From an uncultured bacterium (GTDB taxonomy: Bacteria > Bacillota > Clostridia > Lachnospirales > Lachnospiraceae), in contig CANRVD010000012.1 in the NCBI GenBank assembly GCA_947643145.1, positions 1 to 48,785 of the forward strand: a stretch of DNA of 48,785 nt, read 5' to 3'. The translations under genes were made by a program, and so were the position numbers. The notes under the pieces were generated by a model that saw only the letters and a list, made by a program, of their open reading frames with translations, did not search any database and had not been told where the DNA came from. Below are positions 1-48,785 of this stretch, one piece after another (positions within the stretch are counted from its first letter, which is position 1; each line of letters opens with the position of its first letter).

Positions 1-6
1 ATATTT

Positions 7-1035
7 CTACCATAATTGTTTCATCAACTTGTAATAAACCTTAAACTTTTTTACAGAGTTATGCTCTTTATAATAATCGCTGTCTTTATCCAAATATGTG
101 AATACCTCTTCAAGCGAAGATAATTTTAAGTCTTTCGTCGCTTCAGAGGAGTATGCGAGCAGCATTCTTACAAAATATGGAATATCATCCAAAGACAAGT
201 TCATGGCTTTGATATTTTTAATTCCCTGTGCTAGCAAGACATTACAGGCTTCCTCCTTATCTCCCTCAGCATAAAAATCAAGAATGCTTCCCACCAAATA
301 TCTTGTGAACTTAGCCTCCGGATAATGAAACACCATATTCTCCAGCAAACGAATTTCCCCCACATTTTGTAGCACATAGGATAATGCAAACTCCTCTGCA
401 CACTGATACTGGAACCGTTGGAATATTAAATCAGAAACCTCCAAAACAGTATTTAATATATCTCTGTTTTTATATGCAATTCCAATTATTCCTGAATTAT
501 GCGGAACAAAATCTACATCAATTGGATATTTACCATTGAATATAAAATTCTTCTCCCGAATATAACTATAAAAGTGAATCCTTTGTAGCGTTAAATGATT
601 TACGTCCTTAAATCTCGTATTCGCAATCGCGTCAAGCGCTTTGTTTATAGGCGTACAAGAGGAGTGCATATAAAACACGCCCTCTATGATATCATCAAAT
701 ACATAGCTTATGTCCTGTAGTACAATCGTATCCGTGTCTACAAATAGCAAGTCACATCCATACCGTTCAAAACAATATTCTAAACATTTTATCTTACAAC
801 GCACATAATATGTATAATCCAAAGACCATTCTTTGAGCAACCGCGCATCAACTTCTTCAATAATGATAGTGGGCAAACCCGCTATAGAGCCATACGCCTC
901 CTTATCATCCGTTACTACTATGATTTTACAATCATTATTTGTTGCGTCCCGATGTTGCTGAAAAGACTTAATCGAATACAAACTTTCCTTTTTGTATCTA
1001 CTATCCCCAAAGGCACAATAAACAAGCGCTTTCAT
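7..1035 (-). CDS. GT-A-like glycosyltransferase, cluster gene
   Basis: A 342-aa cytosolic protein with no signal peptide or membrane segment. It begins with a beta strand (MKALVYCAFGDSRY) typical of a nucleotide-sugar binding fold. It carries a hydrophobic strand followed by an acidic DxD motif at residues 100-102 (FVDTDTIV), the metal/nucleotide-diphosphate site of GT-A glycosyltransferases. A later PHNSGIIGI stretch resembles the acceptor-side loop of GT8/GT-A-like enzymes. The donor and acceptor cannot be read from sequence. It lies 8 bp downstream of the neighbouring uncharacterised gene, so it belongs to the same operon, and it is the last complete gene before the window edge. Family assignment (GT-A) is fairly sure; substrate is unknown. 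Confidence 0.65.
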   Translation of the reverse strand: MKALVYCAFGDSRYKKESLYSIKSFQQHRDATNNDCKIIVVTDDKEAYGSIAGLPTIIIEEVDARLLKEWSLDYTYYVRCKIKCLEYCFERYGCDLLFVDTDTIVLQDISYVFDDIIEGVFYMHSSCTPINKALDAIANTRFKDVNHLTLQRIHFYSYIREKNFIFNGKYPIDVDFVPHNSGIIGIAYKNRDILNTVLEVSDLIFQRFQYQCAEEFALSYVLQNVGEIRLLENMVFHYPEAKFTRYLVGSILDFYAEGDKEEACNVLLAQGIKNIKAMNLSLDDIPYFVRMLLAYSSEATKDLKLSSLEEVFTYLDKDSDYYKEHNSVKKFKVYYKLMKQLW

Positions 1036-1043
1036 ATCACAAA

Positions 1044-1721
1044 CTACCTCCTGCTCTGAGGCAACTCCCCATATCTTGCGCCCAGATATCCCGCATCAAA
1101 CTGAGGCATCCAACCATGAACGTTAAATCTCTTCAGTCGGTCAAATCCTGCCATTAGCATTCCCGAACGGTCATATCTTCCCTTTGTAATCCAAATCCAA
1201 TACTCCTGGTCTGGGTATTCTCCGGTCAATTTTTTAACAACTTGCAAAAATACCAGATATCTCTCGAGCGTAAAATGTACATAATTATTATTGTCAATGA
1301 AATATGTCATATCAATACCTGTCCGTCTGATGTTTTCAGGACTTTGCGTCTTTTTGGTCTTAAACCAAAAATCATCCGGTTCTACCGTTTCACCGACCAA
1401 CTGATCAGTCAGCGCCCAACTGTCAATATGAAACATTTCACCTAACTGTGCTTTTGATACTCCCTTAGGAACACAAAGAATAACCTCATTATTTTCCTCT
1501 GCCTCCTGAATCTCCTCCTCTGTGAATGGACACTGTGATAATTCAAACTTTTTTTGGGTAATATTCTCGATGCCATAATTAGTATAGAACTGATAAAACC
1601 ACTCTCTAATCTCCTGCCCTCTGGTAAAAGTCGTACCTAGGGCACTACGCAGTTTCTTCCCATCTATCTTTTTATCATCTACCAACTGCAAAATTAATTT
1701 AATACAAGAATCTTCTAACAT
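1044..1721 (-). CDS. Uncharacterised cluster protein, paralogue of the gene at 7462-8142
   Basis: A 225-aa soluble protein that I do not recognise. It is clearly related to the 226-aa protein encoded at 7462-8142. Shared blocks include the central NNEVxxCxPKGV motif, a following Phe/Leu-x3-Leu-x3-Phe segment, an E-x2-D-x-WF element, a T-x-ERY-x-V/F-L helix, and a C-terminal W-x5-RY-x3-ML-x-GGFD...WMPxF...Y-x-G-x-R signature. The paired copies inside one operon suggest either two partners of a heteromer or two enzymes acting on related intermediates. It starts 20 bp after the FAD oxidoreductase gene. The conserved Cys, Trp and Arg positions are visible, but they do not match any catalytic motif I can name. 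Confidence 0.6.
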   Translation of the reverse strand: MLEDSCIKLILQLVDDKKIDGKKLRSALGTTFTRGQEIREWFYQFYTNYGIENITQKKFELSQCPFTEEEIQEAEENNEVILCVPKGVSKAQLGEMFHIDSWALTDQLVGETVEPDDFWFKTKKTQSPENIRRTGIDMTYFIDNNNYVHFTLERYLVFLQVVKKLTGEYPDQEYWIWITKGRYDRSGMLMAGFDRLKRFNVHGWMPQFDAGYLGARYGELPQSRR

Positions 1722-1741
1722 TTTTCTTGACTCCTTCCAGC

Positions 1742-2887
1742 TTAAATTTTATATACTTCTGTATGCTTTCTTGCATTAGAGAAACGTTCTTCACGAAAAA
1801 CGTCTATATTTAGCGTTTTCGCACAGCCATCTATGATTTCCTCCGACAAAAGTTTACCCGCAATGAAACCATGCATGAAACCATGTCCGTTAAACCCGCA
1901 GAGATTATAAAAGGATTTCACAGCTTTGCTCTCACCAATAATGGGATTCCCATCTGGTGTTTCGTCGTAAAAACCAATCCACTCCGTCACCGGAAATGAG
2001 TCTTCCAACTGTTTGAACCTTTCAATGCCAATTCTACAGTGCTTCAAAAACCAATCATAATCAATGTTCTCAGAATCTTTCATTTTCTCATCATATACTC
2101 GGTTATACTGCGTTAAAATTCCTTTACCTTCTTCATGATAGCCAATACCTATATCAGAAAAAATCACGACCGGAAAGTCTTTATTCACGCCTTCTATTTC
2201 GCTGGTTACCAGCACTTGCTGAAAGGCCCTGTTAATAGGAATGTTTAAACCAACCATCGCTGCTATTTCCTTACTCCAAGGTCCCGCAGCATTAACCATC
2301 TTCTTTGCCATAATATTTTGTTTATTTGTTTTAACAATAAAGATATCTTGCTCGACACTTATGCCGCTGACCTCTTCATTTATTAAAAACTCTACACCGT
2401 AGTTTAGCAGATTCCTATACAGATAGTTAACCACCGTATTAACATCCAATATCCCTTCGTCTTCACAATAAGTTATAAATTCTACATCTTTATAATTCAG
2501 CTGTGGAACCTTTTGAGCAAATTCGTCAGAACTATATATCTTAGTCGGTATCTTTTTTCTGTTTTGCATGCTCACAGCTTCTTTATATATCTTGACTCTT
2601 TCAGAATCCGTAACAACAAATGCATATCCACAATTTGAAAATTTAAAATCCAAATCATTTTCCATTTGAATCTTTTCAATTATTTTTCTGTTCTCAACGG
2701 ACATGTCAACATTTATTTCTGATGCAAACTGATAACGAATTCCCCCGGCGCACCTTAGGGTACTATGTCCGCCTATATAGCCTTGACGCTCAACAATTAC
2801 TATGCCTTTGATTCCCCTTAAGCACAGATGATAGGCCGTGCTCAATCCCATTATGCCTCCGCCAACAATTACAATTTCGTAGTTCAT
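1742..2887 (-). CDS. FAD-dependent oxidoreductase, DAO (glycine/sarcosine oxidase-like) family
   Basis: A 381-aa flavoprotein. The N-terminal dinucleotide fold is seen as GGGIMG at residues 9-14, followed by an acidic VIVER strand end and a GGHSTLRCAGGIR segment typical of the DAO superfamily. The C-terminus has TPDGNPIIGES and GFNGHGFMHG, which close over the flavin. Family members oxidise C-N bonds of amino acids (glycine oxidase, sarcosine and dimethylglycine dehydrogenases). Some pass electrons to electron transfer flavoprotein, and this cluster carries its own ETF pair (8155-9911). I start at 2887, not at an upstream in-frame ATG (2905), because a GGAGG ribosome site sits 6 bp before the 2887 ATG. 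Family is secure; substrate is unknown. Confidence 0.8.
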   Translation of the reverse strand: MNYEIVIVGGGIMGLSTAYHLCLRGIKGIVIVERQGYIGGHSTLRCAGGIRYQFASEINVDMSVENRKIIEKIQMENDLDFKFSNCGYAFVVTDSERVKIYKEAVSMQNRKKIPTKIYSSDEFAQKVPQLNYKDVEFITYCEDEGILDVNTVVNYLYRNLLNYGVEFLINEEVSGISVEQDIFIVKTNKQNIMAKKMVNAAGPWSKEIAAMVGLNIPINRAFQQVLVTSEIEGVNKDFPVVIFSDIGIGYHEEGKGILTQYNRVYDEKMKDSENIDYDWFLKHCRIGIERFKQLEDSFPVTEWIGFYDETPDGNPIIGESKAVKSFYNLCGFNGHGFMHGFIAGKLLSEEIIDGCAKTLNIDVFREERFSNARKHTEVYKI

Positions 2888-2923
2888 GTATGCCCTCCAT
2901 TTCATGTAATTAATCAGCGAAAG

Positions 2924-3166
2924 CTAATTGGTCATACATTCTTTTACATATTCTGTTAAGGTTTCAAATGAGTGAAAAGCTTCAATAATCTTTTCTTCAT
3001 CGTCAATAATCACGTTACAGCGCTTTTCAATCTCTATAATAATTTGTAGGGCATCCAGCGAATTAATCGAATATTCTTCGATTAAATTCACCCCTCGCAG
3101 ACTCTCAACGCTGAACTCTTTGCCCAGAATCTCACTCAATATTATTATCAGATTTTCTTCTACCAT
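2924..3166 (-). CDS. Acyl/peptidyl carrier protein (first copy)
   Basis: An 80-aa acidic four-helix carrier protein. The phosphopantetheine attachment site is Ser36 in the INSLDAL motif at the start of helix II (usual form DSL; here Asn replaces Asp). A typical downstream helix (EIEKRCNVIIDDE) and a C-terminal FETLTEYV helix follow. It would hold an acyl or aminoacyl group as a thioester for neighbouring enzymes. The free-standing AMP-forming ligase two genes upstream (5259-6701) is the natural candidate for loading it. It is one of two carrier proteins in the cluster; the other is at 11069-11335. No phosphopantetheinyl transferase is seen in the window. Confidence 0.88.
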   Translation of the reverse strand: MVEENLIIILSEILGKEFSVESLRGVNLIEEYSINSLDALQIIIEIEKRCNVIIDDEEKIIEAFHSFETLTEYVKECMTN

Positions 3167-3194
3167 GTTTTTGTAATACCTCCTTTTTAATACA

Positions 3195-4367
3195 TTAAAT
3201 ATTGCTTAGAACACTTTTTACGATATCAATGCATGTTTTGTTTTTATTATAAGATTTAATAATTTCAGAGAAATTGTGAAGCGCCTTTCGATTGTATGTA
3301 TTGAAATGATTATCAACGATTTCGACTAATTTGCTCGGTCTAAATTTGCTGACGTGCATCCAGTAAGTCAAATTGTTTTTAACCATTTGCGCAGCATTGT
3401 ATGATCGTTCAAAATGATTTCCGGATAATACAATACTAGGTTTTTCGTTAAGCACAGTCGTCAACATCATGTCTTGTCCACCGTGAAAAATCACAAAAGA
3501 ACATCTTTTTATTATTTGATTTATATTCACATATTCGACAAATTTGATATTGTCAGCATTACTTGCCTCAATTTCTTCTCGTTGGAAGTGAAAACCGGTA
3601 CTGCATAATACATTATACTTTCCATCCTGAAAAGCATCCTTGATGATTTCACTATACATTTTTATTGGCAACGCACCCATGCTTGTGTAAATAAAAATCA
3701 AAGGCCGCTGGTCAAATTCATATTCAAAGGTGTCTTTACCTTCCTCCGAGTAATTTAGTATTGCCCCGCCATATTGGACATTGGTAAAATCCTTAATATC
3801 AGATTCCAGTTCTAAAATCGAAGGAACAATGATTTTATCTGCCCTGTCAAAAACCAGTTCACATACATGATCCAGTTTAGGAAGATGATATTTATTCAGT
3901 ACGCCGTTAAAATTTGTAACCAACCGATCACCTGCCGCTTTATTCGCTTCAAAATAAGGTGTTGACGGCGTACTTGCGAACTGAACAACCGAAATTCTTT
4001 CTTTATTTCCGGCAATGCATGCACTTGGATTAGACTGCGTAAAAATTAAATCCGGCTTAAAATCCCGAATAATTTCGGTATATCTCTTTGTAGCGTATTC
4101 GACATAAGGGACATCTGCCATTCCTGTCCATTCCACAAAATCAACGTAATTATGGATATCCACATAACTATTATTGTAAATTGGTGGTTTACAATGATAA
4201 TATTTGAATTTTTCCTTATCAATTAAGGACGCAACGTTCCCACCTAAGACAAAAGCAATTTCAAATCCTTCCTTGATTAAATCATGCGCTAATCCTATAA
4301 ATTTTACAGTTGAACCTATCGACCCAGAATTGGGTGGACTGGGCAATATCAGTATTCTTCCTTTCAT
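3195..4367 (-). CDS. GT-B glycosyltransferase, GT1/MGT (UDP-glycosyltransferase-like) family
   Basis: A 390-aa protein. The N-terminal Rossmann half opens with ILILPSPPNSGSIGSTVKF, and the C-terminal half holds the donor site FVIFHGGQDMMLTTVLNEKPSIV, equivalent to the HGGxGT block of UDP/TDP-glycosyltransferases of natural-product pathways. The following LSGNHFERSYNAAQMVKNN matches the acceptor/donor loop of the family. Such enzymes move a sugar from a nucleotide donor to a small-molecule acceptor in the cytosol. Its start lies just after the stop of the SDR gene (2 bp apart), so the two are probably co-translated. Donor and acceptor are not predictable from sequence. Confidence 0.78.
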   Translation of the reverse strand: MKGRILILPSPPNSGSIGSTVKFIGLAHDLIKEGFEIAFVLGGNVASLIDKEKFKYYHCKPPIYNNSYVDIHNYVDFVEWTGMADVPYVEYATKRYTEIIRDFKPDLIFTQSNPSACIAGNKERISVVQFASTPSTPYFEANKAAGDRLVTNFNGVLNKYHLPKLDHVCELVFDRADKIIVPSILELESDIKDFTNVQYGGAILNYSEEGKDTFEYEFDQRPLIFIYTSMGALPIKMYSEIIKDAFQDGKYNVLCSTGFHFQREEIEASNADNIKFVEYVNINQIIKRCSFVIFHGGQDMMLTTVLNEKPSIVLSGNHFERSYNAAQMVKNNLTYWMHVSKFRPSKLVEIVDNHFNTYNRKALHNFSEIIKSYNKNKTCIDIVKSVLSNI

Positions 4368-4368
4368 C

Positions 4369-5262
4369 TCATCCTACGTCACTGAATAAAGAATTCAGTC
4401 CCTCTCTGTATGTCTTATATACAAAATCATATTTTAATACTTTACAAATCTTCTCATTTGACATATTGATATTAAGCGTTCTCAAACCAAAAATGCTCCA
4501 ATACAGTCTTTCATTCGTGCCGTCATATTCTGAAAGCTTAATGAGAAAGTCCCTACTATGCTCCTTTATGTATTGATAAAAAGTAATCTGCTCAACAGGG
4601 CAGCAATCACATATATTAAAAACGCCTTCAATCTTGGAATCCAAAATGATTTTATATAAAATGTTAATAAAATCCGTTATATGAATCTTAGAGGACACTG
4701 AACTGCCATCGCCTAATAGTGAAACACTTTTCTTGCTGCAAGGATTATACATTCCCGGTCCATATACTTCTCCGATCCGCAAAATAACACATCTCATATT
4801 TTCCCGTTCTGCTTCGTTTTGCAATAACCGTTCTGCTCTACAGATCAAGCTGCTATATGTCTTTTCCCCTTCTTTACTGCAAACGTCATCTTCCTCCGCA
4901 CATGTCTTTCGACCGTCAATATCACTATAGACCGCCCCATTACTTGCATAAATAAAACGCTTCACATGATACTCTCTGCATAGCTCAAGACAATTCAAAA
5001 GACCTTTTATTAGGAAATCGTAATTCCGTTCATAATTGCTTAAGTGTGCTCCCGCCAAATACAAAACAGTATCCGCCATAGATACCGCCGTTTTTAAGGA
5101 ATCCTTATCCAATATATTGCCAACATAATAATGATTTAGATGAACGTCTTCCTTCGTATCTAAGATACTGTAATCAATATTGTCTCTCTCAAATAATTCC
5201 GTGATTCTGGTACCTATGTATCCAGTTCCCCCAATAACCAAAACCATGCGTTTCACCTTCAA
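4369..5262 (-). CDS. NAD(P)-dependent epimerase/dehydratase-like extended SDR lacking the active-site lysine
   Basis: A 297-aa extended short-chain dehydrogenase. The cofactor motif GGTGYIG is at the N-terminus, followed by DTKED, a VLYLAGAHLS loop, the RFIYASNGAVYSD strand, and a C-terminal substrate domain with LRIGEVYGPGMYNP. Members epimerise, reduce or dehydrate nucleotide sugars. Oddly, the Tyr-x3-Lys site reads Y-S-S-L-I with the frame fixed by the following CRAERLL helix, so the catalytic lysine is replaced by isoleucine. The enzyme may therefore be inactive as a redox enzyme, or have a changed role. The start overlaps the ligase stop by 4 bp (ATGA type). Confidence 0.78.
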   Translation of the reverse strand: MKVKRMVLVIGGTGYIGTRITELFERDNIDYSILDTKEDVHLNHYYVGNILDKDSLKTAVSMADTVLYLAGAHLSNYERNYDFLIKGLLNCLELCREYHVKRFIYASNGAVYSDIDGRKTCAEEDDVCSKEGEKTYSSLICRAERLLQNEAERENMRCVILRIGEVYGPGMYNPCSKKSVSLLGDGSSVSSKIHITDFINILYKIILDSKIEGVFNICDCCPVEQITFYQYIKEHSRDFLIKLSEYDGTNERLYWSIFGLRTLNINMSNEKICKVLKYDFVYKTYREGLNSLFSDVG

Positions 5263-6701
5263 ACCCGTCGGATCTTCTTGCCATTTGCAGTTCGTTCTAT
5301 CTTATCGACAAATATGATATTAGACGGAATTTTGTAATCACTCAGTTTCTGTCTGCAATATTGCTTCAATTCAATGTCATCCATACAGATTTCTTTATTG
5401 ACGCACTGTACTTTTGCCACAATATACTCATTATGTTTATCATCAATGCAAGAAAAAACTGAAGCATCCTCTACTTTCTCATAATTAACTAATACCTTTT
5501 CAATTTCTATGGGATCAACCAAATGGCCCGCAATATTCATGGTGTCAGCAATTCTTCCCGAGATAATCACTCCATTCTCGGTTATGGCTCCATAATCTCC
5601 TGTTTTGTAATAGGTTTTGCCATGGAGTAGTATTCCAAGCGCACTATTATCATAGTTAAGATAACCTTGCGAATTATTGATTCCTGCCACCACTAGCTCT
5701 CCATACTCTCCAGCATCCAATATCTTCCCATCCTTAATCACTTCTACTTCTGTACCTTTTAATGGATGCCCGACATATTTCATGGCAATTTCTATTTGAT
5801 CCGAGTAGTTAACGGCAATCACTCCGCATTCCGACGAGCAATAGATAGAGCTAATGCAAATATTGGCAACATCATGAAATTGCTTGAAAATTGTCTCGCT
5901 CATATAGGAAGAACTTGTCAAACACATCCGTATGCTTTTCCAGTTAATTAAGTGGACACTATTTGATTCCAACATTTTCGTATAGAGCAGCGGAACCATA
6001 AATAATATCGTGACACCTTGAGAATTAATTGTTTTCATTACGCTTCCCGCCAGAAACGTAATATTAACCGCAACAGATGCTCCTTTTAAAAGTGCCGGAA
6101 GATAAATTGTATTCAGCGCTCCCGTCATCATCGGCGAGATTGGAGTATAGCAAACATCTTTCTTTTCTATTTTTATTAACTCGGCAAGACTGTTTATGTT
6201 ATTATAAAGAGCTTGATCCGAAAACATCACGCACTTGGGTTTCCCTGTAGTACCGGAAGTAAAATAGCATATTATAATATTTTCATCAATTTGAAGCTTG
6301 TCCTCTCTATAGTCATCAATACCCAGTAAATTAACCTTCCCATCGCTCCATATTTTTTCAGCCCTGTATGAGCCGAGACTTATATCCTCTTGCATAAAAA
6401 TATAATTCGCCTTGCATTCGCCAATGATCATTTCATTATATTCTTTTTTAGCTGCCTCAAAAGGAATGACAATCCCATGCTTTATAACCGCCATAAAAAT
6501 ACATATATATTCAAACGGATCCTTTACATATACCAAATATCTCGCTTTGTCATGCTGCTTGGGCAACTCACTTAAAAGCCGGTCGTACGTCTCATATTTA
6601 TGTAGAATATCAGAATAAAGATAATTGTTGTTATTGAGATAATAAAGGGCTTTCCTGTCTCCCGAATTGCGTATGCTTTCTAATAGCTTTTGTAAAACCA
6701 C
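5259..6701 (-). CDS. Free-standing AMP-forming acyl/aminoacyl ligase (adenylation enzyme)
   Basis: A 480-aa ANL-superfamily enzyme. The P-loop core motif FTSGTTGKPK is at residues 147-156. A later YKTGDYG block is followed by the hinge SGRIADTMNIAGHLVDPIEIE, and the catalytic C-terminal lysine sits in ANGKKIRR. It should activate a carboxylic acid with ATP and hand it to a thiol, most simply one of the two carrier proteins in the cluster. There is no fused carrier or condensation domain. Translation starts at GTG, supported by an AGGTGA ribosome site 6 bp upstream. The substrate could be an amino acid or a short acid; the specificity pocket cannot be assigned by eye. Confidence 0.85.
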   Translation of the reverse strand: MVLQKLLESIRNSGDRKALYYLNNNNYLYSDILHKYETYDRLLSELPKQHDKARYLVYVKDPFEYICIFMAVIKHGIVIPFEAAKKEYNEMIIGECKANYIFMQEDISLGSYRAEKIWSDGKVNLLGIDDYREDKLQIDENIIICYFTSGTTGKPKCVMFSDQALYNNINSLAELIKIEKKDVCYTPISPMMTGALNTIYLPALLKGASVAVNITFLAGSVMKTINSQGVTILFMVPLLYTKMLESNSVHLINWKSIRMCLTSSSYMSETIFKQFHDVANICISSIYCSSECGVIAVNYSDQIEIAMKYVGHPLKGTEVEVIKDGKILDAGEYGELVVAGINNSQGYLNYDNSALGILLHGKTYYKTGDYGAITENGVIISGRIADTMNIAGHLVDPIEIEKVLVNYEKVEDASVFSCIDDKHNEYIVAKVQCVNKEICMDDIELKQYCRQKLSDYKIPSNIIFVDKIERTANGKKIRRV

Positions 6702-6711
6702 CTAATATCAC

Positions 6712-7425
6712 CTACCAATCCATTACCAATGCTTTTTGCTTTAATTTTGCCTTATCATATGTTCTTAAATAAAACTGTAAGTTTTCACTATGGACGTGAG
6801 CGGTTATCCAATCAGAAGGCTCCAGATTTTTAAGTATATCATTAATCTCATTCCGATATGCGTTATTAAAAATACATTTCCCCGTTTCACATTCTATACT
6901 GAATACTTCTCCCGTAGCATTATCCCTGATGCCAATTCCATTCTCTTTAGCCATAATTAACGCATATTCTTCAACCTCCTTAACATAAGAGACATTAATG
7001 TCATTGTCTTTGAGCACATACTCTATCACCTTCTCCAATAAACCTTCTGAATCTATACTCAAACAATATGCATCATGATATTGGCATATCTCAAGGACAT
7101 TAAAGGCTATAACAAAATAATCATAAAAAAGAAAGGGGATTATATTCTCTGAGCTGATATGCATCACTTTCGTTAATGAAACATCACTTTCTTTAATAAA
7201 CTGATATTCATGGAAATTCCCCCAAAATACGACCATTCCATTAACCCAAGAATCCGAATTGCAAGTATTCTCAACAATTTTCCCAACGCTCAATCCGCAT
7301 CCCAAATAATCATACAACTTATTATAGCCCAAGAATTCCTGCATATATGGATATAACTGTGTATGTAAAGTCTTGATTATTATCCCCTTTTCTTCGGACT
7401 TGTCTTTAGTACTATTTCCCATCAT
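6712..7425 (-). CDS. Uncharacterised 237-aa cluster protein
   Basis: Soluble, 237 aa, not recognised. It has no signal peptide, membrane segment or obvious nucleotide-binding loop. Visible features are a middle hydrophobic stretch (IIPFLFYDYFVIAFNVLEI), a GIGIRDNATGEVFSIE beta-rich part, and a C-terminal half ending in DWITAHVHSENLQFYLRTYDKAK. It sits 10 bp before the ligase gene in the direction of transcription, so co-expression is likely. It could be an acyl-carrier partner, a thioesterase-like protein or a structural partner of the ETF block, but nothing in the sequence settles this. Confidence 0.5.
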   Translation of the reverse strand: MMGNSTKDKSEEKGIIIKTLHTQLYPYMQEFLGYNKLYDYLGCGLSVGKIVENTCNSDSWVNGMVVFWGNFHEYQFIKESDVSLTKVMHISSENIIPFLFYDYFVIAFNVLEICQYHDAYCLSIDSEGLLEKVIEYVLKDNDINVSYVKEVEEYALIMAKENGIGIRDNATGEVFSIECETGKCIFNNAYRNEINDILKNLEPSDWITAHVHSENLQFYLRTYDKAKLKQKALVMDW

Positions 7426-7461
7426 TTTTCGAGCTTCCTATCAATTTTTCCTTAATTAATA

Positions 7462-8142
7462 TTATATATGATCGCAAATTCTTATTCCCCTGCCTCCCAC
7501 ATAAGGGGTATGGAAATTGGGCATCCACGCCTGAAACGATAACTTCTTATTAGAATCAAAGCCACCTATAAGCATTGCTTTTTTCTCATATCTAGTCATG
7601 GGAATCCATGTCTTATATGTATCATCAATATTCATGTCATAAAAAACATGCAGCGTATTAACCAAGACAATATATCTCTCTGCTGTGAGATTTAACAAAT
7701 TGTTTTTCTTAATAATCTGCTGTATTTCTCTTCCCATACAGTCCATATACTCAGGATTCTTCTCTATTTTGGCGGCAAACCACAAATCCTCTTCTTCAAT
7801 GTGCCTGCTCACTAAACTGTCTTCATTTATCCACAACTTACAACGAAACAGTTCGCATAATTCGGATAATGTTACTCCTTTAGGCAAGCAGCAGAGTACT
7901 TCATTGTTTTCCTTAATTTGTTTCAGTTCATCCTGTGTAAAATACGGTGCAGAAAGTTTCAGTTTTCGCTTTATGACATCTTCAATTCCCAGTGAAATAT
8001 ACCATCTCTCCATTTTGCATCTAACAACTTCCGGAATGGTTTCATCCTCTTCAATTTCGGCAAATCTACTTAAATCGCTTTTTTTCAAACTACCATCCTG
8101 TAACATCTCTTCTAAGATATTGACCATCAAATTTGCATCCAT
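7462..8142 (-). CDS. Uncharacterised cluster protein, paralogue of the gene at 1044-1721
   Basis: A 226-aa protein, second member of the pair described at 1044-1721. It shares the NNEVLCCLPKGV block, the LTAERYIVL helix and the C-terminal W-x5-RYE-x3-MLIGGFD...WMPNF...YVGGRG signature. Start choice: the open frame reaches a TTG at 8148, but an AAAGGAG ribosome site lies 7 bp before the ATG at 8142, which I take as the start. It is sandwiched between etfA and the 237-aa unknown gene. The function is unknown. The position next to the ETF genes makes a role beside carrier-bound redox chemistry plausible, but that is inference. Confidence 0.6.
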   Translation of the reverse strand: MDANLMVNILEEMLQDGSLKKSDLSRFAEIEEDETIPEVVRCKMERWYISLGIEDVIKRKLKLSAPYFTQDELKQIKENNEVLCCLPKGVTLSELCELFRCKLWINEDSLVSRHIEEEDLWFAAKIEKNPEYMDCMGREIQQIIKKNNLLNLTAERYIVLVNTLHVFYDMNIDDTYKTWIPMTRYEKKAMLIGGFDSNKKLSFQAWMPNFHTPYVGGRGIRICDHI

Positions 8143-8154
8143 AACCAAACTCCT

Positions 8155-9144
8155 TTATATTCCATTTTTTCTGCAAAAAACTTTATCTAATACTTTCAGG
8201 GCATCTTCAACCTCTCCGACAATTCCGATATCAGAATAGCGGAACATTTCACAATTTACATCCGAATTAATTGCTATGATTAATTTACACTTCAGCACTC
8301 CGCATACGTGCTGATATGCACCGGATATTCCCAAAGCAATATATAAGTCATAATCTTTTAGGTTCTTTCCGGACAAACCAATTTGATTCGCTTTGGGCAG
8401 CCAACCATTTTCAATTACCATACGCGTTCCTCCCACGTCCGCAGATAACGCCTGTGCCACCTGCAATACTTTGTTCACGTTGGCTATATTTCCAATCCCT
8501 CTTCCGATGCCTATCATAATCTTATTATGCTTTTTTTTATCATCGTGTGCGTCTGCAACATCAGTAATTATCTGCTCTAATTGATAATTGTCAACCAGAC
8601 TCACAACTTTTATCAAAGGCCTGATATCCGTTTCCTTTTTATATTCAAAGAGATTTTTGCTGACAGTACAAACCATGCATTTATTTTCCTGAGTGCATAT
8701 GTCTGCAAACATTGTTCCGTTATATATAGGACGCGTTGTATATACTTTATTATTTTTAAACCAGAAATCCACGCAATCAGCACACATACCTATCATGGCC
8801 CGATAAGAAAATCTCGCCAAAACAGTCTTTGAATGAACCGTATTACAGCCTAACACGAGCAATGGCCTATGCTCTTCGCAGAAATCATACAGATTGTCTG
8901 CATATGTCTGTTCATCATAAAAAACTATGTTTTTACCGTGTTTTACATATATCTCATCAAGTTCCATCTCACCCAGAGATTCACATAATCTTTTCTGATA
9001 TTTTGTATTGCATATAACTAAGCCGCATGTCTTAAAACCATATTCCCTCTTAAATTTATTCAAAATAGAAATTAAATCCAGACTATCCTTATTAGGCTCG
9101 GTATCCTTAGACTCTATATATATACAAGCCATATTCTTATTCAT
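8155..9144 (-). CDS. etfA: Electron transfer flavoprotein alpha subunit-like protein
   Basis: A 329-aa protein. The C-terminal FAD domain is clear: GIGRGIGN, then GGTRMVIENGWLPKANQIGLSGK, then LYIALGISGAYQHVCGV and IIAINSDVNCEMFRYSDIGIVGE, in the order seen in EtfA. The N-terminal half is the usual ETF domain with no added ferredoxin module. With EtfB it forms a heterodimer that passes electrons between flavin dehydrogenases and other carriers. Its start overlaps the etfB stop by 4 bp (ATGA), so the two are translationally coupled. It probably serves an enzyme of this cluster rather than general fatty-acid oxidation. No acyl-CoA dehydrogenase is present here; the DAO-type flavoenzyme at 1742-2887 is a candidate partner. 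Confidence 0.88.
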   Translation of the reverse strand: MNKNMACIYIESKDTEPNKDSLDLISILNKFKREYGFKTCGLVICNTKYQKRLCESLGEMELDEIYVKHGKNIVFYDEQTYADNLYDFCEEHRPLLVLGCNTVHSKTVLARFSYRAMIGMCADCVDFWFKNNKVYTTRPIYNGTMFADICTQENKCMVCTVSKNLFEYKKETDIRPLIKVVSLVDNYQLEQIITDVADAHDDKKKHNKIMIGIGRGIGNIANVNKVLQVAQALSADVGGTRMVIENGWLPKANQIGLSGKNLKDYDLYIALGISGAYQHVCGVLKCKLIIAINSDVNCEMFRYSDIGIVGEVEDALKVLDKVFCRKNGI

Positions 9145-9911
9145 CTTTTCACCTGCTTATCTGCCTGTGCTTCATATATGCAATCCCGCAGCACAGACAT
9201 TCCCTGCTCAAATCCGCATACCATTCCCCGTCTACTTTTAACCGCCCTGTTTTTAATGCTTTCGACTTTGGTTTTAGACCCTGAAGTTCCCACTCTGGTT
9301 TCATCATAATCAAATGTTGTGACAACACTTATCTCATTGGCATTGTCTAAGATATCGTGAAAGCAGGGTCTCTTAACCTCTTCTTCCATAAAACAAATAC
9401 TTAAAACTGCCGGTTCTTTTAGATTAACAGATACAATACTATTCTCATAATATCTTCTGATCTCCAAACCCGTATCAGAAAGCACGCCATTAATTTCAAC
9501 GTTTGTCATACATTTAATTCCCAGTTCTTCCGCCAATGCCGGAGGCACCAGACCTGTTTCACTGTCACCTGACTGAAAACCTGTTAAAACATAATCATAT
9601 TCAATAGAACGCAGAAACCGGCCTAAGGTATAAGCCGTTGCAATCGTATCCGCTCCTGCAAACTTTTGATTCGCTAAAAGATATACCCGATCCACTCCAT
9701 ACTCATAAAGTTGATTTAAACAATCTCTTGCATCCATTCTGGACATAGCAACTACTATAACTTTGCAATCATTACCTTTTATGCTATTTTTTATCCGCAT
9801 AGCCTGATGCAAAGTGTTCCTATCCTGTATTGATATGGAAAGTTTATAACCTGTGTTAAATGAATCAGCAGGCACAGATTGTATCGGTTTCAAGCAAACT
9901 ACAATATTCAT
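9141..9911 (-). CDS. etfB: Electron transfer flavoprotein beta subunit-like protein
   Basis: A 256-aa protein starting MNIVVCLKPIQSVP, the usual EtfB opening. It has YGVDRVYLLANQKFAGADTIATAY and then DYVLTGFQSGDSETGLVPPALAEELGI, the nucleotide (AMP/FAD)-binding core of the family. It forms a heterodimer with the EtfA encoded immediately downstream. Its ATG overlaps the stop of the U32 gene by one base (TGATG). The tight coupling U32-etfB-etfA suggests that the Fe-S protein and the ETF work on the same reaction. Confidence 0.88.
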   Translation of the reverse strand: MNIVVCLKPIQSVPADSFNTGYKLSISIQDRNTLHQAMRIKNSIKGNDCKVIVVAMSRMDARDCLNQLYEYGVDRVYLLANQKFAGADTIATAYTLGRFLRSIEYDYVLTGFQSGDSETGLVPPALAEELGIKCMTNVEINGVLSDTGLEIRRYYENSIVSVNLKEPAVLSICFMEEEVKRPCFHDILDNANEISVVTTFDYDETRVGTSGSKTKVESIKNRAVKSRRGMVCGFEQGMSVLRDCIYEAQADKQVKR

Positions 9912-11041
9912 CAGCGCATCATGTCCTTCTTAAGATAATCTTCAATAACTGCTATTCTTTTTGCATTTAACGGGTCGCTATGCACTGCTTTTCGGGCCAT
10001 TTCAGCACAATAATTACATTCATCACAGTTTTTCATGCTGCAATTACTGTTTAGGAAATGTTCACCCAAAGAATCTAACGCTTTACTATCGATGCTCATA
10101 TCCAGTCCCATCAAACTCTTCATTAAGGCAAAATTATGAATGCCGCTATCCATGCTTTTACTTATAATATTAGGGCTGTTTTTATTGACCACCTGATTTA
10201 CATTCAGTATTTCCAGTAAATTGCCCTCACAAGAACGGGTGCAATAAGCCCTCGCGGCTCTTTCCAGCCATTCCGTAGACTTATTTCTGTCTGTGATCTT
10301 TCCTCTACAAATCCCTACGCTCTCGGCAATATGAATATCCTCTGGTCTACACCACGTGGACTTAATTATTTGCGTTGTATCCTTGTACTTCATTAAAATA
10401 CATTGAAGCATACAATAATCAATTTCATTATTGTCTGCCGAGCTCTGGGATTTGTGACTTATAACACAATTATGGTACTGTTGCAAAGGACATTTATATA
10501 AGCAAGTTTGATTTACCATGATTTGTAAGTCACAGCTTACTGCCTTCTGCATTTTTTCTAATAATCTATAGTTGCGCTCTATACCATTACGCACTGTGAT
10601 TTCTGATACACCTAACCTATCATAGTATTTTGCGCTTTCTACGCTATCCACCAATGCAAAAGAAGAAACACTAATCTTTAATTCAGGATACTTGCTCCTA
10701 CACATATCAATTATATAGGGATTTGCAATTGTAACCATATCTACGCCTATCTGCGTAAGCCATCTCAAAAAGTCCGATATCTCATTTCTCTTCTCGCTGG
10801 TATACTCTTGATTAGACAAGCATGCTGCATTCATCAGCACATTAAATTTCTTATTATATTTATGTGCAGCTTCAATAGCTTGAGCAATATTATCATGACC
10901 AATAAAAGACATCTGGTGTACAGGTCGTCCGCTCCCTACCGGATTTTTAGAAACAGTGCCATAATAATACTCAATATCCTCTAATTCCTCTGTTTTATGA
11001 ATTAATTCCAAATCGCCGTTATATGCCAAAGAATATTTCAT
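9911..11041 (-). CDS. U32-family (UbiU/UbiV/TrhP-like) iron-sulfur protein with an extra C-terminal cysteine cluster
   Basis: A 376-aa TIM-barrel-like protein of the 'peptidase U32' family: FNVLMNAACLSNQ near residue 70, NPYIIDMCRSKYP near 108-119, LKISVSSFALVDS, EITVRNG at 147-153, and the cysteine region C180/C184/C192 followed by C231. The C192-C231 gap and overall layout resemble the [4Fe-4S] ligands of U32 hydroxylating enzymes. The family is misnamed. UbiU/UbiV, RlhA and TrhP act in oxygen-independent hydroxylation (prephenate is the donor for RlhA and TrhP). Unusually, a second Cys set (C334-x4-C-x2-C-x2-C345) sits near the C-terminus and may hold another cluster. Upstream of etfB in the same transcript. 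A role as an anaerobic tailoring hydroxylase is inference. Confidence 0.72.
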   Translation of the reverse strand: MKYSLAYNGDLELIHKTEELEDIEYYYGTVSKNPVGSGRPVHQMSFIGHDNIAQAIEAAHKYNKKFNVLMNAACLSNQEYTSEKRNEISDFLRWLTQIGVDMVTIANPYIIDMCRSKYPELKISVSSFALVDSVESAKYYDRLGVSEITVRNGIERNYRLLEKMQKAVSCDLQIMVNQTCLYKCPLQQYHNCVISHKSQSSADNNEIDYCMLQCILMKYKDTTQIIKSTWCRPEDIHIAESVGICRGKITDRNKSTEWLERAARAYCTRSCEGNLLEILNVNQVVNKNSPNIISKSMDSGIHNFALMKSLMGLDMSIDSKALDSLGEHFLNSNCSMKNCDECNYCAEMARKAVHSDPLNAKRIAVIEDYLKKDMMR

Positions 11042-11068
11042 TTATTACACCCCATAAAGCCAGTTATC

Positions 11069-11335
11069 TTAATTGTCTTCGTTTGCCGCGGCAGCATCTA
11101 TCACCTTGCAGAAGCAAGAATAAATGGTGCCTACAGTTTGAAACATTTCCGGACCAATCAGATAGTCTGGGAATTCAACACCAAACTCACACTCTACGTC
11201 CACCAAAAAACGCACTGCTGCAAATGAATCCATACCCAACTCCTCCAAACCTGATTCCAAAGAAATATTCTCTTTTTTCTCAAAATAAGGCATAATCATC
11301 TCCAGAAACTTATCATATAATTTTTCATTCTTCAT
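11069..11335 (-). CDS. Acyl/peptidyl carrier protein (second copy)
   Basis: An 88-aa carrier protein. The phosphopantetheine serine is Ser37 in LGMDSFAAVRF, a near-canonical D-S site, followed by DVECEFGVEFPD, the usual acidic helix and loop, and a final TVGTIYSCF helix. It is only distantly related to the first carrier (2924-3166), so the two probably carry different groups or face different enzymes. It is the first gene after the 258-bp gap at 11336-11593 and begins the carrier/U32/ETF block of the operon. Confidence 0.88.
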   Translation of the reverse strand: MKNEKLYDKFLEMIMPYFEKKENISLESGLEELGMDSFAAVRFLVDVECEFGVEFPDYLIGPEMFQTVGTIYSCFCKVIDAAAANEDN

Positions 11336-11593
11336 AATCTTATCCTACCTCTTTCTACATAAGCCATATATACTGTTTGATATACCATCTTTGGATTCCA
11401 TCTCCACATACCATTTTTTCTCTAGCCGCTACCCCGTTTTCTCATCTGTTTTCTCATCCTTTTCCTTTGATTTTCCTCCTTGTGCCAATAGCATATTAGT
11501 TCAAATTAAAATGAGATTTACCCTTCAACATTATATAATTCTATTTAGTAAAAGGTTAGCATTTATAACTCTATAACAACTAACTTATAATAA
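11336..11593 (-). promoter_or_regulatory. 258-bp intergenic leader inside the cluster
   Basis: This is the only sizeable gap in the minus-strand cluster. A TATAAT sequence (plus-strand 11530-11535) could be a -10 box, but the -35 position is poor. The transcript would contain a 12-bp tandem repeat (GATGAGAAAACA then GATGAGAAAACG; 11435-11458) and very short open frames (11-21 codons) just upstream of the carrier gene. It may be an internal promoter or leader. No clear terminator is seen. Confidence 0.3.
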
Positions 11594-13351
11594 TTAATCA
11601 TTAACCAGTTCCATGTAGGATCTATTTATATCTTGCGGAACCAGCAATGGATATATGGCCTTATTATCATTCATTGCCAGAATGACTTCCCCTTCCATCA
11701 ATTCTTTGGACTGCATATCCTCCGTATTTATGATGACCGTTTGGGGACCAGTCTTCCACATACAATAAGAATACTTTGAAGTAAATATTACTGCTCCTTT
11801 AAAGTGATACTTGACATGCATCACTGCATATAAGAAAACTGCTTTCGCTTTATCATCCGCTCGATTACTCCGAATCACTTGGTCTGCCGTCATCAAACGG
11901 TATGCATCATAAAAAATCGAGCAGGGTTCCAAATTAACCAAGTAATCTATGACATCGTTAAATGATTCCAGACTATCAATGAATTCTCTAACCATCTTAC
12001 ATTGCACTGACCATCTAATATAAACATTAGGTTTTCGCACAATTAAAGACTGATATGCATATTTAGCCCATGTCGCAGCACCATCCGGCTGACTGCTGCT
12101 GAAATAATAATTGTGCCAAACCGCAGCATTATGTATGGTTTGGAAACTATCTTTCATATTTACCAAATAAAAATTAGAGGGAATTTTATCATCCCCGATA
12201 TGATCTTTGCATATAAAGGGAAATTCAAATACTTTCTCTATTGATTCAAATTTCTTCCTGACCTGCATACGAGTATCTTCATCTATATTTGTTTCTCCTC
12301 TCTCAGTCCAATACCATTCGTCCGTATATAAAATCGTAATTTTCTTCTTATAAAAGAATGTTTTATCCGTAACTTTTTGAATATAGTCTGTACATATCAT
12401 ATAAATATCTGATTCAATAAATACAAGTAAAATATCTTGCGTAGCAAACCTTGCCTGAATTAAATCTCCTGTCTCAAATCCGCCTAATCTTAACATCGCA
12501 TAGAAAAACGACATATAAGAAGAACAACTTCCCACAATTTTTCCATCCTTTAGTTTTAATGCAATTAATTCATCAAAGCTGTACCAAGGTGCGCACAATT
12601 TACTGGACCACTCGTTATTTCGCTCGGACCGGGCAATGCTCACAGTAAATCGTTCCTTCATTGCATTATATATATTTGCTAGATAATGCAATTTTTCCTT
12701 ATGATATAACTGTTTTACCAATTCACAGATATATACGGACATCATATTCAATTTTATTGAGGCACATTCGATAATAGGATGTACCCCTCGATAAAAAACA
12801 GTTCTCGCTATACTCCTCAAATAAATGTTTTCTGCAGCCGGTTCCGTACAATGTCTCTCCAAATCGATTAAGCTCTGGTTGTCCCACCAAGGATGCATAT
12901 CATTCTGTAGAACCTGAAAGTCTACTTCTGCGGGAGCTTCATATTCAATTGGAAAGGAAGTTCTCTTTTTTTGGATCTTTACTATTTTCCATGCATTTTG
13001 ACTCTCTACATAACTCAAATAATACTCATGCGTTTCACAATGTGTATCATATTCATCATAAATTAGTTGAATTTTATTATTTATAATTATATTACCCGTT
13101 TCTTCCCTACAGGACAGCTCAAGAGAAAGGTTACTGGCTTTTAATACATAAGCATCAAACCATTCCTTTTCAGCGTTGATCGTCATCTCATCGTCGTTAT
13201 ATATGAGTCCGATCCAACTTAAACAATCTTTATTCTTATAATAATCACAAATAATTGTTAACCATTCATTTGCATCTACCCCACTGAAGCATCCGCTCTC
13301 AAATATAATATCAGTATTTGCTCTCACATCATCTCCTTTTTGTTCCTTCAT
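11594..13351 (-). CDS. 585-aa uncharacterised protein with a degenerate transglutaminase-like segment
   Basis: Not recognised as a whole. Residues about 25-128 look like a small alpha+beta (possibly NTF2-like) domain ending YYLSYVESQNAWKIVKI. Around Cys276, GSCSSYMSFFYAMLRLGGF resembles the cysteine-bearing helix of transglutaminase/arylamine-acyltransferase-like folds, and the downstream strand ends in CTDY, where a catalytic Asp could lie. The expected His is not evident (ATQDILLVF instead of an H-x-W strand). The rest is alpha-helical. It overlaps the gmhB stop by 4 bp. It may be an acyltransferase-like condensing or release enzyme, or a non-catalytic relative; both are guesses. Confidence 0.5.
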   Translation of the reverse strand: MKEQKGDDVRANTDIIFESGCFSGVDANEWLTIICDYYKNKDCLSWIGLIYNDDEMTINAEKEWFDAYVLKASNLSLELSCREETGNIIINNKIQLIYDEYDTHCETHEYYLSYVESQNAWKIVKIQKKRTSFPIEYEAPAEVDFQVLQNDMHPWWDNQSLIDLERHCTEPAAENIYLRSIARTVFYRGVHPIIECASIKLNMMSVYICELVKQLYHKEKLHYLANIYNAMKERFTVSIARSERNNEWSSKLCAPWYSFDELIALKLKDGKIVGSCSSYMSFFYAMLRLGGFETGDLIQARFATQDILLVFIESDIYMICTDYIQKVTDKTFFYKKKITILYTDEWYWTERGETNIDEDTRMQVRKKFESIEKVFEFPFICKDHIGDDKIPSNFYLVNMKDSFQTIHNAAVWHNYYFSSSQPDGAATWAKYAYQSLIVRKPNVYIRWSVQCKMVREFIDSLESFNDVIDYLVNLEPCSIFYDAYRLMTADQVIRSNRADDKAKAVFLYAVMHVKYHFKGAVIFTSKYSYCMWKTGPQTVIINTEDMQSKELMEGEVILAMNDNKAIYPLLVPQDINRSYMELVND

Positions 13352-13872
13352 GTCTCCCTAATGCCTTCAATACTCAATATCTTTTCCACAGCCTGCAACA
13401 CATCGCCATCCGTCTTAATCAAAAAAGAATATTTCAAACCAGCATTATTACCCGCCTGTATATCTGTATGGCTGTCCCCTATCAAATAGGAATGCCCAAA
13501 ATCTATCTCATATTTTTTCTTTGCTGCTAACAGCATCCCGGGGTTTGGTTTTCTGCAGTCACAAGCAACAGCATATTTTTTTACAATCCCCTGTTCCAAA
13601 TGCGGACATACATAAAATTCTTGTATATGTGCGTCTTCCTCAGCCAACAAATTCATGATATACTGGTTAATTTCCCATACGGTGTTTTCGCCATAATAAC
13701 CTCTTGCCACTCCTGATTGATTCGTTACCACAATCACGATAAATCCATTTTTATTTAATAATCGAATGCTTTCGCCTATACTTTCGTTTAATTGTATTTG
13801 GCTTATGGAAGAAACATATCCTAAGTCTTTATTGATTACTCCATCCCTGTCAAGAAATACACACTTTTTCAT
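13348..13872 (-). CDS. gmhB: D,D-heptose 1,7-bisphosphate phosphatase-like HAD hydrolase
   Basis: A 174-aa HAD phosphatase. Nucleophile and acid/base aspartates are Asp8 and Asp10 (FLDRDGVIN), followed by VVTNQSGVARGYY and LIGDSHTDIQAGNNAG. The zinc site C89-x-H91-x12-C104-x-C106 has the same spacing as in the E. coli enzyme, so assignment to the GmhB family is strong. It removes the 7-phosphate from glycero-manno-heptose 1,7-bisphosphate on the way to nucleotide-activated heptose. GmhA lies 48 bp upstream on the same strand. The heptose kinase and nucleotidyltransferase are not in the window and may lie beyond the left edge. Confidence 0.88.
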   Translation of the reverse strand: MKKCVFLDRDGVINKDLGYVSSISQIQLNESIGESIRLLNKNGFIVIVVTNQSGVARGYYGENTVWEINQYIMNLLAEEDAHIQEFYVCPHLEQGIVKKYAVACDCRKPNPGMLLAAKKKYEIDFGHSYLIGDSHTDIQAGNNAGLKYSFLIKTDGDVLQAVEKILSIEGIRET

Positions 13873-13920
13873 AGATAGCTGTACCTCTACACCTACGTAT
13901 TAATTGTCTGACACATACTG

Positions 13921-14502
13921 CTAAACCAGATTGTCTGATTCGTCATCAATTTCAGCACACATAATGTGTATCAATATTTTCTGGGCTTCTTGTATAATAT
14001 CCGTATCCTCTGCATGAATATGTACCGGATACTTGAGCAGTGGCAGAACTCGTCCACCATCTTTTCCGATGAAACCACTAGTCACTATGTCGTGAACATT
14101 TGCATATTCTAATGCTTTTAACACATTGACTGAATTTCCACTTGTTGTTAATACAAAAAGCAAATCTCCTTTTTTTGCAAATGCTTCAACTTGTCTGGCA
14201 AAAATGTCATCATAGGAAAAATCATTTGCAATTGCCGTCATAGAAGCTACGTCACAATTCAATGCATGTACTGGATATGGGCTTCTATTCTTGTTAAATC
14301 TGCCAACTAATTCCCCTGAAAAATGCATTGCATCTGCGGCGCTTCCACCATTTCCGAATACAAAAATCTCCTTTTTATTCTTTATCGTATCCTTAATTAT
14401 CGTAGCAAATTCTTCAAATTGCTCTATCATATGACTATCTTGAAAAATATTGTTTAGTGCTTGTAACCGATGATTTAGCAATAATTCATATTTTTTCAAC
14501 AC
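13921..14502 (-). CDS. gmhA: Sedoheptulose 7-phosphate isomerase (SIS domain)
   Basis: A 193-aa single SIS-domain protein. FVFGNGGSAADAMHFSGELVGRF and LLFVLTTSGNSVNVLKAL are the sugar-phosphate loops, and the ALNCDVASMTAIANDFSYDDIF stretch is characteristic of GmhA. It converts sedoheptulose 7-phosphate to glycero-manno-heptose 7-phosphate. Start: the frame opens at GTG 14508, but the GAGG ribosome site overlaps that codon; the GTG at 14502, with 5-bp spacing, fits better. With GmhB it points to a heptose unit in the product or in a surface glycan made by this cluster. Confidence 0.88.
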   Translation of the reverse strand: MLKKYELLLNHRLQALNNIFQDSHMIEQFEEFATIIKDTIKNKKEIFVFGNGGSAADAMHFSGELVGRFNKNRSPYPVHALNCDVASMTAIANDFSYDDIFARQVEAFAKKGDLLFVLTTSGNSVNVLKALEYANVHDIVTSGFIGKDGGRVLPLLKYPVHIHAEDTDIIQEAQKILIHIMCAEIDDESDNLV

Positions 14503-14606
14503 ACGCACCTCAAATCTTATTCTTTCATTTTACAATCATGCTGTTCCGCAATCATATTTTTGTTTAACATCTTATGTGTAAAAACAGTTCGCAGTCGCTT
14601 ATGGCA

Positions 14607-16094
14607 CTATACAAATAACGTGTTATAACCATTCACGCTATCAGCATATGTTATAATATGGTTGCAATCTATTGAAATCTCATTTGATAACATCTTATTC
14701 ATTGTATCGTATACAGCCTCTGGATCTATGCTATTAATATTCCCATCCTCTGGCACAATACTATAATTATTTCTTAAGACGCGAAAACCAATCTCATTTC
14801 CTTCACAAACCAATGGAGTCTGCTCTCCCCAGATGGTCAATGTTGGGATATTCCAAAAAGATGCAATATGACCTGCCGAACTATCAATGCCCACTACCAT
14901 CGTAAATCTGGAAATTACATATATATATTCAAATATTGTAAGCTTCCCAAATTCTATGACGCCTGGCATCGTACGGTAACAATGTGGACTAAGAATCACA
15001 ATATTAACATTATTTTCTATACATATTTTATAAAATTCGTAGGCATTGTCCTCACTCCAGCATCTTGCCACCCTGCCTATATATTTCTTATCATGTATTA
15101 AATCACCTGTAAAAAATTGATACCCAATATACTTTTTGTTTTTGTCAAACATACCATCCAACTGTTTCTTGCGTTCAGTAGAAATCTTTCCAATGATTCG
15201 CTTTTGCATCATCTCGATATGGGTAAATGGGTATATATCAGTATCCGGAAACATACGTCTTCGGTTTAAATCATAAATATGCCCAGTTCCATAGAGTTCT
15301 GTGAGATCAATAAATGTGTTACCCTTAAACATATACAACCTCTTTGACTCCTGATTTTTTCTTTTTGATATTTCCATTAAATGACACATCATCACAAAAC
15401 TGGGCATCTTCAAAATATGAATATCCGGAAAGAAGCATTTCGCAAGTTGGAATTGAGTTATTCCGTCTAGCATGATTAGATAAGTTTTTTCCGCCGGAAA
15501 ACCACTCTTCAAGATGAAATCATACAATAGCGACACATTCATTACATAATCGCCAATTCCACCTTTGTAATTAATAAAAAGACAACCATTCTTACCAGAA
15601 CCGTTTCCGGGAAATGCATCTCTTTTTGCAGCATTTTCAATGTATTCCAAAACTATATAACCGTTTTCAATTAGATAACCATAAAAAGAAAACTTTTTAG
15701 CTATAATTTGGAGAAGATTATATGTAATCTGACATTCTTTCATCTCCCGATTTTTCAAGTAATCATATTTCGTTTTTTCCGTTTCCAAAAGATCGATCAA
15801 AACAATAACATTGTCATATCTGACAGTAGCATCTTCGGTCGTATGATTTGCTCTGTTTTGATCAATATCTTCAAGCACGGTTTTTATATTTCCATTATCA
15901 CAGAAATATATTTCCGCATCTTTATATTTTTCTATTTCGCTTATCAATAACACAAAGAAATTACTGGTATATTTCAACACATTACTTACAATTTCTGTTT
16001 TGTTCTTTGAGTTAAAGGCAATATATGAAACCTTTTTATCTAACCTCATGGCTTCTTTAACATATTTTATGCTTGTTAAAGGTATCATTTCCAT
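14607..16094 (-). CDS. GT9 (heptosyltransferase-like) glycosyltransferase
   Basis: A 495-aa protein. Residues about 175-200 (LFINYKGGIGDYVMNVSLLYDF) match the N-terminal acceptor-binding loop of ADP-heptose:LPS heptosyltransferases (GGIGD). The C-terminal MVVGIDSSAGHIASFWNIPTLTIWGE is the GT9 nucleotide-sugar donor motif (D-S/T-x2-x-H). A roughly 170-residue extension precedes the GT-B core and is not recognised. With GmhA/GmhB just downstream, it is the natural candidate to transfer the heptose. The 98-bp gap to gmhA shows no clear terminator. Confidence 0.75.
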   Translation of the reverse strand: MEMIPLTSIKYVKEAMRLDKKVSYIAFNSKNKTEIVSNVLKYTSNFFVLLISEIEKYKDAEIYFCDNGNIKTVLEDIDQNRANHTTEDATVRYDNVIVLIDLLETEKTKYDYLKNREMKECQITYNLLQIIAKKFSFYGYLIENGYIVLEYIENAAKRDAFPGNGSGKNGCLFINYKGGIGDYVMNVSLLYDFILKSGFPAEKTYLIMLDGITQFQLAKCFFPDIHILKMPSFVMMCHLMEISKRKNQESKRLYMFKGNTFIDLTELYGTGHIYDLNRRRMFPDTDIYPFTHIEMMQKRIIGKISTERKKQLDGMFDKNKKYIGYQFFTGDLIHDKKYIGRVARCWSEDNAYEFYKICIENNVNIVILSPHCYRTMPGVIEFGKLTIFEYIYVISRFTMVVGIDSSAGHIASFWNIPTLTIWGEQTPLVCEGNEIGFRVLRNNYSIVPEDGNINSIDPEAVYDTMNKMLSNEISIDCNHIITYADSVNGYNTLFV

Positions 16095-16100
16095 ATTGTA

Positions 16101-18065
16101 TTACCCCATCGTATTACCCCATTGTTTCCTAACTGTCCGTCTCATCCTATAGTACTTTTCAAGCAAGATGGCATCCTTTTTATCCGTCAGTTTTAAATTT
16201 CGGAACAAATCGTAATACTCCCAGTCAAAATAAAATCTGATTAATTCGTTGCACAAATTCTGTGGATTATATGTTTGCTTCAAAACGTCAAGCTCATCTT
16301 GTGTAAGCGGTTCACTGAAAACCGTTTTTCTCTCTTCTGGCCTCGTTTTTTCATACAGATTCTGGTTTTGCAATTCCACCCTTTTTCCATTTACATACAA
16401 AACCTTAACCTTTTTTCTTAATGCAAAGTTGAATGCTTCCAAAATCGTATCTATAATAGGCTCACCCTTATCATTGAGTGAGGTATTACATAAAATAGGT
16501 ACACCCGTCATTTCATTGAAATGATCTAAAATACTGTATAAAGTATCGTTATCCCCATTGCCTATTGTCTGCACTCTGGCCGTCTGGTCAAGATGCATAA
16601 TGGCAGGAACTTTTTTCGCTTTATCATCCTTGATCTTAAAGGTGTGTAGCATATAAGGTGATATAAATGCCTCTTCAAACCATTCACTGACCTTTTCTTC
16701 CATGACAATAGGTGCAACCGGCCGCCACCACTCTCGCTGCTTAATTTCATTCAGTTCTTCCCTGCTCATGTCACTTCTGGGATCTGCTATAATGCTACGG
16801 TTTCCCAATGCACGAGGGCCGATTTCTGCCGAATTATTAAACCACACAATAGGAAACTCCATAATATCATAAACAACTTGCTCGAAATCCATCTTTGAAA
16901 TGGACTTAATATACTTCATCATATTATTTTCATTGATGACATCATACAAATCGTCAAATGAGTTTCCATAATATGCATTGTGCAAACTAAATGATATAGA
17001 ATCCATTTTTACGAAAAATTCATACAATGCAATCCCTAAAGATATCCCCGAGTCACTAACACAGGGCGGCGCCACGAAGCCCTTAAAATTAAATTGGTTC
17101 ATCAGTGCACTATTGGTGGGACAATTCAGAGCATATCCTCCGGTAATAGATAAATAAACATTTTTCGCATCAACATCGCATTTACTCAAAATCATGGCTA
17201 CGTTGTTCTTCATGATTTTTATAGACATATCCTGAATAATTTTCATTACTGTGCTGATATGGTTTTCTGTGTCCGTAAACCTTGCATCATAGCCCGTAAA
17301 ACCATTTGATGCATCTGTCTCCATCTGTTGAACCAAACCATCTATTTTCTTTACATAGTCTAAATACGCATTCTGCTTTTTATTGTCAATTTCATTAACA
17401 TATTCATCTATTAACTGATTAATGATATTTTCTGGTAAATCCAGAGCACTTGTACTGGCACTTCCTAATGCCATGAGTGTTCCTTCCCTTAATTGATAGA
17501 AATCGGAGGCAGCCCCCCATAGCAACCCCGGTGAATCAACCCGAAAAATTTCTTTCACCTTTCCTTTAATTGAATGGCATCCAACAAAATTCCACTGACT
17601 CTTTATCCCTTTATCAACCACGTTATCAGGACCACCATCAACAGCTAGCGTAATCATATCCTCATTTTTGAATATCTCTGTTTCACACAGCATTCCACTA
17701 TACAAATGTGCTAACGTATGATATGCGATATATGGCGTGGTCTCCTTAATAGATGCCACATAATTCTTCTCTAATCCCGGCGTTCCCCACACCTCTTGCA
17801 TGTCATCCAACGTCAAGTCGTATCTTTTTAATAACCTATTGATGAATTCCATAGCCTGTTCTACGTCAGGGAAGCATCGGTCATGCATTTTCAATCCCGT
17901 TATTCGTTCTAACTCCCAGTAATGTATTAGCGTAAGCTGTTCACCGCTCTTTTTCCACAACGAAATATTGTGGTCATGCCTTCGCGTTAGTGTTTTATCT
18001 TCAAATGCTATATAAGCATATGGGTTTATCTCTGAATATACCGATAAATAGTAACCATCCTTCAT
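16101..18065 (-). CDS. O-carbamoyltransferase, NodU/CmcH/TobZ family (first)
   Basis: A 654-aa protein. The N-terminal Kae1-like ASKHA domain shows the metal-binding histidines in YHTLAHLYSG and then LAVDGGPD. The mid-region has LSITGGYALNCPTNS. The carbamoyl-transfer C-terminal part has AEIGPRALGNRSI, QREWWRPVAPIV and CNTSLNDKGEPI, all hallmarks of the family. It transfers the carbamoyl group of carbamoyl phosphate, via an adenylate, to a hydroxyl of a sugar or antibiotic scaffold. I start at 18065 because GGAG lies 5 bp before that ATG and it aligns with the paralogue's start. The frame reaches another ATG at 18080. A paralogue lies at 18929-20830. Confidence 0.88.
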   Translation of the reverse strand: MKDGYYLSVYSEINPYAYIAFEDKTLTRRHDHNISLWKKSGEQLTLIHYWELERITGLKMHDRCFPDVEQAMEFINRLLKRYDLTLDDMQEVWGTPGLEKNYVASIKETTPYIAYHTLAHLYSGMLCETEIFKNEDMITLAVDGGPDNVVDKGIKSQWNFVGCHSIKGKVKEIFRVDSPGLLWGAASDFYQLREGTLMALGSASTSALDLPENIINQLIDEYVNEIDNKKQNAYLDYVKKIDGLVQQMETDASNGFTGYDARFTDTENHISTVMKIIQDMSIKIMKNNVAMILSKCDVDAKNVYLSITGGYALNCPTNSALMNQFNFKGFVAPPCVSDSGISLGIALYEFFVKMDSISFSLHNAYYGNSFDDLYDVINENNMMKYIKSISKMDFEQVVYDIMEFPIVWFNNSAEIGPRALGNRSIIADPRSDMSREELNEIKQREWWRPVAPIVMEEKVSEWFEEAFISPYMLHTFKIKDDKAKKVPAIMHLDQTARVQTIGNGDNDTLYSILDHFNEMTGVPILCNTSLNDKGEPIIDTILEAFNFALRKKVKVLYVNGKRVELQNQNLYEKTRPEERKTVFSEPLTQDELDVLKQTYNPQNLCNELIRFYFDWEYYDLFRNLKLTDKKDAILLEKYYRMRRTVRKQWGNTMG

Positions 18066-18109
18066 ATGTGCTCCATTCATTTACCTAAAGCCACTTTAAA
18101 AAGTATCTG

Positions 18110-18925
18110 CTATTCTGGTACTGTTGCAATCAAGCTTTTATATTCCTGTAACATTTCTTCCTTGTATACGTGAAAACAATCAACCTTCGTATTCACATAC
18201 ATTTCCATTTCTAAAACGCTGGCTCTCGTGCAAAAATAGTAATCTTCACTTAACACACTCGTATTACTGCAGACTCGATATCTCAAGCCATTCCGCAAGC
18301 ACTCAGCCTTTATGAGTGAGCAGCCGCATAAACCGCCCACCTTATATACTCCCGGTTTTCTTAACATTTTGAAGAACTCTTCCATCCTCATTAACTGTTT
18401 TGCCCTGCTTATATGCTCCCCCACATACTTGCGATATGCAAAATCCCAAAAATCATATAACCAGACATTAGGATATAACCCGTTATTAATATACGTCCAG
18501 TGCAATGGCGTCGCGATTTCTTTGTCTGTTAAAATCAACTCACACAAAGTATCCTCTCCTAACATTAAATCAGAATCAACCATCAGCAGGTAATCATAAC
18601 CTTTTCCCAATGTGTAATTTATGATTTGATCTCTCAGGCATGACATTTTTAGTATTTTTACAGAATTCCACTCCTCTGCCCTGTCATCCTGATTTGAAAT
18701 CTCTTCTAAAACTCTTTCAATTGTGAATTCAATGCATTCCGATTCTAACCGGGATTTATATTCATACAATGCCGCACTAGATTTATCCTCGATATTATCA
18801 TCAATAAAATAGAATCCCACTTCACATAATTCACTACAGTTGTTTTTATTTTGAATCAAGGCATCCAGATAACATTTTAAAACAGCTGCCTTTTCTCTTA
18901 TTGGCGATGATATTAATATTTTCAT
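18110..18925 (-). CDS. GT-A (GT2-like) glycosyltransferase
   Basis: A 271-aa protein beginning MKILISSPIREK. The acidic metal motif Asp117-Ser-Asp119 follows a hydrophobic strand (YDYLLMVDSDLML), and a GGLCGCSLIKAE loop and SEDYYFCTRA segment (an EDxx-type catalytic-loop candidate) lie further on. This is the layout of inverting GT2-like transferases. No membrane segments, so it acts on a soluble or peripheral acceptor. It sits between the two carbamoyltransferases, with 3 bp to the upstream gene's stop, which ties it to the same sugar. Substrate unknown. Confidence 0.65.
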   Translation of the reverse strand: MKILISSPIREKAAVLKCYLDALIQNKNNCSELCEVGFYFIDDNIEDKSSAALYEYKSRLESECIEFTIERVLEEISNQDDRAEEWNSVKILKMSCLRDQIINYTLGKGYDYLLMVDSDLMLGEDTLCELILTDKEIATPLHWTYINNGLYPNVWLYDFWDFAYRKYVGEHISRAKQLMRMEEFFKMLRKPGVYKVGGLCGCSLIKAECLRNGLRYRVCSNTSVLSEDYYFCTRASVLEMEMYVNTKVDCFHVYKEEMLQEYKSLIATVPE

Positions 18926-18928
18926 AAC

Positions 18929-20830
18929 TTATACCGCATATATCCTCTTGTATTTTTCGATAAAATGTGCATTTTTCTCATCTGTTAAATCTATATTTCT
19001 AAACAAGCTCATAAGCTGGAATGCAAAATTCAGATTATCTCTTGTTATGTCATGAGGATTAAGTTTTTTCCTTAATGCCTTCATTTCGTCATCACTTACC
19101 ATGCAAAACAATTCGTTATTTCTCTTAGCCGGAACACTTTCCGTATATAACTCGTGATTTTTAAGACGAATCCGTTTCCCATTTACATAAATAACCTTAA
19201 ACTTCTTTCTCAAAGCAAAGTTAAAACACTCATTTATCTTATTAATGATCGGTTCCCCTTTATCATTTAGCGAAGTATTGCAAATAATAGGAACGCCCGT
19301 TACCTCCTTAAATTTCCGGATAACATCATACAGCACTTTACAATTATCTGAATTTATGGTCTGCACACGTGCTGAATTATCCAAATGCAATATTGATGGC
19401 ACAAATTGTGCTTTTTCCTGCTTAATCTTCATTGTATGAAGCATATATGGAGAAACATAAGCGTTTTCGAACCATTCATGAATATCTTCTTCCAATATGA
19501 TCGGCGCTACTGGTCTCCACCATTCTCTTTGTTTTACTACATTCAATATGTCCTTTGTTTCTAATTGTCTGGGATCTCCCAAGATACTTCTGTGACCAAG
19601 TGCACGTGGACCTATCTCCGCATCTCCATAAAACCAAACAATCGGCCCATTAATTAAGTCTTCTGCAACCTGTGCATAGTCAATTTCTTCAATTTCTTCA
19701 ATATAATCCCCAAAATCATTAGCCTGTAAAAACAAATTCATCTCATCCGCTTGCCCATGAAAAGCATTTTTTAATGAAAACTTCATGTTTGGATATTTTT
19801 TATACAGCATTAACAGTCCTAACCCCAACACAATGCCCGTATCATCCACGCACGGAGGAGCAATGTAATTCTTAAATCCGAATTTGTTCATCAAATACGA
19901 GTTTGTTGGACAGTTCAAGCCATATCCGCCGGTAATCGACAAATACGCCTCCTGTGGCTTTACGTTATACTTTTCAAGCAGCAGAGCAACGTTTTTCTCC
20001 ATCATCCTTATAGATGCCTCTTGAATAATTTTCATGCACATGCTAATTCTGTTTTCTTCGACGGAAAATCTTTCATCAAACCCAGAAAACTTAACCCCTG
20101 TGTCACCCTCTGTCAATGAATAAACCTCTTCTTTGACCTGTTCAACAAATTCTGCAAATACATGGTAATCCCTTAGTCTCTTACACTCCAGATCAAGGCT
20201 GCCTTTGTAATAGCAAACACTATTGCAGGCTGTTGCCAGAGCCATCAAAGACCCCTCCTGCATGTGAAAGACATTGTGGGCCATGTCCCACAGAATTCCC
20301 GGCGAAGAAATTGGGTGTAATTCCGATATTTTCCCCTTCTTACTAACCAGGCCGCAATAACCATATCCTTGATATTTATTTTGCACATAGCCGTCCGGTC
20401 CCCCATCAACAGCAAGTGCAACTATCGTTTCATTATTAAAGACCTGCGTCTCACTAAGAATCGCAGAATATAAATGGCATATTGTGTGAATGGAAAAATT
20501 ATTATTTCCCAGCTTATATATACTATTATCACTTTGGGTATCTATTTCTGGAGTTCCCAATATCTCATCAATATCGTCTAATGAAAGATTGAACTCTGAC
20601 AGCCGGTCATTTATAAATGACCTCATGTCATTCATGGAATAAAACGGAATATTATGCTTTTTAATTCCGGTAATTCTCTCCAGCTCCCAATATCTTATAA
20701 GCGTAATATCTTCCCCCTCCACTCCCCACAACGCTATTCCCTGATTCGTTCGCATTTCACATTTCATAAGATGAGCCAACTCATTCTGTGCAATATAGGA
20801 TGATAAATAATATTTCCTTTTCGTCTGCAT
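18929..20830 (-). CDS. O-carbamoyltransferase, NodU/CmcH/TobZ family (second)
   Basis: A 633-aa paralogue of the protein at 16101-18065, with the same domain order: IHTICHLYSAILSE and LAVDGGPDG in the Kae1-like half, LSITGGYGLNCPTNS in the middle, and AEIGPRALGHRSI, QREWWRPVAPII and CNTSLNDKGEPI in the transfer half. All family motifs are intact in both copies, so both are probably active, implying two carbamoylations or two substrates. Start at ATG 20830: GAAGGA lies 7 bp before it, and the upstream TTG at 20836 lacks support. It is placed directly after the UvrA-like gene. Confidence 0.88.
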   Translation of the reverse strand: MQTKRKYYLSSYIAQNELAHLMKCEMRTNQGIALWGVEGEDITLIRYWELERITGIKKHNIPFYSMNDMRSFINDRLSEFNLSLDDIDEILGTPEIDTQSDNSIYKLGNNNFSIHTICHLYSAILSETQVFNNETIVALAVDGGPDGYVQNKYQGYGYCGLVSKKGKISELHPISSPGILWDMAHNVFHMQEGSLMALATACNSVCYYKGSLDLECKRLRDYHVFAEFVEQVKEEVYSLTEGDTGVKFSGFDERFSVEENRISMCMKIIQEASIRMMEKNVALLLEKYNVKPQEAYLSITGGYGLNCPTNSYLMNKFGFKNYIAPPCVDDTGIVLGLGLLMLYKKYPNMKFSLKNAFHGQADEMNLFLQANDFGDYIEEIEEIDYAQVAEDLINGPIVWFYGDAEIGPRALGHRSILGDPRQLETKDILNVVKQREWWRPVAPIILEEDIHEWFENAYVSPYMLHTMKIKQEKAQFVPSILHLDNSARVQTINSDNCKVLYDVIRKFKEVTGVPIICNTSLNDKGEPIINKINECFNFALRKKFKVIYVNGKRIRLKNHELYTESVPAKRNNELFCMVSDDEMKALRKKLNPHDITRDNLNFAFQLMSLFRNIDLTDEKNAHFIEKYKRIYAV

Positions 20831-20882
20831 GTACAAATCCTTCTCTTCATTGTTTTAGCACTACTATTAATACCTAAAACAC

Positions 20883-23414
20883 CTACTTGTTTTGTGAGAT
20901 ATATTCCTTAATGCAACGACCTGTATATGACTCTGGATTCATAAGCAACCCCTTCAAACTTCCCTGATAAACCAGTTTGCCGCCTTCAGCTCCTCCACCA
21001 GTCCCCAAATCAACTATGTGGTCAGCCTCCAGCATAAGATCAAGGTTATGCTCTATCACAACTAACGTATGACCATTTTGCTTCAAGCCCTTCATAATCA
21101 CAACTAATTTTTCAACATCCCTCGGATGCAAACCTGTAGTAGGTTCATCAAACACATACAAGTCTTTTCCCTTTTTATTTTGTGAAAGCTCCCTGACAAG
21201 TCTGATTCTTTGGCATTCTCCGCCAGACAATTGATTTAATTGATGTCCAATTGTCAAATATCCCAATCCGATATCACTCATTGCTTTCAGAACCCTGCAT
21301 ATGCTGGGCACATCACAAAATAAGGTTAATGCGTTATCACAAGTAGTATTTAAGACATCCGTAATACTCTTGCCTTTGTATTTAACCTCCAGAACATTTT
21401 TATTAAAGCGTTTCCCTTTACATACCGGACACTGGACTTCCATAGTCGGCATTAAAACCATGTTAAGTTCAACCGTTCCCTGTCCTTCACAGTATTCGCA
21501 CCGTCCGCCCTTTACGTTAAACGAGAAATCCTTCTTATCCAATCCCAATATTTTGGCTTTCGGCTGTTTTTCAAAAAGCTTTCGAATATCCGTATAGATA
21601 TCCGTATATGTTGCTATATTGGATCTTGCGCCCTTACTTATTGGCTTTTGGGACATACAAATAACATTATCATTTTTTTCATAACCTTCAATGTTTTCGT
21701 CCTTAACGCCATTCTTATAGTAGTTTTCCAATGTCTCTACAAGCACGTCAAAAATTAAAGAAGATTTTCCGCTGCCAGAAACACCCGTGATCACGTTGAT
21801 TTTATTTATTGCAATATTGACATTGATATCTTTCAGATTATGTTTTCGGGCATTCTTTATTTTTATGCAGTCGCCTTGCGTATAATCTATTCCCTTCAAA
21901 GTATAATTCTTTTTTAGCAAATAATTTTTCATTATGGAATTATCTGCTTTTTTAAATTCATCCATAATTCCCGCAAACAGCAATTGTCCACCATTAGCGC
22001 CTGCTTCCGGACCAATTTCCACAATATAATCTGCTTTTCTGATTAGGTCCACATCATGCTCTATGATAATGATTGTATTACCATTATTTTTCAATACGTT
22101 AATGGCGTTTATAATCATATCATTGTCAGCAGGGTGCAATCCTATGGTGGGCTCATCAAAAATATAAATCATTTCCGTTAAATTAGAGCCCAAAATATTT
22201 GCCACACGAAGTCTCTGATGTTCACCGAACGAAAGAGAAATAACGGAACGTGATAACGATAAATAACCCAATCCTAATTCAATCAGTTCATTTAACCTTT
22301 TTATGATTAATTCTACAACTTCTCCGACGAGTTTATACTCAATATGATTTTCTCTATATGCTTTATAGCCTAAAATCCAATTTCGTGTTTCTTTAAGTGA
22401 ATATAGCATCAATTGGTTGATTGATAGGTCATTAACCTTCACCATTTCGAGGTCCTCTGACATTCGGCTTCCATTGCATTCCGTACACTCTACCCTAGTC
22501 ATAAACTTACCAAAACGCTCTGTCCAGCCCTCATTATCCAATAATTTCTCGTACGTGGTTTCCATGTCATTTATGAATCCCATGAACAAATACTTCTTTT
22601 CGGTCGGTCTTTCTACGTTTGGAAAGTACTTCATAAAACGCTGATCATCATTACCATAATACAGAAATGCTTTTGCTTCAGGTGAAAGATTCTTTATTTT
22701 GTCGTTCGGATCAAACTCAAATCCATAGTATTTACTTGCTGCAAGAACTATGGGGACATAAACCTTGATCTCATTTTTACCCCAGCTCTTAAAAGCTCCA
22801 TCATAAACCGACAATTCTTCGTCAATCGTGACGCTTGTATTTACGCTATATATATAGCCAATGCCATGACATTTAGGACATGCGCCATTTGGATTGTTAT
22901 ACGAAAAGTCGGCCATTCGGAATTTTCTAATTTCATGTCCGCAAGCAGGACATTTATCCCTTAAAATCTCAGACGGATTATTCACATCATCAGTCCAATC
23001 GGAATCATTCTCATACTTCGAGAGCAAGGGAAGGATTTTATATCTGCAATGACTGCATTCACGAACTCCTACTTGAGCAAATAACAACCTGATATACCTA
23101 AGTATCTCCGTTGCCGTCCCGACGGTTGAACGAGGATTACGGTTCGTGATATGTTGATCTATATATATAACCGGAGACAGTCCTTCAATACTGTCTACTA
23201 AAGGTTTTTTTACCTGATTAAGGCTCCCCATCGTATCAAAAAGCTGTCGCATACTTTCTTTTTGCAATATATCTATTATAAGAGAGGACTTACCAGATCC
23301 TGAAACCCCAACTACTGCAGTAATCTTATTTCTGGGTATTGCCAAACTGATATTTTTTAAGTTATTTTCTTTTGCGCCCTTAATAAATATATACTTCTGT
23401 GTTTCTTCACCCAT
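20883..23414 (-). CDS. UvrA2/DrrC-like ABC ATPase, probable self-resistance protein
   Basis: An 843-aa soluble tandem ABC protein of the UvrA family. It has two P-loops (GVSGSGKSS twice), two Walker B blocks (IFDEPTIGLHP and VFDEPTTGLHP), signature motifs LSFGE and LSGGE, and zinc-type CxxC pairs (CSHC...CPAC, CPKC, CTEC, CEYC...CPVC). It is about 100 residues shorter than housekeeping UvrA. It belongs with the UvrA2/DrrC-like forms often found in antibiotic clusters, where they protect DNA from the producer's own compound. It overlaps the ABC exporter gene by one base (TAATG), tying it to export. A second cellular UvrA is expected elsewhere. Confidence 0.82.
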   Translation of the reverse strand: MGEETQKYIFIKGAKENNLKNISLAIPRNKITAVVGVSGSGKSSLIIDILQKESMRQLFDTMGSLNQVKKPLVDSIEGLSPVIYIDQHITNRNPRSTVGTATEILRYIRLLFAQVGVRECSHCRYKILPLLSKYENDSDWTDDVNNPSEILRDKCPACGHEIRKFRMADFSYNNPNGACPKCHGIGYIYSVNTSVTIDEELSVYDGAFKSWGKNEIKVYVPIVLAASKYYGFEFDPNDKIKNLSPEAKAFLYYGNDDQRFMKYFPNVERPTEKKYLFMGFINDMETTYEKLLDNEGWTERFGKFMTRVECTECNGSRMSEDLEMVKVNDLSINQLMLYSLKETRNWILGYKAYRENHIEYKLVGEVVELIIKRLNELIELGLGYLSLSRSVISLSFGEHQRLRVANILGSNLTEMIYIFDEPTIGLHPADNDMIINAINVLKNNGNTIIIIEHDVDLIRKADYIVEIGPEAGANGGQLLFAGIMDEFKKADNSIMKNYLLKKNYTLKGIDYTQGDCIKIKNARKHNLKDINVNIAINKINVITGVSGSGKSSLIFDVLVETLENYYKNGVKDENIEGYEKNDNVICMSQKPISKGARSNIATYTDIYTDIRKLFEKQPKAKILGLDKKDFSFNVKGGRCEYCEGQGTVELNMVLMPTMEVQCPVCKGKRFNKNVLEVKYKGKSITDVLNTTCDNALTLFCDVPSICRVLKAMSDIGLGYLTIGHQLNQLSGGECQRIRLVRELSQNKKGKDLYVFDEPTTGLHPRDVEKLVVIMKGLKQNGHTLVVIEHNLDLMLEADHIVDLGTGGGAEGGKLVYQGSLKGLLMNPESYTGRCIKEYISQNK

Positions 23415-25225
23415 TATTTATATCTCCTAGACTGCATTTCAAACATTTTAGCATATGTGCCATTGTTCCTTATTAACTCTTCATGCGAACCATCTTCAGC
23501 CACCTTTCCATTTTGGATCAGAATAATCCTGTCCGCCATTTTGGTCGTCGATAGCCTATGAGAAATAATAACAATAGTTCTCTCCGGCAACATATTGAAC
23601 ACCAGTTCATTAAAGTCACTTTCTGCTTTAGGATCCAAAGCACTTGACGGCTCATCTAAGACCACGAGTTTTTTATTACTTAACAGCACTCTTGCCAGCG
23701 CCAGCTTTTGCTTTTGTCCTCCTGAGAATACCACGCCGTCGCCATTAAATTCCCTCGAATAATCGCTGTCTCCTTTATCAGGCAAGCGCTCTATCGCATC
23801 GCTCAGCTTAACCATATCCAACGCCTTATCCAATTTGATGACTTCCGCTTTTTTGTCAACAATGTCCATTTTGACATTCTCATATAGCGTTAACGCAAAC
23901 AGCTGGAAATTTTGAACCAATATACTGCATATATTCTTTCGATAGAACTCCAAGTCATAGTCTCGAATATCAATTCCATTTACCATGATTTTACCTCTGT
24001 CAGGATCATACAGCCTCAGCAGCAACTTGACAATGGTACTCTTTCCCGCACCATTATTGCCGACAATCGCTACTTTTTCATGCGCATTGATTTTTAAATT
24101 TAATCCATTTAAAATATAGTGTTCTCTGTCATATGAGAAAGACACATCAACAAACTCAATTGTGATCGGCATATCGGCGTTGCTTTGCAGCCCTTTATCC
24201 GATACTATGTGGTTTTCCATTTCCATGAAATGAATGAACTTATCGATGTAAATGCTGTTATTATGTAATTCCTTTATTGAATTAACAAAATTATTCATAC
24301 TTCCTTTTATTGTACCGTATGCATTCCACAAAGCAGTCATTGCGTCAAAAGTATATGCACATTTCACAAGAACCATGTAGGCCAAATAAAATAATGTCAC
24401 AAAATCCCCAAGGATTTTCTTCATCAGATTATCGCCAGAGCATAACATCGTCTTTTTTGCCCCATAAGCAGCATGAATCTCACTAAGCCTTCCTGAGGAA
24501 GATGTCAATTTCTCAAACAAAACACCCCCAATGTTTGTCATCTTGATGTCTTTAGCATTTTGTTTTAAGAAAAACATGCGATTCGCATAGTCGATTTCTT
24601 TATTATAAGGCATGGTTTTGTTATAAATTTCGCCGTTAATTTTATTCAGCTTAATCTGATATAAAGAGGAGAGAACGTTAATTACAACTGCCATGATAAA
24701 AACAACAAAATCTAGAGAGCTAATAATATAAAACAATGAGATCAATACTGCTAAGTTTTCAATTAAATTGACAAAATTCCTATAAGTGTGCCAAGCTCTG
24801 GTATTTGATTCATTGTTGGCAATAACCAGATTATTGTAATACTTCTGGTCGTCATAGCAGCCAAGATCAATTGAACTGGATTTTTCAAACATCATTTTTG
24901 TGAAAACACGATTGACCATGATTTCTGCGTTTTTCGTCAAACTATTATTATATATTCCCTCTATGACAGTATTAAACAGCAGCACCAAACCATAATATAC
25001 GCACGTGGCAATAATCAACTGTGTCACGGTTTTCTGTGTTTCTTCCGGATGCGCAATAACAAATTCTACCGCCTTGACAATGTACTGTATAAACAGAACG
25101 TTTCCAACGGTATTGAACAATACACTTCTAAGTATGGTCAGTAATGCGTAGCAGGTAGAATACAGTGGAACTGTTTTAAAAAATATTTTCAACATGTACA
25201 TATTATTATGTATTACTTTTTTCAT
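23414..25225 (-). CDS. ABC exporter half-transporter (permease-ATPase)
   Basis: A 603-aa protein with six predicted membrane helices in the first about 330 residues, then an ABC domain: Walker A GNNGAGKST, Q-loop VQNFQLF, signature FSGGQ, Walker B VVLDEPSSALDP, H-loop ISHRLS. It is of the MsbA/LmrA type and probably pairs with the next half-transporter (25258-27060) as a heterodimer exporting the cluster product or its lipid-linked form. The ribosome site is AAGGAG, 6 bp before the ATG. It has a canonical signature motif, unlike its partner. Confidence 0.85.
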   Translation of the reverse strand: MKKVIHNNMYMLKIFFKTVPLYSTCYALLTILRSVLFNTVGNVLFIQYIVKAVEFVIAHPEETQKTVTQLIIATCVYYGLVLLFNTVIEGIYNNSLTKNAEIMVNRVFTKMMFEKSSSIDLGCYDDQKYYNNLVIANNESNTRAWHTYRNFVNLIENLAVLISLFYIISSLDFVVFIMAVVINVLSSLYQIKLNKINGEIYNKTMPYNKEIDYANRMFFLKQNAKDIKMTNIGGVLFEKLTSSSGRLSEIHAAYGAKKTMLCSGDNLMKKILGDFVTLFYLAYMVLVKCAYTFDAMTALWNAYGTIKGSMNNFVNSIKELHNNSIYIDKFIHFMEMENHIVSDKGLQSNADMPITIEFVDVSFSYDREHYILNGLNLKINAHEKVAIVGNNGAGKSTIVKLLLRLYDPDRGKIMVNGIDIRDYDLEFYRKNICSILVQNFQLFALTLYENVKMDIVDKKAEVIKLDKALDMVKLSDAIERLPDKGDSDYSREFNGDGVVFSGGQKQKLALARVLLSNKKLVVLDEPSSALDPKAESDFNELVFNMLPERTIVIISHRLSTTKMADRIILIQNGKVAEDGSHEELIRNNGTYAKMFEMQSRRYK

Positions 25226-25257
25226 GTTTTACTCCTTGCACTTTATTTACGCACCTA

Positions 25258-27060
25258 TCATTCAATACATGCTTCCGCATCGTTTCTATAGTATTTTGCC
25301 TGCAAATTGAACATATCTGCATATTTTCCATTTTGGCGAATTAATTCATCATGGGTTCCCTGCTCAACAATCTGACCACTTTCCATAAAATAAATCTTAT
25401 CTGCTATTTTAGATGCCGAAAATCTGTGAGAGATATAAATAATGGTCTTATCTGCCAGATAACTATTAATTGTCTCAAAAATCTCTTCTTCTGCAATAGG
25501 ATCAAGTGCGCTGGTAGGCTCATCTAAAATGTAGAGCTGCTTTTCCGGATTGATAAAGATTCTTGCTAACGCCAAACACTGGCTCTGTCCAAGGGAAAGC
25601 ATCTCACCCGAATCAGATAGTTCATGGGTCAGTTGCGTGTTAAAACCATCTTCATAATTGTTTATCTTTTCTTTCAGATGAAGGGTATTCATAATATTTT
25701 GCATTTCCTCATCTGAATAAATCTTCGTATCCATTGCAATATTTTGGCCGATGGTCGTAGCATAAACATTTATGTCCTGAAAAACAATCCCGTACTTGCT
25801 ACGATAATTCTTTAAATTGTAATCACAAATATTCTTTTGATTATAAGTTATGCTGCCCTGATCCGGATCATACAGCCGCAAAATCAGGTTAATCAGTGTC
25901 GACTTCCCTGCCCCATTATACCCAACCAGTGCAATCTTTTGTTTTGGCTGAATTTCCATGCAAATATCCTTCAAAGTATAATTGTCATTATTGTTGTATT
26001 TAAAATATAGGTGTTCTATCTTAATTCCGCAAAAAGATGCGTCCACCATTTCCTCTTTGTGCGATACGATCTTCGGTTCATACCGATAAAATTCATTGAA
26101 TTTGTTTAAGTAGATATTATCATTCAAAATACCATTAAAAGAGCGTACTACAGAAGACGCCCTCCAGGTAAACTGCGCTATCGCCCCCAGCAAAGGCAAG
26201 AACATTGCTATTGTTACCGATTTATCAATGACAATTCTATGTATGGAGACGAGTGTTGTAATACAAGATACAATTCCAAATCCAAAAAAGGCTTGAACAC
26301 TATCAAACATCGATATTTTTCTGTAATACTTTTTTAGAAGCTCCTTCAATCCCCCAAATGCATCATCAATCATTTTATTCAGAACGTTTTTCACATTTGT
26401 GGTTCTCAATTCCTGAGCACATTCTGCCTGAATGGAAATTCTTTTCACGTAATCATATTTTCTTTGATATTTTAAGCTCTCATTCGTATAACGATATCTG
26501 TACCTATTAATAATAGGCTCAAAAAACAATCCCATTAAAACGGAGATAAGCGATATCATTACAATGATGAAATCCACCTGCGCAAAATATCCAATCAACA
26601 CGATAACGCAGCATAAGTGAGAAATAAACTGAGATACGTTATTTAAGATACTCTTTACTCTGTCAAATAAATCATTTAATGCAAACGTTACGTTATCATA
26701 GTATTCCGGATTATCAAAACATTCTATATCAATCGTCGTAATCTTCTTATATATCATTTTTTTTAAAAACAACGAGAGCTTGACGTCATTTTGGGGAACA
26801 TACTTCTGATTATAATAGGAGTTCAGTATTTCAAACAGAATATTGATCAGAACGAAAACAATCAACACCTTACTAATCTCAATGATGTTTTTCCCTTTTT
26901 CAACTGCTTGCATAAAATATGCAAAAAAGAACACATTATAGAATATCAAAAATAAATCATTTATAACTGTAAAAAAAATATTCAGCCATACCCGCGATGC
27001 GGAGGCCTTACATATTGTCTTTAGCATAAATTTATAATTTTTAAAAAAATTATTTTTCAT
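25258..27060 (-). CDS. ABC exporter half-transporter with a degenerate signature motif
   Basis: A 600-aa half-transporter with the same layout as its downstream neighbour: membrane domain about residues 1-320, Walker A GYNGAGKST, Walker B YILDEPTSALDP, H-loop ISHRFS. The signature reads LSLGQ instead of LSGGQ, typical of one site being degenerate in heterodimeric exporters. An AAAGGAG ribosome site precedes the ATG. It is the first intact gene of the operon downstream of the promoter region near 28.1 kb. The substrate is presumably the cluster product. Confidence 0.85.
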   Translation of the reverse strand: MKNNFFKNYKFMLKTICKASASRVWLNIFFTVINDLFLIFYNVFFFAYFMQAVEKGKNIIEISKVLIVFVLINILFEILNSYYNQKYVPQNDVKLSLFLKKMIYKKITTIDIECFDNPEYYDNVTFALNDLFDRVKSILNNVSQFISHLCCVIVLIGYFAQVDFIIVMISLISVLMGLFFEPIINRYRYRYTNESLKYQRKYDYVKRISIQAECAQELRTTNVKNVLNKMIDDAFGGLKELLKKYYRKISMFDSVQAFFGFGIVSCITTLVSIHRIVIDKSVTIAMFLPLLGAIAQFTWRASSVVRSFNGILNDNIYLNKFNEFYRYEPKIVSHKEEMVDASFCGIKIEHLYFKYNNNDNYTLKDICMEIQPKQKIALVGYNGAGKSTLINLILRLYDPDQGSITYNQKNICDYNLKNYRSKYGIVFQDINVYATTIGQNIAMDTKIYSDEEMQNIMNTLHLKEKINNYEDGFNTQLTHELSDSGEMLSLGQSQCLALARIFINPEKQLYILDEPTSALDPIAEEEIFETINSYLADKTIIYISHRFSASKIADKIYFMESGQIVEQGTHDELIRQNGKYADMFNLQAKYYRNDAEACIE

Positions 27061-27196
27061 AAATACTCCTTTAATCTCGCATTCTTGTCATCTCCAAAAT
27101 CTGATTTATAGGTAAATGCACCCAGCATCCGCTTTTTGCATCATTGTAACTCAACTGCTCCCTCTGCAATGACTGTTATCTGCTTCGCTTTTTTCC

Positions 27197-27607
27197 CTAA
27201 CGCTTCATGCTGTCCTTATAAAACCGGCTATCACTATAAGTGCTCTGCTCAAACTGATAATCCGTAACGACAGAATCGTTTTTATTCACGGTTTCTTCTA
27301 TATTGGAAATATACCCCTGATATTCTTTCCAAGCTTTTTCACGGAAAATTGCCTCCGGGTCTGACGGGTTCTGGAGCATCCCGAAACGGAAACCGCAATC
27401 TTCCTTTGGGCGCAGACGACACGCAAATTCCTTTACCACAATCTGTTTTGACAGGCAGCGTACAAGAAAATAGTATTCTGTTACATCGTCAAAGTCGCTG
27501 CCATTACTGTAACAAAACACTTTATTGTAATCATTGGCATCACAGTAATGTTCCAATCCTCGAACAAGATCGTCCTGTCCATTTTGGTGAAGGAAGATAA
27601 CTAATTT
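27197..27607 (-). pseudogene. Gene remnant of unknown family
   Basis: The frame is open from about 27607 to a stop at 27197 (about 136 codons), with no ATG or good ribosome site at its beginning; the only start-like codon inside is a TTG at 27556. The translated part (VIFLHQNGQDD, then LEHYCDANDY, then RLRPKEDCGFRFG, ending QFEQSTYSDSRFYKDSMKR) vaguely recalls the N-terminal region of resolvase-type recombinases, but the catalytic Ser motif is absent. Base composition is a little less AT-rich than the cluster around it. It most likely is a fragment left at a rearrangement joint between the ATP-grasp remnant and the ABC genes. Confidence 0.4.
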
Positions 27608-27619
27608 GGCTCAAATCAG

Positions 27620-28018
27620 TTAAAATAAAATAGGAAGAATCTTAATACCTAACTCAGATATTTTCAATGAAGCCTCTAATTTGTTCATGAATAATTTCAA
27701 TGTTTTCTCTGCCGGAATCACTAATTTGCAATCTTTACTAAGATTATTTTGACCGAATACGAGTAATTCTTCTTCATCAACAGAAATAATGAAATCAATC
27801 AGATTGCCCTTATATATTTCTTTTATATAATCTGTGTAATTTGTTTCGTGTATGTTAGGGATTGAAATATACGTATCTACTAACAGGCTTCCGCTCACAT
27901 AACCTATTGTTCTGCGGTTACATCGCCATATTTCAACCCCCAAAGTTGATTTGTTTTTTAATAACTTTGTGATAGCAATTGAGGCATAACAGTGGATTTG
28001 TGTAATTAATATTTTCAC
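27620..28018 (-). pseudogene. Truncated ATP-grasp protein (N-terminal pre-ATP-grasp domain only)
   Basis: 132 aa, starting at GTG with an AAGGA site about 6 bp upstream. The protein begins MKILITQIHCYASIAITKLL, continues with YISIPNIHETNYTDYIKEIY and FIISVDEEELLVF, and ends with NKLEASLKISELGIKILP. This follows the N-terminal half of CarB-like ATP-grasp ligases up to the point where the ATP-binding domain should begin, and then stops. Intact relatives are about 320-400 aa and join carboxylates to amines. The gene is first behind the predicted cluster promoter, so transcription still runs through it. It is probably broken by a deletion, though a short regulatory product cannot be excluded. Confidence 0.6.
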
Positions 28019-28114
28019 TTTTCATCCTTATAAACCCATCCGGCAATTGCTCCCAAGGCTCACCATTCGATAGTATACAGACTGAACATTACCATGTTGC
28101 TTTCTTACTTATCC

Positions 28115-28175
28115 ATTATACTACTTTCTATCTTCAAAAACTCTAATTGTAATAATTTAGCCCTCTAATTGTAAT
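28115..28175 (-). promoter_or_regulatory. Candidate LytTR-type operator and promoter of the cluster
   Basis: On the minus strand the 13-mer ATTACAATTAGAG occurs twice exactly (plus-strand 28141-28153 and 28163-28175), 22 bp apart start to start. Twenty bp after the proximal copy comes AGTATAAT, with the TATAAT box at plus-strand 28115-28120. The -35 position (GAGTTT) is weak. Two direct repeats with two-turn spacing in front of a poor -35 is the layout of AgrA/PlnC-type LytTR response-regulator sites, and ACAATTAG resembles their ACAGTTAAG-like half-sites. It would fire leftward into the cluster. No LytTR regulator gene is in the window. Confidence 0.5.
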
Positions 28176-28338
28176 TTTTAGATAAAAACTCGCCTCTCCC
28201 CCATAGCCCCCCCTAAAAACTATCATTACCCACATAGGCAAGCCGGCATCATCATCCAATATTTCTCTCTCCTACCGTTAGTTCTTTTACATATATTTGT
28301 CGCCCAAATTATTCATCTGAAGCTTGTATAAAGTATAA

Positions 28339-28396
28339 AATACCCCTAATGCTTTCTGCATATCGTAAACGCCGAATAATAGGGTATTCTTTTTTG
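28339..28396 (+). terminator. Possible long-loop terminator hairpin
   Basis: AATACCCCTA (28339-28348) can pair with TAGGGTATT (28380-28388), which is followed on the plus strand by CTTTTTT. The loop is about 31 bases, longer than usual, and no plus-strand gene leads into it, so the call is weak. It could instead be a chance pairing in the spacer. Confidence 0.2.
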
Positions 28397-28724
28397 AAAA
28401 ATCCAAAAAATTTTCCTGACTTTCATTTCCAATACTCTATGAATGGTTAAATAATAAAATAAATGAGAGGGAATCGAAATTATATATGAATTCATAGAAC
28501 ACAGACAGATTCCATAATGGACAGAATCAGCCATAACTCTTACACCATTGATTCCAAGAGGGCAAAAGCTGTAAGTGATTCATTAGGCTGATTTCATATA
28601 TTTATGATGACAGTAGTCATGCCATTTGTGATAAAACCTATATATAATATTTCATGGTGGCTCTCAAGCATGATAATTATAGTAAAAATGCAGTGACTCC
28701 CAAGCGTGATAACAATCAATCACC

Positions 28725-30200
28725 TCAACTTTCACCCGCCGCCGGAAAATTCATCTCCTGCACATAACGTTCCGAAAACTGCGGCTCCTCTGCCAGATTA
28801 AACACCTCTGTCCGAAGCGGCGGCAATATGCCTGCGGCAGATATTATCCCTGTCTGCAGCGGTTTACCGGCTGCCGTATTCTCTCCCTCTGCCGATATCT
28901 CCTGCCACAAAATCCGTCTTCCGTACCAAAAAGCGCCCTCAAGCGCGGCATTTCCCACCGCAACCGTTTTTCCTGCCAATTCTGCCGGCAGCAGCCCAAT
29001 GCGTGCTGCCGCTTCGGAACTCAGATAATAGCCCATTCCACCGGCCAGAAAAACCTTATCTATCTGCGCAGGTGACTCTAATCCATATTTCTCACATAAA
29101 ATGCGGATGCCCGTGCGGACAGCAGCTTTCGCCATCTGAAGCTGCCTGATGTAACTTTGTGTCAACCGAACGCCGCCAATATCGATGCCCTCTTCAAAAT
29201 AAGGCTCTGCAAGAAGACCTGTTTCATCCAAAATACCCTCCTCTAAAAGCCTTGCGGCAAGCGCCATCAAATCCGTACCGTAATTTTCTGCACTTCCTTC
29301 AAACGCCGGTCCTGCCGCAGCCGCCGTCGCTATCATCCGCTCCCTGTTCCCCAAAACCATCTCCCCATTGGTGCCCAGATCCAAAAGCAGAGTAACCTCC
29401 TGCCGCTCATGCATGGACAGGGCATAAATTCCAGCGGAAATATCCGCACCCACAAAGGCGGAAATTCCCGGCAGAATCACCGCCGGAATCTCAAACAAAC
29501 TTGTGTGAATCTCCGATAGCGTCTCCGGCTGAAAGGGATACTTTCCAAGCAGGCTCACATCTAAATCCATAAGCAGGTGTACCATGGTCGTATTTGCGGC
29601 AATCACAATTCCACAAAGCTTCCTTGTTTCCTTGTCTCTCCCTGACAGGGCAACTTCACCTGCTCCCTCCTGCTTTGGTAACAAAGAAGCCTTTTCTATT
29701 CCCTTCTTTTCAGGATGCAGGCAAAGTCTGTCCAAGGTTTTTTGAAATTGTAAAATCCCTGTGTTCAAAACTTCCCTGATTTCCCTATACATGGCTTTCT
29801 TTGTCTGCGGATTTTCTGCAGCCCCTATGCGCGAAAGCACATCTGCTCCATACTTTCCTTGGGGATTTAAGCAGGTAAAGGTATCAAAAACCTTTCCGTC
29901 CTGCAGACTCCTAAGCTGCATCGCCACCGTCGTCGTGCCGATATCCACCACGCACAAAAAGTCCTCCTGCCCTGCTGCCGCCTCGCCGCCCCTCCGTGCC
30001 TTTTCCCGCTCCAAAGCGCATAGCCTCTCTCTTTCACGCCTTTCTGCCACGCTGCCCGCAGCGCTTTCACAAGATATTCCTTCCTCGACGCAAAAGGCAC
30101 TGACTGCATCCATCTTCTTTTTTCCAAAACATCTGCCGCAGCCCGTACAAATCCTGCAGCGGCTTCCCTTCTCAGATAAATTGGTTTGCTTCTCTGTCAT
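28725..30200 (-). CDS. ASKHA-domain (DUF4445/RamA-like) corrinoid-protein activase-like protein with a short Cys-rich N-terminus
   Basis: 491 aa. After a Cys-rich head (CRICTGCGRC at about residues 15-24), the ASKHA ATPase fold is seen: VVDIGTTTVAMQL (phosphate 1), NPQGKYGADVLSRI, VIAANTTMVHLL, LPGISAFVGADISAGIY, LLLDLGTNGEMVL (phosphate 2), TAAAAGPAFEG, and the C-terminal VFLAGGMGYYL adenosine loop. Relatives reactivate corrinoid methyltransferase proteins by ATP-driven reduction and usually carry a plant-type [2Fe-2S] domain. Here that is replaced by a short cysteine motif that might bind a different cluster. It overlaps the DUF4250 gene by 29 bp, so they are co-transcribed. Confidence 0.78.
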   Translation of the reverse strand: MTEKQTNLSEKGSRCRICTGCGRCFGKKKMDAVSAFCVEEGISCESAAGSVAERRERERLCALEREKARRGGEAAAGQEDFLCVVDIGTTTVAMQLRSLQDGKVFDTFTCLNPQGKYGADVLSRIGAAENPQTKKAMYREIREVLNTGILQFQKTLDRLCLHPEKKGIEKASLLPKQEGAGEVALSGRDKETRKLCGIVIAANTTMVHLLMDLDVSLLGKYPFQPETLSEIHTSLFEIPAVILPGISAFVGADISAGIYALSMHERQEVTLLLDLGTNGEMVLGNRERMIATAAAAGPAFEGSAENYGTDLMALAARLLEEGILDETGLLAEPYFEEGIDIGGVRLTQSYIRQLQMAKAAVRTGIRILCEKYGLESPAQIDKVFLAGGMGYYLSSEAAARIGLLPAELAGKTVAVGNAALEGAFWYGRRILWQEISAEGENTAAGKPLQTGIISAAGILPPLRTEVFNLAEEPQFSERYVQEMNFPAAGES

Positions 30201-30351
30201 AATAATATTCTATCCCCGCCAATTTTTCTTCCAACTCTTTTCTGTTCAGCTCAAGCTGGCTGCACAGCTCGTCCAAATCTTTATAAAAATCCCTAAGCTT
30301 CATATTGATAAAGCTAAGCAGCATCAATGGATCCTTTGGTATCATAAACAT
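30172..30351 (-). CDS. DUF4250 family small protein
   Basis: A 59-aa protein beginning MFMIPKDPLMLLSFINMKLRD and ending IEYYYDREANQFI, the full length of DUF4250 proteins common in Clostridia. The frame is open further to an ATG at 30462, but that codon lies upstream of the promoter found at 30422-30450. A GGAG site 9 bp before the ATG at 30351 (or AAAGGAAG before the ATG at 30345) supports the short form. Function unknown; predicted helical and cytosolic. It is coupled to the ASKHA gene by overlap. Confidence 0.8.
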   Translation of the reverse strand: MFMIPKDPLMLLSFINMKLRDFYKDLDELCSQLELNRKELEEKLAGIEYYYDREANQFI

Positions 30352-30421
30352 GCTTCCTTTCTCCGGTTTTCGGACAACTTGACAACTGCCGTTTTCCGGC
30401 AGGGCTTTTGACGCTCTAATC

Positions 30422-30450
30422 ATTATAGGCAAAAAAAGCGGCGGTTTCAA
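30422..30450 (-). promoter_or_regulatory. Sigma-A-type promoter of the DUF4250-ASKHA pair
   Basis: On the minus strand TTGAAA (plus-strand 30445-30450), a 17-bp spacer and a perfect TATAAT (30422-30427) form a near-consensus promoter. Transcription would begin near 30415. A stem CTGCCG-GAAAA-CGGCAG (30386-30402) lies in the leader before the DUF4250 start. Confidence 0.7.
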
Positions 30451-30471
30451 GGAAATTTTCATAGTCCGGCA

Positions 30472-32742
30472 TCACAAAAAGCCGGTCCATCCATATATGC
30501 CGTAAATCGATATCCACTTTGCAAAATCAAGCCCCAGCACTGCCAGCACAAGGGGCAGGGCAAGCATAAGAAAGGACAGGAAGGAAGCCTGCAGATAGCT
30601 TTTCCGGTTCCACGACCAAAACAACACAACTGCCCCGACCAGCAAAAGTGCCGCAAGCTGGGAAAGCACCGCCGCTGCAATCAGTACAAAAATGGGAATA
30701 TCCGCCACTTTTCCAAAATACATGGGAAGGTTTCCGGCAGAAAGCCCTATGCCGCGCATGGAATATGTCCTGCCTATGGACACCGCTCGGAATATCCATG
30801 GCAGCAGCACGGTACAGGCAGCGCACAGAATATATATGTTTATTTTTTGCATAAGCACCTGCCGCCTGCCCTTACGCGTCGCCGCCAGCAGATACCAGGA
30901 TTTTTTCCGGTACTCCATCGCCATGACGCCGCCAAATGCAAATATCATACAAAGCGTAAGCAGCAGACAGTCCGTCAGAAAGCTCTCGTCCATTTTGCCA
31001 AACAAATAGCGGTAGCCCGTGTCATAGATAAAATATCCGCCCTCTGCCTTAATATGCGCGTATTGCTCCGCTATGCGCGTAAAAGACGGATAAAAAGCCA
31101 ACACACCCAGCCATGGAAGCTTTCTTTCGTCCGCAGTACTTTTATCAATGCTGCCGCACGCCTCCAATTCCTCGATACGCGCAAGCTGCGCAAAAGCCTC
31201 GTCAAACCTCGCCTGCTCCCGCAAAACCATATCCTCCTTTTCCTCCGTCAGCCTGCCCTCCAGCAAAAGCATCATATCTGCATAATACTGTTCCTTCGCC
31301 GGGCAGGTATAGCTTTTTCCCAAATCCTTCCAGCCAAGCAGCAGCACCGCAAAAAGCAGAAGAAGCAGGGCGCGGTTTGTAAAAAGAATTTTATAGCCTT
31401 CATGCCGAAGCAGACTTTGATATGGACGAAACGGCAGCATCAGCCTGCGCGCCTTCTGCATCACAAGACTTCTTCCCCTTAAAAACAGGAAAAATGCCGC
31501 CGCTGCTCCTGCCGCGCCAAACAAAATAAGGCACAGCATTGTCGCGGCAAGTCTTGGCACTGCATTGCCCCACACATTAAAATTCAAGTATCCCCCATAG
31601 AGCCGTTCCGTTTCCAACATACCGAAGAAAGACAGATATTTGAACATGTGAAACGCTGAGCCTGCCGGTATCACCGCATAGCACAAGCCATTGCAAAAAA
31701 GAAAAGCCGCGCCCGCAAGCTGCGGCGTAAAGCTTTTTGCCGCCCAGACGGAAACTGCCGTCAGCATTGCGCCAAAGCAGAAAAATAAGGCTGCTTTTGT
31801 CAAAACGGCAAGCGCGGCATACTCTCCCAGCGTAAGCGCCAGACTGCTTTCCATATAGGCGCCCACGGAATGTATCTGCGCGGAAAAGCTTCCCAAGCCT
31901 GCCGTTGCGGAGGCATATAGCAAATTTTCACCATAAAACAAGAAACAAAAAGCTGTCACATGTATAAGAAGTGCCAAAAGCTTCGCTCCCATGCACACAG
32001 CAATGCCGTTTTTTGCGGCCCTTGTCAGATAAAACAGCCCCTTCTCTTTTTCCTCTCCAATCAGACCTCCTACAAAGAGAAACACTGACAGCAGCAGAAA
32101 AATATCCGTACTGTGGCTCTCCATTGCCATCCGAATCCCTTTTGATGGGTAAAAACGAATATTTTTATCGGAAAGCCCCCTGTGGTCGGCTGCGCTTCTT
32201 TCCACATTCTGCCTGCCAAACCGTGAAGCGGTCCTAAAAATGGAAATACCGCGCAGCCTTTCTGCCTGCTTCTCAACGCTTTCTAAGTATGCGCCGTACC
32301 CTCTTATTTTTTCTATTTCCTCATACAGTTCGTCAAGCAGCGCCCTTTCCTTGTCCAAATCATCCGTATACTTTAAATAGCCGCCTTCTGTAAGCTCCTC
32401 CATATAAATTTCATAAATAGCAGGATTTTCCCGCAGCAGTTGGGCGGCAAGTGCGTTTCCTATCTCATCCCCCCACGCCTGCAGGGTGAGAATCTCCTGC
32501 AGCATGGCAATATTGTCCGCCTTCTCCTTCAGTTCCTTTATATATTCCCACTTTTCCTGCTCGTCCATACCGGACATGTCGCCGGCTGCCATACGGTAAG
32601 CGGAAAGCGGCGGCTTTCCCTCCTTTGGCAGGTTCCCATACCAAAGCATAAAAAGATTGAGCGCCAGAAGAATCCCTAAGCACGCCAGAAAACTACGCTT
32701 TTTCCATATTTTTAACAACTCAAAACAGGTCAGTCCAAACAT
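30472..32742 (-). CDS. ABC-2-type transporter permease, large
   Basis: A 756-aa membrane protein that looks like two ABC-2-type permease halves in one chain. Each half has one membrane helix near its start (residues about 15-35 and again about 455-475), a long hydrophilic loop of 100-130 residues with coiled-coil character (KELKEKADNIAMLQEI; REQARFDEAFAQLARIEEL), then a group of four to five helices. It partners the ATPase encoded just upstream (13-bp overlap). With the lipoprotein and two-component system it resembles envelope-stress or antimicrobial-response export modules. Substrate unknown. Confidence 0.75.
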   Translation of the reverse strand: MFGLTCFELLKIWKKRSFLACLGILLALNLFMLWYGNLPKEGKPPLSAYRMAAGDMSGMDEQEKWEYIKELKEKADNIAMLQEILTLQAWGDEIGNALAAQLLRENPAIYEIYMEELTEGGYLKYTDDLDKERALLDELYEEIEKIRGYGAYLESVEKQAERLRGISIFRTASRFGRQNVERSAADHRGLSDKNIRFYPSKGIRMAMESHSTDIFLLLSVFLFVGGLIGEEKEKGLFYLTRAAKNGIAVCMGAKLLALLIHVTAFCFLFYGENLLYASATAGLGSFSAQIHSVGAYMESSLALTLGEYAALAVLTKAALFFCFGAMLTAVSVWAAKSFTPQLAGAAFLFCNGLCYAVIPAGSAFHMFKYLSFFGMLETERLYGGYLNFNVWGNAVPRLAATMLCLILFGAAGAAAAFFLFLRGRSLVMQKARRLMLPFRPYQSLLRHEGYKILFTNRALLLLLFAVLLLGWKDLGKSYTCPAKEQYYADMMLLLEGRLTEEKEDMVLREQARFDEAFAQLARIEELEACGSIDKSTADERKLPWLGVLAFYPSFTRIAEQYAHIKAEGGYFIYDTGYRYLFGKMDESFLTDCLLLTLCMIFAFGGVMAMEYRKKSWYLLAATRKGRRQVLMQKINIYILCAACTVLLPWIFRAVSIGRTYSMRGIGLSAGNLPMYFGKVADIPIFVLIAAAVLSQLAALLLVGAVVLFWSWNRKSYLQASFLSFLMLALPLVLAVLGLDFAKWISIYGIYGWTGFL

Positions 32743-33464
32743 AGCGTATCCTCTCCAAAAATATCCATATATATCCGCTCCGGATTGGCTTCCCCTCCAT
32801 GCTTTTCACAGAGCGCTGCAGCCGTACCATACACTGCAATCTGCCCCTCCTTTAGAAAAATAATTTCCTTGGCAATGGACCAAATATCGGAAATTACATG
32901 AGTGGAAACCAGAATAATTTTATCTCCCGATATTTCTTTGATTTTTTCCCGAATCCGAATACGTTCCTTCGGGTCAAGTCCCGCCGTCGGCTCATCTAAC
33001 ACCACCAGCTTAGGATTCCCCATCACTGCCTGTGCAATCAAAAGGCGCTGTTTCATACCGCCGGAATAAGAACCGATAGGACTGTTTCCCCTGTCCGTGA
33101 GATTGACAAGTGTAAGCACCCGCTCGATTTCCGCTTTCATTTCCTTTTTGGAAATCCCTTTCAGTGCCGCCATATAGCTCAAAAAACGCCTGCCCGAAAA
33201 GGTCTCATACAGCCCCTGCTGCTGGGGCGCATAGCCGAGAATCCCCCGATAAGCCGCTCCAAGCCTCGCCGTTTCTTCTCCGTTCCACAAAATTCTGCCC
33301 GCCGAGGCTTTCACATTGCCCGTAATCAGATTCATCAGCGTAGACTTACCCGCTCCATTCGGTCCCAGCAGCCCGTAGATTCCCTCTGTCAGCACATGGG
33401 AAACATCTGCAAGCGCCTTTTTTTCCTTATACTGCTTCGTCACATTCTGCAAGATAAGCTCCAT
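32730..33464 (-). CDS. ABC transporter ATP-binding protein
   Basis: 244 aa. Walker A GPNGAGKST, Q-loop APQQQGLYE, signature YSGGMKQR, Walker B LVVLDEPTAGLDP, H-loop VSTHVIS. It is a CcmA/NatA-like ATPase that drives ABC-2-type permeases, here the 756-aa protein downstream. Its ATG overlaps the lipoprotein stop by one base (TAATG), so the lipoprotein, ATPase and permease are one translational unit. Confidence 0.9.
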   Translation of the reverse strand: MELILQNVTKQYKEKKALADVSHVLTEGIYGLLGPNGAGKSTLMNLITGNVKASAGRILWNGEETARLGAAYRGILGYAPQQQGLYETFSGRRFLSYMAALKGISKKEMKAEIERVLTLVNLTDRGNSPIGSYSGGMKQRLLIAQAVMGNPKLVVLDEPTAGLDPKERIRIREKIKEISGDKIILVSTHVISDIWSIAKEIIFLKEGQIAVYGTAAALCEKHGGEANPERIYMDIFGEDTLCLD

Positions 33465-34876
33465 TACCTTCCCCTCCCCAGCATGGTAACCGGCTTATAG
33501 CCTGCAACACCGTTATACAAATCTTCCTTGGAAATCAAGGCATATTTGTACTGCAGTATCTCATAGCTGCCATCCCCATTATCCTTTGCATCATAGTCGT
33601 AAATCACAAGCACCTCCCGCTCTGTTTCTGCCAGAATATCCAACTGCCAGCCCAAGGACAGGTTCGTAAGCATACTTCTTTTTACTTCTCCCGATTCCAT
33701 ATCCACAAAGTACAGAGACTTATCGTTCACATCCTCTATGCTGACACAGCATAAAGTATCCCGTAATACATAATAAATATAATTTTGCTTCAGGGAGGCA
33801 AGAACGGATTGTTCCCCCGTATCCAGATTCAGCCTTGTGATTTCCCCGCTTACTGAGTCTGCAATAAAGAGCATGCCCCCTTTTACCGCACAAAAGCTCA
33901 TCTCTCGATTGTCTGTCCGGTATATCTCCTTTTTCTCCTGTGTTGCCACATCGAAGGTGCTGTATATTGTGCTGCTGTTCTGCCATACATTTCGCCATTT
34001 ATCATCATCCAGACGCATAACGTCCGTCTCGCTCATGCCATCCGGATACGCCACGCCGCTTAAGACAAGCAGACTGCCGTACCCTCCTATCACCTTATAT
34101 TGGATATTGTCTCCAAAATCAAGGGAAACGCCCTCCGACATTTTATTGTCCGCAATACTATACCTGCAGATCCTGCGCTCCTTTGCCAGCGTGTACGTCT
34201 GATTTCCTTCCTGTTCAAAAACAAGCTCCTTTATCACAAACCAAAGTGTATCCCCACTGCCAAATACAAGCTTTTCCACCACCGTGTCTTCCGGAAAGGT
34301 ATATATCTTTTTTCTGTCAGAGCCGTCAAGCTCCATGCGGTAGAGCGCCGCCGCTGCCATATCCGGCGCACCCCCTCCGAAAACTTCAACCACTCCGTCT
34401 CCGTCATATTCCCTTCCCAGAACATAGAGCGTCTCTTCCCACACAAAAGGCAAGGGATCTCTTCCAAATTCATCATCTAAAAAAACACTGCTGCACGTAG
34501 CGCTATTGTGCAGGCAGGCGCTGTCAGAACATAAATATACCTCTTCTCTTTGGGCGTAGTCTATGTAAGTTAAATGCTTTCCATAAAGCCCGTCCGCTAT
34601 TTCCTGACTCTCCGTAAACTGGTAATAACCCTGCTCCGTTCCGAAATGGTTGGAAAATGCTGAATTTGCATCGCTTAGCAGGACAAAACCGCTTCCGTCC
34701 TCTCCGCCTTTCGTCTCTCCCTCTCCCTTCTGTCCGGAAATATCCGCTTCAGAATTCATGGGAATCATAATATCCTCCGGCCTCTCCGGTTTTTGCCGCT
34801 GTGGAATATTGGGGTTTGCACATGCCGTAAGCATTGCCAGAAATGCATAAAAAAGAAATATCAGAATTTTTTTCAT
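33464..34876 (-). CDS. Secreted lipoprotein with beta-propeller-like repeats
   Basis: 470 aa. A lipoprotein signal peptide (MKKILIFLFYAFLAMLTAC) puts the lipidated cysteine at Cys19 in the LTAC lipobox, followed by a Pro/Glu/Gly-rich linker to about residue 65. The rest is repeated beta strands with DGSDRKKIYTF, LYRMELDG, ITRLNLDTGEQSVLASL and SLYFVDMESGEVKRS, the pattern of DUF5050/WD-like propeller sensors. It sits on the outer face of the membrane and is coupled to an ABC transporter, so it may bind the transported or sensed compound. Preceded by a putative response-regulator box (34933-34964). Confidence 0.72.
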   Translation of the reverse strand: MKKILIFLFYAFLAMLTACANPNIPQRQKPERPEDIMIPMNSEADISGQKGEGETKGGEDGSGFVLLSDANSAFSNHFGTEQGYYQFTESQEIADGLYGKHLTYIDYAQREEVYLCSDSACLHNSATCSSVFLDDEFGRDPLPFVWEETLYVLGREYDGDGVVEVFGGGAPDMAAAALYRMELDGSDRKKIYTFPEDTVVEKLVFGSGDTLWFVIKELVFEQEGNQTYTLAKERRICRYSIADNKMSEGVSLDFGDNIQYKVIGGYGSLLVLSGVAYPDGMSETDVMRLDDDKWRNVWQNSSTIYSTFDVATQEKKEIYRTDNREMSFCAVKGGMLFIADSVSGEITRLNLDTGEQSVLASLKQNYIYYVLRDTLCCVSIEDVNDKSLYFVDMESGEVKRSMLTNLSLGWQLDILAETEREVLVIYDYDAKDNGDGSYEILQYKYALISKEDLYNGVAGYKPVTMLGRGR

Positions 34877-34898
34877 AGCTTGAAAGCCTCCTTAAACA

Positions 34899-34918
34899 AC
34901 TCCGCAGATGCGCGGAGT
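34899..34918 (-). other. Stem-loop in the lipoprotein gene leader
   Basis: A perfect 7-bp stem, ACTCCGC (34899-34905) with GCGGAGT (34912-34918), and a 6-base loop. It lies between the predicted start point and the AAGGAGG ribosome site of the lipoprotein gene. There is no U-run behind it on the minus strand, so it is more likely a leader or stability element than a terminator. Confidence 0.4.
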
Positions 34919-34932
34919 CTTATTTTAAGAGA

Positions 34933-34964
34933 AGCATATCGCAGAAAAGTCAAAATCCGGTCAA
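34933..34964 (-). promoter_or_regulatory. OmpR-type direct-repeat box and -10, lipoprotein/ABC operon
   Basis: On the minus strand TTGACCGGATTTTGAC (plus-strand 34949-34964) holds two TTGAC half-sites 11 bp apart. After 10 bp comes TATGCT (34933-34938) as -10. The same arrangement with equal spacing precedes the response-regulator gene (36941-36972). The box overlaps the stop codon of the kinase gene. Confidence 0.6.
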
Positions 34965-36280
34965 ACCGAAAGCATTATTTTTACGGCAGCGCCGCCCTCT
35001 GCTTCGTTTGTAAGCATAAGACTGCCGCCATGCTTTTTGCAAAGAATCCGGCAGATGGCAAGTCCCATGCCGGAATGATTTTTATCACTCCCTTCTATTG
35101 CGAAGTAGCGGTTTTTACAATGCAATACCTTTTCCGGAAAACCGCAGCCGTCGTCCGCCACCGTCACGCAAAGATTTCCTCCTTCCTCAAAGAAAGACAG
35201 ATGAATCCTGCTTTTGGCAAACCGCACGGCATTGCCAATCAAATTTTCCAGAATCCGGTACAATACCTGTACATCCAGACAAAGCAGCTCTTGCTTTACC
35301 TGATTGTCTGCCGCAAGCGTAAGCCCCCAAAGCTCCGCCATCCTGACAAAATCAGCACGCATGTCCTGATACAGCGCAGGAAAATCCACCTCCCTGCGCA
35401 TAACCGCAAGCTCCTCCAGATGGTTGATGGTCCTGACAGATTCCGTATACCCCTCCAGCCGTTCTGCCGCCTTTTTGATATTGCCTGCATAGGAAAGCAG
35501 CATATCCTGTGTCAGCTTCTTTTTGGGAACATTTATCTGCAAATATTCCGCGTGCCCTTTAATAATGGCAATGGGATTCCTTAAATCATGCGCCACCGAA
35601 GCCTGCAGGCTGCGCCTTTCCTCCAGCATCTCCCACATTCTTTTATAATTTTCCTGCAGGGCGGCTCTCATCTGCTCAAAAGAGCGGCATAGCGCCCCCA
35701 TCTCGTCCGCCGAAGTATACGCAATGGTAAAATCCAGATTCTGCTCCGCAATACACGCCGCGGCATCTGTCAAAATATCTATGGGCGGTTTCAGCTTCTT
35801 TTGAAAGAACCTCCTGCAGCAGAGCAGAATGCCGGAGAGGGAAAACAACGCCGGCAGCAGGGCCATCGCACCGTAACATCCAAAATAGAGCAGCTTTTTC
35901 TTTGGCGTCAGAAAAGAAACGGCGTTGTCATACAATTCCAGAGAGTACCTTGTGGACACGATATCAGGCTTTACCGTTTTCCCATCCTCCTCAGCCACCA
36001 GTACCGCTGCCTCCATAAAATCTCCATCCAGTTCCATAAGATATGTTTGAGATGTCATTCTTCCGTCACCCATTGTCCCTTCCACATGCAGGTAGACGGC
36101 ATCCTTATCCGGCAGAAGCCAGCGCTGCACCCTGATGCTCACCAAAATCACTGTTGCTGACAGCATTACCACCAGCATAAACGTTGTCATCACATACCGA
36201 AAAAAAGCTTTCTGCAGCGGCATACGCAGTTTTACGCACACTTCCTTCTTTATCTGTTCCATCGATACCCCACTCCCCAT
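34961..36280 (-). CDS. Sensor histidine kinase
   Basis: 439 aa. Membrane helices at residues about 27-48 and 130-154 enclose a small extracytoplasmic domain of about 80 residues. A HAMP-like linker then leads to the phospho-acceptor His231 (SVAHDLRNP), N-box ENLIGNAVRF, G1 ADDGCGFP and G2 GMGLAICRILCKKHGG. It is the partner of the OmpR-type regulator, with which it overlaps by 31 bp. The sensed signal is not known; the downstream lipoprotein-ABC module is the likely target. An alternative start exists at 36262. Confidence 0.9.
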   Translation of the reverse strand: MGSGVSMEQIKKEVCVKLRMPLQKAFFRYVMTTFMLVVMLSATVILVSIRVQRWLLPDKDAVYLHVEGTMGDGRMTSQTYLMELDGDFMEAAVLVAEEDGKTVKPDIVSTRYSLELYDNAVSFLTPKKKLLYFGCYGAMALLPALFSLSGILLCCRRFFQKKLKPPIDILTDAAACIAEQNLDFTIAYTSADEMGALCRSFEQMRAALQENYKRMWEMLEERRSLQASVAHDLRNPIAIIKGHAEYLQINVPKKKLTQDMLLSYAGNIKKAAERLEGYTESVRTINHLEELAVMRREVDFPALYQDMRADFVRMAELWGLTLAADNQVKQELLCLDVQVLYRILENLIGNAVRFAKSRIHLSFFEEGGNLCVTVADDGCGFPEKVLHCKNRYFAIEGSDKNHSGMGLAICRILCKKHGGSLMLTNEAEGGAAVKIMLSV

Positions 36281-36924
36281 ACCGTCTCAATATAAGTCCT
36301 GCCCGTCGCTTCCTGCAGCTTCTGCCTTATCTTGCGTACATGCTCCTTTATCACACCGGCGTCCCCCTCTGCATCCAGTCCCCACACTGCTTCATAGAGG
36401 CGCTCCCTGTCAAAAACCTGTCCGGCATTGGTTATCAGAAATTCTATTATGTCAAACTCTCTTTTGGAAAAAGAAATTTCCCGTTGCTGCCAGAACACGG
36501 TACGGCTGGAAAGATTGACAAGCAGTCCGCCCGCGGCAAACAGCTTCTGGCTGCTCCTGCTCCGCTCATCCCGTCTTAGGTGAGCGGCAATCCGCGCAGT
36601 CACCTCCGGCAGCCCAAAGGGTTTGGTAATATAGTCGTCGCCCCCCGTAAGAAAACCGTTGACTTTGTCCTGTTCCGTAATACGTGCCGTAAGGAACACA
36701 ATGGGACACGCCACATTGTCCCGAATCATTTTACAGAGAGAAAGCCCGTCCGTATCCGGCATATTAATATCCAGCAGAATCAAATCCGGCACACATGCAA
36801 GCTGCTGCAGCGCCGCCTCCGCCCCGTTCGCCGTATAGGTGATATATCCCTCATTCTGCAGGTGCGCCGCAAGCAAATCCGTCAGCATTACCTCATCATC
36901 CACAATCAAAATTTTATAAGCCAT
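36250..36924 (-). CDS. OmpR/PhoB-family response regulator
   Basis: 224 aa. The receiver domain has acidic pocket DD at 9-10, phosphorylated Asp52 (LLDINMPDTDG), Thr in FLTAR and Lys in YITKPF. The C-terminal winged helix ends RKIRQKLQEATGRTYIETVWGVGYRW, typical of the OmpR/PhoB class. A GGGAGG ribosome site lies 5 bp before the ATG. A pair of TTGAC half-sites lies just upstream (36957-36972), and the same box occurs before the lipoprotein gene, so autoregulation and control of the ABC operon are likely. Confidence 0.92.
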   Translation of the reverse strand: MAYKILIVDDEVMLTDLLAAHLQNEGYITYTANGAEAALQQLACVPDLILLDINMPDTDGLSLCKMIRDNVACPIVFLTARITEQDKVNGFLTGGDDYITKPFGLPEVTARIAAHLRRDERSRSSQKLFAAGGLLVNLSSRTVFWQQREISFSKREFDIIEFLITNAGQVFDRERLYEAVWGLDAEGDAGVIKEHVRKIRQKLQEATGRTYIETVWGVGYRWNR

Positions 36925-36940
36925 AGAAACCTCCCGATAA

Positions 36941-36972
36941 AGAATAACACAAAAAAGTCAAGATTCGGTCAA
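36941..36972 (-). promoter_or_regulatory. OmpR-type direct-repeat box and -10, regulator/kinase operon
   Basis: On the minus strand TTGACCGAATCTTGAC (plus-strand 36957-36972) gives two TTGAC half-sites at 11-bp period, then 10 bp, then TATTCT (36941-36946). Matches the box at 34933-34964 in 14 of 16 repeat bases and in exact spacing to the -10. The 11-bp period is that of PhoB/OmpR-class sites. Confidence 0.6.
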
Positions 36973-36998
36973 GTCCTCCTAAACGCCGGACCAATATC

Positions 36999-37274
36999 CT
37001 ATTTTGCCTCCGCCGCAGGTTTTTGACGGGTGTAGTAATTGTCCTCATTACAGTCAATCACAGCGCGAAACTGCTCTAATACATCTTTGATTAACGTCAG
37101 CAGCACACTTTCTTTGGAATCGTAATTGCGGTAAAAGGAAGCTCTCGCCGCCTGTGCGGAGCGGATAATTTCCGTAATCGAAATATCCGCAAAGCTCTTT
37201 TCACGCATCAGCTTTAGCAAAGCCTCCGTAATACTGTTTTTGACGCGAATGTTTTCTTCCTTCCGTTTATCCAT
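36999..37274 (-). CDS. TetR-family regulator reduced to the DNA-binding half
   Basis: 91 aa. The TetR helix-turn-helix is complete (ITEALLKLMREKSFADISITEIIRSAQAARASFYRNYDSKESVL, residues about 14-57), but the protein ends 30 residues later in NYYTRQKPAAEAK, whereas TetR proteins run about 180-220 aa with a ligand and dimer domain. The next gene starts only 75 bp further on, so no room is left for the missing part. Either a decayed gene or an unusual mini-regulator. An AAAGGA ribosome site and a promoter (37310-37338) are present. Confidence 0.7.
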   Translation of the reverse strand: MDKRKEENIRVKNSITEALLKLMREKSFADISITEIIRSAQAARASFYRNYDSKESVLLTLIKDVLEQFRAVIDCNEDNYYTRQKPAAEAK

Positions 37275-37309
37275 GACGCTTTCCTTTCTGAAGCTGCAAA
37301 TTCATTCAA

Positions 37310-37338
37310 ATTGTAGCATACTTCCGTCACTTCCTCAA
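37310..37338 (-). promoter_or_regulatory. Promoter of the short TetR gene
   Basis: On the minus strand TTGAGG (plus-strand 37333-37338), a 17-bp spacer and TACAAT (37310-37315). It lies about 36 bp before the start codon. The rest of the 251-bp gap to degV shows no gene. Confidence 0.5.
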
Positions 37339-37525
37339 TGAACTTAACCAACATGATACAAAACAAACTCTTTTGTCTCATATACATGTCTTGCCAGCTT
37401 TCCTTTAATATGATACGGTTGTTTCACATTGTTTTACAGAATCCCCAAGTATGACCTTTGCGCATGGAACACGGCAGCAGAAAAATATGACCGGTCAAAA
37501 GAACGGTAACGGAAGGAAAATTTTT

Positions 37526-38395
37526 ATGAAAACAGCAGTTGTAACAGATACCAACAGCGGCATCACAGTAGAAGCCGGAAAGAAGCTGGGCATTTATGTT
37601 CTGCCAATGCCCGTTATTGTAGAGGATTCCTGCTATCTGGAAGGAGAAGATATCACCAACGCCGAATTGTATGGGGCAATGAAAAACCACAGGGAAGTTT
37701 CCTCCTCCCAGCCCTCGCCCGGCAGCATCCTCAGCCTTTGGAATGCCGTTTTCAAAGACGGTTTTGAGAACATTGTCTATATTCCCATGTCGAGCAGCTT
37801 AAGCGGCTCCTGCGAGAACGCTATGCAGCTTTCCGCAGATTATCAGGGAAGGGTGCATGTAGTGGACAATCACCGGATTTCCGTCACCCTGATGGAATCG
37901 GTCTATGACGCCAAAGGACTTGCGGACAGCGGACATTCCGCCAAGGAAATTAAGACTATGCTGGAGGATTCTGCCTACGACGCCAGCATCTATCTTTCCG
38001 TGAATTCTCTGGAATACTTGAAAAAAAGCGGACGTATCACCGCTTCCGCGGCAGCCATCGCAGGAATTTTGAATATCAAGCCTGTTCTGACGATTCAGGG
38101 AGATAAATTGGATTTGTTTGCAAAAGTGAGAGGAATCAAACAGAGCGAAAGAAAAATGATAGAAGCCTTAAAGCAGGATATTGCCTCCCGTTTTGCCGGC
38201 ATACCTGCCGGACGGCTTCGGATTGCAACTGCCGGCACCTTTGAAAAAGAGGAAGAAGCAGAGGCATGGCGCGGACTGGTACAGTCCGAATTTCCTCATG
38301 CCTCTGTCTACTATGTTCCTCTCTCCTGCAGCATCGCCTGCCATGTAGGAGTAGGCGCCTTGGGAATCGGCGTCTCTATTCTGCTCGCGCAGTAA
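37526..38395 (+). CDS. DegV family fatty-acid-binding protein
   Basis: 289 aa. It begins [29 protein letters not shown], then has [61 protein letters not shown] and a C-terminal GVGALGIGV, the standard DegV order. DegV proteins bind single fatty acids; FakB relatives present them to a kinase. The frame opens earlier at 37451, but GGAAGG lies before the ATG at 37526 and DegV homology begins there. Its 3' end overlaps the convergent clpB gene by 20 bp. Confidence 0.88.
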
Positions 38396-40958
38396 GCGCG
38401 CCGTCTGTAAGCTCTATCCGTATGGTATCGCCTGCCCCTACCTCTCCGGCAAGAATCAGCTTGGCGGAGAGTGTTTCTACATACTTCTGAATATAACGCT
38501 TCAACGGTCTTGCACCATAGACAGGGTCATAAGCATTATCTACGATGAACTGCTTTGCCTCATCGCTAAGCTCCACCTGCAGCTCCCTGTCTGACAGCCT
38601 TCTGCTTAAATCCGCCATAATCAGATTGACAATGCCGCCGATATTATCCTTAGTCAGCGGTTTAAAAAGTATGGTCTCGTCAAGGCGGTTTAAGAATTCC
38701 GGTCTGAAATGGTTCCGCAAATCTTCCATTACCCTTTTTTCTGCCTGCGGCAGAATATTGCCGTCTTCACTGATGCCGTCAAGCAGATACTGCGCGCCGA
38801 TATTGGAAGTCATAATCAGAATCGTATTCTTAAAATCTACGGTGCGCCCCTGTGAGTCTGTTATCCGCCCGTCGTCCAACACCTGCAAAAGCACGTTAAA
38901 CACATCCGGATGCGCCTTTTCAATCTCATCGAAAAGCACCACAGAGTATGGCTTTCTTCTGACTGCTTCAGTCAACTGCCCGCCTTCCTCATATCCGACA
39001 TATCCGGGAGGCGCTCCAATCAGACGGGATACGGCGTATTTCTCCATGTATTCGCTCATATCAATGCGAACCATGTTATTTTCATCGTCAAACAGCGCTC
39101 TGGCGAGGGATTTGGCAAGCTCCGTCTTGCCCACGCCCGTGGGACCTAAAAACAGGAAGGAGCCAATCGGCTTGGAAGGGTCCTTGATTCCCGCTTTGGA
39201 ACGTATAATTGCCTCCGACACCTTTGTCACACCTTCATCCTGTCCCACAACGCTTCTGTGCAGCTCTGTATCCAGATGCAGCGTTTTGTTCCGCTCGCTC
39301 TCCGTCAGCTTGGTAACCGGTATCCCCGTCCAGCGCGACACGATGCGGGCAATTTCCTCCTCCGACACACTCTCGTGCACAAGAGAAAGCTCTGTGCTTC
39401 TTATTTGCTCTTCCTCAATATCAAGCTGCTTTTTCAGCGCCGGCAGCTTCCCGTAGGAAAGCTCAGCCGCCTTCTCCAGATTGCCCTCACGCTGTGCAAT
39501 CTGAATCTGCCCGTTTATCGCCTCTATCTCCTCGCGCAGCTTAGAAAGCTTATCCACGGAAGCCTTTTCATTGTCCCACTGTGCCTTTTTCCCTGCAAAT
39601 TCTTCCTTCAGCTCCGCAAGCTCCTTCTGCAAAGTGCCCAAACGGTCTTGACTGAGACGGTCATCTTCCTTTTTCAGCGCCGCCTCCTCTATCTCAAGCT
39701 GCATAATCTTCCGCTGCAGCTCATCCAATTCCGTGGGCATGGAATCCAGCTCCGTCTTAATCAGGGCGCACGCCTCATCCACCAAATCAATTGCCTTATC
39801 CGGCAGAAAACGGTCCGTAATATAGCGGTTGGATAAAATAGCGGCGCTTACAAGGGCATTGTCCATAATCTTTACCCCATGATACACCTCGTACCGCTCT
39901 TTTAAGCCTCTTAAGATGGAAACCGTATCCTCCACCGTGGGCTCCTCCACCATAACGGGCTGGAAACGCCGCTCCAATGCTGCATCCTTTTCGATATACT
40001 GGCGGTACTCGTCCAGCGTAGTCGCACCGATACAATGAAGCTCACCCCTCGCCAGCATGGGTTTTAACATATTGCCGGCATCGAGCGCGCCGTCCGTCTT
40101 ACCCGCACCCACAATGGTATGCAGCTCGTCGATAAAGAGAATAATCTGCCCGTCGCTGTTTTTCACATCCTCCAGTACCGCCTTTAACCGCTCCTCAAAC
40201 TCGCCCCGATACTTGGCGCCTGCAACCAGTGCTCCCATATCCAGCGCAAAAATCTTTTTATCCTTGAGCCCCTGCGGTACATCACCGCGCACAATACGCT
40301 GTGCCAGTCCTTCTACTACCGCCGTCTTGCCCACACCGGGCTCACCGATAAGCACCGGATTGTTTTTGGTCTTGCGGGAAAGGATGCGGATGATATTACG
40401 GATTTCACCGTCACGTCCGATAACCGGGTCCAGTTTCTGCTCTCTTGCCTTCTCCACAAGCTCCTGCCCGTATTTCGCCAGCGTATCATAAGTCGCCTCA
40501 GGGTTGTCGCTGGTGACGCGCTGGTTGCCCCTTACGGTGGAAAGCGCCTGCAGAAAACGCTCTCTGGTGATACCGTATTCCCTGAAAATTTCTTTTAACG
40601 CCCTGTTCGGATTGCCCAGCATGGCAAGGAATAAATGCTCTACTGAGACATATTCGTCGCCAAGACGTTTTGCCTCGTCCTCCGCGGATAAAAGCGCCTT
40701 ATTCAAATCCGCGCCTACATGCAGCTCACCGCCCTGCACCTTGACGCGCTTTTTCAGCGCATCCTCCGCACGTCCCAGAAAGTGCTCTTTATTTATTTCC
40801 ATCTTTTCAATCAGCTTTAAAATCAGGCTGTCCTCTATCGTTAAAAGGCTATAAAGCAAATGCTCCTGTTCTATCTCCTGATTTCCATATTCATAAGCCA
40901 GCTTCTGGCAGCCCTCCACGGCCTCCATAGACTTTTGTGTGAATTTTGAAATATTCAT
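38376..40958 (-). CDS. clpB: ATP-dependent chaperone ClpB
   Basis: 860 aa, full length. Clp N-domain repeats (residues about 1-145), first AAA+ module with [13 protein letters not shown] and Walker [11 protein letters not shown], the middle coiled-coil domain (about 405-525), second AAA+ with [13 protein letters not shown] and [11 protein letters not shown], and the C-terminal small domain. It disaggregates proteins together with DnaK. An AGGAGG site lies 8 bp before the ATG. No CIRCE-like inverted repeat is seen upstream; a plain promoter fits (40990-41017). Confidence 0.95.
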
Positions 40959-40989
40959 GTCAACAGCCTCCTTTTTTTGTTCTACTGAT

Positions 40990-41017
40990 ACTATAACACA
41001 AGGAACAAGAAATGCAA
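40990..41017 (-). promoter_or_regulatory. Promoter of clpB
   Basis: On the minus strand TTGCAT (plus-strand 41012-41017), a 16-bp spacer and TATAGT (40990-40995), about 32 bp before the clpB ATG. The same 132-bp gap must also hold the divergent symporter promoter, which I cannot place with confidence. Confidence 0.5.
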
Positions 41018-41090
41018 CAGAAAAATTATAAACATTTTCTAAAACTTTCCTCTATATATTATAGTAATCCGCAAAATTTTGAGGTTATGC

Positions 41091-42413
41091 ATGGCTGCTT
41101 TCCTTTTTGCCTTTTTAGAAAAAATAAATGCTTTTTTATGGAACGGACCCATTATCCTGCTCCTTGCCGCCACACATCTCTTTTTTACTTTCCGGCTGTT
41201 CCCCCAACGGCTTACTTTCCGTGCCATCCGCGCCTCGGTTTCCAAAAAAAAGGAAAAAGGGGAAAAGGGAATGGGCGGCTTTGCCACGCTGGCAACCACG
41301 CTGGCGGCAACGCTGGGCACCGGCAATATCGTGGGAATTTCCACCGCCATCGCCCTTGGCGGCCCCGGCGCCCTGTTCTGGTGCTTTCTGACAGGGCTTT
41401 TCGGCATGGCTACCGCCTATGCGGAGTGTTACTTAAGCTGCCTGTACCGGAAAAAAGCGCCTGACGGCTCCGTGGCAGGCGGTCCCATGTACGTGCTGGA
41501 AAAAGGACTGAAAAGTAAGCTGCTTGGCAAATTTTATGCGTTCTGCATTATATGCGCCGCCATCGGCGCGGGCTGTACGACACAGTCCTCCGCCATTGCG
41601 GATGCCGCCTATTCCACATGGCATCTTTCCCCGCACATTATCGGCATGGCTGCCGCAGTACTGACCGGCATGGTTATCCTTGGGGGCGCCGGCAGCATCG
41701 GCAGCTTCTGCACCCGCATGGTACCGCCCTTAAGCTTCCTTTACATGGGCGCCTGCTGCTATCTTTTATGGATGAACCGCGCTTTCCTTATACCCTCCTT
41801 TTCTTTGATTCTTTCCTCCGCCTTCACCGGACGCGCCGCTGCCGGCGGTTTCGTAGGCAGTACCTTTTTGATGGCGGCTCGTTTTGGCATCGCAAGAGGA
41901 TTGTTTACCAACGAGGCTGGCATCGGCACTGCGGCTATCGCCGCCGGCTCCTCAAACGATTCAAACCCTACAAGACAGGCGCTGATCTCCATGACTGCTG
42001 TCTTCTGGGATACCATTGTGATGTGCACACTGACTGGCTTTACCATTGTAAGCAGTATACTGGCACACCCGGGAAGCACCAAGGGCTACACCGACGCAGG
42101 GCTTACAAGCGCCGCCTTCGCCTTTCTTCCCTTTGGCGGCAATGCGTTTCTGACGCTTGCCCTGATTGCCTTCGCCCTCGCCACGCTGGTAGGCTGGTGT
42201 TACTTAGGCGAAAAAGGAGCGGCTTACCTGTTTGGGGAATCAGGCATCCGCTCCTACCAGCTTGTTTATATCGTTATGATTTACATAGGCGCCATCATTC
42301 CCATGCAGCTTGTGTGGAGCTTTACGGACTTTATCAATGCCGTTATGGTGCTGCCAAATGTCCTCTGCCTCCTCGTCCTGTTCCGAAAGGTGGGAAAGCC
42401 CGAAAAAGTGTAA
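41091..42413 (+). CDS. AGCS family amino acid (alanine/glycine):cation symporter
   Basis: 440 aa with about 10-11 membrane helices. Family signatures are ATLAATLGTGNIVGISTAIALGGPGALFW near residue 65, TAYAECYL, GGPMYVLEKGL, and NEAGIGTAAIAAG. It imports alanine or glycine with Na+ or H+. The frame reaches a TTG at 41079, but the ATG at 41091 has a GAGG site 6 bp upstream. It ends 52 bp from the convergent LacI gene; no clear terminator is seen in that gap. Confidence 0.9.
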   Translation: MAAFLFAFLEKINAFLWNGPIILLLAATHLFFTFRLFPQRLTFRAIRASVSKKKEKGEKGMGGFATLATTLAATLGTGNIVGISTAIALGGPGALFWCFLTGLFGMATAYAECYLSCLYRKKAPDGSVAGGPMYVLEKGLKSKLLGKFYAFCIICAAIGAGCTTQSSAIADAAYSTWHLSPHIIGMAAAVLTGMVILGGAGSIGSFCTRMVPPLSFLYMGACCYLLWMNRAFLIPSFSLILSSAFTGRAAAGGFVGSTFLMAARFGIARGLFTNEAGIGTAAIAAGSSNDSNPTRQALISMTAVFWDTIVMCTLTGFTIVSSILAHPGSTKGYTDAGLTSAAFAFLPFGGNAFLTLALIAFALATLVGWCYLGEKGAAYLFGESGIRSYQLVYIVMIYIGAIIPMQLVWSFTDFINAVMVLPNVLCLLVLFRKVGKPEKV

Positions 42414-42465
42414 ATGCCACACGCAAAATCAGGATATCCCGCTGCCGGCACATTTCATTCCTTGT

Positions 42466-43464
42466 TTATGCAGAACCTCTCTCCACCAGACTGCAGGCAA
42501 GGCATATCTCGGCGCCCTCGTTTTCTCCGCGGAGCATTTGCAAAAGGCACTGCACCGCCACCGCGCCCTGTTCTTCAAAATTGGTGCGTATGGTCGTCAG
42601 CGCCGGCGTAAGATAACGCCCCAGCTCGATATCGTCACAGCCCATCACCTTGACCTCCCAAGGCACCTTGATGCCTGCCTGCGCAAACGCCTCCATGCCG
42701 CCAATGGCACTTAAATCATTGGCGGCAAACACCGCCTGCGGCAGCGGCGCTCCCTCCGACGCCGCTTTTTTTAAGAAAGCGCTTACTGACCTATATGCCA
42801 TATCACGGGCAAAACCGCCCTGCCAGATATGCTCCTTGCTTATCTCGATGCCCTTTTCCGAAAGCGCGGAAAGAAAACCTCTTTTCCGCTCCCTTCCATC
42901 ATAATTATCCACTCCCTCTATCAGCCCCAGCCGCGAAAAGCCCTTCTCCAGAAAATATGCTGCCGCCATTCTTCCTGCCTGACAAGAATCAAAAAATACG
43001 CCTGCCTGAAGCCTGCCCTTGATTTCCCTGTTCAGGTACACAACGGGAAGACCTGCTTCGCTCAGCTCCTCCGCTTGCTTTGCAGTCAAAGCATTCCCTG
43101 CAATCACAGCGCCGTCAACCCTGTGCCCAAGCAGGTTTGCCATAATGGTTCTGCTCTGCGAGGTCACAAAAACCTGCAGCTCATACGCCTCCCTCGCACA
43201 CCATTTTGCCATGGAATCTGTCAAGGCTCCCATATAAGGACCTCCCATGTATCCCACAAACAGCCCGATTACCTTTGTCGCCTGCGCCTTTAAGTTTCTT
43301 CCATTTATATTTGGTACATAGTGCAGCCGTTTTGCCACCTCTAAAATATGCGCCTTTGTATCGGGGTGCAGTACGTTCACACCGTTTAATGCATTGGAAA
43401 CCGTGGATATCGAAACCCCTGCCTCCCGCGCCACATCCTTAATCGTTACCTTCCCCATTTTCAT
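42466..43464 (-). CDS. LacI/GalR-family transcriptional regulator
   Basis: 332 aa. N-terminal helix-turn-helix VTIKDVAREAGVSISTVSNALNG with the hinge helix, then a periplasmic-binding-like sensor domain (VIGLFVGYMGGPYMGALTD... VFAANDLSAIGGMEAFAQAGIKVP... VMGCDDIELGRYLTPALTTI). It follows the GH3 beta-glucosidase gene by 57 bp on the same strand and likely controls it. A CG-centred palindrome over the GH3 start point (46432-46447) is the probable operator. The inducer is presumably a beta-glucoside or its breakdown product. Confidence 0.92.
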   Translation of the reverse strand: MKMGKVTIKDVAREAGVSISTVSNALNGVNVLHPDTKAHILEVAKRLHYVPNINGRNLKAQATKVIGLFVGYMGGPYMGALTDSMAKWCAREAYELQVFVTSQSRTIMANLLGHRVDGAVIAGNALTAKQAEELSEAGLPVVYLNREIKGRLQAGVFFDSCQAGRMAAAYFLEKGFSRLGLIEGVDNYDGRERKRGFLSALSEKGIEISKEHIWQGGFARDMAYRSVSAFLKKAASEGAPLPQAVFAANDLSAIGGMEAFAQAGIKVPWEVKVMGCDDIELGRYLTPALTTIRTNFEEQGAVAVQCLLQMLRGENEGAEICLACSLVERGSA

Positions 43465-43521
43465 CCCCGCTTTGCTTCGCAGCCTGTTTCGTTCTCACAT
43501 CCTGCCATGCTTCCATCTTCT

Positions 43522-46377
43522 TTATAATGCTATAAACTGCACCGACAAAAGCTGAATGCCGGACTGTATATGCTCTGCCGTCAGCTCATACAGTCCCTTT
43601 GACAGCGCCACCTTGGATATCCGCTGGATATAGTGGTTTCCTCTTGTCCCGTTGGTCTGTATCATGCCCGCTTCTTCGCCGTTTAAACAAAGCCTGCACA
43701 GCATCTGCGCCCTGTCGCTTTTGTCTGACATAACTGTCACATTAATGCCGTAAATACCGTCATTTTCTGCATACAGCAGTATACCTTCTCTTTCGGCGCG
43801 CTCTCCCGTAAGGTCTGTCATGCCGGTAATCGCTTCCGCCCTGCCGAATGCTGCCTGCTTAGCTGCCGCATTCTCCAAAGCCGCCGCGTTTCGCTTCGCT
43901 GCTCTGCCTTGTCCTGCCGCTGTTTCTTTTACAAGCGGTTTTATCATCACCGGCTGCTTTTCCTTAACCTCCCGCCCCGCCGCAGGAGATGCAAGCAAAA
44001 AGCGCAGAATATTCATGGCGCTGCGCTGCAGCTCCGCCTTTGTCAGACTGCCTTCCTTCAATGCGCGCAGCAGGTTATCGCCCCGCGCATTGATTGCTGC
44101 GCCATTATTGTTTACCACCATATAAACATCATTCTGGGCACGCACCATGGAACGCATATCCGTCTGGTCTGCTTCGCCCCCTTCTACCACATCATTCAGA
44201 CCTGCCCACCAGTCCGTCATTACCAGTCCCTTATAGCCCCACTCCTCCCTTAGAATCGTGGTATTCAAATCATAATTTGTGGCGTTCTGATAGCCGTTCA
44301 GCGGGTTGTACGTCGTCATAACCGCCCTGCCGCCTCCCTCTTTCACCGCCATTTCAAAGCCTTTCAAATAAATTTCTCTAAGCGCCCGCTCCGATACCGC
44401 CGCATCCACCGTATGACGGCTCTTCTCCTGATTGTTGCAGGCAAAATGCTTCATAGTGCCCGTCACGCCCGCTCTTCCCATACCGCGCTCACATGCCGCC
44501 GCAATCGCCCCCGTCACATAAGGGTCCTCGGAAAAATATTCAAAATTCCTGCCGTTAAGCGGATGCCTGTGAATATTGATACCGGGTCCCAGCAGCGTAT
44601 CCACTTCATTGAAGCAAAGCTCTTTTCCTTCCAGATAAAACAGCTCTTCCACCAGCTCCACATCAAAACTGCAGGCAAGCAGCGTACCGCCTGGCAGCAG
44701 CGTTGCCTTTTCGCCCGTATCCATACGGATGCCGGAAGGTCCGTCCGCCGCGCAGCCTGCCGGAATTCCCCGCGCGGCAAGCTCGTCGCTCACGCCGCCA
44801 AATGCCGCCGCCGTACCGGAAGTTACCCTTGCATTGCACATACCCTCGCCCCGCACAAGCACCGCCAGCTCCTCCACGGAAAGCTGTGCGGTAAACGACT
44901 CTAAAGAAGCCCTGCCCTCACGGACATCGCCAAAAGAAACTGCCTTTTTCTCTGCCGTAAGCTCCTTTGGCAGATTTTCCTCTATCCGCTTTTCCAAATC
45001 CACCGTGCGCAAGGGCACAGGCTCATATGCGGGCGCATAGCTGCCATCCGCCTGCAAAATGGGTTTTATCCTGCGGAATGCCACCACCGGAGCCGCCGCT
45101 TCCTTAAGCCGCTCCGTAACAAGCAGTTCTTTTGGCGCAAAAGGCGTGCCGCCATCCGCCCTGCAGAGCTCTTTCGTCCTGCGGCAGTCCGTTCCCACGT
45201 AGAAATGATACTCGCCTGCCTCCAGCACAAAACAGGATTTATTGCCCGTTACGCCGCCGTCATCATAGGAAGCAAACCGTTTGACCGGAATATGAAAATC
45301 AAGTACCTGTGACTCCCCTGCGGCAAGCAGCTTCGTCTTGGCAAAGCCGGCAAGCACCCTCTTTGCCTTCCCCAGCACACCCTGCGGCGCCTCCACGTAA
45401 ACCTGCATCACTTCCCTGCCGGCACAGGCACCCGTATTTTCTACCCTGACCGTAAACTCCACACTGCTTTCTGCCCCGCTTCCCTTCGCCTCTGCCGTCC
45501 CCGGCTCCCATGAAAAGGTCGTATAAGATAAGCCAAATCCAAAAGGATAGAGTACCTTCTCCTGACAGAACGTCTCAAAGTAGCGGTAACCCACATAAAT
45601 ATCCTCTTCATAAAAATTGCGGATATCGCTGCCATAGTTGGCAAAGGCAGGATAATCCTTTATGGAGCGGGCTATCGTATCCGTCAAATGTCCTGAAGGC
45701 GATACCGCCCCCGCAAGCACGTCCGCAGCGGCATTGCCGCCCTCCATACCGCCATGCCATACATAGAGCAGCGCCTTTATAGCGCCATGGCACCACGCCT
45801 CATCCACCCACGACATATCGATGATATTAGAAACGTTAAAGACCACAGCCACGCGGGAAAAATATTTTGTCACAAGAAAAATCATGGCTTTTTCTTCCTC
45901 TGCCAGACGAAAACTGCCCGCTTCGTCCGCGTTGTCCCTTTCCTCGCCCGCCGTTCTCCCTAACACAATCAATGCCTTATCGGAGGCCTCTGCCGTCTCC
46001 TTTACCAGCGCTTCACTAAGCGGCATTTCCTCCAAATGCCACGGCTCCGTCGTCCAGTCCCTTTCCCGCGCGCAGATGGGATGAGCTTCTATCCACGCTT
46101 TATACGTCTCCGCCAGTTTCTCGTTCAGCCGCACATGCGGATGCTGCGAAAAGCCGTCGATGAGATTTGTCGTGTACTCCACGTTTACCAGACCGCCCGA
46201 ACCGATTCCGCTCTTATAATAGTCCATCTGTGCCCTGCCAAAGAGAGCTACCCTGTCCTTTTTGGTAATCGGCAGCATACCATCTTCATTTTTCAATAAT
46301 ACCGCACCCTCTGCCGCCGCTCTTCTGCAAAAAGGCGCCAACTCCCGAAGCGCTCCGTTTCTTTTTTCACGCTGCAT
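43522..46377 (-). CDS. Glycoside hydrolase family 3 beta-glucosidase, permuted domain order
   Basis: 951 aa, no signal peptide. The usual C-terminal GH3 domain comes first (VLLKNEDGMLPI, about residue 26), then a fibronectin III-like domain (VMQVYVEAPQGVLGKAKRVLAGF), then the (beta/alpha)8 catalytic domain (ADGPSGIRMD, GPGINIHRHPLNGRNFEYFSEDP, GTMKHFACNNQE). The nucleophile is Asp722 in MTDWWAG. This inverted order is known from Ruminococcus and Butyrivibrio enzymes. A cytosolic beta-glycosidase for oligosaccharides or plant glucosides; exact sugar not deducible. Expressed from the promoter at 46457-46485 with the LacI gene. Confidence 0.9.
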   Translation of the reverse strand: MQREKRNGALRELAPFCRRAAAEGAVLLKNEDGMLPITKKDRVALFGRAQMDYYKSGIGSGGLVNVEYTTNLIDGFSQHPHVRLNEKLAETYKAWIEAHPICARERDWTTEPWHLEEMPLSEALVKETAEASDKALIVLGRTAGEERDNADEAGSFRLAEEEKAMIFLVTKYFSRVAVVFNVSNIIDMSWVDEAWCHGAIKALLYVWHGGMEGGNAAADVLAGAVSPSGHLTDTIARSIKDYPAFANYGSDIRNFYEEDIYVGYRYFETFCQEKVLYPFGFGLSYTTFSWEPGTAEAKGSGAESSVEFTVRVENTGACAGREVMQVYVEAPQGVLGKAKRVLAGFAKTKLLAAGESQVLDFHIPVKRFASYDDGGVTGNKSCFVLEAGEYHFYVGTDCRRTKELCRADGGTPFAPKELLVTERLKEAAAPVVAFRRIKPILQADGSYAPAYEPVPLRTVDLEKRIEENLPKELTAEKKAVSFGDVREGRASLESFTAQLSVEELAVLVRGEGMCNARVTSGTAAAFGGVSDELAARGIPAGCAADGPSGIRMDTGEKATLLPGGTLLACSFDVELVEELFYLEGKELCFNEVDTLLGPGINIHRHPLNGRNFEYFSEDPYVTGAIAAACERGMGRAGVTGTMKHFACNNQEKSRHTVDAAVSERALREIYLKGFEMAVKEGGGRAVMTTYNPLNGYQNATNYDLNTTILREEWGYKGLVMTDWWAGLNDVVEGGEADQTDMRSMVRAQNDVYMVVNNNGAAINARGDNLLRALKEGSLTKAELQRSAMNILRFLLASPAAGREVKEKQPVMIKPLVKETAAGQGRAAKRNAAALENAAAKQAAFGRAEAITGMTDLTGERAEREGILLYAENDGIYGINVTVMSDKSDRAQMLCRLCLNGEEAGMIQTNGTRGNHYIQRISKVALSKGLYELTAEHIQSGIQLLSVQFIAL

Positions 46378-46431
46378 ACTCTTCTTCCTCCCAATTTCCC
46401 TCTATTTTTCGTAAAATCTGTATTTTACCTT

Positions 46432-46447
46432 ATAAAAACGTTTTTAT
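46432..46447. promoter_or_regulatory. LacI-type operator upstream of the GH3 gene
   Basis: Perfect 16-bp palindrome ATAAAAACGTTTTTAT with a central CG, the usual form for LacI-family operators. It lies directly downstream of the -10 box, over the expected start point of transcription. A second inverted repeat, GTAAAAT-N4-ATTTTAC (46411-46428), follows in the leader. Confidence 0.65.
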
Positions 46448-46456
46448 TCTTTGCTT

Positions 46457-46485
46457 AGTATAACACGCCTGCAAATACTTTGCAA
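46457..46485 (-). promoter_or_regulatory. Promoter of the GH3-LacI operon
   Basis: On the minus strand TTGCAA (plus-strand 46480-46485), a 17-bp spacer and TATACT (46457-46462). Start near 46450, inside the palindromic operator, so the repressor would block initiation. Confidence 0.65.
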
Positions 46486-46593
46486 CTAAGTGAAATGATA
46501 CGATAAGCGTCATTTCTCAAATCGTGCTAAATACAATATTAGGCGTGTTCAGTGCTTGCAGGATAAAGTAAAATACATCTGTGGCGCCAAATT

Positions 46594-47961
46594 TTAATCC
46601 ACAGTCATAGTCCGCATTTTACGAAACAATCCCAACAGCACCAGCACCGCGGCAATCGCCAGCACAAATTCCGCGCAAAACTGTGCATATGCAAGCCCAT
46701 AGAGCGGAGAAAGATAATTTAACAGATAAAGCGCAGGGATTTCCAGAATGATTTTTCTAAGCACGGCAAATACAAGCGCCTTCTTGCCCATGCCGCATGC
46801 CTGAAACACGCCCACCGCCAGAAAATCCAAAGCCAGAAAGGGCAGTGCCAGACAAAAACCGCGCAGAAAACGTGTGCCGTAGAAAACAATTGCTTCATTT
46901 TTCATAAACATTCTGGTAAGCCCGCCCGCTCCCAGATAAAATCCAAGCGTCGTAACGCTTAAAAAGGCAATAATCACTTTCAGGGCAAAAAAGACCGTCT
47001 GCTTCATGCGCCTGCCATTGCCGCTCGCATAGTTGTAGCTGACTAACGGCATAATGCCCTGTGAAAAGCCCATGGCAATGTTCATCGGCACCATATTGAT
47101 TTTCTGCACGATTCCCATCGCCGCCACCGCGTCCGCCCCAAAGGATGCGGTGAAATTGTTTAATACTGTCATACCGGTTACATTCAACAGATTCTGAATC
47201 GCCGCGGGAATCCCCACGCCGCATACACCCAGCAGAATGGGTTTTTGAAAAGAAAATTTTGCGGGACTTACGCACACATACGTCTTTCCCCTCTTTATAA
47301 AAAGCAAAATAAAAAAGTACGCGCACGCCACACAGTTGGACAAAAAGGTAGCAAGTCCGGCCCCCGCCGCCCCCATATTAAGCCCCCACGGTAAAATAAA
47401 AACAGGGTCCAGCACAATATTCAAAAGACAGCCGCTCATAGTGCCAAGACTGGCATGAAGCGAAGCGCCCTCCGCCCGCACCAGATAAGCCATCACCACA
47501 TTTAAAATTGCCGGCGCAGCCCCAAAGCTCACCGTCCATTTCAAGTACTCACCCGTGGCTGCAGCCGTACCGCTGTCCGCTCCCAGCAGCAAAAGCAGCG
47601 GCTTTTGGAACAATGTAAAAAAGACAGAAAACAAAATGCCGCTCACCAAGGCACAGTAAAAGCCAAACGCAGAACTGCGGCGCACCGTATCGTAATCTTT
47701 CCTTCCAAGCGCACGGCTCATCATGCTGGAAGAACCGACGCCAAACAGATTATTTACTGCATTAAACGCCAAAAGCACCGGCGCAGCCAGCGTTACCGCC
47801 GCATTCTGTACCGGGTCATTCAAAATCCCCACAAAATAAGTATCCGCCAGATTATAAATCACCATAACCAGCGAACTGATAATAGTAGGAACCGCCAGCT
47901 TCATGACCGCCTTCGGAACCGGTATTTTTTCAAATAATTGTGTTTTCTGCATATCTTCCAT
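46594..47961 (-). CDS. MATE family multidrug/metabolite efflux transporter
   Basis: 455 aa with twelve membrane helices. It begins QLFEKIPVPKAVMKLAVPTIISSLVMVIYNLADTYFVG, the typical first helix of MatE/NorM-like proteins, and shows the two-fold repeat (VGIPAAIQNLLNVTGMTVLNNF in the second half). It exports drugs or metabolites with Na+ or H+. The frame reaches a GTG at 48021, but the promoter found at 48012-48040 places the transcript start near 48005, so the ATG at 47961 (or 47952) is the real start. Confidence 0.85.
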   Translation of the reverse strand: MEDMQKTQLFEKIPVPKAVMKLAVPTIISSLVMVIYNLADTYFVGILNDPVQNAAVTLAAPVLLAFNAVNNLFGVGSSSMMSRALGRKDYDTVRRSSAFGFYCALVSGILFSVFFTLFQKPLLLLLGADSGTAAATGEYLKWTVSFGAAPAILNVVMAYLVRAEGASLHASLGTMSGCLLNIVLDPVFILPWGLNMGAAGAGLATFLSNCVACAYFFILLFIKRGKTYVCVSPAKFSFQKPILLGVCGVGIPAAIQNLLNVTGMTVLNNFTASFGADAVAAMGIVQKINMVPMNIAMGFSQGIMPLVSYNYASGNGRRMKQTVFFALKVIIAFLSVTTLGFYLGAGGLTRMFMKNEAIVFYGTRFLRGFCLALPFLALDFLAVGVFQACGMGKKALVFAVLRKIILEIPALYLLNYLSPLYGLAYAQFCAEFVLAIAAVLVLLGLFRKMRTMTVD

Positions 47962-48011
47962 ATGACAAAACCAAACCTTTCCGCCTTTGTGCAAACACGC
48001 GGGCAAGTACC

Positions 48012-48040
48012 ATTTTAGCACGCTTCCGTCAGGAAATCAA
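48012..48040 (-). promoter_or_regulatory. Promoter of the MATE gene
   Basis: On the minus strand TTGATT (plus-strand 48035-48040), a 17-bp spacer and TAAAAT (48012-48017). A short perfect inverted repeat TGACGC-T-GCGTCA (48075-48087) lies 35 bp upstream and could bind a regulator. Confidence 0.6.
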
Positions 48041-48130
48041 TCTGGGGCGTTTTTTGAAAAGGGGGGATTGCTTGTGACGCTGCGTCATGAGGTATGATGG
48101 GCAATAGGAATCGTCTAGAGTGGGGTTGGG

Positions 48131-48287
48131 GTCAAATGGGAGGAAAGAATCTGCGCGCTCTCCGTTGCACCAGACATTCCAATGAGCCTCTAAAACGAAA
48201 ATCGTGTCAGCAATGGCTTCCACGATTTTTGAGTCTCATTTCCATGGTGCAAAAGTCGTTTGCACAGATTCTTTCCTCCCATTTGAC
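48131..48287. repeat. 157-bp imperfect palindrome (MITE-like or structured element)
   Basis: The outer arms 48131-48156 and 48262-48287 are inverted copies of one another over 26 bases with one mismatch. The inside continues to pair: TTGCACCA with TGGTGCAA, AATGAG with CTCATT, AAAATCGTG with CACGATTTT. The whole segment can fold as one long hairpin. No open frame of note and no clear target-site duplication. Confidence 0.75.
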
Positions 48288-48505
48288 GACGCCGCCTAAA
48301 GCAGTCTTTACACTTTTTGATGCATTGTTTACAGCAGATTCTTGCACTCTTGACACTGCTTTTTTACTACAAAGCTTTTAGAAAAAATGTAACGTCTGCT
48401 GCAAATTTTTGAATGACTTGCTTTTACAAATCACCAAATGGCAAGGCTGCGCACACCTTAATATGCTCCGGATACAACGTCTCGCTAATTGCCTACTACA
48501 AAACC

Positions 48506-48716
48506 TTAGTCAATTGCGAAACTCCTATTTGCCAGTCCCGAATTGTGTAACTTGTATATTCTATAAGCAGACCCTTGATTACCGTTGGTACTTAGCTGAC
48601 GTATTTTGGCAGCTTACGTACCGCTACGGTAATCTCGGAGCGAGAGCGCGTCTGCGTTAGAATATGCAAGGTACACAATGACACTCGCACAGCCACCGAA
48701 TTTCGCAGTCGCCTAA
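48506..48716. repeat. 211-bp imperfect palindrome (second element)
   Basis: The core arms around 48542-48563 and 48659-48680 pair over about 22 bases with few mismatches. Inside, GCAGAC pairs with GTCTGC and GATTACCGT with ACGGTAATC. Outside, the pairing continues more loosely (TTAG...TGCGAAA against TTTCGCA...CTAA). It lies 218 bp beyond the first palindrome; the sequences differ. No gene is seen between 48041 and the window end. Confidence 0.6.
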
Positions 48717-48785
48717 TAAAAAACCTTTCCGAAAGACCAACTATTAAAAGTCAAGTAGAAAAGTGAAAAAATTTAGAAGGAATTA

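Follow-up and report, generated by a model that had tools for sequence, protein, structure and literature searches.

A rare gene cluster family of Bacillota with candidate parts for the oxygen-free assembly and oxidation of a carrier-bound, glycosylated acid

Background

Strict anaerobes have few biosynthetic routes that are well understood, and it is not yet clear how they arrive at oxidized, reactive molecules in the absence of O2. This question is raised by a run of genes in a 48,785-nucleotide stretch of contig CANRVD010000012.1 (assembly GCA_947643145.1; hereinafter, the window) from an uncultured, probably anaerobic bacterium assigned to Lachnospiraceae. The initial annotation interpreted this run as an anaerobic cluster for a carbamoylated glycoside built on a carrier-tethered acid. 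Do these genes form a single functional unit and, if so, what might they produce?

Gene content and extent of the locus

The locus consists of 23 genes, all on the minus strand and closely packed at positions 7-27060 (fractions refer to the five homologous clusters described below):

A, 7-1035, minus: probable glycosyltransferase, GT8-like by eye; homolog in the MAG cluster (28%, 1e-42)
B, 1044-1721, minus: protein X, type B, adjoins DAO
C, 1742-2905, minus: DAO flavoenzyme, possible amine dehydrogenase; PF01266 182 bits; 5/5 clusters
D, 2924-3166, minus: free carrier protein; PF00550 20.8 bits, equal to the cut-off; Ser in INSLD
E, 3195-4367, minus: GT28-type glycosyltransferase; PF04101 31.2 bits, cut-off 22; 4/5 clusters
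F, 4369-5262, minus: SDR of the NAD-dependent epimerase/dehydratase type; PF01370 78.6 bits; 5/5 clusters
G, 5259-6701, minus: free acyl/aryl-AMP ligase; PF00501 114.8 bits; motifs TSGTTGKPK, RTANGK; 5/5 clusters
H, 6712-7425, minus: short protein with a C-terminal DW, by eye similar to MDR proteins; 5/5 clusters by position and C-terminal motif
I, 7462-8148, minus: protein X, type I, adjoins EtfA; 33% identical to B; 5/5 clusters
J, 8155-9144, minus: EtfA; PF00766 80.3 bits, PF01012 60 bits; 5/5 clusters
K, 9141-9911, minus: EtfB; PF01012 65.6 bits; 5/5 clusters
L, 9911-11041, minus: U32-family protein carrying Cys pairs, which may be an O2-independent hydroxylase; PF01136 40.8 bits, cut-off 22.4
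M, 11069-11335, minus: second free carrier protein; PF00550 33 bits, above cut-off; Ser in MDSF
N, 11594-13351, minus: 585-aa core protein, no family; homolog in 4/4 relatives
O, 13348-13872, minus: GmhB-type heptose bisphosphate phosphatase; TIGR00213 155.7 bits, cut-off 149.6
P, 13921-14508, minus: GmhA-type sedoheptulose-7-phosphate isomerase; TIGR00441 164.1 bits, cut-off 209.45
Q, 14607-16094, minus: GT9-type (heptosyltransferase-like) glycosyltransferase; PF01075 24.3 bits, cut-off 22
R, 16101-18080, minus: O-carbamoyltransferase 1; PF16861 190.3 bits; motifs HTLAH, EIGPRALG, NTSLN
S, 18110-18925, minus: Anp1-type glycosyltransferase; PF03452 30.5 bits, cut-off 28.8; homolog in the MAG cluster (34%, 3e-56)
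T, 18929-20836, minus: O-carbamoyltransferase 2; PF16861 182.9 bits; same kinds of motif as R
U, 20883-23414, minus: UvrA2-like, probable self-protection; TIGR00630 814 bits; PF17755; 4/5 clusters
V, 23414-25225, minus: ABC exporter half 1; PF00005 103.5 bits
W, 25258-27060, minus: ABC exporter half 2; PF00005 100.4 bits
27197-28018, minus: two remnant-like ORFs at the edge, membership doubtful

Of the 22 inter-gene gaps, 20 are shorter than 50 bp, including 5 overlaps. The cluster is a low-GC island (36% versus 49%), with GC3 of 0.365 in its ORFs compared to 0.562 in the flank genes (n=10). On the left, it runs up to the end of the contig, base 1 of the window being the first base of the contig. 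On the other side, the initial annotation overshot by placing the border at 28018: beyond the start of the last convincing gene, at 27060, there follow an ORF without a family match (27197-27556) and a 132-aa stretch corresponding to the N-terminus of an ATP-grasp protein (27620-28018; PylC-like_N 27.6 bits, PRK12767 N-terminus 35 bits). Nothing in the window reached the Rfam gathering score. In a search of the genus for an empty site, the flank gene at 28725-30200 was matched in all 28 genomes, beyond the window locus just by pieces of roughly 30-50% identity.

Pfam and NCBIfam profiles recovered the two carrier proteins, ligase, DAO enzyme, EtfA, EtfB, U32 protein, UvrA-like protein and both ABC halves of the initial annotation, along with its two carbamoyltransferases and its GmhA- and GmhB-type proteins, the GmhA type with a score under the cut-off. 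Among its four glycosyltransferases, those of the GT28, GT9 and Anp1 types are recognized by Pfam, whereas for the fourth (7-1035) neither Pfam nor NCBIfam has a matching model. Both X proteins, the SDR and proteins H and N had been passed over; all of them prove to be part of a conserved core.

Homologous clusters and the conserved core

Homologous clusters were detected in Acetivibrio mesophilus (strain N2K1), Lacrimispora algidixylanolytica (strain SPL73), an uncultured Clostridia MAG and a 6.8-Mb genome of another class (G320); together with the window, these genomes span at least 3 families. All five clusters encode EtfA and EtfB (fused to each other in two of them), a DAO flavoenzyme, an acyl ligase of the non-amino-acid type, an SDR, at least two carrier proteins, the 585-aa protein N, protein H, which is short and poorly conserved, and X in two copies. 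The UvrA2-like protein, GT28 and a close U32 protein are found in the same four of the five; in Lacrimispora, the core is present and none of these three appears in the 60 kb examined. The block EtfB, EtfA, X-I, H, ligase, SDR is collinear in three of the five genomes. A split uniting the window with Lacrimispora was recovered from 9 of the 10 five-taxon core genes (supports 0.73-0.99; N disagrees), a set in which U32 relies on the distant Lacrimispora copy and H on a weak alignment; UvrA2 and GT28 both pair the window with the MAG. Next to the MAG cluster lies a DAHP synthase gene.

The tight gaps, the GC3 contrast and the recurrence of the core, with its order partly kept, in distant genomes indicate that the grouping goes beyond chance, and the homologous clusters of the relatives rule out a chance gene neighborhood. 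The initial annotation proposed a search for conserved clustering, as opposed to homologs scattered in relatives, and the genes are indeed clustered, not scattered. The run is probably one member of a rare biosynthetic gene cluster family of Bacillota, mostly Clostridia. This family is apparently undescribed so far: no description appeared among the matches listed by text searches of open papers. With carbamoyltransferase R as the query, 4 of 28 genomes of the host genus gave matches; those outside the window genome are weak (best 1e-22), and the cluster was not taken to exist elsewhere in the genus.

Carrier proteins, ligase and NRPS-type genes

In all five clusters, the ligase lacks an Asp in the aligned amino-acid-site stretch, and it would charge a free carrier protein with a carboxylic acid other than an alpha-amino acid. 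A carrier-tethered acid, as postulated by the initial annotation, is likely. Its claim that NRPS genes are lacking holds for the window, where Pfam detected none besides the free ligase, but not for the relatives, all four of which have NRPS-type adenylation genes in the cluster: Acetivibrio has C-A-T-reductase, the MAG A-T, Lacrimispora two A proteins, and G320 an NRPS identified by homology to that of Acetivibrio. Given these genes, and with a contig end at the first base of the window, NRPS absence is not a family trait. An NRPS on another contig of the same genome (C71) was set aside as the missing half because it lies beside MATE-like transporter genes (read by eye), with no other ORF giving a blastp match to cluster proteins. 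The radical SAM gene of three relatives has, in the same genome, only a 23% match on contig C15, among genes that look like housekeeping ones, and was rejected as part of the cluster.

Candidate components of oxygen-free oxidation

The nearest solved chains of the DAO flavoenzyme are 1y56_B (157 bits; deposited as sarcosine oxidase), which we take to be a proline dehydrogenase subunit, and then dimethylglycine dehydrogenase (90 bits), an enzyme that hands electrons to ETF. Many of its 35 solved matches and its best NCBIfam models are oxidases, with all 25 NCBIfam matches listed falling below the cut-off. Thus resembling L-proline and dimethylglycine dehydrogenases as its best two kinds of solved relative, the window enzyme differs from them in being encoded alongside its own ETF and carrier proteins and in also matching the oxidases of the family. 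We suggest that it may act on the tethered intermediate by oxidizing a C-N bond, with the electrons passed to EtfAB instead of O2. Conversion of prolyl-ACP to pyrrolyl-ACP was weighed, 1y56_B being the top match, but the missing amino-acid Asp of the ligase speaks against claiming it.

The U32 protein contains the motif CX3C-X25-CX3C and a C-terminal CX4CX2CX2C. Homologs are close in three of the four relatives and distant in Lacrimispora; the first four Cys are kept in all four close sequences, the window copy included, as CX3C-X25..29-CX3C, and the distant copy has three. U32 oxidases (UbiU, UbiV, TrhP and RNA-modifying kin), with which it shares the U32 domain and a set of four Cys potentially able to bind a 4Fe-4S cluster, have been described, and their published Cys motif, CX6CX15CX3C, is spaced differently (PMC11574389). 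The window protein further departs from them in four additional conserved C-terminal Cys, in scores far under the cut-offs (TrhP 33 versus 534 bits, UbiU 20 versus 440 bits) and in its biosynthetic-cluster setting. It may insert a hydroxyl group without O2; in U32 oxidases, such O2-independent hydroxylation has prephenate as its probable oxygen donor. The oxygen-free synthesis suggested at the outset is consistent with the occurrence of such suitable parts, ETF and U32, in mostly clostridial hosts.

Core proteins X, N and H

The X proteins B and I share 33% identity and are not named by any library. Among the genomes sampled, X is confined to the five that have the cluster, each with two copies; X-bearing genomes numbered 1/299, 2/398, 1/394, 2/391 and 2/392 in samples that overlap and that, in every case, take in the window genome or G320 itself. 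The predicted fold is perhaps C-type-lectin-like. With regard to the catalytic metal ligands of formylglycine-generating enzymes and EgtB, just one Cys (83) is invariant across 8 X sequences. Sequence comparison with the PDB gave 4 matches, the best at E 0.24; a search of viral contigs gave 43 pattern stretches and 0 relatives, plasmids no match, and a viral fold library nothing at E <= 0.001.

Protein N matches no Pfam or NCBIfam family above the cut-off, and its homologs in all four relatives are 25-32% identical to the window copy. Its structure model is too weak for use (pLDDT 56.7). The best Foldseek rows, among them NTF2/ketosteroid-isomerase-like chains, are unrelated to one another, and a transglutaminase identity guessed by eye was not confirmed by this weak model, with no Foldseek match at E <= 0.001. 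Protein H, also without a family above the cut-off, has counterparts that are 17-27% identical; the window and Lacrimispora copies have no blastp match to the others at 1e-3.

The UvrA-like protein and a possible DNA target

The presence of a UvrA-like protein inside the cluster agrees with the initial annotation. This protein, U, passes the UvrA equivalog cut-off (TIGR00630, 814 versus 730 bits) and is nearest to UvrA (3pih, 666 bits), followed by UvrA2 (2vf7, 493) and Ecm16 (401); by these scores, it does not form a group apart from UvrA. Residue 154 of U aligns with residue 251 of 3pih, leaving U about 97 residues shorter upstream of this position, with just 31 residues between the CXXC pairs at 120 and 155. 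The shortened stretch is presumably the place of the UvrB-binding domain, which thus appears to be missing, as the UvrA2/Ecm16 type requires. PF17755 (46.5 bits), in our understanding the DNA-binding insertion domain, is predicted to be present. In all four UvrA2-like proteins, two CXXC pairs stay ahead of the module-2 pair; they may form zinc module 1.

Cluster-encoded UvrA-like proteins protect producers of DNA-binding drugs (PMC10192343, PMC10413001). U resembles such self-resistance proteins (Ecm16, DrrC and others) in the upstream shortening, the kept DNA-binding domain and the location inside a cluster, and differs in its two further CXXC pairs, its greater closeness to UvrA than to Ecm16 and the different make-up of these Bacillota clusters. 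By analogy, U would protect the DNA of the producer, in which case the most likely action of the product is to bind DNA or to damage it. Because the Lacrimispora core lacks UvrA2, GT28 and a close U32 protein in the 60 kb, DNA targeting would not be a property of the whole family.

The Lacrimispora arrangement also fits a different view, in which the core makes a non-toxic specialized molecule (redox cofactor, signal, siderophore or glycolipid) and the UvrA2-like protein is a passenger or serves general repair; U exceeds the UvrA equivalog cut-off, the product is putative, and primary metabolism commonly employs ETF, DAO and SDR enzymes. We consider this unlikely, given that UvrA2 lies inside the same four clusters as GT28 and the close U32 protein and shares with GT28 the window-MAG pairing, and that the rare, patchy distribution, the exporters and the NRPS-type genes of the relatives fit a secreted antibiotic-type product.

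Sugars, carbamoyl groups and the unity of the locus

Glycosylation and carbamoylation, as initially proposed, are supported; the combination of heptose with double carbamoylation as the signature of the cluster is not. By blastp at 1e-3, homologs of GmhA, GmhB and GT9 occur in the window alone among the five clusters, and carbamoyltransferases only in the window (two, 47% identical) and G320 (one). Being confined to the window cluster, the heptose genes and the second carbamoyltransferase are decorations. GmhA remains under its cut-off and GmhB passes one model and misses two others; an HldE-type nucleotidyltransferase (TIGR02199) was not found in the single host assembly, which is 84% complete (0/1), the same model giving matches in 11 of 14 named genomes, over the cut-off in 3. 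R, with TobZ among its solved relatives, and T keep the C-terminal domain and motifs of O-carbamoyltransferases of the TobZ and NodU type; unlike these, they are two copies in one cluster, scoring 162 and 146 with the NodU model against a cut-off of 1000. The product of the window strain would carry heptose-type sugars and carbamoyl groups as decorations, with additional glycosyltransferases taking part, and the ABC pair would export it.

The absence of GmhA, GmhB and GT9 homologs from the relatives, along with the widest gap inside the cluster (258 bp, at 11335-11594), could suggest that a carrier-protein cluster (7-13351) merely adjoins a distinct locus for a heptose/carbamoyl glycan and its export (13348-27060), the two having been mistaken for one. 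This is improbable: the MAG cluster interleaves UvrA2, an ABC pair, an Anp1-type glycosyltransferase and the GT8-like gene with the core, and in the window all genes lie on one strand with similar GC throughout, N overlapping the GmhB gene by 4 bp.

Comparison with mitomycin and the proposed pathway

Among the closest known systems is the early assembly of mitomycin C (MitE, MmcB, MitB, MitF, MitD, MmcS), with which the family shares a free acyl ligase, a free ACP, a reductase-type SDR, a carbamoyltransferase, a glycosyltransferase that may, by analogy, act on an ACP-bound acid, radical SAM in three relatives and a possible DNA target. It stands apart in that AHBA synthase was not seen, the hosts are mostly clostridial and the relatives have NRPS-type genes. 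We know of no mitomycin counterpart to the ETF-linked DAO enzyme, to U32, to X or to N. Mitomycin assembly does offer counterparts for the ligase, ACP, ACP-dependent glycosyltransferase, radical SAM protein and carbamoyltransferase and a precedent for ACP-bound glycosylation (PMC8621148). Membership in a named, for example mitomycin-like, cluster type nevertheless seems quite improbable: the window has no aminotransferase, that of G320 is nearer to scyllo-inositol and perosamine enzymes (6e-53 to 2e-52) than to AHBA synthase (7e-34), and no description was among the matches listed by the text searches mentioned above. A surface polysaccharide or capsule locus with modified sugars, which the glycosyltransferases, heptose genes and ABC exporters might suggest, is very improbable, since Pfam matched no flippase, polymerase or lipid-carrier sugar transferase within 7-27060, capsule loci do not usually contain carrier proteins, a ligase and UvrA2, and the relatives have NRPS-type genes.

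We favor, with a probability of roughly 0.6 that includes membership in the family, a rare cluster family for the O2-free assembly and oxidation of a carrier-bound, glycosylated and carbamoylated acid, with UvrA2 providing self-protection; the product and its chemistry are inferred from the proteins encoded. The SDR, H and GT28 would reduce or epimerize and glycosylate the carrier-bound chain, much as in early mitomycin assembly. More tentatively, the O2-requiring steps could have been replaced as a set, by EtfAB and DAO for oxidation, U32 for hydroxylation and the two X proteins acting on the carrier intermediate, to give a strain-decorated, DNA-targeting warhead.

Conclusions

The cluster family provides a concrete, testable gene set, with carriers that include two with species names and strains. 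If O2-requiring steps have indeed been replaced as a set, a U32 enzyme and a dedicated ETF/amine dehydrogenase pair would each, within the literature searched, be a first for antibiotic-type biosynthesis. Should UvrA2 have the same meaning here as in Streptomyces, a probable member of Lachnospiraceae would have genes for a compound that targets DNA, a point of relevance to competition among microbes.

Layout and composition of the cluster

The window comprises positions 1 to 48,785 of contig C12, which belongs to an assembly of 153 contigs that is 84% complete. Twenty-three genes occupy the minus strand at 7-27060, with intergenic gaps below 50 bp in 20 of 22 cases and five overlaps. The per-gene GC content of the cluster is 33-40% versus 46-54% for ten flanking genes; correspondingly, GC is 0.361 over 1-28018 versus 0.494 in the remainder of the window, and GC3 is 0.365 (a value that includes both edge ORFs) versus 0.562 in the flank. 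Domain matches of the window ORFs show that the gene list of the initial annotation was correct in substance; the cluster end that it had placed at 28018 is to be moved, the ORFs past 27060 resembling remnants. Rfam yielded no matches in the window at the gathering score. Adjoining the island, at 28725-30200, is a RACo-like gene (corrinoid protein reactivation), the matches of which in the genus are distant and partial.

A shared core and the rare family X

To compare the window with related clusters in G320 (a 6.8-Mb genome from another class), Acetivibrio mesophilus, Lacrimispora algidixylanolytica and an uncultured Clostridia MAG, the cluster surroundings were annotated by blastp at 1e-3 with the window and G320 proteins as the reference set. 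All five clusters encode EtfA, EtfB, the free acyl/aryl-AMP ligase, an SDR, the flavoenzyme DAO, protein N (585 aa, 11594-13351 in the window) and two proteins of a family denoted X, which has no match above cut-off in Pfam or NCBIfam. In the window, the X genes at 1044-1721 (X-B) and 7462-8148 (X-I) are paralogues with 33% identity, and two copies were seen in each of the five genomes. Carrier proteins number at least two per cluster in all five, with weak scores for some and, for one in Acetivibrio, no Pfam match. The short protein H was scored in all five from its position and C-terminal motif; the window and Lacrimispora H proteins have no blastp match at 1e-3 to the remaining H proteins. 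The gene order EtfB-EtfA-X-I-H-ligase-SDR is kept in the window, Lacrimispora and G320, where four genes intervene between H and the ligase; DAO adjoins X-B in four of the five clusters, and EtfA and EtfB are fused in Acetivibrio and the MAG. The G320 EtfA (locus L015, 18017-19219) has an N-terminal Cys-rich stretch that by eye resembles a two-cluster ferredoxin domain, in contrast to the window EtfA, which lacks it.

A single-protein query for X matched 1 of 299 genomes in the window's own family. X was also detected in 2 of 392 in the order sample, 2 of 391 in the class sample, 2 of 398 in the phylum sample and 1 of 394 in G320's family; these samples overlap, and the window genome or G320 itself contributes to every count. 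Judging from coordinates, one genome with X in the class sample is presumably that of Acetivibrio, and one in the order sample that of Lacrimispora. A pattern scan of 84,980 species returned 31 stretches, five of which encode X relatives, representing four loci in three genomes; G320 is absent from these matches, being either outside the collection or missed by the scan.

Variable and member-specific genes

The UvrA2-like protein, GT28 and a close U32 protein are present in four of the five clusters, the exception being Lacrimispora (60 kb read), where the U32 protein is distant (25%); the core can thus exist without UvrA2. A radical SAM protein (51-66% identity to the G320 protein) and a DegT-type aminotransferase (52-59%) are each shared by G320, Acetivibrio and the MAG, and an Anp1-type GT and a GT8-like gene by the window and the MAG. 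Other features of the relatives, by locus, are:

L032 10924-11466 and L029 5614-6180 (minus): LoaP-type antiterminators, encoded upstream of the clusters in Acetivibrio (177 bits) and Lacrimispora (145 bits; curated cut-off 125)
L027 16252-17214 and 12074-13063 (minus): the diaminopropionate synthesis genes SbnA and SbnB, located where the Lacrimispora cluster ends, both above cut-off
L031 17388-18221 (minus): DAHP synthase gene flanking the MAG cluster at its start
L021 3772-8247: Acetivibrio NRPS, C-A-T plus a terminal reductase-type domain
L022 10738-11766 and L020 15202-16155: BtrH-like proteins, Pfam 27.5 and 20.5 bits, below the cut-off of 29.7

A G320 protein of similar appearance to the BtrH-like ones has no Pfam match. 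The DAHP synthase could supply chorismate or prephenate to the pathway, and, given the terminal reductase-type domain, the Acetivibrio NRPS may release its product in aldehyde or imine form.

Three features initially taken as signatures do not generalize. Heptose-type genes are confined to the window, the only one of the five clusters with GmhA, GmhB and GT9; an HldE-type nucleotidyltransferase was not found in the window's own assembly (0 of 1; control search 11 of 14). Double carbamoylation fares no better, the window alone carrying two carbamoyltransferases and G320 one, and the lack of NRPS genes in the window, which opens at the first base of its contig, is not a family trait: NRPS-type adenylation genes are present in all four relatives. 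Elsewhere in the window's own genome, contig C71 encodes a 2,991-aa multi-module NRPS (3029-12004) beside MATE-like transporter genes, apparently a separate locus unrelated to the window cluster.

Co-inheritance of the core genes

FastTree was run separately on each core gene. Nine of the ten five-taxon genes united the window with Lacrimispora, a member of Lachnospiraceae (supports 0.73 to 0.99), although among these nine the U32 tree depends on the distant Lacrimispora copy and the H tree on a weak alignment. The N tree instead paired the window with the MAG (0.997), as did the four-taxon genes UvrA2 (0.995) and GT28 (0.797). The genome presumed to be that of Lacrimispora is listed in the family of the window's genome, which makes the window host probably a Lachnospiraceae member as well.

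Conclusions

Judged by these sequence comparisons, the cluster family is real, conserved and rare, and text searches returned no description of it among the literature matches listed. Biosynthetic gene clusters are already known as a kind; the core is a new variation within it. The better signature should be ETF, DAO, the paired X proteins, the free ligase, SDR and N, joined in most members by UvrA2, GT28 and U32.
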